Positions 1 to 40,351 of a DNA stretch of 40,351 bases are shown piece by piece (the stretch's first letter is position 1; every line of letters begins with the position of its first letter). Source of the stretch: a virus; IMG/VR virus record IMGVR_UViG_3300034061_001081, positions 1 through 40,351 of that record; one strand, written 5' to 3'. Below the pieces are notes generated by a model. It was not told the origin of the DNA. It did no database searches and saw only the letters and a program-made list of their open reading frames with translations. A program made the position numbers and the translations under genes.

Positions 1-1220
1 TTGCCCTTGCTGTGGCCCGTGAGCGTGGCAGGCGCGTTGCTGTTATCTGCCCTAAACCCATCACCACCGACTGGCATAGGCTTGCCAAATACCTTGGCGT
101 TGAAACCTACGAGGTCTGTGGTTGGGAATGGGTCAAGACTGGCAAGAGTAAGATCGGTAGGTGGACAGATGATAAGAAGAAGGAATTCCAATTCATGCTG
201 CCGCCAGATACCGATCTTATCTTCGATGAGGTTCATCGCGCCAAGGCTCAAGGTAACACACAGAATGCCTTTCTGCTCCGCGATGCTGTAGTCCAGAACA
301 TCCCCACCATAGCATTATCGGCTACGATAGCTGATGATCCTACAAAGATGTGGGCATTGGGTCAGTTCCTCGGACTCCATCAAGGTGGTAGGGACTTCTT
401 CCGCTTCCTCAACGCCAACGGATGCTACAACACTCAGTTCGGTATGCAGTTCAAGGGTAACAATAAAATCCTCAAGAACCTTCATGGCCGTATCTTTCCA
501 GATCGCGGCAATCGTCTCAAACCATCTGATGTTGGCAGTGCCTTCCCAGAGACACTGATTCAAGCCAGAGCATTTGATATGGATACTGCCCGTGAAATTG
601 CCAAAGAATACGATGACCTACTAATGAGGGTAGAGCAAATCAAAATGCAGGAGAATGTCGCATCCTCGATGGGTGCAGTCCTCGCTGAGATGACCCGTGC
701 CCGTCAGAAGATCGAACTCTTCAAAGCACCAGCAGTCTGTGCAATGGTAAAGGATTTGATCGAAGAAGGTAATAGTGTCTTCATCGCAGTCAACTTCACA
801 GAGACTCTCAAGTTCATGGAAGAAGAACTCAAGACAACCTGTTCCATTCGCGGAGGTCAGAGTGATATTGTCCGAAGGGGTAACATCGACTCATTCCAGA
901 ATGACAAGTCGAGAGTTATAATCGGCATTATTCAAGCCTGTAGAGAAGGTTTGAACCTGCACGATCTAAACGGCAAATACTCCCGTGTTGCCCTCATCAT
1001 GCCGACCTACTCAGTCTTCGATCTCAAGCAGGTATTGGGTCGAGTCCATCGAGCGGGAGGCAAGTCCAAGTCCATTCAGTATCTCATCTACGCCGCTGGT
1101 GTAGACATCGAAGAGTCAGTATGCAGTTCGCTGGATGCTAAACTCAAGCGCATGGATACCCTCATGGATGGCGAGGTAGATGGAACAATATCAGTAGCAC
1201 CGAAAGAAGTGAATGCCTAA
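1..1220 (+). CDS. SF2 (SNF2-like) helicase, N-terminus outside window
   Basis: Open reading frame already open at the left edge (first full codon at 3), so the start and the Walker A motif lie outside the window. Visible motifs are DEVH (225-236, motif II), LSAT (315-326, motif III), the REGLNLHDL segment (motif V) and QVLGRVHRAGG from about 1029 (motif VI, with the arginine finger). This order is that of superfamily 2 DNA translocases of the SNF2/DEAD type, which phages use in replication or recombination. It is on the + strand, convergent with the 1286-4691 operon, and is followed by a hairpin terminator. Family assignment is firm; which step it serves is not shown. Motif III overlaps one copy of the dispersed palindrome. 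Confidence 0.85.
   Translation, partial: ALAVARERGRRVAVICPKPITTDWHRLAKYLGVETYEVCGWEWVKTGKSKIGRWTDDKKKEFQFMLPPDTDLIFDEVHRAKAQGNTQNAFLLRDAVVQNIPTIALSATIADDPTKMWALGQFLGLHQGGRDFFRFLNANGCYNTQFGMQFKGNNKILKNLHGRIFPDRGNRLKPSDVGSAFPETLIQARAFDMDTAREIAKEYDDLLMRVEQIKMQENVASSMGAVLAEMTRARQKIELFKAPAVCAMVKDLIEEGNSVFIAVNFTETLKFMEEELKTTCSIRGGQSDIVRRGNIDSFQNDKSRVIIGIIQACREGLNLHDLNGKYSRVALIMPTYSVFDLKQVLGRVHRAGGKSKSIQYLIYAAGVDIEESVCSSLDAKLKRMDTLMDGEVDGTISVAPKEVNA
316..329. repeat. Dispersed palindrome, site 1 (centre GCTA)
   Basis: TATCG-GCTA-CGATA inside the helicase, coding the SATI of motif III. It is the only copy whose inner two bases are not both A/T, and its sequence could be explained by the conserved SAT motif. 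It is the weakest member of the set. Confidence 0.4.
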
Positions 1221-1228
1221 AAAAACAA

Positions 1229-1266
1229 ATAGCCCACAGGGAATAAAATCCTTGTGGGCTTTTTTG
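1229..1266. terminator. Bidirectional rho-independent terminator
   Basis: Stem AGCCCACA (1231-1238) pairs with TGTGGGCT (1253-1260), extended by GG/CC with one bulge. It is followed on the + strand by a T run (1261-1265) and on the - strand by the complement of the A run at about 1219-1225. It lies between the convergent helicase gene and the 1286-4691 operon and can serve both. Confidence 0.8.
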
Positions 1267-1270
1267 TTGT

Positions 1271-1284
1271 TATCGTTTCCGATA
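1271..1284 (-). repeat. Dispersed palindrome, site 2 (GAAA on - strand)
   Basis: TATCG-TTTC-CGATA on the + strand, between the terminator T run and the stop codon of the 1286-1573 gene. It lies in the 3' end of the - strand operon, where its sense reading has centre GAAA. Confidence 0.8.
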
Positions 1285-1285
1285 T

Positions 1286-1573
1286 TTACGGAGTGAAGAG
1301 AAGCGGTTGGTTATCTTTCTCTTTCTCTGGTTCATCGAAGCGTTTGCGGAACTGAGCATTCTGATAATACATGAATGCAAGCTCCAGATACTTGATGCAC
1401 TCAAACCCTTCACCCTTGCGGGATTCGGATCGGATGACCATCATGCTTGCTGTATGCAACAGGCTACCCATTGCGTGGACTCGTTCGTTTAGTGTCTCGT
1501 CGCCGGACTTGATGAAAGTAAATGCTTCCATCACCGCTTTCGAGGTTTCGTTTTGTGGTGTTTGTTCTGACAT
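1286..1573 (-). CDS. Probable Acb2/Tad1-hairpin (DUF7681-like) small protein
   Basis: 95 residues. From residue 18 it reads FTF, an SGDETLNERVHAMGSLLH helix, a short turn with ESR, then an ECIKYLELAFMYYQNA helix (59-73). This follows, from memory, the layout of the Acb2/Tad1 hairpin family: an FTYHPP-like start, GDQ..RYE..R, a first helix, a polar turn, then an ALTKLEEAVMWANAAIAR-like second helix. Acb2 proteins bind cyclic di- and trinucleotides and block CBASS signalling. The gene is last in the 4691-1286 operon, 3 nt after the upstream stop. The family match is pattern recognition only and the ligand function is inferred from the family. Residues after about 80 are a polar tail. Confidence 0.55.
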   Translation of the reverse strand: MSEQTPQNETSKAVMEAFTFIKSGDETLNERVHAMGSLLHTASMMVIRSESRKGEGFECIKYLELAFMYYQNAQFRKRFDEPEKEKDNQPLLFTP

Positions 1574-1576
1574 AAA

Positions 1577-2563
1577 TTATTGCTCCTTCAAGAATTTCAT
1601 CCATTCTCCTTCCGCTGGATCAAACCATGACTTGTCGCCAAGGTCGATCAAGAGTTGGTGTTCTTGCACTTCTTCTGGCATTGAGCGGAGGACTTCGGAG
1701 TTGGAGAAGTTACCGACATTGAGGAGAAGGAAACGATGACTCATTGGCTTGTCACCCTTACCCTGCTCGCTACGCACTCGGTTCCTAACCTCAGTCGAGG
1801 ATAGCTTCTCTGTCTTCGCAGCATCAAGAAGTTCCTTTTGTTTCTTGGTGCTTTCATCCCCGAAGTTAGCGTTGCCGATCTCTCGGTAGACTGTGAATGG
1901 CAGCGTAGCGTCACGCATTTCTGCTGTGAATACACGGCAGGCGCGAGCGTAACCAGAGACTGTGCTGTAGCTCTTCTTGAAGTTGGAGCAGAGTTGGTTG
2001 ACTACATCTTCATGCCCCGCATTCTCCAAGGCTACCACCGAATCACCGATGATCCATTGTGCGCCCGACTCCAGAGTAAGACCGAAGGCAAATGCTGCTA
2101 CCCAATCCTTCATCTCTACCTTACCTTTAGGAACGCACTGAGTCATCCCCGATCCGATGTCGAACTTCTGAGTGAATGAGGATAGCTCTAATCCATCCTT
2201 CACACTCTCCACAAGGGCAAGGGATTCGTTGACTGGCTCTTCGATTGTAATATCAATCAATTCTTCAATATTTTCTGGCTCTTCTACTGCTGGCAAGGCG
2301 AGGCGTTCTTCTGCCATCTCCTCGGCCATGTCCAAGTCAGCGGACATCTTCTCATACATTTCCAGCATTTCATCTGGCGCATCGTCGCCAAGGTATTCGT
2401 TCTTCTGAAGTTTGCCCCATGCTTTCTTGATGTGGGCTTCAGTGATGTTGATACCCGGCCATTCGGTTTTAACGAACTCCCCCATGTGACGGAGGTAGGT
2501 TGACAGAGGGACAATGACTCCCTCTTGAGTTGGGCTGAACAATTCTAATTCTTTCTTTTTCAT
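1577..2563 (-). CDS. KorB/ParB-HTH-like DNA-binding protein
   Basis: 328 residues. Residues 1-125 are acidic and helical. Residues 165-267 look like the helix-turn-helix region of KorB/ParB-type proteins: a QWIIGDSVV..EN start, a candidate recognition helix around KKSYSTVSGYARACRVF (196-212), then LPFTVYREIG and a KQKELLDAAKTEKLSSTEVR (241-260) segment like the second helical part of ParB HTH domains. The N-terminal ParB nuclease/CTPase box (GERRxR) is not visible, so it is not a full ParB. It sits between the OB-like protein and the Acb2-like protein. By analogy with KorB of RK2 it could bind the dispersed palindrome; this is inference. It could instead be a replication initiator or primosome-type protein. 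Confidence 0.5.
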   Translation of the reverse strand: MKKKELELFSPTQEGVIVPLSTYLRHMGEFVKTEWPGINITEAHIKKAWGKLQKNEYLGDDAPDEMLEMYEKMSADLDMAEEMAEERLALPAVEEPENIEELIDITIEEPVNESLALVESVKDGLELSSFTQKFDIGSGMTQCVPKGKVEMKDWVAAFAFGLTLESGAQWIIGDSVVALENAGHEDVVNQLCSNFKKSYSTVSGYARACRVFTAEMRDATLPFTVYREIGNANFGDESTKKQKELLDAAKTEKLSSTEVRNRVRSEQGKGDKPMSHRFLLLNVGNFSNSEVLRSMPEEVQEHQLLIDLGDKSWFDPAEGEWMKFLKEQ

Positions 2564-2605
2564 GTTGTATTTGTGTTTAGGTTAGGTGTTCTGGGGAGAA
2601 CAGAA

Positions 2606-3421
2606 TCAATATGGAATGTTGTCTTCGTCGTCGCCTATTGGAGCGTCGAGGTTGAAGTCTTCTGCTGCTTGCTCCACACACTTGGCGAATGGAGTTGTGA
2701 ACCCTTTCTCCAAGTAAAACTGGTAGAGTTTAGTGAGGGCAGGCTTACCGATCTCACCAAGTTTTTCACCCTTGTGTGATCCACTTGGAACAATAACAGA
2801 TGCCCAATCTTTGGGATCAAGTTTCGTTGGCTCTTCCACTTTTGGCTCTTCAACCTTTTCAGTTTTTGTGTAGTAGATGCCCTTTCGGTTGGTTTCAATG
2901 AAGACCGACGAGACATATGCCCGAAGAGTCTCTTCGTCATCCACCACATCCTTGTATGCGTGGCGCACAAGTGAGTCGATATACTGGTGCATCTCTACAA
3001 TATTGTCTATAGCCTTCAAGGGATTATCGGTTACGATAACCTTGGGTGCTGATGTAACACGGGCAGGCTCCTCGCTTGGTAAGTCAAACTCAACCTTACC
3101 AGTAGCTGTGACTTTGATGATGTCACGATCTACCTTGCCATTCTTACCTTCGTAAGTCTCATGCTCCAAGGATACTCCAGTCAGACCATGCTTTCCACGG
3201 ACTGAGGACAGGGTAACTACATTGCCTTTGATGCTTTGCTCCTGCGTATTGTTGAAGAACTTGAGTCCATAGGTTTGCCCGTCGATCTCGATGTCTCCAC
3301 CTTGGATGACAAACTCACCCTTCGGGCCGTTGAATGTCTTAGGTTCCCACAATTTAGTGACTTTGCCAGTCACTCGTTTGATGATGTCTTTCTGTTCGAT
3401 TCCTTCTAATTGGTTACTCAT
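2606..3421 (-). CDS. OB-fold-like protein, possible ssDNA-binding or recombination factor
   Basis: 271 residues. The first 115 residues are beta-rich with repeated short strands (VTGKVTKLWEPKTF, GEFVIQGGDIEIDGQTYGLKFF, NVVTLSSVRGKHGLTGVSLE), compatible with an OB fold. The middle is helical. The C-terminal 65 residues contain VIVPSGSHKGEKLGEI, like the PFGKHKGxxL segment of phage nuclease-associated domains. It lies next to a PD-(D/E)XK nuclease, so a role in recombination or replication is likely, but no named family was recognised with certainty. It starts 8 nt inside the upstream small gene and contains palindrome site 3. Confidence 0.6.
   Translation of the reverse strand: MSNQLEGIEQKDIIKRVTGKVTKLWEPKTFNGPKGEFVIQGGDIEIDGQTYGLKFFNNTQEQSIKGNVVTLSSVRGKHGLTGVSLEHETYEGKNGKVDRDIIKVTATGKVEFDLPSEEPARVTSAPKVIVTDNPLKAIDNIVEMHQYIDSLVRHAYKDVVDDEETLRAYVSSVFIETNRKGIYYTKTEKVEEPKVEEPTKLDPKDWASVIVPSGSHKGEKLGEIGKPALTKLYQFYLEKGFTTPFAKCVEQAAEDFNLDAPIGDDEDNIPY
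3025..3038 (-). repeat. Dispersed palindrome, site 3 (TAAC on - strand)
   Basis: TATCG-GTTA-CGATA (+) inside the OB-like gene, coding IVTD on the - strand. Flanking T and A extend it to 16 bp. Confidence 0.75.
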
Positions 3422-3620
3422 TTGATTTGTTTGCTAATTGTTTGTGGATGGACGCTGCCATCATTGTTATGTCGTGTTCTGGTTCGTTTGCAATTATTGC
3501 GCTGGCTAATTCGTTTGCTTTATGCCGCCAGATTAGTGTCTCGCGGATGTAGTGCTTGAGCATATCAAGAGACTCATCAAGTCCCTCAACATTTTTACTC
3601 AGCAGTTCTTTCATTTCCAT
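3414..3620 (-). CDS. Small hypothetical protein
   Basis: 68 residues, helical and polar, no recognised domain. It overlaps the end of the nuclease gene by about 20-26 nt, depending on whether the first or second Met is used, and overlaps the start of the OB-like gene by 8 nt, so it is probably translated by coupling in the operon. Confidence 0.6.
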   Translation of the reverse strand: MEMKELLSKNVEGLDESLDMLKHYIRETLIWRHKANELASAIIANEPEHDITMMAASIHKQLANKSNE

Positions 3621-4473
3621 AGGTTGCTTTGTAATAGTGGCAGAAGGGTGCTACTGAGCAATAACGCTCGCATCGCATATCCCCGCCGTTTCGTTTTTCG
3701 ATTGAGTGTTTCGCGCCATAGGTAGGAAGTAAGTTTTGTGCTTCCTCAAATGTCTCGCACACTTTTGCTGCTCGTTTGTTCCCGTCCTTCTTGATGGCAA
3801 AGGTATCTGGTTTAGCCCAGCGTTCCTTTGGATCACAACAAGGAATGGTATCGTCTGGCATAGCCGCCGCTGCTTGGTGAAGTTTAACCCTCTCCGTAGC
3901 GTAGCGGACTACCTCTTCGTTATCCCACAATGGTATGTCAACTATGTGGACTGCACACTGGGGATACTCTTTGTCAAACTCGGCCTTGCTCGACTGCCAG
4001 TCCCGAAGGATGGCGACGATCTGACCCTTCTTGACTTCGTATCCATACTCTCTCCAGAGCATGGCATTGAGGTTGATCTGCGCTTCCCACTCAGACTTGC
4101 CGCCGAGTAGGAATGAGAATACCGATGTGACTTTGAAGTCGGAGATTACTTGGTTTCCCGTCTCATACAAGTCAGTCTGACCTGTGAGCGTCCAACCATT
4201 GATCTCTTTGTAGAGACGCTTCTCAGTCATCTCTTCCTCTCCTCCTGCCAATTCAAGAACCTTGTGAACCGACTGACCGAGTAATGCCCACACCCTATCG
4301 GATGCGTCCTCCACGATCTGGTCGGAGTAGCGTTTCTTGAGTTGGTTAATCTTTGGTGGCCCGATCAAGGTAGTCACCGAGATGTCTGCCTTCTTAGTTC
4401 CTGCCATATACCCGTCATGGGATAAGGCGCGGAACATAGGCGCAGGAAGATCAAAGTTATTGGTGATCTTCAT
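3595..4473 (-). CDS. PD-(D/E)XK nuclease, Cas4/RecB-like, with Cys cluster
   Basis: 292 residues. The nuclease core is visible as GQSVH (66-70, His), GQTDLYE (Asp101), VISDFKVT (Asp112, Lys114) and EWEAQINLNA (Gln132), the order seen in RecB/Cas4-type nucleases. The C-terminus has PCCDPKERW (Cys212, Cys213) and GDMRCERYCSVAPFC (Cys268, Cys272, Cys278), which may hold a metal or Fe-S cluster as in Cas4 and AddB. It acts on DNA ends, most likely in phage recombination with the OB-like partner. It starts in a TAATG overlap with the upstream gene. The fold is well supported; the cluster type is inference. Confidence 0.8.
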   Translation of the reverse strand: MKITNNFDLPAPMFRALSHDGYMAGTKKADISVTTLIGPPKINQLKKRYSDQIVEDASDRVWALLGQSVHKVLELAGGEEEMTEKRLYKEINGWTLTGQTDLYETGNQVISDFKVTSVFSFLLGGKSEWEAQINLNAMLWREYGYEVKKGQIVAILRDWQSSKAEFDKEYPQCAVHIVDIPLWDNEEVVRYATERVKLHQAAAAMPDDTIPCCDPKERWAKPDTFAIKKDGNKRAAKVCETFEEAQNLLPTYGAKHSIEKRNGGDMRCERYCSVAPFCHYYKATYGNERTAE

Positions 4474-4691
4474 TATTCGGTAACCGCTGGAAGTTTGCCT
4501 TCAAAGCAGACCGAGAGGATTTCCGACACACCTTTGAGGTGGTCACCCATCTTGATCACTGTTGATGCGCTTGCCAGATTACCGAGATCGAACTTGCCGT
4601 CTGCTGCCGAAGCAGAAAGAAGGCGAAGGTAGATTTCTTTTTGAAGCTCACTTGGAGCAGTTGTTTTTGTAGGTGTAGGTTTGTCTTTCAT
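4473..4691 (-). CDS. Small hypothetical protein, first gene of the early operon
   Basis: 72 residues from the ATG at 4689-4691 (a longer GTG start at 4724 would sit almost on the predicted transcription start). The chosen start follows an A-rich leader (CACAAAAAACTA). The N-terminus is Lys/Thr/Pro-rich and the rest is helical; no family recognised. It is the first gene after the promoter at 4732-4759 and joins the nuclease gene through TAATG. Confidence 0.65.
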   Translation of the reverse strand: MKDKPTPTKTTAPSELQKEIYLRLLSASAADGKFDLGNLASASTVIKMGDHLKGVSEILSVCFEGKLPAVTE

Positions 4692-4731
4692 TAGTTTTTT
4701 GTGGACGGGGGTTGTGCCGTTCACAAGATAG

Positions 4732-4759
4732 ATAGTATCAAAGTTCCGATAATCGTCAA
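4732..4759 (-). promoter_or_regulatory. Sigma-70-like promoter of the early operon
   Basis: On the - strand: TTGACG, 16 bp, TACTAT. The spacer holds TATCGGAAC, an intact left arm and centre of the dispersed palindrome, followed by TTTGATA (imperfect right arm). A binding protein for the palindrome could therefore act on this promoter. Confidence 0.7.
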
Positions 4760-4790
4760 TAGTTTTTTATAATATTTCTAAAAATATTTT

Positions 4791-4804
4791 TATCGGAAAC
4801 GATA
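4791..4804 (+). repeat. Dispersed palindrome, site 4 (GAAA on + strand)
   Basis: TATCG-GAAA-CGATA between the late-operon terminator and the early promoter. It is one of only two copies whose A-rich centre is on the strand opposite to neighbouring transcription. Confidence 0.85.
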
Positions 4805-4840
4805 AAAGAAAACGCACCCCAGATTTCTCCGAGGTGCGTT
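4805..4840 (-). terminator. Terminator of the late operon
   Basis: GGTGCGTT (4833-4840) pairs with AACGCACC (4811-4818). Reading on the - strand the stem is followed by TTTTCTTTTATC. It lies 55 bp after the stop of the giant virion gene, and palindrome site 4 begins in its T-rich tail. Confidence 0.75.
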
Positions 4841-4894
4841 CCCTAATGAATAACACGAAACAGCAACAAGCTGCGCAGGTAGACTACATCAGCC

Positions 4895-7800
4895 TCACTC
4901 AATGTCAAGTGGGATTTCCAACCTATCTTGTAGGTCTTCCTTCACCTCTCTACGGATGATACGAATCTCTGTGCTGAGTAGGTCTTGAGCTTCATCAAGT
5001 GGTAACTCATCTAACTCGTCTGATATCTCAGTAATCCTCTCCCGCATTATTGGCCCTGCTTCTCGGACGAACTGCAACTCCTGCTCCTTGGTCATTCTCT
5101 TCCCATTATCCCATGACAGACTTGCATCCCATGCTGGAGGTGTAAGGTTGTTTCTATACAGAACCTCCCATGCAGGGTCTGGTTGCTCAGTAGAAACAAT
5201 ACGACCAACAACACTTGCCAAGCGTCTTCCGAATCCAGACTCTTGCACAGCAGATGGGAACTTGGCATCATCACCAAAGTAGTTCACATCCTTGTTCAAG
5301 AAGTTCACTGATCCGGGCATATCCTTGAAGAAGTTTGAAAGGTAATCTCCACCCACCGCCTTGTCTTCTGTGTAGACTTTGTTGATGTCTCGGAATGCAC
5401 CCGGAACTAACATACGGGATATGATTCCTCCTACAAACTGCGTTCCTTTTTCAACTGGGTTTTGAGATTCTTTGAACTCCAGTAAGTCAGCAAGACCAGT
5501 AAGGAATGATTGGTTGAGAACCGCAACGAATCCAATAGAGAATGGTGCTGTTATTGCAGAAGCCACAAGTTTACCGATGTCTTCAGCTTGAACTTTTTCA
5601 CCCTTCTTCTTCATCGATTTAAGTTCTTCTTGCAACATGGCTCCACTCGCCAACGGAATAACAAGGGGAGTGTAGAGGTATGAGTAGTATGTATCACCAA
5701 CTCTGATTGAATATTTCTGACCTCCCCGCTGCTGCCAGATTTTCTTTTGTCGCGGGTCTTTTGGGCCTTCAGCATAGAACTGAATGTATGGACGCTCTTC
5801 TTGATCCTCTTCATCTCCACCTGTGAGTGCTTGGATAATAAATGGAGCAAGCATAGCGGCTATACCAATCATGCCCTTGATTCCTATCTCATACTCCTTA
5901 TCTGCCCTTCCTTGCGTGAATGGGTCTTTCATCCCACTCTGCTTTGCTCTAATCAATCTGTATTGAGAGAATATTGGAGTGTAGTTAAGAAACTCGTTCG
6001 TCACATTCGCCACAACATTTGTGAATGGGATTACAAATTTAGTTGCTGGATACTTGGCAAGGAGTCCGTTCACAAAGTTAGCAAGCATACCAAATAAGCC
6101 TTGCGGGTCTTGGTTGAATGCAGTTTCAAGTGATGCTTGCTCTGCGATAGCCCTCTTCTCCTCTTCCTTCAATCTCTGCTCACGATAGATTTCATTTGCA
6201 CGGATTATGATCTCTTGGTCTTTCTGTTTGCCTGTAGCCTGCGATGATGCCAACTCCAACTCAGCTTGACGCTTTGCCATGTCAAACCCTTCCCTTGTAA
6301 AATCCGCTGCTCCAAGTTGTGCTGCTTTCGCTTCGTATGCTGCTTCCCTCAAGAACATATCAGTTGCTCGGAGTATTCTCATCAACTGCCTTGGGTTAAC
6401 ATTCTTCAATGCTGTGTTCATCCAATCGGGGAGGAAGTTAATCTTCCCGTCACCAAAATTGGTAAGGTAGTAAACAATCTTAGGAACATTTTCTGGGGTA
6501 GCACCCTCAAGAACATTCGTCTTGGGATACTTAGCCCTCTTCTCATCCTGCATACCAGATGGGTTTAATCCGTTACGCATTACATACAGAAATGAATTCA
6601 CCGCTGGAGACTGCTTACCAGACACCGCAGAATACAATGCCCTCATCATTGGAATGATGGTTTTAGGATTGTATGATGCCCATGTAGCCACATTAAACAT
6701 GAGGTTAAATCCACCAGACAATGCGTTAATCGCAGAGGTGGATACTTGTGAGATAAGTGAAAAATACCAATAGCTTGCAAGAATATCGCCAGTAGTGAAC
6801 TTAGATTTGTTCATCAATGCCCGACCCATCTTCTCTTCTTCGATGCTACGGATAACTCCCGCTGGCAGTTTAGAAATCCTGTCACCCCACTCACGGATGG
6901 TATTTGCAAACTCAGCATCGTATGGCATGAAACCTTTAGGGAAGTCATGGGTTTGTCTGAATGCTTCGTAGACCATCTCCGAATCCAATACATTCATGTT
7001 TGCCATCTCAATCAACTTCTGAAGGATGGTGCGCTGATTGGCCTTTGGTTTTATCTTGTTATCGTCTAATATTTTTTGGGCTGTCTTGATAGCGGCATCC
7101 ACGTTCTCGCTTCTCTGCGCCAGCATTGCCTTCTCCATTTGCTTAGAGATTAGATCAGCTAACTCGGTAGCGTTCTGCTTATCCATTCCAACTTCAGTAA
7201 TGATCCTGCTGATCAAGTTTTGTTTGAAGTTACCATAATCACTCGTCGATAGCTTTGAGATGTCTTTAAGGTTCTTGATTGCTTTGAACTGAGCTTCAGC
7301 CTCCTCTTGAATCTTAGCCGACATGAGAGGCTTTGGCATTACCTTGCCTGTCTTCTCATCGATACGGAATCCAAGTTTGTCTTGTAGGATTTCATTGGTC
7401 TGCTCATTCAGATACTTGTCTGTATCTTGGATGAACTTCTCGATCAGTTCATTCGATGCGCCAGTTCCTTGAAGTTCAGTGCGGATATGCTGCTTGACTG
7501 CTTCTTGTGTTACATCTCTCTGTGATCCAAGGTAGGTGAATAGATCATTGAACTTATAGTCCAAGAAGTCTGCTGAGTCTTTGATAGCCTGTGTCCTTAA
7601 CTTGTCTGCCCATTCATTTGAACGGAGTGCCTTGAAGAGTTCCGCGAAGTCAGCATCGAATGCATCTCTACTCTGATACTTCTCTGCCATCCGGTTTGCC
7701 AGATCGTTCAAGAAGGATTTGTAAGCATTATCGTTTCCGATAACTGCCTTCACCATCTCCAAGTATTTTCCACTACGCTTGCCTGCCTTCTGCTTTTCAA

Positions 7801-10800
7801 TCCCAGCTTGCTGGATTCCCATCTGTTTCGCGGCAGCAGCGAAGGACTGATACATGAACTTAGTGACATTATCGATGGAGAATTCCTTCTTGTTCATTCC
7901 AATCGAAAGGATGTTCTGAACAGTCTGGTCTACCACCATGTTGGCATACTTGTCTTCTTTGGTGTCGAAGAGTCCCGCTGCAAAGTCCAAAAGAATCTGG
8001 CGGGTTGAGTCGGTTTGCTTTTTAGAAACTTCAGCGCGGATTGATTGACGAACCTTCTCTGGATTCCTCTGCGCCATCTTAATCAAGGACGCCGCTTTTC
8101 GGAATACTTCTTGAGTATTGAAGACCTTATCCATCGACTTGCGCCGATCACCTCGGATGGCATTAGCTACTTCATTGAATGATGATCTTGTAACTGCTGA
8201 CAGATTACCCATCGAGGCAATGATGTTTCTCTTGTAGGTATCGATAGCCATTCCTGCACCGACAAGTTTACGGAGAGCAGCGGCAGCTTGAACCATTCTT
8301 CCACTCTCACGCAGGGTAAGAGCTATGTTACGAGCCAATCCCGCTTCTACATCGATAGATTCCAAAGCAAAAGACTCACGGGCAGTTGCCTTCATGTTGG
8401 AGTCCATCACTTCTTTTCTGTAAACAGAAGAGAGTTCATACATCATCTCCATCAATACCAATCTTTCGTATGGAGAAATGTTATATGCTCTCTGTGCGGT
8501 AGCCTCATCCATTCCTGCTAAGTTCTGAGCAACACTAAAGAAGTCAGCGTCTGGATTGTTTCTGAAAATCTTATCCAATGCATTGTTTGCTGCCGTGAAG
8601 GAGTTTGATGTGAATAGATTCGCTGCGATTGAGAACGGAGAAAGTAATGCCTTATTCCACTTCTTATCCTTCTGTGCAGCGCGGGACTGATACGCAGTGT
8701 ATGCCTTGTTATCCTTTGGCTTGAGCATTTCTGCTTGAGCTTCCAAGTCAGAGATCATTCTTGTTGTGATCTTCTGCATCACAGTCTGACTCTTCTTGGA
8801 CATTGGTTCACCTTCTGGAGTTACACCAGCACGGGCGATGATTGGTGAGGTAACATCGAATCTTTGAGAGAGGGGGATTACATTGCCCTGCTCATCGTAA
8901 GTTACTGGGTCTGCGGCAAATCTGCCTTCCAAATCTTTTAGATCGACTCCAAGTTTATTTACTTTGCCGTTTTCTCGTTCAATTATTTGTAAGGCTTTTC
9001 CTCCTGTAAATTCATTTGTTGAATCAATCTCGAAAGAGTCGTCACTGCCAGTATAAAATCGGTTTGCACTATCTGAGAAAATATAATTTTCGCGTTCTCC
9101 CCACATTTGCTTGTCTGAAAGCTGCCAATATATATTTGCTTTATATTCAACCCTCTTCGCTATTTTTTCATCCAAGTTTTGCAACTCATTATTAGATAAC
9201 GAAGAAAGGTAAATAAATACTTTTTTCCCCCGCACAATACCCGCAATCTTCGCCGCCTCATCCACCAACCTCTGTGCAGTCTCCATGTCTCCACTCTCAA
9301 CCGCTGCAAGGTAGTCGGCATCCATCTGTGGAGTTACGCCTGCCTTCGCTTCGATTGCTGGAGTTATCGTTTCCGATACTGCAACTTGTCCACCAGCTTC
9401 TGGGAGTGCGACAGTTTGGTCAGTAGGGAAAACTTCCCTGCGTTTTGAGGCTTTGATTTGTTTGTATTCTGGATTGCTTTCATAAGATGTTATGTCTTGA
9501 TCTATCAATAGATATGGTTCTGCTAAAGATTGTTTCTGTTCATCAGATATTGGTAGTCCATCGATGATCCTCAATGCCGTATCGATTTGGCGATTTGCCA
9601 ATTCAATTTGTTTTGGAGTAATCTGAGAATAAAACTCTGGAGTTTGGGAAACTTTCTGTTTCCTCTTTCCATCTTTGACTATCTTTGACTCACCAGTATT
9701 AAGAACTTCAGCGATATAATTAAGCACTTGGGATTTCTCAATCTCAACTAACGCCTGTGGAACTTGGAAGTCATCTTGCTCTGCGTTAACTTCTTCCTCT
9801 GAAATTTGTGGATCAGATTCAATTATCGCCGCTACTTCTGTGGTAGCTGGTTCTGCTGGAATATTGCGGGTCTGTCCCTTACGAACCCATTCGATGCCAC
9901 TAATTTCGGATATGTTTTGGTTTGGATTTACAGGAACTTGATACTTATTGTTTGTTCCAAACTCACGGAATACAACAGTGCCATCCTCAAGTGAGATTGC
10001 CCCGCGCATTCCCTCAAAGACAAAAGTATCTTTGTCTTTAATCGCATCCGATATTGTTCTGTCTGGTAATGCTGGTTGAACTGATAAGGATTCTTTAGCA
10101 GTTGACTCTGCTTTAGAGTAATCTTTAAACTCGTAGTTAGCCTCACCCTTCACGATACCATACCCATCGAGGATGCTGTTGATGGTATCTTCCATCTTCT
10201 TAACTTCCTTAGTCGAGGTTCCTTTGCCGAGGTAGCGAGTGATAGAGTTACGAGCGAACTGAAGCGCGTTAAGGATGGAGTTCTTCCATGCTATGATAAG
10301 ACCTTTATCTTTGTCAGAGAATGCTTCTTTCTCTGCTGCTCTGATAGCATTCAAGTCTTCGGTGATCTGACCCGTCCTTACACGCTGGATGACCATCCGC
10401 ATGAACTCTTGAGAGAAGGTAAGGTCATCAAGGAGTTTTGTTTTATCGTTTAGATATGCGTTGGATACCCCCGGCAGTGCATTTGGATTCGTGCGCTTTA
10501 CTTCTCTGGCTATATCGGATATTCGCTTTGCAACATAGTCCTGCTCTGTGAGTTTAGGATTCTTGATACCTTTATACTCGTCTTGGATTCCTTGGAACAT
10601 GGAGATATGGATCATCTCCTCTTCCAGTTTCTTTGCTGTAGCCCGTGACTCTTGATCTAATGCGGCATCTCTCGTAGCTACCTGCTGCTCACCTTCGATT
10701 GATATTCCTGCCAACTGATTGATATTTGGAACTACCAAATACTTTTTACCATTAAGGAACACTGCTCGGTATGTGCCAGTATCGGCGGCTACTTGCTTTC

Positions 10801-13201
10801 CACCTGTCAGCTTGGCGTATTCTTCGCTTGAGATGACCTCTGTATTCGTTCCAGCCAAGAACCCTGCATTTGATACGATTCCAGTTCTGATCGCATTCTT
10901 GAGCTTCTGCGCCCGTTTGCTGGTAGCTTGAATTGCTCCTACTACTTTATCCATAGTAGAAATGAATCCTTGAATTGCAGGTTTATTAACCTTTCCAGCT
11001 ACACTTGGTTGACGGGTTGGCGTTGTTCCCTGTGGCTCGATGCCCTGCTCAATAGCGGTAAGTTCAGCCAGTTTATTCTGCTCAACTGCGATAGCTTCGT
11101 TCACCCTATTGATCCCTGCTTGGTCGTTCTCATCCAAAGCGTCGAATTCTGTGTTGAGTTCATCGATCTTTGCTATCGTTGTTTCTTTGGTAGCGGTGGG
11201 TGTTGCGGCTGGAGTTTCTGTTTTAACTTCTGCTGGGCCAGCGGAGAGTTTATCGAATTGGGTCTGTAATTGCGCGAGGTTGGTCTTCTTCTCGTTCAAT
11301 GCCAGTTCAGCTGCTTGGTATTCTGGCGCGGTTTTCTCAATTGCCTGTATCCCCATCTCGTCGTTAGCAATCTCTTCTTTAAGATTGTCTATCTCTCCGC
11401 TCACAGCAGTCATTTGTTGCGCCAGATCAGATACTGCGTCTGGAGCTAACTGTTCAGCCATAGCATCTGCTTTGGAATCAATATCAGTTTCCTCTGATCC
11501 TTCTTGATCACCATTTATCGCTTGGGTCTTTGCTTTCCTACCAGCAAGCATCTGCGTAAAGATGGATGTAATTACACCGGATGCTCCACCCACACCACCA
11601 GCGTATAAAGTCCCATCAAAGATGTCTTGGTTCGGATCGTAGACATACTTCTTAACGAGGTTGCCTGCGATCTGCTGTGGCATTTCATTGAACAACGCTT
11701 CTTGTGCGCCTTCAGCAACTGCTTGCGCGGCTTTGTTTAGACCTTTGTAAATTCTTGTTTGTTGCGCTCCATCAAATCTGCTTATCCACTTTTGAAGTGG
11801 CGATACCAATTCCAATGGTGCTTGAGTTAGAGCAGAGAAGAGTGCCGCCTGCTTTGCTTGGTCATCAGTAGCCCCATCTGCTTTTGCTTCGGAGTATCCT
11901 GCCCATGCACTATTCAATCCAGAAAAGGTAAGTGTATTTGCTTTCTGGAATAGATCGATTGTTCTGGCAGAGTTCAATCCAAGTGATGCGCGAGCAGTAT
12001 TTCCCAATACACCAGTTACAATCGCAGCACCGCTGAATCCAAGCCCACTGGATACATCTCTACCAAACTGAGCTACCGCTCCAACCCTTCTTGGGTCTTG
12101 ACCTTGTTGTCTTTGTTGGTCTGCATACTCGGCGGCTTCTACCAATGATTGACCTGCTTGCTCATATCCAGCTTCTTTCAAGAGCATACCGACTGGGCCG
12201 ACAGTTCCAGACCCAATAGCTCCAGCGTATCCATCCCATGCTCGCTTAAAAATATCTCCAGCCAAATCCATGAAGTCGGGAGATGTCATCGCCCATTCTT
12301 CTGCGAGCTTTCTTACTTCTGGATTCTGTTTTAGTTGTTCAACTTTATCTGGTGCTTCACCAATATTCAGATACTGACCAGCAATGCGCGACATCATTCC
12401 GGGCGCATCGATTCCTTTGGTTTTGATGTAGTCCAAGAATTTATCGTTTCCGATAATGTTATCTATGAACTGACGCTGATCTCCAACTCTCTTAATCGCC
12501 GCTCCAGTCCTTGTTTGAATTGGAACAGTTGTGATTTCACCCTCTGCTCCAGTAACCCTCTCTTCTCCCAATCCAGTTTCTATATCTACAGAAACTCCCG
12601 GCTTACGGGTAATCAACTTACTCAAGAAGCTGAGTTGATTTGCCTCATGCTTCTGTTGCTCTTGCTGTAGCTTTGAGAGTTCTGAGCGTAGAGTATTGGA
12701 CTTATTGATATACTCAGAGTATGGAAGACCAGAAGCAGACTGAAGTTCCTTAGTCTTTTCCTTGATAAGATTACCTCGGAAATCCAGCGTCATTCCATCT
12801 GGGCTAATTGGTTCTTCAATTATCTTACCACCAATATCAATTGCTTGGGCGCGACGAACCTCTATAGGTTTGCCTGCCTCGTCCTCCATGAAAGTCTTGG
12901 TTTGCCCTTGTTCTTGAGCTAAGATATCTGGCCCGCCTACCATAGGTTCTCCACCAATAGGAAGACCCTTACCTTGATTGATAGCTTCTGGAATTTGGCG
13001 AAGATTTTGAACTTGCTCTTGTTCGGCAATACTCTGAGCCATTGGCCCAGTAGAATAAAATTCAGCTACATCATTTAGCGTATAGCCAGACTTAATTGCA
13101 TCTCCAATTTTTGGGTTCTGCTCTGAAGCTACTGACAAAATCTCTTCGTCAGAATACCCAGCCTCCCTCGCCCTTTTTAGTTTTTCAAGAGTAAAAGCCA
13201 T
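4895..13201 (-). CDS. Giant internal virion protein (polyvalent, gp16-like position)
   Basis: 2768 residues. It is the last gene of the late block, after two smaller internal-virion-like genes, which is the position of the DNA-ejection protein gp16 in T7-like phages. Hydrophobic stretches occur near residues 385-400, 545-560, 2140-2175, 2445-2470 and 2540-2570, separated by long coiled-coil or Gln/Lys/Glu-rich helices (for example 580-720). A YLAAVESGDMETAQRLVDEA segment (near 1300) is typical of large polyvalent phage proteins, and LEEEMIHI near 865 recalls a degenerate zinc-peptidase helix. No lysozyme or transglycosylase domain was recognised. Residues about 1323-1421 are encoded by an AT-rich insert. 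It probably enters the cell with the DNA; detailed activities are unknown. Confidence 0.75.
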   Translation of the reverse strand: MAFTLEKLKRAREAGYSDEEILSVASEQNPKIGDAIKSGYTLNDVAEFYSTGPMAQSIAEQEQVQNLRQIPEAINQGKGLPIGGEPMVGGPDILAQEQGQTKTFMEDEAGKPIEVRRAQAIDIGGKIIEEPISPDGMTLDFRGNLIKEKTKELQSASGLPYSEYINKSNTLRSELSKLQQEQQKHEANQLSFLSKLITRKPGVSVDIETGLGEERVTGAEGEITTVPIQTRTGAAIKRVGDQRQFIDNIIGNDKFLDYIKTKGIDAPGMMSRIAGQYLNIGEAPDKVEQLKQNPEVRKLAEEWAMTSPDFMDLAGDIFKRAWDGYAGAIGSGTVGPVGMLLKEAGYEQAGQSLVEAAEYADQQRQQGQDPRRVGAVAQFGRDVSSGLGFSGAAIVTGVLGNTARASLGLNSARTIDLFQKANTLTFSGLNSAWAGYSEAKADGATDDQAKQAALFSALTQAPLELVSPLQKWISRFDGAQQTRIYKGLNKAAQAVAEGAQEALFNEMPQQIAGNLVKKYVYDPNQDIFDGTLYAGGVGGASGVITSIFTQMLAGRKAKTQAINGDQEGSEETDIDSKADAMAEQLAPDAVSDLAQQMTAVSGEIDNLKEEIANDEMGIQAIEKTAPEYQAAELALNEKKTNLAQLQTQFDKLSAGPAEVKTETPAATPTATKETTIAKIDELNTEFDALDENDQAGINRVNEAIAVEQNKLAELTAIEQGIEPQGTTPTRQPSVAGKVNKPAIQGFISTMDKVVGAIQATSKRAQKLKNAIRTGIVSNAGFLAGTNTEVISSEEYAKLTGGKQVAADTGTYRAVFLNGKKYLVVPNINQLAGISIEGEQQVATRDAALDQESRATAKKLEEEMIHISMFQGIQDEYKGIKNPKLTEQDYVAKRISDIAREVKRTNPNALPGVSNAYLNDKTKLLDDLTFSQEFMRMVIQRVRTGQITEDLNAIRAAEKEAFSDKDKGLIIAWKNSILNALQFARNSITRYLGKGTSTKEVKKMEDTINSILDGYGIVKGEANYEFKDYSKAESTAKESLSVQPALPDRTISDAIKDKDTFVFEGMRGAISLEDGTVVFREFGTNNKYQVPVNPNQNISEISGIEWVRKGQTRNIPAEPATTEVAAIIESDPQISEEEVNAEQDDFQVPQALVEIEKSQVLNYIAEVLNTGESKIVKDGKRKQKVSQTPEFYSQITPKQIELANRQIDTALRIIDGLPISDEQKQSLAEPYLLIDQDITSYESNPEYKQIKASKRREVFPTDQTVALPEAGGQVAVSETITPAIEAKAGVTPQMDADYLAAVESGDMETAQRLVDEAAKIAGIVRGKKVFIYLSSLSNNELQNLDEKIAKRVEYKANIYWQLSDKQMWGERENYIFSDSANRFYTGSDDSFEIDSTNEFTGGKALQIIERENGKVNKLGVDLKDLEGRFAADPVTYDEQGNVIPLSQRFDVTSPIIARAGVTPEGEPMSKKSQTVMQKITTRMISDLEAQAEMLKPKDNKAYTAYQSRAAQKDKKWNKALLSPFSIAANLFTSNSFTAANNALDKIFRNNPDADFFSVAQNLAGMDEATAQRAYNISPYERLVLMEMMYELSSVYRKEVMDSNMKATARESFALESIDVEAGLARNIALTLRESGRMVQAAAALRKLVGAGMAIDTYKRNIIASMGNLSAVTRSSFNEVANAIRGDRRKSMDKVFNTQEVFRKAASLIKMAQRNPEKVRQSIRAEVSKKQTDSTRQILLDFAAGLFDTKEDKYANMVVDQTVQNILSIGMNKKEFSIDNVTKFMYQSFAAAAKQMGIQQAGIEKQKAGKRSGKYLEMVKAVIGNDNAYKSFLNDLANRMAEKYQSRDAFDADFAELFKALRSNEWADKLRTQAIKDSADFLDYKFNDLFTYLGSQRDVTQEAVKQHIRTELQGTGASNELIEKFIQDTDKYLNEQTNEILQDKLGFRIDEKTGKVMPKPLMSAKIQEEAEAQFKAIKNLKDISKLSTSDYGNFKQNLISRIITEVGMDKQNATELADLISKQMEKAMLAQRSENVDAAIKTAQKILDDNKIKPKANQRTILQKLIEMANMNVLDSEMVYEAFRQTHDFPKGFMPYDAEFANTIREWGDRISKLPAGVIRSIEEEKMGRALMNKSKFTTGDILASYWYFSLISQVSTSAINALSGGFNLMFNVATWASYNPKTIIPMMRALYSAVSGKQSPAVNSFLYVMRNGLNPSGMQDEKRAKYPKTNVLEGATPENVPKIVYYLTNFGDGKINFLPDWMNTALKNVNPRQLMRILRATDMFLREAAYEAKAAQLGAADFTREGFDMAKRQAELELASSQATGKQKDQEIIIRANEIYREQRLKEEEKRAIAEQASLETAFNQDPQGLFGMLANFVNGLLAKYPATKFVIPFTNVVANVTNEFLNYTPIFSQYRLIRAKQSGMKDPFTQGRADKEYEIGIKGMIGIAAMLAPFIIQALTGGDEEDQEERPYIQFYAEGPKDPRQKKIWQQRGGQKYSIRVGDTYYSYLYTPLVIPLASGAMLQEELKSMKKKGEKVQAEDIGKLVASAITAPFSIGFVAVLNQSFLTGLADLLEFKESQNPVEKGTQFVGGIISRMLVPGAFRDINKVYTEDKAVGGDYLSNFFKDMPGSVNFLNKDVNYFGDDAKFPSAVQESGFGRRLASVVGRIVSTEQPDPAWEVLYRNNLTPPAWDASLSWDNGKRMTKEQELQFVREAGPIMRERITEISDELDELPLDEAQDLLSTEIRIIRREVKEDLQDRLEIPLDIE
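7729..7742 (-). repeat. Dispersed palindrome, site 5 (GAAA on - strand)
   Basis: TATCG-TTTC-CGATA (+) inside the giant gene, coding VIGNDN on the - strand. Confidence 0.75.
8935..9235 (-). other. AT-rich insert within the giant gene
   Basis: Counting 8941-9240 gives 105 G+C in 300 bases (35%), against 47-57% in lines just outside (8641-8700, 9241-9300). The reading frame is intact. The encoded block (about residues 1323-1421, with FIYLSSLSNNELQNLDEKIA and aromatic residues) looks unlike the helical flanks and is probably an exchanged domain. Confidence 0.55.
9365..9378 (-). repeat. Dispersed palindrome, site 6 (GAAA on - strand)
   Basis: TATCG-TTTC-CGATA (+) inside the giant gene. Here it codes VSETIT, a different reading frame from sites 5 and 7, so the base sequence is kept while the peptide is not. 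Confidence 0.8.
12442..12455 (-). repeat. Dispersed palindrome, site 7 (GAAA on - strand)
   Basis: TATCG-TTTC-CGATA (+) near the 5' end of the giant gene, coding IIGNDK. Confidence 0.75.
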
Positions 13202-13216
13202 TTAGAATGGGTATAT

Positions 13217-14446
13217 TTATTTTAGCATATTGGCAAGACTTTGTTTTCTCCCCTCACCAACGGCAGGCATCTGACCGGATCGTGAAATCAAAATACCAAT
13301 TGGTCTTCCCATTCCGGGCGCATTTTGCAATGTTCTCCAAGACTCCATAAGTCCGGGTTGTTCTTTTGTTCCACTTCGCAATGTCACGGATTTATTGCCA
13401 TCTTTTAATGGGAATGAGATGCCGTTTTTTACAGTTTTGTATTTAGGAAAATTATCAACAGAACCATACTGATCAAGTAGCGTTTGTATTTCTACACTTC
13501 CATCAAGAATTGATAATGCATTATTCATATTTTGTATGAATTCAGTTCTTTGTTGGTCAAGTTGTGGATTGCGTCTATTTACAGTTTTAGAGAAATTAAA
13601 GTCTTTTCCCTTTCCTGTAATGTTCATTTCTTGATCTCGTTGTATTGGGACATACATTGTTCCAAACCCAAACTTATCTGCTCCCTGCAAGTCAACAGGC
13701 TCATGAGTTTGTGTTAGTTCTTTTAACTTTTCTGAAGATGGATCAATAGCTTGGTTATACCATGCTTTAGGAACGCCTTGGGTTTCTGCTATCTTTTCGT
13801 TTTGAAAAACAAAGTCTCTCGCTTTCTCTTGTGCTGGAGTTGGTGCTGCTTGTGGTGGAGTTGCTACTGCACTTGGTCGCGGTTGTGTTCCTGCTGGTGG
13901 AGTTAATATAGAGTCTTGTTGTCCTGCTTGTGGATTAGCAGGCATTTCATCTAAAGGTGTATCAAAATCGGATAATGCAGTATTACCTCCACCAGATGGT
14001 GTTGTTTTTGGAACAACATTAGTTGATGGTGTATTGGTTTCTGGAGGAGTTATTCCCATAGCACGAAGCGCGATAAGGTCAGTAGCAGTCATTCCAGTAT
14101 TTTGCGTTGCCCTCTGACCCATAATAAAATCATCAGTTGATTTTCCAATAGCATCAATTCCCAACTTAACAAGTGTCATTGACTGTGGGGTATTCATCAC
14201 TTCTGGAGTCAACATACCAATCATTTTAGAATACGCCTCACCAGACTTACCTTGTCCCGCAAGTGTCATTGACTCCTGTATACCTTGTTGCAAGAATGGT
14301 AGCATCTCCTGCGCTTGCCTATTCTGTTCTCGTTCACGATAAACCTTGCTAACATTGTCTCCAATTTTAGCCAAAGAATCTGCCACCCAATCCGTTGATT
14401 TGGATGCTTGCTGCGTTCCTGTCATTATGAGTTCTGCGATAGACAT
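13217..14446 (-). CDS. Internal virion protein (gp15-like position)
   Basis: 409 residues. The N-terminal 120 residues are helical (KVYREREQNRQAQEMLPFLQ). Residues about 135-210 are Pro/Thr/Ala/Gln-rich and probably disordered (TPPAGTQPRPSAVATPPQAA), and the C-terminal half is a mixed domain. No enzyme motif is visible. The function is taken from position only: it lies between a Gly/Ala-rich gp14-like gene and the giant gene, 15 bp before the latter. Confidence 0.6.
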   Translation of the reverse strand: MSIAELIMTGTQQASKSTDWVADSLAKIGDNVSKVYREREQNRQAQEMLPFLQQGIQESMTLAGQGKSGEAYSKMIGMLTPEVMNTPQSMTLVKLGIDAIGKSTDDFIMGQRATQNTGMTATDLIALRAMGITPPETNTPSTNVVPKTTPSGGGNTALSDFDTPLDEMPANPQAGQQDSILTPPAGTQPRPSAVATPPQAAPTPAQEKARDFVFQNEKIAETQGVPKAWYNQAIDPSSEKLKELTQTHEPVDLQGADKFGFGTMYVPIQRDQEMNITGKGKDFNFSKTVNRRNPQLDQQRTEFIQNMNNALSILDGSVEIQTLLDQYGSVDNFPKYKTVKNGISFPLKDGNKSVTLRSGTKEQPGLMESWRTLQNAPGMGRPIGILISRSGQMPAVGEGRKQSLANMLK

Positions 14447-14452
14447 AGTGTT

Positions 14453-15610
14453 TTATCTTCCGGTGTATGGATTTGGTAGCGCAACTGGCCTGTCGCTCAT
14501 TGAGCGCGGTTCTGTCATCTGCCCTCCTTGGTATAATCTGCTTGTTGCAACTTGACCATATTGATCTGCTCTTGTCGTGAATGTGTATGGTGTATTGTAA
14601 AGTGGTGTTGCTCCCAATCCAGTTCCCGATCCTCCCATTCCTCCCATTCCACCACCCATACCACCAGCACCAAACGAAAGCCCTTGTTGTGCTGCTGAAA
14701 CATTACTCATGCCCATCAACGCGCCAGAGGTAGCCTTACCAATATCAGATACACCTTGTCCTACTGTTTGCTGTGCGGCGTAGCTTGCGGCGATGTTTTC
14801 TTTGTTTGCATTATATATGTTTTGAGAAAGTCCTGTTTTCGCGTTAAATAATCCTGTGTTTAGGTTAGATGTTAAGCCAGCTTTTTGTAATCCTACTTCT
14901 GCTGCTGCTGTTTGGAAACCAAGTTGAACCCTGCCTACATCCAATGGTTCAGATATAAATGCCCTTGATAATTGCTGCCAGTTCATTGCTGTGCCTTGGA
15001 TTTGAGAAACTGCTGCCAATCCACGACCTTGCAAATCAAGGGAGGTTAAACCAAATTGCCTTGGGACTAATCCTTGTGCAGCTTGGAATCCACCAGTCCT
15101 TCCTGCAACTTCTGGGTTAAATCCTGCCCCGCCAAACTCAGCAATGTTTCGCATGGTTTGCTCTCTGACATCTTGAGGGATTTCGCCTCTCAAGTATTGG
15201 TCAGTTACATCCATTGCTTTGTTAATTTGTCCTACTGATCTTGTTCTTAGTGCAGTAGCACCCGGTTGGAACTTTTCAATTTGCTGTCTATTATATTGTG
15301 TAATTTTTGCAGCATCACGAGTCATTGCTCCAAGATTATACTGTGGAGCTTGGACGGCATTAATCATTCCCCTTACTTCGCTTTGTCTCTGCTCGTATTC
15401 AGCTACCGCTTGTCTTTGTTGTTCTTGATATGCTTTCGCCGCTCTTCCCTGCCCTTTCTTTGCCCGATCTGCTGCTGACATGGAAATAGCCGCTGACCCT
15501 ACTGCCGCACCTACAGCAACTACACCAGCAGCAATAGCGAATCCGCTGGAATGAAACATCATTGGATGTTTATTGCGAATCAAGTTTTCTGGATGGTCAA
15601 AAAATCTCAT
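14453..15610 (-). CDS. Internal virion protein (gp14-like), Gly/Ala-rich
   Basis: 385 residues from the ATG at 15608-15610, which overlaps the stop of the cupin-like gene as ATGA; this coupling is the reason for choosing it over an upstream start at 15640. A hydrophobic Ala/Val/Gly segment (about residues 22-42, FAIAAGVVAVGAAVGSAAIS) is followed by a coiled coil (AYQEQQRQAVAEYEQRQSE), Ala/Gln-rich helices and a Met/Gly-rich tail. This is the pattern of gp14-type ejection proteins. The hydrophobic segment could insert into a membrane during ejection. Sequence identity to a known family was not recognised. Confidence 0.65.
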   Translation of the reverse strand: MRFFDHPENLIRNKHPMMFHSSGFAIAAGVVAVGAAVGSAAISMSAADRAKKGQGRAAKAYQEQQRQAVAEYEQRQSEVRGMINAVQAPQYNLGAMTRDAAKITQYNRQQIEKFQPGATALRTRSVGQINKAMDVTDQYLRGEIPQDVREQTMRNIAEFGGAGFNPEVAGRTGGFQAAQGLVPRQFGLTSLDLQGRGLAAVSQIQGTAMNWQQLSRAFISEPLDVGRVQLGFQTAAAEVGLQKAGLTSNLNTGLFNAKTGLSQNIYNANKENIAASYAAQQTVGQGVSDIGKATSGALMGMSNVSAAQQGLSFGAGGMGGGMGGMGGSGTGLGATPLYNTPYTFTTRADQYGQVATSRLYQGGQMTEPRSMSDRPVALPNPYTGR

Positions 15611-16095
15611 TTGATTAAGTCGGTTCGGTTGTGCCGCCACTTCTGCACCCTTGGGTCTTCTTTGGCAATGTGGGGATTAAAGTCTCTTGAAGTGATGCTG
15701 TCAATAATTTCGTCTGGATCAGTTAAGTCTGTGACATGGCAGGTTGTCCAGATTGTATCTTTGTGAGTAGCAAGCAAACGCCTTGTTCCTGCTTCTGTGA
15801 TGCCACTGTAGCCTGTTTTGTAGCGGTGGGCGGGGATGCCATGATACCAGACAGTCACATCACCCTTCATCACGAAGAAAGGATGTGTAGTGAGATGAAG
15901 TAAACTTGTCAGAATCGTATCCTTCGGCATATAGATTTCCCGAATATACATACCCGGAGTAAATCTATGCACCAACGGACATTCCCGTGGAGGTAGTTTT
16001 AGAATCTCCAAATCCATCAAGTTGAGTTCGTAGTCTGGATCACCATATCCAACTACGCTTTTTGCATCAATCTTGTCTGGAATTGTCAGTGTCAT
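15607..16095 (-). CDS. Cupin-like virion-associated protein
   Basis: 162 residues. The centre (GMYIREIYMPKDTILTSLLH, then FFVMKGDVTVWYHG) follows the strand pattern of a cupin barrel. The usual metal-binding histidines are not clearly placed, so a structural rather than enzymatic role is more likely. It lies between the tail-tube-like and gp14-like genes and overlaps both by ATGA, so it is probably part of the tail or connector assembly set. Confidence 0.6.
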   Translation of the reverse strand: MTLTIPDKIDAKSVVGYGDPDYELNLMDLEILKLPPRECPLVHRFTPGMYIREIYMPKDTILTSLLHLTTHPFFVMKGDVTVWYHGIPAHRYKTGYSGITEAGTRRLLATHKDTIWTTCHVTDLTDPDEIIDSITSRDFNPHIAKEDPRVQKWRHNRTDLIK

Positions 16096-17054
16096 CGATA
16101 GAGGAAGTAGTCGTTCGGTGATGGTGACAATAGATCAGACCCGATTAGGTTTTCTGCCCGACTATAGTTGGCTATCCTAAGTGGAGCGCAAGTAGGGATT
16201 TCTAAGCCTTCCATCTCCTTCTCTTGCTCTTGCACGGCCAATGACAGGTTGCTCAAGAACTCTTGCGCCTTACGATTCTCACGCGAGTTCAATGCAAGGA
16301 TAGCATAGATCATTGCATCTGGGATGAACTCTACCAGTTCCTTTGGATCGGTTAGGTCGAAGTATTTCTTCGATGCGTAGAGTGTAATGCACTCGCAAGT
16401 CCTCGGTGCTTTGAACCTACGGAATGTTGGGTGAGCATCGTTCGGTTGATAGATGGCAATGAGAGTCTTTGCTTCCAATGCCGTGTCGTAAGCATATACC
16501 CTAATCCTACCTTTAGTTACTGGTTTGGTCACTGACCGAATTCCTTTCACAAGGAGATCGGATTTCGCCAGCGTTGGTGGATTGGCAGTAGTGACCTTGA
16601 CCTTATGATAGGTGTCATACTGGTCTTGTGCTTCAAACATCAACTCAACGCCGATGTCTTCGACTTCCTCTACCATCACACCGATTTGGTATGGATGGGT
16701 AGTGTAATCTCGGAAGAGAACATGGAGTCCTCCTACTTCTACAATTCCTCTATGGCATGAGTGGTCAGCATGGAGAGCAAACGCATTGGTAGCATTGAAC
16801 CATTCATCTGCGAGAGACGCTGATTCGTTGCCGATCCATGCGAGTTTGATTTGCTCATACCTTGCTGGAAGCGTGAAGCAATCGTTCACACAGCAAATTT
16901 GGACATACTCTTCTTGAGTAGTCCATGCTCGCTTATTCCAGAGTAGTCGCCTTGCTTGGTTTACAGCTTTGACTCCGCGCTCATATGAACAAGTGCCAGA
17001 GTCACCGACGAAACCCTTCACAAGCTCTACCATCTCTTCGAGGGTATCAGCCAT
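16092..17054 (-). CDS. Tail tubular/adaptor protein (gp11-like)
   Basis: 320 residues. The N-terminus (MADTLEEMVELVKGFVGDSG, then AVNQARRLLWNKRAW) and the middle (CCVNDCFTLPARYEQIKLAW) resemble podovirus head-tail adaptor or tail tubular A proteins, in which a helical module is followed by a beta domain. The C-terminus has helices (DAMIYAILALNSRENRKAQEFLSNL). It is Cys-rich for a virion protein (ICCVNDC, CECITLY). Palindrome site 8 ends 6 nt before its ATG, where a Shine-Dalgarno sequence would be expected. The role is by position and pattern. Confidence 0.65.
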   Translation of the reverse strand: MADTLEEMVELVKGFVGDSGTCSYERGVKAVNQARRLLWNKRAWTTQEEYVQICCVNDCFTLPARYEQIKLAWIGNESASLADEWFNATNAFALHADHSCHRGIVEVGGLHVLFRDYTTHPYQIGVMVEEVEDIGVELMFEAQDQYDTYHKVKVTTANPPTLAKSDLLVKGIRSVTKPVTKGRIRVYAYDTALEAKTLIAIYQPNDAHPTFRRFKAPRTCECITLYASKKYFDLTDPKELVEFIPDAMIYAILALNSRENRKAQEFLSNLSLAVQEQEKEMEGLEIPTCAPLRIANYSRAENLIGSDLLSPSPNDYFLYR

Positions 17055-17060
17055 AGGGAT

Positions 17061-17074
17061 TATCGTTTCCGATA
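17061..17074 (-). repeat. Dispersed palindrome, site 8 (GAAA on - strand)
   Basis: TATCG-TTTC-CGATA (+) filling the 21-bp gap between the 52-residue gene and the gp11-like gene, 6 nt before the start codon of the latter. In RNA it gives a UUAUCG/CGAUAA stem with a GAAA loop. Confidence 0.9.
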
Positions 17075-17075
17075 A

Positions 17076-17234
17076 TTATTTTTGGTAGCCTTGCTTTGGA
17101 GTGCCAGCAGTCGTGTAGATGCTTGGCTTCTTCTTGCCCAAATTAGGCATATTACCCATACCTTCACGGATCATACCGCGAGTAGGTGAGCCGCCGCTGA
17201 CGAGTTTAGGATCAGTTCCTTTTAGTGGTGTCAT
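17076..17234 (-). CDS. Small basic protein, 52 residues
   Basis: Found by translating the gap. ATG at 17232-17234, stop at 17076-17078, in line with its neighbours and filling the space between them. The sequence is Gly/Lys/Pro-rich (GMIREGMGNMPNLGKKKPSI) with a Tyr/Gln/Lys end. No family recognised. Tight packing between two late genes supports it as a real small virion or assembly protein. Confidence 0.55.
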   Translation of the reverse strand: MTPLKGTDPKLVSGGSPTRGMIREGMGNMPNLGKKKPSIYTTAGTPKQGYQK

Positions 17235-17252
17235 ATTTTTATTTTTTCTTTG

Positions 17253-17744
17253 TTATGCAGAGTAGATTGCAAGCCACTCTATACTTGTTATGGTTGTTGC
17301 TGGGGAAGTTCCGTTGTTTTCAATAGCTACAGTAAATCCATTTATGGCTTTAGTTCCATTGAGTAAAAATACATTTGGAGATGCTGCTGTTATTGGGGAA
17401 GATGGTAAGATTGCAGTCAATGATACTGTATAGTCATTGTCTGGCATATTATTATCAAAAGTAATAGGTTTTGTAGAATCTCCCGATCCAATTGCAGTAA
17501 GAACTCCTCTGCGAATCTGGATCGTATCAAGAGCATCGACTTGATTTTGAAGATTCTGAATGTCTTGATTGATGTTAGCAATTTCTGCTGGAGTTACATC
17601 GCCTAAACCCGGAACAAGGATAGTTCCATTGGAGAGAACCTCATCAATGAATTGCTGAAAAACATTTTGCCAGTTACCAGTTGGGCAGAAATCATCTGGA
17701 ACATTTGGAAATGTAATTGCTGGAGATGAATCGGCGTTGTCCAT
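17253..17744 (-). CDS. Short fibre-like protein
   Basis: 163 residues. A short N-terminal part with one Cys (DDFCPTGNWQNVFQQFIDEVL) is followed by a trimeric coiled-coil-like stretch (EIANINQDIQNLQNQVDALD, about residues 68-87) and a beta-rich C-terminal domain rich in Thr, Asn and Ser. This is the plan of a small trimeric tail spike or fibre. It follows the nozzle-like gene by 3 bp. No enzymatic motif is seen. Confidence 0.55.
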   Translation of the reverse strand: MDNADSSPAITFPNVPDDFCPTGNWQNVFQQFIDEVLSNGTILVPGLGDVTPAEIANINQDIQNLQNQVDALDTIQIRRGVLTAIGSGDSTKPITFDNNMPDNDYTVSLTAILPSSPITAASPNVFLLNGTKAINGFTVAIENNGTSPATTITSIEWLAIYSA

Positions 17745-17747
17745 AAC

Positions 17748-19592
17748 TTAATTTACAATATTGTAATTCCAATATTTTTCTTGGCAACACAAAAATGGTT
17801 CGCATTCTTGATTTTCTTCGGGGCAGTCACCAACTGGAGAATCATCGTTGTTCTTGATGTTTGCCATCAACCTTACTCGGTCAACTGTAGCCGCTCCAGT
17901 TAGGTTGACTTTAATCTGGAACTCGCTTCCTTCTACTGATGGGATACCTGCCAAGTCATTACACTCGCTTGGGTCTGGTGTATTAAACTTGTAGCGTTTG
18001 TAGCGATTACCTCCTCGTTGCGGGAAGCATTCGGTTACTTGCGGCGAGCATGGGTCACACCCGAATGTTGTAGGCACTTTCAGTTCTGACCAGCACGGAT
18101 TAGAATCGGCGCGGAACTCGGCTGAACTTTGAACTTCACCCTTAATCTCACTCATCCACATTTCTCCACCAGTAATCTTTTTACGTAGGAACTTGTTGGT
18201 AGCCCCGCTTCGGTTGAAGTCATACCTACCAGTTGTGAAGAAAGATTCAATTTGTCTACTTCCATTCGGGCCGTAGTCATCGCCTTGAGCTATGGTGAAC
18301 TCGTAAAGTCGGTTCTTATTGTCTGCGTCAAACGAGAATCCAAACCCACGCTTCTCACCTTGGATCAGTGCAGTGAGCAGTTGAGTTGGTCTGATGCCTG
18401 TCCAGATTCCATTCCAGCGGAATTGAAGTTGCGCATCCGGTGCTGGTGACGAAGATTGATCAAGGTCGAGAACTACCATTCCCCGATGATACCTATTCAA
18501 GCCTTCTGCATTTGTTGCTCTATAGGTCTGTGGAGATACAGTGCTGATAAGGTAGTTATCAAAGAACATCGTAGAAGCGAATTGCTTCAGCCAAGGAGTA
18601 TCATTTGATACCCATTTGTTTACTTCCCTTGAAAGTTTACGGAGTGAGAAGTATCGCGCAAATTCAGACTGGCTATTGGAGTAGAATGCCCAACCATCGT
18701 GTGACCTAAACCAAAGCTCAGAGTTAGCTAATCCTAAGTATGGTGATACACATCCACGCCCAAGGAGAGAGATGCGCTGGATGTTTGAAGTATTCCATTC
18801 TGACCTTGGAAGAGAGACATCCATTGAGAATGCTCCGTTGCCAGTTAGGATTACAAGCTCACCTTGTCCACGAAGGTTAGTTCCAATCTGTGGCATGACT
18901 CTCATGCCAGTGATATTCCCCATCATTGCAGGAGTAGAGAATGCACCGCCTTCTGCCCAGTATCCTATCTCAGTAAAGTTCTCCGTATTTTTTGTATCTG
19001 TGAATCCGTTTCCGTAGATAATATCCGAAGCGTAGATTTGGTTGAACCTATCAGATACAAAGACTCGCCCGAAAGCATACTCCATGATCGTGCCAATCGG
19101 CATTTGCTGCTTAAATGGATTGAGCCTGTATGCTGGAGTATTAAGGTCACCATCCCATGCTATGGCATTCTGGTAGCCATTCTGGATATAAACTCTATCT
19201 TCTGCCTGCACGAACCATGTGTGCATCATGCCCGGATCGTTGCCATCGATAAGTTTGTAAGCAGTTGCAAAGTTGTTTATGATCTTTAGAAAGTAAATAA
19301 CGCCAGATACAGACAATAATATCCCATCAGCGGATTCATATTTTGTTTTTCGATATGGATATGCCCCTTGAAAGTTACCATTCTGAATATCGTTAACGAT
19401 AGTCTCTGATTGACCTTCTCCAACTTTGATTGGAATATTCCGAATGCTTGGTCTGGTTCTGTTGATGCCACCTCGGAATGTCCTATTTACAGATTCTGAT
19501 ACAAAAGACTCTGGCAAATACGATGGATGCGTATCAGCGTCTTGCGCGACGATACTTGTGAATCCATCAAAGATTGATCCTTCTGCTGGCAT
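17748..19592 (-). CDS. Tail nozzle / DNA-stabilisation-like protein (gp12-like)
   Basis: 614 residues, beta-rich with repeated blade-like strands (GRVFVSDRFNQIYASDIIYG, GELVILTGNGAFSMDV, SELWFRSHDGWAFY), as in propeller-type nozzle proteins of podoviruses. The N-terminus (GSIFDGFTSIVAQDADTHPS) also fits such proteins. The C-terminus is unusually Cys-rich (FGCDPCSPQVTECFPQ, CPEENQECEPFLCCQEKYW). It sits between the gp11-like gene and the fibre cluster, expected for the tail-tip protein. Palindrome site 9 lies inside. Assignment is from fold pattern and position. Confidence 0.65.
   Translation of the reverse strand: MPAEGSIFDGFTSIVAQDADTHPSYLPESFVSESVNRTFRGGINRTRPSIRNIPIKVGEGQSETIVNDIQNGNFQGAYPYRKTKYESADGILLSVSGVIYFLKIINNFATAYKLIDGNDPGMMHTWFVQAEDRVYIQNGYQNAIAWDGDLNTPAYRLNPFKQQMPIGTIMEYAFGRVFVSDRFNQIYASDIIYGNGFTDTKNTENFTEIGYWAEGGAFSTPAMMGNITGMRVMPQIGTNLRGQGELVILTGNGAFSMDVSLPRSEWNTSNIQRISLLGRGCVSPYLGLANSELWFRSHDGWAFYSNSQSEFARYFSLRKLSREVNKWVSNDTPWLKQFASTMFFDNYLISTVSPQTYRATNAEGLNRYHRGMVVLDLDQSSSPAPDAQLQFRWNGIWTGIRPTQLLTALIQGEKRGFGFSFDADNKNRLYEFTIAQGDDYGPNGSRQIESFFTTGRYDFNRSGATNKFLRKKITGGEMWMSEIKGEVQSSAEFRADSNPCWSELKVPTTFGCDPCSPQVTECFPQRGGNRYKRYKFNTPDPSECNDLAGIPSVEGSEFQIKVNLTGAATVDRVRLMANIKNNDDSPVGDCPEENQECEPFLCCQEKYWNYNIVN
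19388..19401. repeat. Dispersed palindrome, site 9 (TTAA)
   Basis: TATCG-TTAA-CGATA, a perfect 14-bp palindrome inside the nozzle-like gene, coding TIVNDI on the - strand. Confidence 0.75.
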
Positions 19593-19594
19593 TT

Positions 19595-20938
19595 TTAGAA
19601 TGTTTTGCCGCGATCATCAACCCAACCATACACGTCAATGTATAGTCCACCAGAAGATGCTGTTGTAACAGCTACGGATACATCAACACCAATTTGCCTT
19701 GATGTATTGGTATAAAGTTCCATTGTGTTTGTAATAACTGTTCCTGTTGATCCTTGTCGAAGATAGTTTGAACCAGAATTGTTTACATTAGGAACTTGCG
19801 TTGATGGATATGCTGCTCCAGCTTCGTATACCGCCCAACTAACTGATGCTTGAGCAATCGATGCCACAAACAATGGCTTTACAATAATGTCAGATGGGAT
19901 TCCATTAAGGGTAAAAATTGAACCACCTACACCTACCGCGACATTGGATTGCGATGCAATTGGTTTTACTACTGTAATATCAGAGAAATACAAGAACCTA
20001 TCTCCAATCTGTTTGAATAGTCGAATGTTTCCAACTGAATCTGTAGTGAATGATCCAATCCTGCGATAAGAAGTATATGATGTATCTGGAACCGCTGGCA
20101 CAACGGAATTCAACGAAAAGATAACATCGAATGCAACTCCGTTTCCTATTACAAATACATGGTAAGTTGAATTAGATGCTTTAACACCAACATCCAATCC
20201 ACCTTCGTTTGTTCCAGCAGTCCAATTGGCGTTGATGTTTTTCACCATTGTTGCAGACAACAATAAGTCTGATGTGTTTGCTGTATTTCTGCATCGTCCT
20301 TCAACTACATCAAGCGTGTCATTTCCAGATGCCGAATTGTTCGACATCGTGAGTCCGTAGATATAACCTTGTGGGAGTTGGTTTGGCCCAGACGCGACAA
20401 ACTGGATATTAGACCCAACCATCTGCAATGTTGATCCAGATACGCCTGCCGTTGCCACCTGTAATGCGCCAGCGGTATCGCGGAAGAATACACCATTACC
20501 AGAAGGCAGGATGTTTGTGAGCGTTGATGCTACCCAGTTAGTTCCATCCCAGTATGCAACAAACTTATCTCCAGTTTGAGAAGGTTGCCAAACTTTTACA
20601 GTCCCATCTGCCATCATCACTAATTGTTTTGCAACAGTATTAGTTGTGTCTGGTGTTATATTTGGAAGGACAATAGGTTCAGATGTTGATCCGTTTCTTA
20701 AATCGATGAAACCATTGACATCTTTTGTTAGAATAGAATTGTTGCCTCCTGTTGTCCAAGACAAGTTTCCTCCGACAGATTTAAGTATCTGTTGTGAGGA
20801 TGATGGAGTTTGAAGCGTTTTCTGACAGGCAGCAGTATCTTCTACAACCAATCGTTTAGCTTGAGTTGTTAGCTCAAGTGGTTCGCAAAGCAACGGAAAT
20901 TGCGTGTCGCATGGCGGGCATGGTGTGCAGTAACTCAT
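19595..20938 (-). CDS. Tail fibre / adhesin with Cys-rich N-terminus
   Basis: 447 residues. It begins with a Cys/Pro-rich head (MSYCTPCPPCDTQFPLLCEP), then Ser/Thr/Gly/Asn-rich beta sequence with the fibre signature KFVAYWDGTNWVASTL and a YGWVDD-containing end. This is a virion surface protein without catalytic motifs. It ends 2 bp before the nozzle-like gene, suggesting attachment to the tail tip. The Cys head is shared in style, not in sequence, with the gene upstream. Confidence 0.65.
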   Translation of the reverse strand: MSYCTPCPPCDTQFPLLCEPLELTTQAKRLVVEDTAACQKTLQTPSSSQQILKSVGGNLSWTTGGNNSILTKDVNGFIDLRNGSTSEPIVLPNITPDTTNTVAKQLVMMADGTVKVWQPSQTGDKFVAYWDGTNWVASTLTNILPSGNGVFFRDTAGALQVATAGVSGSTLQMVGSNIQFVASGPNQLPQGYIYGLTMSNNSASGNDTLDVVEGRCRNTANTSDLLLSATMVKNINANWTAGTNEGGLDVGVKASNSTYHVFVIGNGVAFDVIFSLNSVVPAVPDTSYTSYRRIGSFTTDSVGNIRLFKQIGDRFLYFSDITVVKPIASQSNVAVGVGGSIFTLNGIPSDIIVKPLFVASIAQASVSWAVYEAGAAYPSTQVPNVNNSGSNYLRQGSTGTVITNTMELYTNTSRQIGVDVSVAVTTASSGGLYIDVYGWVDDRGKTF

Positions 20939-20945
20939 AATATTT

Positions 20946-21914
20946 TTATCTGACTCGATTTGCTGTTATGATTGAAGAAAATGCCATTGTTCCAACACTT
21001 CTAATTGGTGCTTTAATAACAATATAAACAGTAGAATTTGTTGTTACATTAAAATTAACTATTGGAGTTACAAAGTTATATGCTGGAGACTGAGAAACAG
21101 AAGTGAGTGCAGGAGCAAGCATTACTTGTCTTTGATTATCAATAAGTGCAGGGCTTGACGCATTTAATATACTTATACTTGCACCCATCGATGAGCCAGC
21201 AGTTGTTGTTACTGACGCAAAATTTAATGTTGCGTTTCCATATACATTCCACGATCCCGGTGTCAAAGTTATCCCTGCTCCAAACACGATATCATCATCA
21301 CCAATTGCTATAAGCGATGAAGTATTTTGAATTATTTCCCCAATGAATCCAGTGGTAGCTGAAGTCCCATCAGTAATCCCCTGCACAACTTTAGATGTCA
21401 ATGCTCCAGTAGCTGTTCCTGCAAGGTTAGGAGATGTGATCGTCGCGCCAGTTGTAATCGTTGCTGGTATGGTTATATTTGCACCACCATTGAATGATGT
21501 TGCCGTCCCTGTAACTGATCCAGAAATAGCAATAGTCCTTGCAGTTTCGAGTGTTGTTGCAGTTCCAGCATTTCCAGTAATGCTACCAACAATTGGTTGT
21601 GTAAATGTTTTAACTCCTGTTATTGTTTGATTGGTATTTGTTCCAACAAGTATTGCAGACCAAATGGTTCCATTCCATGTGTAGATAATATCGTCTGTTG
21701 TGTTGAAATACAACGCTCCTTCGATTAATGGATTACCATTGTTATCGGTAGTTGGTGCGACATCTTTTGGCCCAAGATATACTTGGTTGAACCCATCAGA
21801 TGTATATTGCGCCATCCTTGCGTAGTATGCTGCCCGTTCAGCGATTGCATTCATTGCATCTTCACTTGGGCCGCACGGGTTACATTTAGAACTTCTGGAA
21901 TTTCCGCAACTCAT
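20946..21914 (-). CDS. Tail fibre with T7-type fibre N-terminal motif
   Basis: 322 residues. The Cys-rich head (MSCGNSRSSKCNPCGPSEDA) is followed by a helix with AERAAYYARMAQ and then by GALYFNTTDDIIYTWNGTIW, a motif common in T7-like and other phage fibres. The rest is Thr/Gly/Ala-rich repeats (TGNAGTATTLETARTIAISG), typical of fibre shafts, with a beta C-terminus. The AERAAYYAR helix resembles the YARAA/YTRAA helix in the two collagen-like fibres, suggesting a common docking element. Confidence 0.7.
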   Translation of the reverse strand: MSCGNSRSSKCNPCGPSEDAMNAIAERAAYYARMAQYTSDGFNQVYLGPKDVAPTTDNNGNPLIEGALYFNTTDDIIYTWNGTIWSAILVGTNTNQTITGVKTFTQPIVGSITGNAGTATTLETARTIAISGSVTGTATSFNGGANITIPATITTGATITSPNLAGTATGALTSKVVQGITDGTSATTGFIGEIIQNTSSLIAIGDDDIVFGAGITLTPGSWNVYGNATLNFASVTTTAGSSMGASISILNASSPALIDNQRQVMLAPALTSVSQSPAYNFVTPIVNFNVTTNSTVYIVIKAPIRSVGTMAFSSIITANRVR

Positions 21915-21943
21915 ATTTTTAATATATTGATTGTTTTTTATTT

Positions 21944-22363
21944 CTAAGCAAGAATTATTTTTTTGATCGTGCTTCCCTTAGGTTCTGTAACATGACCATT
22001 ATCCCAAATTATTTTTCCTTTGCCAATATGTGTTCCTTTGCTGTTAGGGTTGTCTCTACGCGAGACTCGTATTCCTTCGGCGGGGGGCCATTTTATCGTT
22101 AACGATACTTTCTCTTTAGCAAGTTTTTCTTTTTGAGTAGGTCGATAACCAAATACAGTAACTTTTCTTTTCAGTTCATCGTTCCAATAGGTGATAGCTT
22201 TTTTTTCTACTTGACCACCTTTAATGGCAGATGACAATTGTTCAGCTACTCTTTCGGAACTGCACTCCAATTGTTCAGCGATGGTTTCACGAGTATCCCA
22301 TCCACTCGGCCATTTGTAATGCTCTTTATTATGAGCTTCTACTATTTTGTTCCAGTTTGCCAT
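21944..22363 (-). CDS. Small winged-helix-like DNA-binding protein
   Basis: 139 residues. Residues about 20-50 (WDTRETIAEQLECSSERVAEQL) look like a helix-turn-helix, followed by strands (VEKKAITYWNDELKRKVTVF) like a wing. The C-terminal half is basic and ends in GHVTEPKGSTIKKI. It follows the metallophosphoesterase by 3 bp, and palindrome site 10 lies inside. It is out of place among fibre genes, so a regulatory or accessory role is likely; its target is unknown. Confidence 0.55.
   Translation of the reverse strand: MANWNKIVEAHNKEHYKWPSGWDTRETIAEQLECSSERVAEQLSSAIKGGQVEKKAITYWNDELKRKVTVFGYRPTQKEKLAKEKVSLTIKWPPAEGIRVSRRDNPNSKGTHIGKGKIIWDNGHVTEPKGSTIKKIILA
22094..22107. repeat. Dispersed palindrome, site 10 (TTAA)
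   Basis: TATCG-TTAA-CGATA inside the small DNA-binding gene, coding VSLTIK on the - strand, the same alternative frame as site 6. Confidence 0.75.
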
Positions 22364-22366
22364 TGG

Positions 22367-23371
22367 TTAATCCTCCAAAAATATAGGCCAAGTTCCAGTT
22401 CTTCCTCGTTTCGCATCAAAAAGAAAGTATGTTTGTTGTGGTGGCTCGTATGCCGCCTTGATGGAAATGCTGTATGCGTTGTGTCCCACGAGACTTCCAT
22501 TGCTAATCCATTTTGGATTCTGTTGTGAAGTATGCCAATGACCGAAAATGTCGATGTCTGCTGACCTTCCTTTATTCCAACTTGAGATTGCTTTCTCTAC
22601 GGGTATGGTCAACCCACCCACGCCCCCTTGATATTTCAATCCGTCACCATGATGCAGTCGGAATATTTTTCCAAATACTTCAAGGTATGTGTGGTAGCTT
22701 TCTCCTACAATCCATTCTACGCCTTCAATCTCTTGTTCTAGCAATTTGTAAAGAAGCCACTCGTAGCTGTTTTTGTAAGCTGTGCTGTGCCGAGGTTTGA
22801 TTGTAGTCCTGCCGTGATTGCCGATTGAACATGGAATGATAATCCGTTCAAAGTTTCCTTCTTTTTTAATCGTGTTGATTAGTTTGGATAGCTTTTGGCG
22901 TAACCAAAGAATTGTTTGCGTAGGTGACAATTCGTTTTCTTCGCGGAGTTCTTCGTGAATATATCCGGTCATCAAGTCACCTAAGAGTGCAAGAACCAAG
23001 ATAGGAATATCGCGCCCCGCTCGTTCAATTTCTGTTAGTCGCAAAATAGACTTGGTAGTTTTTTCAATGCGTTGATCTGCAATTTCAAGATTGAAATTGT
23101 TTAAGTGCGAAACTGTCCTTGGATCAACTTGTTCTTCAACGTGCCAGTCAGACAATACAGCGACTGCCGCACTTGATATTCCTCGCGCCGATTCAATTTT
23201 GTATGTGTCTCTCTTAAACTTGTCTTCCTTCAATGCAGATACAATTCCAAGTTGTTTATCCAGTTCTTCTACTGTTTGCTGATAGCGTTTGATCTGGTTT
23301 TTATAATCCGCAATTTCTACTTCATGGGATTTTTTTGTAGCATCCCGTTCGATTTGTTGCCATTTATTCAT
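22367..23371 (-). CDS. Calcineurin-like metallophosphoesterase
   Basis: 334 residues. An N-terminal coiled coil (1-60) is followed by the full set of metallophosphoesterase motifs: LSDWHVEE (Asp75, His77), GDLMTG (Asp132), GNHGR (184-188), HHGD (240-243) and GHWH (277-280). The coiled coil suggests oligomerisation or tethering. In phages such enzymes may hydrolyse phosphodiesters of nucleic acids or nucleotides; the substrate here is unknown. It lies in the fibre cluster, so a late or virion-associated role is possible. Palindrome site 11 ends 8 nt before its ATG, with no Shine-Dalgarno sequence visible. Confidence 0.85.
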   Translation of the reverse strand: MNKWQQIERDATKKSHEVEIADYKNQIKRYQQTVEELDKQLGIVSALKEDKFKRDTYKIESARGISSAAVAVLSDWHVEEQVDPRTVSHLNNFNLEIADQRIEKTTKSILRLTEIERAGRDIPILVLALLGDLMTGYIHEELREENELSPTQTILWLRQKLSKLINTIKKEGNFERIIIPCSIGNHGRTTIKPRHSTAYKNSYEWLLYKLLEQEIEGVEWIVGESYHTYLEVFGKIFRLHHGDGLKYQGGVGGLTIPVEKAISSWNKGRSADIDIFGHWHTSQQNPKWISNGSLVGHNAYSISIKAAYEPPQQTYFLFDAKRGRTGTWPIFLED

Positions 23372-23379
23372 TTGTTTTT

Positions 23380-23393
23380 TATCGTTTACGATA
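23380..23393 (-). repeat. Dispersed palindrome, site 11 (TAAA on - strand)
   Basis: TATCG-TTTA-CGATA (+) 8 nt before the metallophosphoesterase ATG. A TTGACT lies upstream on the - strand with 17 nt between it and AACGAT within the site, so the site could lie over a weak promoter core. Confidence 0.9.
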
Positions 23394-23414
23394 GTTTAGG
23401 TTTAGTCAAAGATT

Positions 23415-23627
23415 TTAAAATCTTGATTGTAGGTGTTCTCCATTCAAACGATAATTAATAATTCCAGTCACTTCTGGAATTGTAATTGTAGCAGAAATAA
23501 TCTCTGAGTCAGATGGAATTTTTTCATCAATTATTGATACAACTTGATTTATATCATTCTGATCAATTTCTTGTTCAGAAATCTCAACCCAATTTACCTT
23601 GTCAGTTGAAAACAATGTTTTATTCAT
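23415..23627 (-). CDS. Small hypothetical protein
   Basis: 70 residues, acidic, with a WVEISEQEIDQNDINQVVSI segment and a beta-like end. No family recognised. It starts 3 bp after the collagen/beta-helix fibre gene and precedes the metallophosphoesterase, so it could be a fibre chaperone or part of the accessory pair. Confidence 0.55.
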   Translation of the reverse strand: MNKTLFSTDKVNWVEISEQEIDQNDINQVVSIIDEKIPSDSEIISATITIPEVTGIINYRLNGEHLQSRF

Positions 23628-23630
23628 ATT

Positions 23631-24662
23631 TTATCCTTGATTATTTTCTGTATTGGTTCCATCCAAACAAACGCGAGTAATGCCCGGAGACGTAACTGTT
23701 GGGAATGTTCCAGAAGTTAATCTGCAAAAATAAAGACTCCCATTTATTTTTGTTGATGTTGTTCCGCCATTTCCAAATGATCCCAAACCACCTTGGCAAC
23801 GAGTTAATGTTCCAGAAATTCCAATTGCAGGAGTCAATGTGTTTGAACCAAATGCGTTGCCTCCCCCAATGCAATCTGTTGCTGTTCCAGAAAATCCACC
23901 TCCAAATCCAAATGAGCTGGAGTTTGTTGCTTCGCATCGTATAAAAATTCCACTTGCAATGCTATTTATATTTGGCGTGCTGCTACCTCCGAATGATCCT
24001 GATTTGGTTGATTTGCAATCAATAAAAGTTCCATCTGCTCTTTGCCCAAATGCCCCTATAGCAAGTCCCGATCCAGAAACTAAACATCCAATATATGTTC
24101 CAGAAGCAAAACCAGTTTGAGTAGAGTTATTGAATGAACCCGGATTTGCTGCACAATTCTGAAAAACATTCAATGGCAAAGATGATGATAATTGAATAGT
24201 ATTTGTAGTTGACCCAATTCCTGTAATTCTTACATCATTTGCACTAACACTCATGTTAAATCCAGTAAAGTATACTGATGGATTTTGAAATTGATTACCA
24301 ATACAGAATATATCAACAAATTGAGTATTCACATTCCATTGAGCGGATAATGTGTAAACTCCGGGATAAATAATCAATGTTGCTCTATTTGTTGCGGAGA
24401 GAGCATTTCCTTGAGGTGTTAAGGATGCGGCTTGAGTGTATTTTGTAAGAAGATCATCTCCAGGAACCGCAAACACTTGACTGCTTGGTGATGGATTAGA
24501 TACGCCAGTGGCTCCTGTAGCTCCAACGCCAGTGGCTCCTGTAGCTCCGCTTGCGCCAATAGATTGCTGGGCAATGCACGCTGATTGAGCGGCGGCTTGG
24601 GCGAAATCTCTTGCGGCTCTTGTATAGTTTGCAACTATAATAGTTTCATTGCAATTGCTCAT
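23631..24662 (-). CDS. Collagen-like tail fibre with beta-helix domain
   Basis: 343 residues. The anchor is MSNCNETIIVANYTRAARDF plus an Ala/Gln helix, then a short collagen-like GAT/GV repeat (about 36-55), then a right-handed beta-helix-like domain with short repeating strands (FIDCKSTKSGSFGG, FIRCEATNSSSFGF, LTRCQGGLGSFGNG) recalling pectate-lyase folds. No catalytic site is identifiable. The anchor resembles that of the next upstream fibre (24910-26082). Palindrome site 12 ends 5 nt before its ATG. Confidence 0.75.
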   Translation of the reverse strand: MSNCNETIIVANYTRAARDFAQAAAQSACIAQQSIGASGATGATGVGATGATGVSNPSPSSQVFAVPGDDLLTKYTQAASLTPQGNALSATNRATLIIYPGVYTLSAQWNVNTQFVDIFCIGNQFQNPSVYFTGFNMSVSANDVRITGIGSTTNTIQLSSSLPLNVFQNCAANPGSFNNSTQTGFASGTYIGCLVSGSGLAIGAFGQRADGTFIDCKSTKSGSFGGSSTPNINSIASGIFIRCEATNSSSFGFGGGFSGTATDCIGGGNAFGSNTLTPAIGISGTLTRCQGGLGSFGNGGTTSTKINGSLYFCRLTSGTFPTVTSPGITRVCLDGTNTENNQG

Positions 24663-24667
24663 AATTT

Positions 24668-24681
24668 TATCGTTAACGATA
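24668..24681. repeat. Dispersed palindrome, site 12 (TTAA)
   Basis: TATCG-TTAA-CGATA 5 nt before the start of the beta-helix fibre gene. TTGACC lies 17 nt upstream of the AACGAT in the site (- strand), the same layout as site 11. Confidence 0.9.
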
Positions 24682-24746
24682 CTTTTATTTTGGTCAAGTA
24701 TTATTTAGTTCACCTTCAGAATTTTGATATTTGTTATTAGTGTTCA

Positions 24747-24908
24747 TTATTCTGGTTTTTGTGGTAGAGTTGCGTAATCAATTTCTCTTGCTAAAACTGC
24801 ATATGTGTTGGGTAATGGTTCCCACAATGGATACAAATCTTTATTCCAATCTGTTATAAAATCCAACCATCCACCCTCCCTATTAATTATTGCGTATTGT
24901 TCAGTCAT
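24747..24908 (-). CDS. Small hypothetical protein following a fibre gene
   Basis: Found by translating the gap: 53 residues, ATG at 24906-24908, TAA at 24747-24749, starting 1 nt after the stop of the Gly-rich fibre. It contains EGGWLDFITDWNKDLYPLWE and is rich in Trp, Tyr and Pro. Small acidic, Trp-rich proteins after a fibre are often fibre-assembly chaperones, but no family was recognised. A 17-codon reading frame follows in a TAATG overlap. Confidence 0.5.
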   Translation of the reverse strand: MTEQYAIINREGGWLDFITDWNKDLYPLWEPLPNTYAVLAREIDYATLPQKPE

Positions 24909-24909
24909 A

Positions 24910-26082
24910 TTAAAAATAGGTTGTTACAACTACAATACCTTGCGAACCATTGCCACCTTTGCCAGATGCGAACCCGCTACCTCCACCACCTCCACCACCA
25001 CCCGCGCCATAGAGTCCTCCGTTGCCTCCTGCCATTGCGGGTGCTGTAAAACTTGCTGTGCCTCCACCGCCACCAGAAGCATTCAGCGGAGTATTAGTTG
25101 GAACATCTGGCCCATTCACGCCAGCACCGGGAGCAGTTGCTGATCCATTATATAAAGTTGATAATCCTCCATTGCCTCCAGTTCCTACTGATACTGATCC
25201 CGGAGTTCCACCACCACCACCGCCACCACCGCCAGCACCTGTGTTTAATCCTGCATTTGATCCTGCGCCTGTCGCTGATCCATTTGCTCCTGTGCCGCCA
25301 GTAAAGATTGCTCTACCTCCACCAGCACCAGCAGAACCACCAGCACCAGCAGCACCTCCAGTTCCATTCCCTCCCCTGTCGGCATAAACCCATAGTCCAA
25401 AATTAGACGGGATTCCGGGCGTTCCGTTAATTCCAAGTCCAACAGATGTTACGGAAGCTCCACCCGCCCCACCAGCACCAACAACTCCATTTTCCGAAGC
25501 TCCAAGCAATGCAGCGGATAGAGTAACAAAATTTCTTGCTCCAGCACCACCACCGCCACCACCAGATGCAGGCGATGCTGCTGCACTCATTTGTCCAGAC
25601 CCCCCACCTCCACCACCACCAATAACTGTAACATGAACAGATTTTGCGTTAAGAGGTTTGTTCCAAGTAAATGCACCCGGAGTTGAGAAAACCTGAATAT
25701 CAGAAGTTGCCATTCCTCCTGTAGCACCAGTCGCGCCTTGCGCTCCTACACCAGTTGCTCCTGTGCTTCCAGTAGCACCAACGCCAGTTGCTCCTGTGCT
25801 TCCAGTAGCACCAACGCCAGTTGCTCCTTGAACTCCTGTAGCTCCAACTAATCCTTGAATGCCCGTTGCACCTGTGCTTCCCGATCCGGTTGCACCAGTA
25901 GCCCCGGTTCCTGATGGACCTTGAATACCTGATGCCCCTGTAGCACCTGTGGCCCCTTTACTTGCATTCAGTATTGCACAGTATGCCCGTTGAGCGGATT
26001 CCGCGCTTTGTTGTGCGGCTCTTGCATATGAAGCTGCAAGCACTGTTGAACCATCAAATGGATTGGAACACGAATTACCCAT
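24910..26082 (-). CDS. Collagen-like, glycine-rich tail fibre
   Basis: 390 residues. The N-terminal anchor ([20 protein letters not shown], residues 12-31) is followed by a collagen-like region of [15 protein letters not shown] repeats (about 43-125), a beta-strand linker ([16 protein letters not shown]) and a C-terminal domain of poly-Gly and GG-X blocks (about 160-390). This design resembles phage adhesins built of polyglycine-II helices. The 33-bp repeat at 25751-25828 encodes part of the collagen region. Palindrome site 13 abuts its ATG directly. It is a receptor-binding candidate; the ligand is unknown. Confidence 0.8.
25751..25828 (-). repeat. 33-bp tandem repeat in the collagen region
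   Basis: Two full copies (25751-25783 and 25784-25816) of a 33-bp unit encoding an 11-residue GAT/GST/GV block, plus a 12-bp partial copy. Such repeats allow length change of the fibre by recombination or slippage. Confidence 0.8.
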
Positions 26083-26096
26083 TATCGTTTACGATA
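26083..26096 (-). repeat. Dispersed palindrome, site 13 (TAAA on - strand)
   Basis: TATCG-TTTA-CGATA (+). On the - strand the site ends immediately before the ATG of the Gly-rich fibre and overlaps the last codons and stop of the endolysin-like gene (stop at 26089-26091). Confidence 0.9.
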
Positions 26097-26634
26097 AACT
26101 TTCCACTAAAAGATAGGGAATTGTTTTCTGGTTGTATCTATTCATCTCCGAATAGACAAGATTTATGAACCCGTCCCATTGTGCTGGGTAGATCGTTTGG
26201 CATCCTTCGCTTGAGGTAGATTTGTAACTGCCCTTATGAATGTTGATAGCGATGCCCATATCGTCTCCAGTGCCGTCTCGCGTAACAGGCAACTCCTCTT
26301 TGGCGTTAGCAGGTCGTAACGCTGGATAGCCGCCTCCGGGTTTACTAATGCCATGATTGCCCTTACGAAATCTATGAACGCCCGTTTTGAGAACCGCAAT
26401 ACCTTTCTTAAAAACTGAAGGATCAGTGTTGGAATTGAAAGTAGCATGAACAGAAGGAGATAATAGTATAATCGCATCATCGTAGATGCCTCTGTCATTC
26501 TTTCCATTAACTCCCATCGAGTCGGCATAATATCCCCTAATCCCTACCAGAGCAACGCGATCTTCGATCCCCGCACGGATAACCATTGCGAGGGTTTTTT
26601 CTTTCGCTTGCTGCGGTCTGGAGTTAGGAACCAT
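26089..26634 (-). CDS. Probable endolysin / peptidoglycan-active protein
   Basis: 181 residues. The C-terminal part has GIAINIHKGSYKSTSSEGCQ (residues 127-146), with His133 and Cys145 spaced as in L,D-transpeptidase (YkuD) and related peptidoglycan enzymes, where a His and an SxGC cysteine are catalytic. No signal peptide. It is the last gene of a cassette with two holin-like proteins and a lipoprotein and begins in a TAATG overlap. The enzyme class is inferred from the motif and the setting. It could be a hydrolase of a different fold. Confidence 0.6.
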   Translation of the reverse strand: MVPNSRPQQAKEKTLAMVIRAGIEDRVALVGIRGYYADSMGVNGKNDRGIYDDAIILLSPSVHATFNSNTDPSVFKKGIAVLKTGVHRFRKGNHGISKPGGGYPALRPANAKEELPVTRDGTGDDMGIAINIHKGSYKSTSSEGCQTIYPAQWDGFINLVYSEMNRYNQKTIPYLLVESLS

Positions 26635-26804
26635 TAGCCTTTACGCACAACATTGATGAGTCCAACAAGGCCGAGTCCCGCGACAAGAATTGCCTCTTGG
26701 AGTTCTGGTTCGATCTTCACTCCGACTGCCGTAGCAATCAGGATAATGCCGCGCCATGTGCTATTCTCTGATAGTCGTTGAAGTAGTATATTTACAATTT
26801 TCAT
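26634..26804 (-). CDS. Holin-like small membrane protein
   Basis: 56 residues from the ATG at 26802-26804, which overlaps the stop of the lipoprotein gene as ATGA; a longer GTG reading upstream is less likely. Short amphipathic N-terminus (MKIVNILLQRLSENSTW), then two hydrophobic segments (RGIILIATAVGVKI and AILVAGLGLVGLINVV) and a basic end (RKG). This is a common plan for small class II holins. It is followed directly by the endolysin-like gene. Confidence 0.65.
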   Translation of the reverse strand: MKIVNILLQRLSENSTWRGIILIATAVGVKIEPELQEAILVAGLGLVGLINVVRKG

Positions 26805-26959
26805 TTTTTTGTTCCTTTCGGTGCGGGAAGTTCGTAAGTGAACATTCCGTAGTCTGTCTGTAGGGAAATTCCAAGTGTTGAGCAACCAGTCATAAATGAC
26901 ATCGCTAAAAATGCAAATGAAATCAAGATAAGGCTAAGTGCGATTTTTTTAGGTTTCAT
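26801..26959 (-). CDS. Small lipoprotein, spanin-like
   Basis: Found by translating the gap: 52 residues. A basic start (MKPKK) is followed by a hydrophobic signal (IALSLILISFAFLAMSF) and lipobox MTGC (Cys26), then a short mature part rich in Thr, Tyr and Pro. A short lipoprotein in a lysis cassette is typical of an outer-membrane spanin (Rz1-type), which would point to a Gram-negative-type host. It overlaps both neighbours by ATGA. No inner-membrane Rz partner is seen, though the neighbouring 58-residue protein could fill that role. Confidence 0.6.
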   Translation of the reverse strand: MKPKKIALSLILISFAFLAMSFMTGCSTLGISLQTDYGMFTYELPAPKGTKK

Positions 26960-27132
26960 TGTTTGCGAATTTTGTTGAACATATAAACAATAGTCAGAAC
27001 GCCAGCGATCAAAGAGACGAGCAATCCACCAAGGCGTAATCCAGTTTCAATATGCGGCATTAGAGAAACCATAAATCCAGTAAAACTGGTTGTTGTTCCA
27101 ATAATTCCTGTGAATGCTGCGTTATCGTTCAT
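26956..27132 (-). CDS. Small membrane protein of the lysis cassette
   Basis: Found by translating the gap: 58 residues, ATG at 27130-27132, TGA at 26956-26958 overlapping the next ATG. A first moderately hydrophobic segment (AFTGIIGTTTSFTGFMVSLM) is followed by a clear transmembrane helix (LGGLLVSLIAGVLTIVYMF) and a basic tail (NKIRKQ). It is a candidate holin or antiholin. It is the first gene of the cassette, 4 bp after the 81-residue gene. Confidence 0.6.
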   Translation of the reverse strand: MNDNAAFTGIIGTTTSFTGFMVSLMPHIETGLRLGGLLVSLIAGVLTIVYMFNKIRKQ

Positions 27133-27136
27133 CCAT

Positions 27137-27382
27137 TTATAATGTTATTGGTTTCCAATGCACTTCTACTTTATCGGGGAACCATTTAAGGTAGCTTTCC
27201 CATTCCGTTTCTGGGCCGGGAGGTTCTGCTTTGATTAGTTCTACAAGCGTTGGATCAACCCAATCTTCTGGCACTGGATATGGTCGAATAGTGTCAATCC
27301 GAGGATTCCCGTCTTCGTCCAGCACAACGCTGGAAAGATACTTTTCTCCGTTTGGAAATATGAGTCCGTATGTTTTAAGCAT
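27137..27382 (-). CDS. Small hypothetical protein following a fibre gene
   Basis: 81 residues, rich in Pro, Trp, Glu (RPYPVPEDWVDPTLVELIKA, WESYLKWFPDKVEVHWKP), with no known family. It starts 5 bp after the YadA-like fibre and could be its assembly partner. The smaller 53-residue protein after the Gly-rich fibre has similar composition and position. Confidence 0.6.
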   Translation of the reverse strand: MLKTYGLIFPNGEKYLSSVVLDEDGNPRIDTIRPYPVPEDWVDPTLVELIKAEPPGPETEWESYLKWFPDKVEVHWKPITL

Positions 27383-27387
27383 AGTAA

Positions 27388-29511
27388 TTATGTTCCGTAA
27401 GTTACTTCTACTGCGTCAACGCTCGCTACCCACCGCCATGTTTCAGAAGTGATACCAGTAACCAAGATGCGAAGTGTGTCATCGGCGTTATTTGCAGAAA
27501 GCGCAATCGTTGTTCCTGCGGCATTATCGGTTCCGATAGTTACTGGAGCGTAAACTTGTGAAGAGGTTCCACCGACATTCTTCACGCAATATTGGCGAAG
27601 ATAGTGAGCAACAGCAGTTCCATCTGATTTGCTTCCAGTAATGTTAATTGTGCAAGCGATGATCTTTCCAGATGGAATTCCAAGATATGTCGTTGCGCCA
27701 TCCAACGCCATTTCAACTCCAGTATTGGTGGTAGTTTTGCAACGAAGGACGAAGCGGGCGCGTTGGGCTTGCCCACTGCCAGAAGTGTTGTTTGGCCCAA
27801 AACTGCCATTTGCATGGGCTTGCATTCCGTAACGATCTACAGTGGCTTGCCGACCTCCTAATATCGATGCCAGTTGTGTGTTACAAACATTCCAATATCC
27901 TCCGGCAATAACTCCTGCATCTGCGCCTGTAATTGAATTTTCTACTCCAGCACCAAGAAAAGCTGATGAAGACAAACTTGCAATTGCGTTTGTATTACCA
28001 GAAACAATACAGGCTCTTGGCGAGTTTGTAATTGAATTTGAACTTCCGCTTCCGATAAACGCATTTGAATTTATACTACCGCCAACAATGGAATTTGCAT
28101 TCCCTCCAACAATAGCAGAGTTTGAATTGTTAGCAGATGTTACGGAATTAGAAGTCCCTGCTCCGACAAAATTTTGCGAATCTGATGCAGTATTATTGAT
28201 TCCTCCACAAATTACAGAATTTGCACCGCTTGCAACTTGTGTTGCTGCTGTGCGTGAAAGTTGTAAATCAACTGCCCTCGATCCCCTCGCATTTCCACCT
28301 GTGGCAGTTCCGTCTGGTTTAGGCCCAGCAATAAAAGCTCCCGTGCCTTTCGGCGTGAGGACAAGTGCGGAGTTGGTTTGTCCAGAATGTTGATTGGTGA
28401 TGGCAACATTGGCTTGTGTCGTTACTGTAGCGTCATCAATATTTAGGTCACTATTTTGCAGTGTTGCTCCACCAGTGCCATCTGCGCGGAGGATAGCATT
28501 ATCAACAGCACCAGTTGTAATTGTTGCCGTGTTTGTCAATGTTCCAGCAGAAAGCGACAACCCAGTTCCAACTGTAATTTCTTCAACTGCTCCAGTTCCA
28601 GCAGTAGTCCTGCCAAGTATTCGCGCAGTGGCTTGAGATAGTTTGCTTACCGCAATCGCAGCAGTTGGAGAAACATCAGCGTTTACAATGGTAGTGGCGG
28701 GGCTTTGGAATACTCCATTAACTACTTTAACAACACCAGTTCCTGTGACGGATGGTATGGTGCTGTGGGTGTGCGATGGGTAGTTTCCGCCAAAATGAAA
28801 AGTAAGACGATTATTGTTTTGATGCGCCCGTCCGTATAGGTAAACAACGATTCGATCAGTCGAAAGAATTGTTGTCTGCGGCATCACTACAGATGCAATG
28901 TATTGGTTAATCTCTGCTGGATCGTAGATGTAAGTATCGTTTGATGTCGCAAGAAGAGTTGGCGCATTCGTTCCATCATATTTCAAAATCTCAATTTTGA
29001 AATAAATTTGATTTGCAGAATTTGTAGTTGTTGATTCTACAAAAATATTGAAATCCCAAATGCCAGCAGGAATTGCAGTGGAGGATGGATTGCTAACATC
29101 CGTTACAAAAGAGGCAAGGAAGTCGTAGCTTCCAGTAGAAAGAATTGGAGAAAGATAGCTTGTCGCAGTTACATCTCCAATAATTCCGAGTTCCTTGGAT
29201 GCGTTAGGAGTTTGCGGGATGTTTGTTAGTGGGGTATCTGCTGCCGTGTTGAAGTTGAGATAATAAACAACTCCACCGCCACCAGACCCTCCCGATGGAA
29301 TGCTGCCCGGAACCCAGTTCGTTCCATCATATTGTAAGACTTGTCCATTGACTGGAGTGGCATTGGATACTGGCCTGCCCTGTAATCCATCTACTGTGGG
29401 ATTTGGATATGTCCCAGCCAAGTCTCCACCAGCGGGGCCAGCGGGCGATCCTCCTCCTGCTAATCCTGCAATATCAAGTTTTCCAGTAAATGGATTGAAT
29501 TTGAAAGCCAT
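27388..29511 (-). CDS. Tail fibre with YadA-head-like repeats
   Basis: 707 residues. It begins with MAFKFNPFTGKLDIAGL and Gly/Pro repeats, then QVLQYDGTNWVPGS (a fibre motif), a beta domain, Thr/Gly shaft repeats (about 270-400), and at about 430-537 a series of NSVxxG/NAxxG-type hexads (GANSVICGGINNTASDSQNF, NSNSAIVGGNANSIVGG) like the left-handed beta-roll of trimeric autotransporter heads. A globular C-terminal domain follows. It is probably a trimeric adhesin. Palindrome site 14 lies within it. It is the first fibre gene after the capsid block. Confidence 0.75.
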   Translation of the reverse strand: MAFKFNPFTGKLDIAGLAGGGSPAGPAGGDLAGTYPNPTVDGLQGRPVSNATPVNGQVLQYDGTNWVPGSIPSGGSGGGGVVYYLNFNTAADTPLTNIPQTPNASKELGIIGDVTATSYLSPILSTGSYDFLASFVTDVSNPSSTAIPAGIWDFNIFVESTTTNSANQIYFKIEILKYDGTNAPTLLATSNDTYIYDPAEINQYIASVVMPQTTILSTDRIVVYLYGRAHQNNNRLTFHFGGNYPSHTHSTIPSVTGTGVVKVVNGVFQSPATTIVNADVSPTAAIAVSKLSQATARILGRTTAGTGAVEEITVGTGLSLSAGTLTNTATITTGAVDNAILRADGTGGATLQNSDLNIDDATVTTQANVAITNQHSGQTNSALVLTPKGTGAFIAGPKPDGTATGGNARGSRAVDLQLSRTAATQVASGANSVICGGINNTASDSQNFVGAGTSNSVTSANNSNSAIVGGNANSIVGGSINSNAFIGSGSSNSITNSPRACIVSGNTNAIASLSSSAFLGAGVENSITGADAGVIAGGYWNVCNTQLASILGGRQATVDRYGMQAHANGSFGPNNTSGSGQAQRARFVLRCKTTTNTGVEMALDGATTYLGIPSGKIIACTINITGSKSDGTAVAHYLRQYCVKNVGGTSSQVYAPVTIGTDNAAGTTIALSANNADDTLRILVTGITSETWRWVASVDAVEVTYGT
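27525..27538 (-). repeat. Dispersed palindrome, site 14 (GAAC on - strand)
   Basis: TATCG-GTTC-CGATA (+) inside the YadA-like fibre gene, coding TIGTDN. It is the only copy with this centre. Confidence 0.7.
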
Positions 29512-29512
29512 A

Positions 29513-29779
29513 TTATGGGTAAGCTATTGTTATGTTTACCAAGTTTGTATCATCAACAGTTGGTGGTTGTGTAGCATAAACGAGAGTCAATGTTGCTACC
29601 ACATCTCCACCATTCAAATATTGAACAGTTGATATATTATTTGTCGAGCCATAGTAACTGATGTCAATCTCGTCATATGGCGGGATGTCAAAACCAGTAA
29701 CTTGTTTCAGTTGCTCGTAGATATTGTAATTCTGCTGATCTGGAGTTAGATTGATGAAGCAAGGTTGAGTGAGTGCCAT
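29513..29779 (-). CDS. Small hypothetical protein
   Basis: 88 residues, beta-rich and acidic, with PCFINLTPDQQNYNIYEQLK and a YGSTNNISTVQYLNGGDVV segment that resembles a small beta domain. No family recognised. It lies 1 bp before the YadA-like fibre, and palindrome site 15 ends 7 nt before its ATG. Confidence 0.6.
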   Translation of the reverse strand: MALTQPCFINLTPDQQNYNIYEQLKQVTGFDIPPYDEIDISYYGSTNNISTVQYLNGGDVVATLTLVYATQPPTVDDTNLVNITIAYP

Positions 29780-29786
29780 AAGATTT

Positions 29787-29800
29787 TATCGGTTACGATA
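29787..29800 (-). repeat. Dispersed palindrome, site 15 (TAAC on - strand)
   Basis: TATCG-GTTA-CGATA (+) in the 22-bp gap between two small genes, 7 nt before an ATG. It is extended by T/A flanks to 16 bp. Confidence 0.9.
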
Positions 29801-29801
29801 A

Positions 29802-30068
29802 TTATGTAACAGGGTTAAGAGCGGCAGACAAAGCCTCGTTAGTGAGGAAGTATTGCTGGTCTTCAGTTTTTTGCACAAAGCAGTTTTGAGTAACTGGGTC
29901 GAGGCCACCAATCGTTGCAAGTCCAACATAGAATTGGTAGAGTTTAGCAGCATCAGTAGCTGCGTCATAGCAACCATAGGAGATTGGATCAATTCCAGCA
30001 GCAGCGGCGATTGTTTGGACGAACGGGTAGGATTTATTGCGGTAGTCGAGAGCGGTGAAGCAAGCCAT
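29802..30068 (-). CDS. Small hypothetical virion-region protein
   Basis: 88 residues with three Cys (MACFTALDYRNKSYPFVQTI, ISYGCYDAATD, TQNCFVQ) and Ala/Tyr-rich helices. No family recognised. It lies between the 204-residue capsid-linked gene and another small gene; all are co-directional with short gaps. It may be a connector or decoration factor. Confidence 0.6.
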   Translation of the reverse strand: MACFTALDYRNKSYPFVQTIAAAAGIDPISYGCYDAATDAAKLYQFYVGLATIGGLDPVTQNCFVQKTEDQQYFLTNEALSAALNPVT

Positions 30069-30123
30069 AATTTGAAAAGGGTAAGGGTGAGGAAGTATTT
30101 ACTTCCCCACCCAAGGTTGAGGT

Positions 30124-30738
30124 TTAGTAGTAGATGCCAACAACGTAGGCATTCACATAGAGTGCGCCAACACGTCCAGCGGTATCAGCACCAGAGGCAA
30201 CATTCACGCCAGCGTTTGCGTAGGTGAAGGTGGTCGAGTCAACAACAGTAACTTCAGCTTGCACATCGTTGAACGTAGTGTCGGTCATGCTGGCAATCGT
30301 GATCGTGTCGCCCGTGGCAAAACCATGAGCAGCACCAGTAACGATTGTAGCAACGCCCGAAGTGCGGGAACGAGTTGCGGTAGCTTGACCAAGACCAACA
30401 GTGGATTTCAACAAACGAAGTTTGCGGGAACCAGTGATAACATAAGGATTGGCGGCAATCGCAAGAGGATTGTAGCGGCCTTGGTTATCAAGAGCGTCAG
30501 TGATGGTAAGCGAAGAGGTGATGTTTTCGCCAGTGGTTCCGTTGTCAACGATCACAACTGGATCGGTGGCAGTGGTTCCGCGAGCGTAGGCAGTCTCCAG
30601 CACGATGCTTGTTGGAAAGAACTTGGTGTCTTCGTCGTTAAGGACGAGGAGGTCAGCGTCTCCAGAAGCGAGGAGGTTAACGGCAATCGGGCCAAACAGG
30701 TTGACACGATCATAAGCGAGTGGTCGAGAATTAGACAT
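30124..30738 (-). CDS. Possible capsid decoration / minor structural protein
   Basis: 204 residues. The first half (residues 1-110) is mixed. The second half is a beta domain with AAHGFATGDTITIASMTDTT then AEVTVVDSTTFTYANAGVNV, a strand pattern common in phage surface domains. It lies directly downstream of the major capsid gene, where decoration or head-completion proteins are usually found. A GAAA-loop hairpin lies in the leader before it. The assignment is positional. Confidence 0.55.
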   Translation of the reverse strand: MSNSRPLAYDRVNLFGPIAVNLLASGDADLLVLNDEDTKFFPTSIVLETAYARGTTATDPVVIVDNGTTGENITSSLTITDALDNQGRYNPLAIAANPYVITGSRKLRLLKSTVGLGQATATRSRTSGVATIVTGAAHGFATGDTITIASMTDTTFNDVQAEVTVVDSTTFTYANAGVNVASGADTAGRVGALYVNAYVVGIYY

Positions 30739-30762
30739 ATTTTGTATTTTATTTAAGGTTGT

Positions 30763-30786
30763 GGGGAGAGGCTTTCGCCCCTCCCC
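30763..30786 (-). other. Intercistronic RNA hairpin with GAAA loop
   Basis: On the - strand a 10-bp G/C-rich stem with one mismatch closes a GAAA tetraloop, between the major capsid and the decoration-like gene. No T run follows, so it is more likely an mRNA stabiliser or processing/attenuation element than a terminator. Confidence 0.6.
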
Positions 30787-30794
30787 TATTTAAC

Positions 30795-32204
30795 TTAGGA
30801 AGGCACAACGATGTCACCCACACCAGCGCAGCTATAGCAGTCCTGATTGTTCTCAGGAACGATGTAGCTCTGAACCTCGCAGCAGGAACCGTAGAGGCTC
30901 TTGCTCTTAGGCAGGCGATGCAGGAACGAGTGCATGATGGTTGGGTCTTTGACCTGTGCGGCCAGACGGAACTGGGCTTGATAGAAGCCCGTTTTGCGCC
31001 AGCGGTTGCACTCCCAATCTGGGTTCTTCCATTCCCAATCACCAGCGTAGTTCTGGGTCATTTGTTGGGCTTGGCCGTATCCAGTCGAGGATGGCATTGT
31101 CCACTTGCACATTGCTTTGTTCACCATAGCAACCGAGATACCGAAGTCGGCATTGCGGTAGGCTTTGTTAGGAACATAGGAGCATCCGTTTTCTTGGACG
31201 ATCTTGATGTAACGAGGCACACGAACGAGACGCGCCCATGTCGCAGGATCAGCTTCGTTGAACGGAGCAAGACCAGCGTTGAAGGCAGTGTCAGCATTGA
31301 AGCGAGCAGCGTTGATGTCGTAGCCGAAGGCGTAGTCACCGATGATGCGGTTGATGCCGAGTTTCAGACGGGTCAAACGCTCGTCGAAGTCGGTGTTAGC
31401 ATCCCAGTAACCATTGTTGCGCTTGGCTTGGAAGTAAAGCGCACGGCCAACTTGAGGATCGGGGATAACGATGTCGAGCAAAGGCTGACCAGTCGCATCT
31501 TGGAGATCAAGACGGAAAGCGTCATCTTCGTCTTGGAGGTCAACGAGAGCATCGTCGAGCATATCAAGCGAGAGATAAGCAATCTTGTTGAGGTCGGCGG
31601 GAGCCATCTTAACGCGAAGAGCGCAGAGATCGTAGCCAGCTTCATTGTTGAGCGTATGCTCTGGAACGAACCATGCTTGATCGTCAACGAGTCCACAGTA
31701 AGTGCCGTCATCAGTAGTGATGCCCATCCACTTGTGGCCGGAACCACCGATGTAGTTGGAACGAAGGAACTCTTCGTGTACATTCTTGGTGATACGGGCA
31801 TTCGACTCTTCAAACTGAAGAATCTCTTCAGCAGGGAAGAGGCGATAGAGAAGGCTCTCAACGCAAATCCAGTCAGTGGTCATCTCTTTACGGAGAAGCT
31901 CGAAAGTGTAGCTCTCTGTTCCGGGACGTTGGATGACTTCGGGTTTGCTATCGCAAGAATCAGTCTCGCAGTAGGTGTCGGTGATCGAACGGAAAGGAGT
32001 GCAAGGATCGTGGAATCCACGGCCAAAGCGGAATGCTTTTTGTTCGGTTGTGTGGTTAAGGGGCCATGCTTGCTCCTCGAAACGGGTGAAGTATGCAGAG
32101 TTCGTGACGAGCTTCTTCACATAGAGGTCGTTGAAATATTCGCGGCCCTCGCGGAAGAAACTGTCAATCTCGGCACAACTATTGAAGTAGAGTTGATCGC
32201 TCAT
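30795..32204 (-). CDS. Major capsid protein (probable)
   Basis: 469 residues from the ATG at 32202-32204. The longer reading adds MRCKTKTKPKSNKS, which is unlike a protein start, and the chosen ATG follows an A-rich leader (AAATCAAATAAATCA). The protein lies directly after a scaffold-like gene and has its own promoter, as expected for the most abundant virion protein. It has beta-rich and acidic helical stretches (LDMLDDALVDLQDEDDAFRL) and a Cys-rich C-terminus (SLYGSCCEVQ, DCYSCAG). I recognise it by position and size, not by a fold signature. Paired cysteines near the C-terminus might cross-link subunits. Confidence 0.7.
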   Translation of the reverse strand: MSDQLYFNSCAEIDSFFREGREYFNDLYVKKLVTNSAYFTRFEEQAWPLNHTTEQKAFRFGRGFHDPCTPFRSITDTYCETDSCDSKPEVIQRPGTESYTFELLRKEMTTDWICVESLLYRLFPAEEILQFEESNARITKNVHEEFLRSNYIGGSGHKWMGITTDDGTYCGLVDDQAWFVPEHTLNNEAGYDLCALRVKMAPADLNKIAYLSLDMLDDALVDLQDEDDAFRLDLQDATGQPLLDIVIPDPQVGRALYFQAKRNNGYWDANTDFDERLTRLKLGINRIIGDYAFGYDINAARFNADTAFNAGLAPFNEADPATWARLVRVPRYIKIVQENGCSYVPNKAYRNADFGISVAMVNKAMCKWTMPSSTGYGQAQQMTQNYAGDWEWKNPDWECNRWRKTGFYQAQFRLAAQVKDPTIMHSFLHRLPKSKSLYGSCCEVQSYIVPENNQDCYSCAGVGDIVVPS

Positions 32205-32382
32205 TGATTTATTTGATTTTGGTTTAGTTTTAGTTTTGCACCGCAAACTACACCATGAGGAATAGCAAGCGAGTGCTTGGTTTCCTCTGCTGGACTCAAC
32301 CCAGAGTTTCTTCTGTCCAGAAATCGTTTTTCATGCGAGGTCGAAAACTCGCCAGCCAGAGTGCGGCTGAATCCCTAATGAT

Positions 32383-32396
32383 TATCGTAAACGATA
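32383..32396 (+). repeat. Dispersed palindrome, site 16 (TAAA on + strand)
   Basis: TATCG-TAAA-CGATA about 17-30 bp downstream of the predicted capsid transcription start. Its A-rich centre is on the strand opposite to transcription, as at site 4, while 13 others follow transcription. Confidence 0.9.
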
Positions 32397-32419
32397 ACTT
32401 TCGGATTTCTCTTTTCGGG

Positions 32420-32448
32420 ACAATGCAAGTGACTATTTAATATGTCAA
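32420..32448 (-). promoter_or_regulatory. Sigma-70-like promoter of the capsid gene
   Basis: On the - strand TTGACA, 17 bp, CATTGT (3 of 6 consensus matches in the -10). The CTTGACATAT start is shared with the portal promoter at 36934-36961. It lies just downstream of the scaffold terminator. Confidence 0.65.
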
Positions 32449-32451
32449 GCA

Positions 32452-32501
32452 ACTTTTTTAAAAAAAGTTTGGGGGAGGTAGCAATCCAAACTACCTCCCC
32501 C
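32452..32501 (-). terminator. Rho-independent terminator after the scaffold gene
   Basis: Perfect 11-bp stem (32471-32481 with 32491-32501, GGGGGAGGTAG/CTACCTCCCCC) and a 9-nt loop. On the - strand it is followed by AAACTTTTTTT. It separates portal-scaffold transcription from the capsid promoter. Confidence 0.85.
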
Positions 32502-32529
32502 GTCTATGACCAGATTTTAGAATGATGGG

Positions 32530-33813
32530 CTATGCAGTTCTTGCTTGCGGCGAAAACTTAGCGAGCTTCGCGGCCAGTCCCTCCGTGATACTCATTCTTG
32601 GTTTCTGGGAATCCGATGCACTTGGCGATGAAGAGATGCGAGATGATCCTTTGAGTTGCGCGATATACTCGTCTTTCTCTTTCACCATTTCTTGGTATGC
32701 CTTGAGTTGTGCTTGAATCTTCTGATAGGCGCGGCCTTGATTGATCAGTCGGTTCATGTCTTCAACTGATGCTTGTTCGTTGGTCTGCTGTGTTGCTGCC
32801 AGCGCAATAGCCTCGTCGCGGGAGATGTCAAACTTGATTCCCTTTTCCTTCATGTAGTCAGCAACCGCATCTGGGATTTCAGTAGCCCGATCAATCTCCT
32901 GCTGAGTATTCTTGTAGCCTTCACGCCACTGGTTCAGATACTTGTTCCTGCCTTCTTGCTCTTTTTGTTTAGCGGTTTGGATGATATTCTGCTTGGTTTC
33001 TTCAAAGTTGACAAGAGCAGCGTGATGTCCTTGAGTTGCTTTGATGAAGCTGTTGACTTGCTCCGCGAATTGATACTGCTTGAATTGCGAGAGTGAGTTC
33101 GTGATTTCCTCGAACGCTTGGTCGCGGTCGGCTTCTGCCGCTCTACGATCCTCTTCGGAGGACGCATTGAAGATGGAGGCATTTGCATTGACAGCACGGG
33201 AGAATGTCGAAAGAAGAGTTGGATCATTCGATAGCAATTGTCGCGCAGTGTCGTAGGTATTCTTGATAGGATCGAGGTAAGTCTTTTTAAAGTCTGGATT
33301 GCTCGTAATATCGTGGAAGTCCAGCTTACCCCTAAGTTCCTTGATCTGCTCTGATAGTTGTTGCTCAACGTCCAGCTTCTCTTGGTTGGCTTTGTTGAGT
33401 TGGTCTTGGTAATGGTTGGCTTCTTTAGTCGATGTTGACTCGGAGACCATTCGCTCAAGTTCTTGGATTTTTCCTTCAAACTTGGGGATTTCATCTTTCT
33501 TGTATTTCTCAAGTTCTTCTTTGAGTTTGCGGTTTTCTTCGATTTGCCGTTCAACGAATCCTTTTTTCTTTCCTGTGCGGTCAGACGTGATTTCAGCTTC
33601 GGTAACTCCCGTGTGTTCTTCTGGTGGTTCTTCTTCATTGAATTTTTTAATGCCGAGATTGGGATCACCAACATTGGTAGCACTCGGCTTGCCTTCGTCG
33701 GATTGCTGCTGGCTGAACTTCTTGAGGAAGTCAGATGTGTTACCTTTAATCGGAACTTGAGGTTTAGACTTCAGTTCTTTGATTACTTCTGCTGTGTCGT
33801 TTGGGTCTGCCAT
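32530..33813 (-). CDS. Scaffolding protein (probable)
   Basis: 427 residues, highly charged and almost wholly helical. A disordered acidic N-terminus is followed by a long coiled coil (about 85-175, IEENRKLKEELEKYKKDEIP and ELERMVSESTSTKEANHYQD) and a helical C-terminal half ending in a Ser/Pro tail with basic residues. The place between portal and capsid and the composition are those of phage scaffolds (gp9 in T7). No protease motif seen. Confidence 0.75.
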   Translation of the reverse strand: MADPNDTAEVIKELKSKPQVPIKGNTSDFLKKFSQQQSDEGKPSATNVGDPNLGIKKFNEEEPPEEHTGVTEAEITSDRTGKKKGFVERQIEENRKLKEELEKYKKDEIPKFEGKIQELERMVSESTSTKEANHYQDQLNKANQEKLDVEQQLSEQIKELRGKLDFHDITSNPDFKKTYLDPIKNTYDTARQLLSNDPTLLSTFSRAVNANASIFNASSEEDRRAAEADRDQAFEEITNSLSQFKQYQFAEQVNSFIKATQGHHAALVNFEETKQNIIQTAKQKEQEGRNKYLNQWREGYKNTQQEIDRATEIPDAVADYMKEKGIKFDISRDEAIALAATQQTNEQASVEDMNRLINQGRAYQKIQAQLKAYQEMVKEKDEYIAQLKGSSRISSSPSASDSQKPRMSITEGLAAKLAKFSPQARTA

Positions 33814-33816
33814 AAA

Positions 33817-34062
33817 TTAGATTTCGTCGAGGTCTGGATCGATTGTGATGTCCGCTGGCTCTTTATGCTTTCCAGCAAGTTTTGTTTTTTTGAATGCTCC
33901 TTGCTCCTCAGTTCCAATAGCTTCAATAGTTTTGATTGCATGGATAAGCGTGGTTACTCCTTCTGGTGGGTTTACATTAAGTAGTAAATACGCCTGTAGT
34001 TTGTTCCAGTCTTCGTGTGAGGTTATTGCCGCGCATAGGGATTTTACTTTTTCTGTTGTCAT
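33817..34062 (-). CDS. Small hypothetical protein between portal and scaffold
   Basis: 81 residues, helical, with a charged C-terminus (KEPADITIDPDLDEI). No family recognised. It starts within the portal stop (ATGA overlap) and ends 3 bp before the scaffold gene, so it is translated with the head-assembly set. It may be a scaffold or portal cofactor. Confidence 0.65.
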   Translation of the reverse strand: MTTEKVKSLCAAITSHEDWNKLQAYLLLNVNPPEGVTTLIHAIKTIEAIGTEEQGAFKKTKLAGKHKEPADITIDPDLDEI

Positions 34063-36527
34063 GTTTGTGTTGGTGTCTGCATTGGAGTTTCTTCCATCTC
34101 AACTTCTTCGGTAGCTTCTGGAGTTTCGACTTCCATTTCTTCAGTCTCTTCTTCTTCCATCTCTGGTTGCTCTGCCTTCATCTTACCTTTGGTCTTCTGA
34201 ATCTCAGCACGGGCTTTAGCCTTCTGAAGCGCAAGTTGGGTGATGCCCTGTTCCTTGCGTTGCTCTGTGCGTTGAGCGTGTGAGATAGAAGCCTTGCCGA
34301 TTGCAATGTCAGCGAGCTTCTTCTTGGTATCAATCTCAATGCCAGATTTAGCAGTGAGGTATTGAAGTTTGACATCTTCCTCAGAGTTTGGTTGACCTTG
34401 TTTCTGAGCTTCAGCTTCTGCCATCTGAACATACACTTGCTGGAGTTCGTCGGCCATTCCTTGAGCCTCGTTCATGCCCTGCATGAATTGTTTCAAGAAG
34501 TCCTGCTTCGATGGGTCTTTGCTGATATACTCAACGTGCGCCATGATGTGACCACCCTTGAACTTGATAGCGCGAACTGCTTTCGAGATTTCTGCAAACT
34601 CTGGATTACCCTGCTGCACAGATTGCATATTCATCTGCAACTGCATTGCCAAGTCTTGGAAGTGACCTTGAGCGTGTTCGATGTGCGGATCAGTTGGCAG
34701 CACAGGGAAGTTTGCAGGGTTGACGAACGCATCAGTCATACCAGCATTCTCAAATCCAATGATACGGGTAGTATCGTCGATCTTGCTTGTCTTAGTATTG
34801 CGGTAACGAGCTACGTTATCTCGTCCCGATAGTGCGGCGATTGCATCTTTAACTGCATTCTCTTGCCCTTCGTTTGCTGGAGTAATTGCTGTAATCTGCA
34901 ATAGCTTCTCTGCTGTGATGAGTTTGAATGATGGGCTACCTGCACCATTGATGAGGTTAGAGCGGATGCTTGTGATGTTCTTCCATTGTGCGGCTTCTTT
35001 CGGAGTTCCGAGTTCTTCAAGAATCTCATAGAACTTCTTAACATACTCATATCCATCATCGCTGGATTTTGCATTAACGAAGCGTTTGTAGAGTTGTTTG
35101 AAGTAAAGAGTTTGGCACTCGTTGAATCGACGAATCTGTGTTCCAGATAGTTTTGCTGACTCAGCGGCATCCAGTTCTGCTTCGCCTTTTGTCCTCTGCT
35201 TTCCTCCAGCGGTAGGTGCGTTGATACGATACTGACCCATGCCCCTATACATATCTCCCATGAAGAACTGCATGAAGCTCATGCTTTCTGCTACTGGAAG
35301 TTGGAAGCGGTTTTGGATGAACTTTGCTCCATCTGGCATTACGCTAATAGGCAACCATTCCATCTGCTTCAGCATCTTAGTTGCGTCTGGCCCTTGTCCT
35401 TCGATCATTAACATGGAGTTGAGTCGGACGGCATCTACCAGCGAGTTCATTGTGAAGTCATACTGGCGGCAAGCAACAAAAGCCGATTCTGCTTGGCTCT
35501 TGATGTCTTGGAAGAGTCCGCTACCAACTGAGTCGGTGAGCATATACATGATCTCATCCCATGAGTCGAAGAGTCCAATCTTGAGCATCAAGAACCCGTG
35601 TTGGGTTCGGATGTCATCTTCGCTGATTTTGCCAGCACCTTTGATGTTGGAGTTGATGTAATCGGAGATTGGCTGGTAGTCTTGAAGGATAATCGCTTTA
35701 CTGATTTTGCCGTCAAACTCTCTCCAGTAAACTTCGTAGAGGTCAATCTTCTGGTTGACCGATAGTGACCAGTTGAATCCAGATTCGCTGATCGTGCGGA
35801 AGAAGTCTTCGCGGGTCTTGCGGTGGTTGCTGAATGCACGATGAAATCGGATAGCGTCAATTGCTGCGTCCACATTCCATCCCATTGCTTCTGCTGCTGC
35901 ACGATTCTCGATCTTCTTGTATAGTTCGTATGGAGTCAAACGGACACGGCGAACAAACTCCTCAAGGTTGCAGAAGTCGATCCTAATGTCGTCTGGAAAG
36001 AGAAGGTCGGAGAGGAAAACGTGTTCTGGCATCCATCCCATTGGTGAATCCCACATTCCAATCCCCTTTCCATACAACAACATTTCCTCAAGGTCTTGCT
36101 CTGTATTGTAGAGGTATCCGGGCCATTCTCGGATTGCTTGGTCGAATGCTTGGGAAATGTTCTCTGAGTTAACGAGTCGTTCTTTTTCATTGCCAAATTT
36201 GCTCTTGATCGTGCAGCAAGCCTGCCGTTCCGTAATTACATCGTAGTAACTGGACTTCTGGTTATCTACAATGAATCCAAGTTGTCCGTAGTTTACATCC
36301 GATTGCCAAGGCAGACGCTTCTCAGCAAGTTTGCTATACCCTGTAGGGGGAAACATCTTATACGCCTTATAGATACGGATGCGTTTATTCTCGCGCCCGA
36401 TGTTAGCGAGTCGCAAATGATTTGCTATGTTCCAAGCGTGATTCGCATTGGAGATTCGTGTTTCTGGTGGATTGCCGTCTTGGTCGAGAGTGGCAAGTGA
36501 GAAGTTGTCGTTTCCTACGGATAGCAT
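34059..36527 (-). CDS. Portal protein (head-tail connector, gp8-like)
   Basis: 822 residues. The first half has portal-type segments (HLRLANIGRENKRIRIYKAY, YYDVITERQACCTIKSKFG, MLLYGKGIGMWDSPMGWMPE). The C-terminal third has a long coiled coil (about 690-775, TKKKLADIAIGKASISHAQR) and a very acidic Glu/Thr/Pro tail. The length matches large podovirus portals. It is followed by the scaffold and capsid genes. Palindrome site 17 ends 7 nt before its ATG and no Shine-Dalgarno sequence is visible. The family is recognised by pattern and neighbours. Confidence 0.75.
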   Translation of the reverse strand: MLSVGNDNFSLATLDQDGNPPETRISNANHAWNIANHLRLANIGRENKRIRIYKAYKMFPPTGYSKLAEKRLPWQSDVNYGQLGFIVDNQKSSYYDVITERQACCTIKSKFGNEKERLVNSENISQAFDQAIREWPGYLYNTEQDLEEMLLYGKGIGMWDSPMGWMPEHVFLSDLLFPDDIRIDFCNLEEFVRRVRLTPYELYKKIENRAAAEAMGWNVDAAIDAIRFHRAFSNHRKTREDFFRTISESGFNWSLSVNQKIDLYEVYWREFDGKISKAIILQDYQPISDYINSNIKGAGKISEDDIRTQHGFLMLKIGLFDSWDEIMYMLTDSVGSGLFQDIKSQAESAFVACRQYDFTMNSLVDAVRLNSMLMIEGQGPDATKMLKQMEWLPISVMPDGAKFIQNRFQLPVAESMSFMQFFMGDMYRGMGQYRINAPTAGGKQRTKGEAELDAAESAKLSGTQIRRFNECQTLYFKQLYKRFVNAKSSDDGYEYVKKFYEILEELGTPKEAAQWKNITSIRSNLINGAGSPSFKLITAEKLLQITAITPANEGQENAVKDAIAALSGRDNVARYRNTKTSKIDDTTRIIGFENAGMTDAFVNPANFPVLPTDPHIEHAQGHFQDLAMQLQMNMQSVQQGNPEFAEISKAVRAIKFKGGHIMAHVEYISKDPSKQDFLKQFMQGMNEAQGMADELQQVYVQMAEAEAQKQGQPNSEEDVKLQYLTAKSGIEIDTKKKLADIAIGKASISHAQRTEQRKEQGITQLALQKAKARAEIQKTKGKMKAEQPEMEEEETEEMEVETPEATEEVEMEETPMQTPTQT

Positions 36528-36534
36528 ATGTTTT

Positions 36535-36548
36535 TATCGGTTACGATA
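36535..36548 (-). repeat. Dispersed palindrome, site 17 (TAAC on - strand)
   Basis: TATCG-GTTA-CGATA (+) 7 nt before the portal ATG, overlapping the stop codon region (36541) of the upstream 125-residue gene. Confidence 0.9.
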
Positions 36549-36918
36549 ATTTGTTTAGTGCAGTCCTTCTTTTATTGCAAGAAGAACATCCTCTCGCTTT
36601 ATGCTCAAGTTTAGTTCCTAAAACCTTATCAGTAGCCGCTGCTACAGTGTGGATAGCTTGGGCAATACGATCACCAAGTCCATCAGCATACCAGCAACGC
36701 TCGCTTGGTTGACGCTGGCAAATTTGATCTTCAACCATCTGCTCAATGTTACTTGGTAGTTCAACTCCGTTTGAGCGATAATCCTTCTGGATATTCTGCA
36801 TCAAGCTACTCCATGTGCTTCCGTAAACAATCGCAGGGAATGTGAGTTTATCACGCTTGATCTCATACTTCCAATACCAGCCGCCGACTGGAGCGAGGTT
36901 TTTGTTTTTCAGTTTCAT
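36541..36918 (-). CDS. Small Cys-containing phage protein
   Basis: 125 residues. The N-terminus reads GGWYWKYEIKRDKLTFPAIV, then a VELPSNIEQMVEDQICQRQP segment, and a C-terminal GCSSCNKRRTALNKLS with a CxxC that could bind metal. Similar small phage proteins near portals are familiar, but I cannot name the function. It is the first gene after the promoter at 36934-36961 and has AAAGG 4 nt before its ATG, one of the few visible ribosome-binding sites. Confidence 0.6.
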   Translation of the reverse strand: MKLKNKNLAPVGGWYWKYEIKRDKLTFPAIVYGSTWSSLMQNIQKDYRSNGVELPSNIEQMVEDQICQRQPSERCWYADGLGDRIAQAIHTVAAATDKVLGTKLEHKARGCSSCNKRRTALNKLS

Positions 36919-36933
36919 CTTGCCTTTGCACGG

Positions 36934-36961
36934 AAAATATATTTTCTTATTGATATGTCAA
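36934..36961 (-). promoter_or_regulatory. Sigma-70-like promoter of the portal operon
   Basis: On the - strand TTGACA (36956-36961), 16 bp, TATTTT (36934-36939). The -35 box overlaps the start codon of the divergent terminase gene (ATG 36955-36957), so the two transcription units compete for the same bases. Confidence 0.65.
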
Positions 36962-38805
36962 GAGTTTTTTCTTCCAACAAGGGTATTCAAAAATATGGGA
37001 TGAGGTTTCCAGAAAACTTAGACGAACTTGGAATAGAACTTTATTGCTATGCAATTTCTCATAACAAGTATGGAAAAAAATACTGTATCGAACACAACAT
37101 TAACCTAAATGATTTTAAGTTACTATCTCCATCTGAACATTTCCTTAATGCTGTAAAACTTCAATGGCCGACTGAAGTTTCTATCTATAATCGAGGATAT
37201 GCAAATACTCAGTTGATTAGGACGCTTGATGAGTTGTGTTCCAATACCGACATCTGCTTGGCAGGCGCAGCTTCGATGGGTAAGTCGTTCCCAGTTGCAC
37301 TTTGGGTTTATCTTGATTGGTGTTCTGCCCCGCATTGCACTTCTTCTTGGGTTGCTACTACCACTCTCGGTGCGTCCGAAGATCGTATCTGGGGTATCAT
37401 TTCTAAACTTTGGAAGTGCGCCCGTGTTCAGATTGGCAAACTTGTAGACTATCGCCACATGATTGTTTGGGGCGGGGCATCGAACGACGAGGACAAAGAT
37501 TATCGTAATGCGATAAAAGCTCTCGCCTTTCAGTCTGGTAACGAAGGTCAGAAGGCTATTGATACTACCCGTGGTCGTAAGAATGATCGTGTTCGTTTGG
37601 CACTTGATGAGTTGCCCGAAATGGAACTTGGAGCTATCACGGCGAGAACCAACTTAGCATCCAACAACGACAAGGTGTTTATTGGAATTGGCAACCCATC
37701 TACAGGCGACAATCCACATACCCGCTGGTGTTTACCAAAAGGAGGTTCAAATTTTGATTCCGTGAACCAAAACATGGATAAATGGGAAACCGAAACTGGA
37801 GTTTGCCTGTTCTATAACGGAATGAAGTCACCGAACTTTCAAGCACCAGAAGGCGAACCATCTCCATTCCCGTTTCTAATGGATCGTGAGAAGCAGAGTG
37901 ATATGCTCCGTCTTTCTTATGGCGACGAGAATGCTATCGACTATGTGCGTAATGCTATCGGATGGTGGCCGAAGAGTGGATTTGCTCAGACTATCCTAAC
38001 CGCTGATTTGATTCGTAATGCTGATACCAACGAAGAACCACTTTGGGATTCTGAAGGATTTACTAAGGTAGCAGGGTTTGATACTGCATTTACAGTTGGT
38101 GGTGACCGATGCGTTCTGACTATCGCCAAACTTGGGTATGTGCGCGGGACTCGCAATCGTGTTATGTGGCTTGAGAGTCAGAAGGTAATCCAACTCTCTG
38201 CCAATGCCGCTGCTGAGTTTGAAATTCAACTTGCTACTGAAGTTGTTGCTTTATGTCGCACCGCTGGTGTCCAACCATCCAAGTTTGGTATGGACGTGTC
38301 TGGTGATGGTGGCCGAGTTGGACAGGCTATCATTCGTGAGTGGCTACGTTTTGACGCATCTGGAGCTGCTATCGCTCTTATCTCATCTATGGGTAAACCT
38401 ACTGACCGAATTGCGGCAGAGGTTGATAAACGCCCGTGTAAGGATGTTTATGATAGGTTGGTATCTGAATACTACTACTCAGCTTATCATGCTTTCAAGA
38501 GTCGTGTTATCTTTGGGATTGATCCTGCTTCGGATTTGGCGCGTGAACTTTGCCTGCGCCGATACACGATCAAGTCCAAGAAGATTGCCATTGAGACTAA
38601 AGATGAGCTTAAAGGAAGAACTGGATATTCGCCCGACTTGAGCGATAGCCTAATCTACGCCCTCGAAATGGCGCGGCGTAATGGACTTATTTTTATCGGA
38701 AACGATAAACCAGTTCCAACTAACCGATTCTGGGCGCGTGATGAAAAGCCAGTCGAATCATTCGCTGATGATGACTACGGATCAGACGATAACGGAGATT
38801 GGTAA
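36955..38805 (+). CDS. terL: Terminase large subunit
   Basis: 616 residues. The ATPase has Walker A GAASMGKS (104-111) and Walker B VRLALDE (213-219, Asp218-Glu219). The RNase-H-type nuclease follows with AGFDTAF (Asp376), FGMDVSGDGG (Asp447) and DLSDSLIYAL (Asp564), the usual three acidic residues. It packages DNA into the prohead through the portal. It is transcribed in the opposite direction to the head and tail genes. No small terminase subunit was recognised nearby. Palindrome site 18 lies near its 3' end. Confidence 0.88.
   Translation: MSRVFSSNKGIQKYGMRFPENLDELGIELYCYAISHNKYGKKYCIEHNINLNDFKLLSPSEHFLNAVKLQWPTEVSIYNRGYANTQLIRTLDELCSNTDICLAGAASMGKSFPVALWVYLDWCSAPHCTSSWVATTTLGASEDRIWGIISKLWKCARVQIGKLVDYRHMIVWGGASNDEDKDYRNAIKALAFQSGNEGQKAIDTTRGRKNDRVRLALDELPEMELGAITARTNLASNNDKVFIGIGNPSTGDNPHTRWCLPKGGSNFDSVNQNMDKWETETGVCLFYNGMKSPNFQAPEGEPSPFPFLMDREKQSDMLRLSYGDENAIDYVRNAIGWWPKSGFAQTILTADLIRNADTNEEPLWDSEGFTKVAGFDTAFTVGGDRCVLTIAKLGYVRGTRNRVMWLESQKVIQLSANAAAEFEIQLATEVVALCRTAGVQPSKFGMDVSGDGGRVGQAIIREWLRFDASGAAIALISSMGKPTDRIAAEVDKRPCKDVYDRLVSEYYYSAYHAFKSRVIFGIDPASDLARELCLRRYTIKSKKIAIETKDELKGRTGYSPDLSDSLIYALEMARRNGLIFIGNDKPVPTNRFWARDEKPVESFADDDYGSDDNGDW
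38694..38707 (+). repeat. Dispersed palindrome, site 18 (GAAA on + strand)
   Basis: TATCG-GAAA-CGATA in the terminase gene, coding FIGNDK. On this + strand gene the A-rich centre is again on the sense strand. Confidence 0.8.
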
Positions 38806-38830
38806 TACTGGGCCAAGGCGTTACTCTTGG

Positions 38831-39094
38831 TCATGGTTTTAGTGACGGCCCCATGTATTGCCGTTTGGCTCTTTTTGCCACTTTACACAAGACTACTTCA
38901 AAGCTCGCAGTTAGCTGCATGACTCCATGCTTCCCAGTAAAGATATTGTCACGCCGCACAATTGATGTCCCTTGGCCATCCATGTTGCCATTGTGCGCTT
39001 TTCTACATCTACTATCTCGTCGGGAATGCCCAATCCGAATTGGATGAATACGTTCGTCTGGCAAAAGAACGTGACAAATTATTCCAAAGATCAA
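38831..39094 (-). CDS. Doubtful small protein
   Basis: 87 residues from a TTG start overlapping the stop of the preceding gene (TTGA). Basic and Arg/His-rich (HPIRIGHSRRDSRCRKAHNG, VAKRAKRQYMGPSLKP). No family recognised, and + strand reading frames overlap it. It fills the otherwise empty 285 bp between the terminase gene and the 39091-39315 gene, and the coupling favours it only weakly. Confidence 0.35.
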   Translation of the reverse strand: MIFGIICHVLLPDERIHPIRIGHSRRDSRCRKAHNGNMDGQGTSIVRRDNIFTGKHGVMQLTASFEVVLCKVAKRAKRQYMGPSLKP

Positions 39095-39315
39095 TCAAGA
39101 ATTCCTTCAAGTTCCAAAGTATTTGCTACTTCTTCTGGAACTACAATACGAATTATCTTCTCTCCGTCAAGATGTCCAAGAGTTTCATTAAGTCGGATGT
39201 CGCTTTTCTTCACCCAACATTGATTAAACTTCTGACGAAACAGAATCTTCTCCGGTGTATTGCTTACTTCAGTTCCCTCGCAGATGATGCGGGATTCAAA
39301 CGTGTTTGTATTCAT
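39091..39315 (-). CDS. Small hypothetical protein
   Basis: 74 residues with a GHLDGEKIIRIVVPEEVANT segment; no known domain recognised. It overlaps the end of the HNH gene by 20 nt, so it is probably co-translated in the XRE-HNH operon. Confidence 0.6.
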   Translation of the reverse strand: MNTNTFESRIICEGTEVSNTPEKILFRQKFNQCWVKKSDIRLNETLGHLDGEKIIRIVVPEEVANTLELEGILD

Positions 39316-39616
39316 AAATTAAATAATTGTTCTCTCTGGCCCATGCAGGATTGTCGTGGATTTTATTATGGCAGGGACGGCAAACCGCCATGAATGTTGC
39401 CATGTTGCAAAGGTTCTTACCTCGCTTTGCCTTATGATGAATGTCAGTAGCTGGACAACCGCACACTTCACAATTCGGTTTAAGGTTGAAATAAAGTGTC
39501 CGTGCCACTTTATACTTTTCATTCTCTTCACGCTTGCGGTCACTAAATACCTTTAGTTTTCCTCCGCGCTTTTTGAAACCCGTTTTTGCTTTAAGTGGGG
39601 TTTTTCTTCGTAGCAT
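39296..39616 (-). CDS. HNH endonuclease
   Basis: 106 residues. The start MLRRKTPLKAKTGFKKRG is typical of small phage HNH proteins. CEVCGC (Cys49, Cys52) and CRPCH (Cys79, Cys82) are the zinc pairs; TDIHHKAKRG (His60, His61) and the downstream NKIH (His87) form the beta-beta-alpha-metal site. Such enzymes can nick DNA in packaging or spread as homing nucleases. Here it lies within an XRE operon, not next to a terminase start. It overlaps the XRE gene by 64 nt in another frame. Confidence 0.8.
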   Translation of the reverse strand: MLRRKTPLKAKTGFKKRGGKLKVFSDRKREENEKYKVARTLYFNLKPNCEVCGCPATDIHHKAKRGKNLCNMATFMAVCRPCHNKIHDNPAWARENNYLIYEYKHV

Positions 39617-39864
39617 AGTGCGATTACTTTCTCTACTTGTTCTTTCTTTAGGATGCTCTTGGAGTTTACTTCGATCTGGTTGATGAGTGATCCAGTCACG
39701 CCGATCTTCTCACCAAGTTCTCGGACAGTCAACCGCAACATCCTGCGAGTCTCACGCAATTGGGTGGCGAAAGTTTTCCTTCCGATAGAACGAACCATGC
39801 GTGATTGCTCGTAGGCAGTCATGCAGGACTCATATGCGTCTTCTAAAGGATGTCTCATTTCCAT
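39553..39864 (-). CDS. XRE-family regulator
   Basis: 103 residues from the ATG at 39862-39864, or 101 from the ATG at 39856-39858. The latter fits better if the transcript starts near 39860, as predicted from the promoter. Residues about 33-70 (FATQLRETRRMLRLTVRELG, then VTGSLINQIEVNSKS) form a Cro/C1-type helix-turn-helix. It is divergent from the + strand gene at 39921, with both -35 boxes back to back, so it probably controls its own and the neighbour's transcription. It is one candidate for binding the dispersed palindrome, although no copy lies in this divergent gap. Confidence 0.75.
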   Translation of the reverse strand: MEMRHPLEDAYESCMTAYEQSRMVRSIGRKTFATQLRETRRMLRLTVRELGEKIGVTGSLINQIEVNSKSILKKEQVEKVIALCYEEKPHLKQKRVSKSAEEN

Positions 39865-39866
39865 AA

Positions 39867-39895
39867 AAAATAAACCAAGAGTATTGACAAGTCAA
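39867..39895 (-). promoter_or_regulatory. Promoter of the XRE operon
   Basis: On the - strand TTGACT, 17 bp, TATTTT. Its -35 hexamer abuts the -35 of the opposite promoter. The -10 is 2 nt from the first ATG of the XRE gene, so the message would be leaderless or start at the second ATG (39858). Confidence 0.65.
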
Positions 39896-39912
39896 CACTT
39901 TTTTGTTACTAT
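39884..39912 (+). promoter_or_regulatory. Promoter of the 39921 gene
   Basis: TTGACA (39884-39889), 17 bp, TACTAT (39907-39912). The ATG at 39921 is 8 nt after the -10, so the message is likely leaderless. TTGAC-AA-GTCAA at 39884-39895 is a palindrome covering both -35 boxes and could be an XRE operator. Confidence 0.75.
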
Positions 39913-39920
39913 GATTGCTT

Positions 39921-40289
39921 ATGGATAACACTAACAACATCAAAGACAACGCAGAAAAAATATTAGTTGAAACAAGGAGAACTGTCATGGTTACCAATAT
40001 GTCTTTAGCCACAGCTTTAGGCACTCCTTTCATGGCTACCTACGAAAATGATGACGGCATTCTTGTCATGGCACTCAAGCCTAATAACACCGCAATTATT
40101 GCGGCAACTGGCAATAACAGTAATACTGTCATTAAGGCAGATATTATTATTACAACGGATGGTATCGGTGAACGCCGCACCACATTCCAGTGCGAGACAG
40201 AAGAAGATGCCAGTCAAATCTGGGACTTACTCAATGATAGAATGTTTGAGTGGTCGAAAGGTGAAGTTGAGCAGGTTGAATTGGACTGA
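39921..40289 (+). CDS. Hypothetical protein divergent from XRE
   Basis: 122 residues from the ATG at 39921, chosen because it lies at the expected transcription start; a TTG at 39915 is possible but less likely. A helical start (MDNTNNIKDNAEKILVETRR) is followed by a beta-rich middle and an acidic helical end (EEDASQIWDLLNDRMFEWSK). No family recognised. It is divergent from the XRE gene and followed 1 bp later by palindrome site 19. It may be an early or control gene product. Confidence 0.65.
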   Translation: MDNTNNIKDNAEKILVETRRTVMVTNMSLATALGTPFMATYENDDGILVMALKPNNTAIIAATGNNSNTVIKADIIITTDGIGERRTTFQCETEEDASQIWDLLNDRMFEWSKGEVEQVELD

Positions 40290-40318
40290 TTATCGTAACC
40301 GATAATACGGAGTATAAT
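40290..40318 (+). promoter_or_regulatory. Possible promoter overlapping palindrome site 19
   Basis: TATAAT at 40313-40318 with a weak -35 (TTATCG, 40290-40295) at a 17-bp distance. The -35 lies within the palindrome, so a bound protein would block or replace -35 recognition. The gene it serves lies beyond the window edge. Confidence 0.5.
40291..40304 (+). repeat. Dispersed palindrome, site 19 (TAAC on + strand)
   Basis: TATCG-TAAC-CGATA immediately after the stop of the 39921 gene and upstream of TATAAT. Flanked by T and A (16-bp match). Confidence 0.9.
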
Positions 40319-40351
40319 GTAGAACACTTATTCAAATGTGACTGCATTTAT

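Follow-up and report, generated by a model that had tools for sequence, protein, structure and literature searches.

Distribution of the palindrome in the window

What kind of function could account for a palindrome that recurs along a whole phage genome, between genes as well as within them? The window analysed here is the entire 40,351-nt stretch of IMGVR_UViG_3300034061_001081, a freshwater phage, for which a first-pass annotation had listed 19 copies of TATCG-KNNM-CGATA. Our recount of exact copies returned the same 19 coordinates, with none missed and none false, and likewise showed position 6 as K and position 9 as M in 19/19 copies, with A or T at the inner two centre positions in 18/19. 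Dinucleotide-preserving shuffles of the window, a control proposed in that annotation, did not reproduce this density (mean 0.01, maximum 1), and only two one-mismatch copies occur in the window. The copies, to which no strand is assigned, are located as follows.

316..329: TATCGGCTACGATA, within the SF2 helicase gene
1271..1284: TATCGTTTCCGATA, between convergent genes, 3' of the terminator-like hairpin of the helicase gene
3025..3038: TATCGGTTACGATA, within the 271-aa gene
4791..4804: TATCGGAAACGATA, flanked by a terminator hairpin (4804-4841) and the exonuclease/271-aa/ParB-like operon promoter; place conserved family-wide
7729..7742: within the 2768-aa gene, sense IGND
9365..9378: within the 2768-aa gene, sense SETI
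12442..12455: within the 2768-aa gene, sense IGND
17061..17074: 6 bp upstream of the ATG of the 320-aa gene
19388..19401: within the 614-aa gene; retained in 16/16 contigs
22094..22107: within the 139-aa gene
23380..23393: ATG at 23371 lies 8 bp downstream
24668..24681: ATG at 24662 lies 5 bp downstream
26083..26096: abuts the ATG at 26082 and overlaps the preceding stop
27525..27538: within the 707-aa gene
29787..29800: ATG at 29779 lies 7 bp downstream
32383..32396: in a 325-bp gap separating two large genes
36535..36548: ATG at 36527 (822-aa gene) lies 7 bp downstream
38694..38707: within the terminase gene; present in 81/81 close relatives, most of its codons without synonymous change
40291..40304: 3' of the 122-aa gene, TATAAT directly downstream

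The gene-edge bias noticed earlier also holds with our own gene list, as 10 of the 19 copies are intergenic or overlap a gene edge while non-coding DNA makes up 3.9% of the window (binomial P about 5e-9). The intragenic copies, about half of all, lie in genes of unrelated proteins and are read there in two frames. Sites occur on average about once per 2 kb along the phage genome, and their spacing is more regular than chance (CV 0.39-0.58; p<=0.001 in the window, G007, G010, G018, G019 and G020). The full logo is WTTATCGKWWMCGATAAW, in which T at -1 and A at +1 are each found in about 75% of sites, G is avoided at +2 and C at -2. The dispersed palindrome can also be written TATCGNNNNCGATA and TTATCGTAAACGATAA.

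Conservation among related phages

The related phages examined, where the first-pass annotation had suggested looking, carry the palindrome without exception: it was present in 80/80 terminase relatives fetched (365 sites in 876 kb) and occurs 9-31 times in each of 17 long related contigs. Judged by these sequences, the palindrome marks a large uncultured phage family. It extends to a distant relative, G015 (a terminase-to-terminase contig), which has nine sites, all of them inside ORFs. Individual positions differ in their persistence; for instance, the copy in the DnaB gene is kept in 14/14, and the site positions within the helicase gene turn over between relatives. The excess of 19 copies over 0.01, the use of two frames by intragenic copies, the frozen terminase codons and the retention in the DnaB and 614-aa genes together indicate selection at the DNA level, and support a real dispersed site of the protein-binding type.

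No relative of the window was found in the INPHARED phage collection by DNA or by the terminase, 822-aa or 328-aa protein, nor was any relative found in the GTDB species genomes. A search for a tyrosine integrase, which leaves aside serine integrases and plasmid prophages, found none. Because neither a tyrosine integrase nor a relative in the GTDB species genomes was found, lysogeny seems unlikely.

The sites could in principle belong to a host protein of which the phages make use. We consider this improbable, since the palindrome does not exceed chance level in roughly 590 sampled bacterial genomes (including Verrucomicrobiota, Pseudomonadota and Bacteroidota), one exact 16-mer variant scanned against GTDB gave one match per contig in scattered taxa among the matches listed, and unrelated viral contigs have merely one or two copies.

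Double-stranded DNA as the form probably read

With a stem of 5-6 bp and a loop of 4 nt, the palindrome might instead function as a hairpin formed by RNA or by a single strand, translation control being one such role. Many copies lie 5-8 nt 5' of an AUG, the sense-strand centre near genes is mostly KAAM, and early copies sit at the tip of long leader hairpins (z about -8), all of which would suit such a role. However, about 350 sites showed no compensatory stem changes, position 9 is limited to the complement of position 6 (almost always K), and the orientation flips in free intergenic DNA. In addition, one early hairpin retains its stem with a GAAA apex that lacks the palindrome. The absent covariation and the orientation flips led us to reject an RNA hairpin as the general function, and we regard this reading as very unlikely for the palindrome. 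A search of Rfam gave no match.

The geometry points to a protein dimer. Half-site pairs in 18 contigs are separated by a gap of 4 in 357 cases, by a gap of 5 in 14 and by any other gap in 0-4. This exact gap, the complementarity of K at position 6 with M at position 9 and the lack of compensating stem changes suggest that the palindrome is read as double-stranded DNA by a dimer. Some early hairpins hold gap-5 and gap-3 variants of the palindrome, which is unexpected under strict dimer binding.

A candidate binding protein

The following features bear on the identity of the binder.

1577..2563, minus strand: candidate site-binding protein, 328 aa, with a predicted ParB/Noc-type DNA-binding domain at about residues 120-270
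2606..3421, minus strand: operon neighbour, 271 aa, OB-fold/ssDNA-binding-like by inspection, without a family match; contains site 3025
3595..4473, minus strand: exonuclease (phrog_2139), sharing an operon with the 271-aa and ParB-like genes
4732..4759, minus strand: promoter of this operon, TTGACG-N16-TACTAT
4746..4752, minus strand: half-site TTATCGG, within the promoter spacer
39553..39864, minus strand: HTH_3-type regulator, 103 aa, weighed as binder and then rejected
39884..39895, no strand assigned: TTGACAAGTCAA, private palindrome that overlaps the HTH_3 gene's -35

Only a handful of the 94 gene families tested extend to G015, and the 328-aa protein is the sole family among these in which an HTH was seen. 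It was found in 58 viral loci, of which 58/58 have the palindrome, and in 56 this is the top palindrome. HTH helices are predicted at residues 185-194 and 199-211, followed by a C-terminal beta domain. Sequence searches of Pfam, PHROG and PDB gave no significant match, whereas Foldseek, run with the whole model and with the domain alone (pLDDT 90), placed Noc and ParB/Spo0J at the top of the PDB matches (probability 0.97-0.99; E about 0.2; TM-score 0.57 on the domain). A pattern search revealed no ParB/Srx CTPase boxes (GxRR-type). The G015 homologue, 28% identical overall, wholly lacks the N-terminal region and has an identical SYSTVS where the predicted recognition helix begins. We infer from the shared presence and the predicted HTH that the 328-aa protein is the best candidate binder; the sites could instead be bound by a host protein or by an uncharacterised protein of the phage.

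The HTH_3 protein gives an HTH_3-like match, and its gene is present in all 12 long contigs first compared and in 9/12 further contigs. Its promoter, however, has a conserved palindrome of its own, TTGACNNGTCAA, which occurs once per genome in 17/17 contigs with the gene and is accompanied by no TATCG site. Moreover, G015 possesses the dispersed sites and lacks both the HTH_3 gene and the private palindrome. These two observations led us to reject the HTH_3 protein as binder, and we give the idea almost no credence. Another ParB-like protein, of 253 aa and with a weak match to ParB in PHROG, is found in only three contigs and cannot be a family-wide binder. ParABS-type partition was also rejected, since a search of 10 phage contigs, G015 included, found no ParA (PF13614).

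Proposed role of the site array

We consider it fairly probable that the palindrome is a stand-alone double-stranded site bound by a dimer of the ParB/Noc-type protein, and propose an array resembling NBS or parS for a CTPase-less phage protein. The full form WTTATCGKWWMCGATAAW would correspond to a 16-bp dyad, as in parS and NBS, with a flanking W. Because no CTPase domain is recognisable and no ParA was found, the protein would be expected to remain where it is bound, and not to load at one place and slide. With a site every couple of kb, it may decorate the entire phage DNA molecule. Such complexes might organise or mark the DNA during replication and recombination, a role suggested by the position of the gene next to those of the exonuclease and a probable ssDNA-binding protein. 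More tentatively, the CTPase-less protein and the regular genome-wide array without ParA may represent a viral nucleoid-organising or genome-marking system of probably virulent phages, with fixed sites replacing clamp sliding. The array possibly shields or steers phage DNA for the phage's own exonuclease and recombination machinery.

Site arrays over a whole replicon occur in bacterial chromosomes (NBS, SlmA sites) and in plasmids (KorB operators). We know of no regular replicon-wide array, however, across lytic-looking phages. In line with the earlier remark that no description of the motif was known, a text search of a paper collection for it gave no match. These results point to a virus-wide site-and-protein system not previously described. 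If the 328-aa protein is the binder, it would allow a clean test of how a ParB/Noc-type DNA-binding domain works without CTP and ParA, and of whether a phage organises or marks its DNA by itself; site and candidate protein are both small and well defined.

Comparison with known systems

Noc, which acts in Bacillus nucleoid occlusion, is the best fold match of the candidate's DNA-binding domain and also has a dyad site. Like the NBS array, the phage has many exact palindromes across its replicon, also within genes. Noc combines a ParB/Srx CTPase domain with a membrane helix at its N terminus, whereas no CTPase boxes were found in the phage candidate and its G015 version lacks the N-terminal region. 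The site sequence also differs from the 16-bp NBS dyad TATTTCCCGGGAAATA (PMC7383237), as does the phage density of one site per about 2 kb. ParB appears similar in the modelled fold of its DNA-binding domain. The parS sites lie near the origin and act with ParA and CTP, while the phage sites are genome-wide, ParA was not found and CTPase boxes are lacking. The parS palindrome TGTTTCACGTGAAACA is of 16 bp and is read by two HTH domains (PMC7383237).

The sites may alternatively serve global transcription control, as operators or roadblocks of a phage repressor (the same ParB/Noc-type protein or another), in the manner of KorB on RK2 or the cluster A stoperators. The location of many sites at gene edges, often 5-8 bp 5' of start codons, favours this, as do the TATAAT directly downstream of site 40291 and the TTGACT-like sequences adjoining some sites. 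A half-site also lies inside the operon promoter, with a full site directly upstream. In contrast, the flanks of about 170 independent site classes showed no promoter element at a fixed distance, half of the window sites and 9/9 in G015 are intragenic, and the spacing is regular. The missing tyrosine integrase and the GTDB genomes without a relative also speak against it, and palindromes cannot depend on orientation in the way that L5 stoperators are reported to do (PMC9283540). Global transcription control seems rather unlikely to us, though less so than a host protein.

The first-pass annotation had named KorB operators and L5 stoperators as parallels, of which the former is apt and the latter weak. 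RK2 KorB is a ParB-family global regulator with several dispersed palindromic operators, and the candidate phage binder is likewise predicted to have a ParB/Noc-type DNA-binding domain. KorB differs in that it silences at long range through CTP clamp sliding and KorA (PMC11790492), while the phage candidate has no recognised CTPase domain and the phage sites are not tied to promoters. In L5 and cluster A, more than twenty repressor sites are dispersed across the phage genome, some of them in short gaps between genes, as here. The stoperator parallel is weak because the phage sites are palindromes with perfect dyad arms and without orientation (which flips in free intergenic DNA), lie in many cases deep in genes and have no promoter element at a fixed distance, and because lysogeny seems unlikely. 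L5 stoperators are 13-bp asymmetric sequences read by a monomer, and their orientation correlates with transcription (PMC9283540).

On a local scale, the half-site in the promoter of the exonuclease/271-aa/ParB-like operon is present at that place in 10/11 genomes and degenerate in G011. Autoregulation of this operon by the 328-aa protein is therefore possible, and forms part of the role that we propose for the protein.

Distribution of the motif

All 19 copies of the palindrome TATCG-KNNM-CGATA reported by the first-pass annotation were recovered at their coordinates, and the window has no further match to TATCGKNNMCGATA. The claimed rarity by chance also held, with 0.01 matches expected in shuffled sequence against the 19 observed. 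Only two near-copies with one mismatch exist, and hence the motif is nearly all-or-none. As previously proposed, ten of the 19 are intergenic or overlap the edge of a gene, while non-coding DNA makes up 3.9% of the window (from our own gene list, called by a simple longest-ORF script); the other nine are intragenic, three of them within a single 8.3-kb ORF. The 2768-aa ORF at 4895-13201 has no Pfam or PHROG match, and its counterparts measure 2327-2486 aa in relatives and 1277 aa in the distant relative G015.

The window is a complete IMG/VR record, a linear fragment; most of the compared contigs are fragments too. INPHARED contains no described phage that matches it, either in DNA or in key proteins. 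With the terminase as query, 284 related viral stretches were identified; all 80 that were fetched confirmed the presence of the motif in relatives (365 copies in 876 kb), with 9-31 copies per long contig. In an IMG/VR scan for one exact 16-bp variant, the matches listed came almost only from this phage family, and the unrelated contigs among them had one or two copies each. In GTDB genomes, the matches listed for this variant were scattered single hits, and across about 590 genomes from three phyla the degenerate 16-mer occurs as often as chance predicts. A host protein as binder of the sites seems improbable. In the window and contigs G001-G022, most genes lack a Shine-Dalgarno sequence and have leaders rich in A, and promoters look sigma-70-like (TTGACT-N17-TATTTT), which together may hint at the host of the family.

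G015 (48.8 kb) looks complete and circularly permuted, because terminase parts are found at both contig ends. It has nine motif sites, all within called ORFs. By family profile search it shares terminase, portal, exonuclease, HNH and a 328-aa protein, together with a few structural or unknown proteins.

Nature of the site

The motif logo from 12 contigs is WTTATCGKWWMCGATAAW. Of the half-site pairs, 357 have a gap of 4 and 14 a gap of 5, and every other gap occurs 0-4 times. Position 6 is almost always G or T, and position 9 is its complement. In the major groove G and T both present a keto group, so this pattern would be the trace expected from a symmetric protein reading duplex DNA. Intragenic copies use two reading frames in unrelated proteins. 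The terminase copy is kept in 81/81 close relatives, most of its codons without synonymous change, the DnaB copy in 14/14 and that of a 614-aa gene in 16/16, while the SF2 helicase gene has its copy at four different places depending on the contig. Flanking sequence, compared across about 170 independent site classes, revealed nothing outside the two adjacent bases. That the motif works as RNA appears very unlikely.

Spacing is evener than random in most contigs. Copies 5' of genes mostly end 5-8 bp ahead of the ATG with KAAM on the sense strand, a bias probably due to codon and leader constraints, because orientation flips in free intergenic DNA. A mainly transcriptional role is possible, though we consider it unlikely.

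Candidate binding proteins

Two candidate binders, and a palindrome by the gene of the second, were considered:

1577-2563, minus strand: 328-aa protein with an HTH, on the short list common to G015
39553-39864, minus strand: HTH_3-type regulator (HTH_3-like match)
39884-39895: conserved palindrome TTGACNNGTCAA, which overlaps the HTH_3 gene's -35

All 12 long contigs compared first contain the HTH_3 gene. Each of the 17 contigs that carry the gene has a single copy of TTGACNNGTCAA and G015 has none; this palindrome is probably the gene's private operator. The HTH_3 protein is extremely unlikely to bind the motif, as its own promoter holds TTGACNNGTCAA and no TATCG site, and no homologue was found in G015 despite the sites there.

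We infer the 328-aa protein as the candidate binder. Viral loci encoding it number 58 (those at 51-95% identity, plus G015); every one carries the motif, which ranks first among palindromes in 56. The G015 homologue entirely misses the N-terminal region. Overall identity to it is 28%, but the first residues of the predicted recognition helix (SYSTVS) are the same in both. Sequence searches of Pfam, PHROGs and PDB gave no significant match. The AlphaFold model has helices at 185-194 and 199-211 (DNA-binding domain alone: pLDDT 90, pTM 0.85), and the top Foldseek PDB matches of whole model and domain are Noc, Spo0J and ParB (probability 0.97-0.99); with non-significant E-values of 0.2-0.3, the modelled fold match is suggestive. 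A 253-aa protein of G003 (29154-29915) has a weak PHROG ParB-like match. It is restricted to G003, G008 and G009, and no other contigs have early sites as dense as these three.

Proposed mechanism

The gene of the 328-aa protein has an exonuclease gene and that of a probable ssDNA-binding protein as operon neighbours, company that suggests a part in replication and recombination. Within the spacer of the promoter of this operon (4732-4759) there is a half-site, at the same place in 10/11 contigs, and this points to autoregulation. ParA and tyrosine integrase were searched for and not found. ParB and KorB are loaded at their sites and from there slide as CTP clamps (PMC11790492; PMC7053999). 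In contrast, the 328-aa protein has no recognised ParB CTPase boxes, and would hence be expected to remain at its own site; one site per 2 kb would be a means of covering the genome with a non-sliding protein. Taken jointly, the motif as a site and the 328-aa protein as its binder seem reasonably probable, their purpose being less certain. We favour genome organisation or marking by this protein on the motif array, together with autoregulation. This reading and the transcriptional, host, RNA and HTH_3 ones are not mutually exclusive.

Early-region leaders

A leader-RNA hairpin family without match in Rfam is found in early regions of G003, G008, G019 and G018 (loci L086, L091, L366 and L370). 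Each of these genomes has it in several copies, located 5' of early genes, with folding z of about -6 to -9. Its layout is GUArNCAGACACUC, variable stem, apex and GCAGUCUG..UAC. The apex is the TATCG motif in most copies, with a loop of 3, 4 or 5, and in one hairpin a GAAA tetraloop replaces it. Also in locus L086, a small phage protein (G003 34840-35097) carries a zinc ribbon of the NrdR type; it was found in 10/12 contigs.

Follow-up and report, generated by a model that had tools for sequence, protein, structure and literature searches.

A ParB/Noc-fold protein without a CTPase domain as candidate binder of a dispersed palindrome in a group of uncultured phages

Gene content of the window and its dispersed palindrome

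The window, i.e. the whole stretch of DNA that was analysed, is the 40,351-nt IMG/VR virus record IMGVR_UViG_3300034061_001081 and carries a podovirus-like gene set. With genes called mechanically as open reading frames starting at ATG, it holds a terminase-like gene (36955-38805), a portal-like gene (34059-36527), a putative major capsid gene (30795-32246) and genes for a 2768-aa protein, an exonuclease (PHROG 2139) and a helicase, besides the gene at 1577-2563 that is at the centre of this analysis. The phage group is uncultured but widespread. Among INPHARED phages no relative was found of the terminase, the ParB-like protein, a small XRE-type helix-turn-helix (HTH) protein of the window or the ParB-like homologue of the distant contig G046 described below; in bacterial genomes no relative was found, and searches with the portal and the ParB-like protein for relatives beyond the clade returned clade members only. 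No match to a tyrosine integrase or resolvase was obtained in 10 records including the window, the records being possibly incomplete. A DnaB-like helicase and an O-like protein were recognised by eye in the group and suggest that replication proceeds through the host machinery.

The earlier note had described a palindrome at 19 dispersed places. This arrangement is real, with 19 copies of TATCGNNNNCGATA in the window and none of the reversed pattern that served as control. When up to three mismatches were allowed, TATCGGAAACGATA gave 36 strand-hits in the window versus 2.6 expected. TTATCGTTAACGATAA and TATCGGAAACGATA are forms of the dispersed palindrome. From 542 perfect sites in 26 genomes, an extended consensus of approximately (A)TTATCG-K-W-W-M-CGATAA(T) was derived. 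Its partly free 4-bp centre is not known from parS or the Noc site, which counts against the proposed ParB-type binder. All 45 related records with the ParB-fold gene hold between 10 and 32 TATCGNNNNCGATA sites (control 0-1). A literature search found no description of the palindrome in the sense of a dispersed site and returned one unrelated match.

Many of the sites lie within genes. They are found in the helicase gene (316-329), in gene 2606-3421 (3025-3038), three times in the gene of the 2768-aa protein (7729-7742, 9365-9378 and 12442-12455), in a 614-aa gene (19388-19401, shared by all relatives whose homologue aligned at that place), in gene 21944-22363 (22094-22107), in gene 27388-29511 (27525-27538) and at codon 582 of the terminase gene (38694-38707, present in 22 of 26 genomes). 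Others precede start codons, such as those at 17061-17074 (start codon 6 bp downstream, site present in nearly all relatives), 23380-23393 (start 23371), 24668-24681 (start 24662), 26083-26096 (immediately ahead of start 26082), 29787-29800 (start 29779) and 36535-36548 (ahead of the portal-like gene). Further copies lie between the ends of two convergent genes (1271-1284), in the promoter region of the operon of the ParB-fold gene (4791-4804), in the gap preceding the putative major capsid gene (32383-32396) and right behind the stop codon of gene 39915-40289 (40291-40304). Noncoding DNA makes up 6% of the sequence yet contains 38% of the sites.

Site positions are kept at homologous places in 25 relatives, in-gene sites included, and homologous sites stay in place even where protein identity has fallen to about 50%. 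At two in-gene sites, third codon positions within the arms were conserved at 1.00 and 0.97, compared with 0.58 and 0.61 outside, and such near-invariant bases amid variable surrounding codons indicate that selection acts on the DNA itself. The central 4 bp differ among genomes at one given position, whereas the arms stay constant. Spacing of the sites in the window is more even than random (CV 0.44 vs 0.93, P = 1e-4), and each of seven relatives analysed likewise showed even spacing (P = 5e-5 to 0.011).

The ParB-fold protein and its operon promoter

The gene proposed in the earlier note at 1577-2563 does exist. It lies on the minus strand, starts with ATG and encodes 328 aa, and the plus strand is full of stops there. 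Sequence searches against Pfam, PHROGs and PDB, run with the protein and with its alignment, assigned no family. The ParB HTH profile PF17762 did not match in ten phages, nor did the ParB-CTPase profile PF02195 (0/10 phage genomes), and both matched in control genomes. The earlier claim that an N-terminal CTPase box is absent was thereby confirmed, and with PF02195 unmatched, a CTP switch as in Noc was not found. No ParA partner was seen by eye among the translated genes.

In structure prediction, the full-length model reached a pLDDT of 79.5 and a model of residues 120-328 a pLDDT of 85.7 with a pTM of 0.70; both had Noc as the best PDB match. Foldseek matches of the core were led by Noc (7nfu with E 8e-3 and probability 1.00, 7ng0, 6y93, 7ol9), followed by ParB and SopB, and these three proteins account for nearly all of its first eleven PDB matches. 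For 6y93, a Noc domain on its DNA site, the TM score was 0.67 by target length. The match of the whole fold was moderate (best E 8e-3, TM 0.42 to a longer Noc construct), so that the scores assign a fold but do not demonstrate shared ancestry.

By prediction, residues 120-328 adopt the fold of the Noc/ParB DNA-binding domain. The model places a helical DNA-binding domain at residues 151-269 (1757-2113, minus strand), where conservation along the protein is highest (stretch 124-232), and within this domain an HTH of helices 185-194 and 199-211 (1931-2011, minus strand) with the recognition-helix motif S-Y-S/P-T-V-S. Both helices appear in two structure predictions and bear out the proposal of an HTH within residues 165-267. 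High conservation of this domain is expected for a protein tied to about 20 sites. As modelled, the protein would consist of an N-terminal segment of its own, a ParB/Noc-type HTH domain and a C-terminal beta domain. The description as KorB/ParB-like stands by predicted fold, a ParB/Noc-type HTH with Noc, ParB and SopB as best PDB matches, but not by sequence, where no ParB or KorB profile matched. A second protein with a region resembling a ParB-type HTH by eye (253 aa, L185, at 29154-29915 of the relative G007) is present in one other among six genomes compared.

The ParB-fold gene belongs to an operon (4724-1286) that is preceded by a sigma70-like promoter on the minus strand (4732-4759), consisting of TTGACG, a 16-bp spacer and TACTAT with TG before the -10. 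A half-site ATTATCGG at 4746-4753 lies between the -35 and -10 hexamers, as had been noted earlier; the accompanying statement that no copy lies right before the gene needs a correction, as the full site at 4791-4804 sits 31 bp upstream of the -35 of this promoter. The same layout of terminator, palindrome, A-rich stretch, TTGAC, about 17 bp and a -10-like hexamer was found in 20 of 21 genomes. The terminator-like element of the window (4807-4844) is a strong hairpin of intrinsic-terminator type between the gene of the 2768-aa protein and the early operon; it directly adjoins the palindrome and is similar in relatives.

Linking the protein to the sites

Inside the clade, the ParB-fold gene and the sites co-occur completely, and no relative among the 45 records keeps the gene without the sites. 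Such co-occurrence is weak evidence for a link, because all core and universal genes co-occur with the sites there. The contig G046 (48.8 kb, a single contig and possibly incomplete) also has both and is very distant: its terminase is 32% identical over 225 aa, its portal 23%, and most of its other genes were unmatched. It was reached by an exact-site scan of viral contigs, among the matches listed, and not via the gene. G046 contains nine perfect sites (control 0), which are not evenly spaced (P 0.61), and a 226-aa homologue of the ParB-fold protein (E 1.3e-20, 26% identity) that lacks the first 120 residues. This homologue keeps the recognition-helix motif as SYSTVS and shows weak HTH matches at the place of the recognition helix; no further relatives of it were found in the viral collection.

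The proposed link between protein and sites rests on G046, on the predicted fold and on the exclusion of the XRE-type protein. Beyond co-occurrence in the clade, three results would make this link, namely G046, a separate palindrome in the XRE promoter and the conserved operon promoter of the ParB-fold gene. The earlier suggestion of the ParB-like protein as candidate binder gained support from its fold, from the gene-site co-occurrence and from the separate site of its rival. The 328-aa protein is the best-supported candidate binder of the palindromes, and we infer physical binding from sequence comparison and modelling.

Probably, the CTPase-less ParB-fold protein binds the palindromes as a dispersed-operator system, comparable to KorB on RK2 or to stoperators, that serves promoter regulation, in-gene roadblocks and/or genome organisation. 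The protein would bind the 14-18 bp palindrome as a dimer. At promoters, the bound protein would regulate transcription, including that of its own operon, and within genes it may block stray transcription and/or organise the phage genome. As no CTPase domain was found, sliding clamps of the KorB or Noc type are not expected, and the action of each site is probably local or mediated by bridging.

The sites occur in three settings. In the first, the site lies upstream of the -35 with TTGAC at an offset of +24 to +45, and in the second, TTGAC precedes the site by 16 bp and the -10 position falls within the site; both suggest promoter control. In the third, the site lies inside a gene and far from promoters, which suggests roadblocks or genome organisation. 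The second setting is seen at 23380 and 24668, where TTGAC precedes the palindrome by 16 bp and an ATG follows 5-8 bp downstream, and relatives are similar. Of 114 genes whose start is closely preceded by a site, none had a Shine-Dalgarno-like motif, compared with 116 of 1116 others. Leaderless mRNAs are conceivable at such sites, the -10 then lying within the palindrome.

It is conceivable, though somewhat doubtful, that the protein, bound to the sites, serves only to organise the genome, in the manner of Noc- or MatP-like condensation or positioning of phage DNA, and does not regulate transcription. The even spacing, the fixed places of sites inside long genes and the top fold match to Noc are in line with such a role, whereas the enrichment in noncoding DNA and the fixed offsets of some sites to TTGAC promoter elements argue against it. 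A regulator, or a regulator that is also an organiser, was ranked slightly ahead.

Another possible binder is the small XRE-type HTH protein (39553-39864, minus strand), which might occupy the dispersed palindromes in the manner of 434-type repressors. XRE-type proteins often bind 5-4-5 palindromes, and the site with its loose centre resembles 434-type operators. The HTH of the protein is conserved, and a homologue was present in 35 of 45 records, with most of the others short or cut. However, the XRE gene has a different, operator-like palindrome, TTGACNNGTCAA (39884-39895), in its own promoter, overlapping the -35 and present as one single copy in each of 23 among 27 genomes. The four genomes without it, G046 among them, are those in which no XRE gene was located, and G046 has the dispersed sites with no XRE homologue found. 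A scan for XRE relatives did not discriminate, as the matches listed were near relatives. By its position and distribution, TTGACNNGTCAA is likely an autoregulatory operator of the XRE protein, and binding of the dispersed sites by this protein is improbable.

It is similarly unlikely that a host protein binds the sites and that the phages keep these sites so as to exploit or evade that protein. That the same site is common to two very different phages would fit this idea, but the ParB-fold gene is also common to both phage groups. Moreover, TTATCGTTAACGATAA in bacterial genomes is scattered over many phyla among the matches listed, and 115 of 119 fetched bacterial stretches, again among the matches listed, had one site only. 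A role of the palindrome in translation control or RNA processing, as a hairpin in RNA (stem UAUCG/CGAUA, GNRA-like loop), has very little likelihood and was rejected: the coding strand within genes does favour GAAA and related centres (47 vs 11 positions in two oriented classes), the same bias holds just ahead of start codons (9 vs 0 families) and many sites lie 0-8 bp upstream of ATG, but other intergenic sites are unbiased (7 vs 9 families), the conserved sites ahead of the ParB-fold operon and the putative capsid gene would give UUUC or UUUA loops, and the stems are fixed with no compensatory changes at homologous places.

Comparison with known systems and significance

A few plasmids and temperate phages are known to use dispersed-operator systems. 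With KorB, the proposed binder shares a ParB-superfamily-type HTH and operators dispersed over the replicon, here 10-32 sites per record, but it lacks a CTPase domain, has another site and matches no ParB or KorB profile. KorB of plasmid RK2 is a CTPase sliding clamp that acts at promoters and at a distance (PMC11790492). Noc is the best fold match (7nfu, 7ng0, 6y93) and likewise has many sites over one replicon; it requires a CTP switch for spreading and membrane binding (PMC8429893), whereas the phage protein has other N- and C-terminal parts, a different palindrome and no CTPase domain. The HTH region matched the DNA-binding domains of SopB and plasmid ParB (3mkz) more weakly. SopB and plasmid ParB bind centromeres, where their sites are clustered, and have ParA as partner.

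In layout, the nearest phage system is that of the stoperators in cluster A mycobacteriophages, whose genomes can contain some 30 short repressor sites, mostly off promoters (PMC6550527). Stoperators belong to temperate phages, have predominantly one orientation relative to transcription and a motif that diverges between phages (PMC6550527). In contrast, the present site is a palindrome whose arms hardly vary, and a search of 10 possibly incomplete records gave neither a tyrosine nor a serine integrase. A single orientation was not observed either, as the arms are palindromic and the centre is biased only in genes and before starts. A survey of the ParB-CTPase fold from 2025 searched by the CTPase domain (PMC12704722) and would therefore miss proteins like the 328-aa protein.

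Tentatively, and with rather more doubt than is attached to the binding itself, these phages may form a non-integrating lineage that marks its whole genome with 10-32 evenly spaced palindromes bound by a CTPase-less ParB/Noc-fold protein, and so possess a viral system for nucleoid organisation or genome silencing that is unlike any described. If the protein does bind the palindromes, the phages would have a genome-wide mark-and-bind system of their own, in which one pair of site and protein is kept down to a relative with about 26% protein identity and in-gene sites are under selection. It would also offer a clean and testable case of a ParB-type DNA-binding domain working without a CTP clamp. 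The sites, the protein and the operon promoter together would give a handle on genome-wide control in phages without an obvious lysogeny module.
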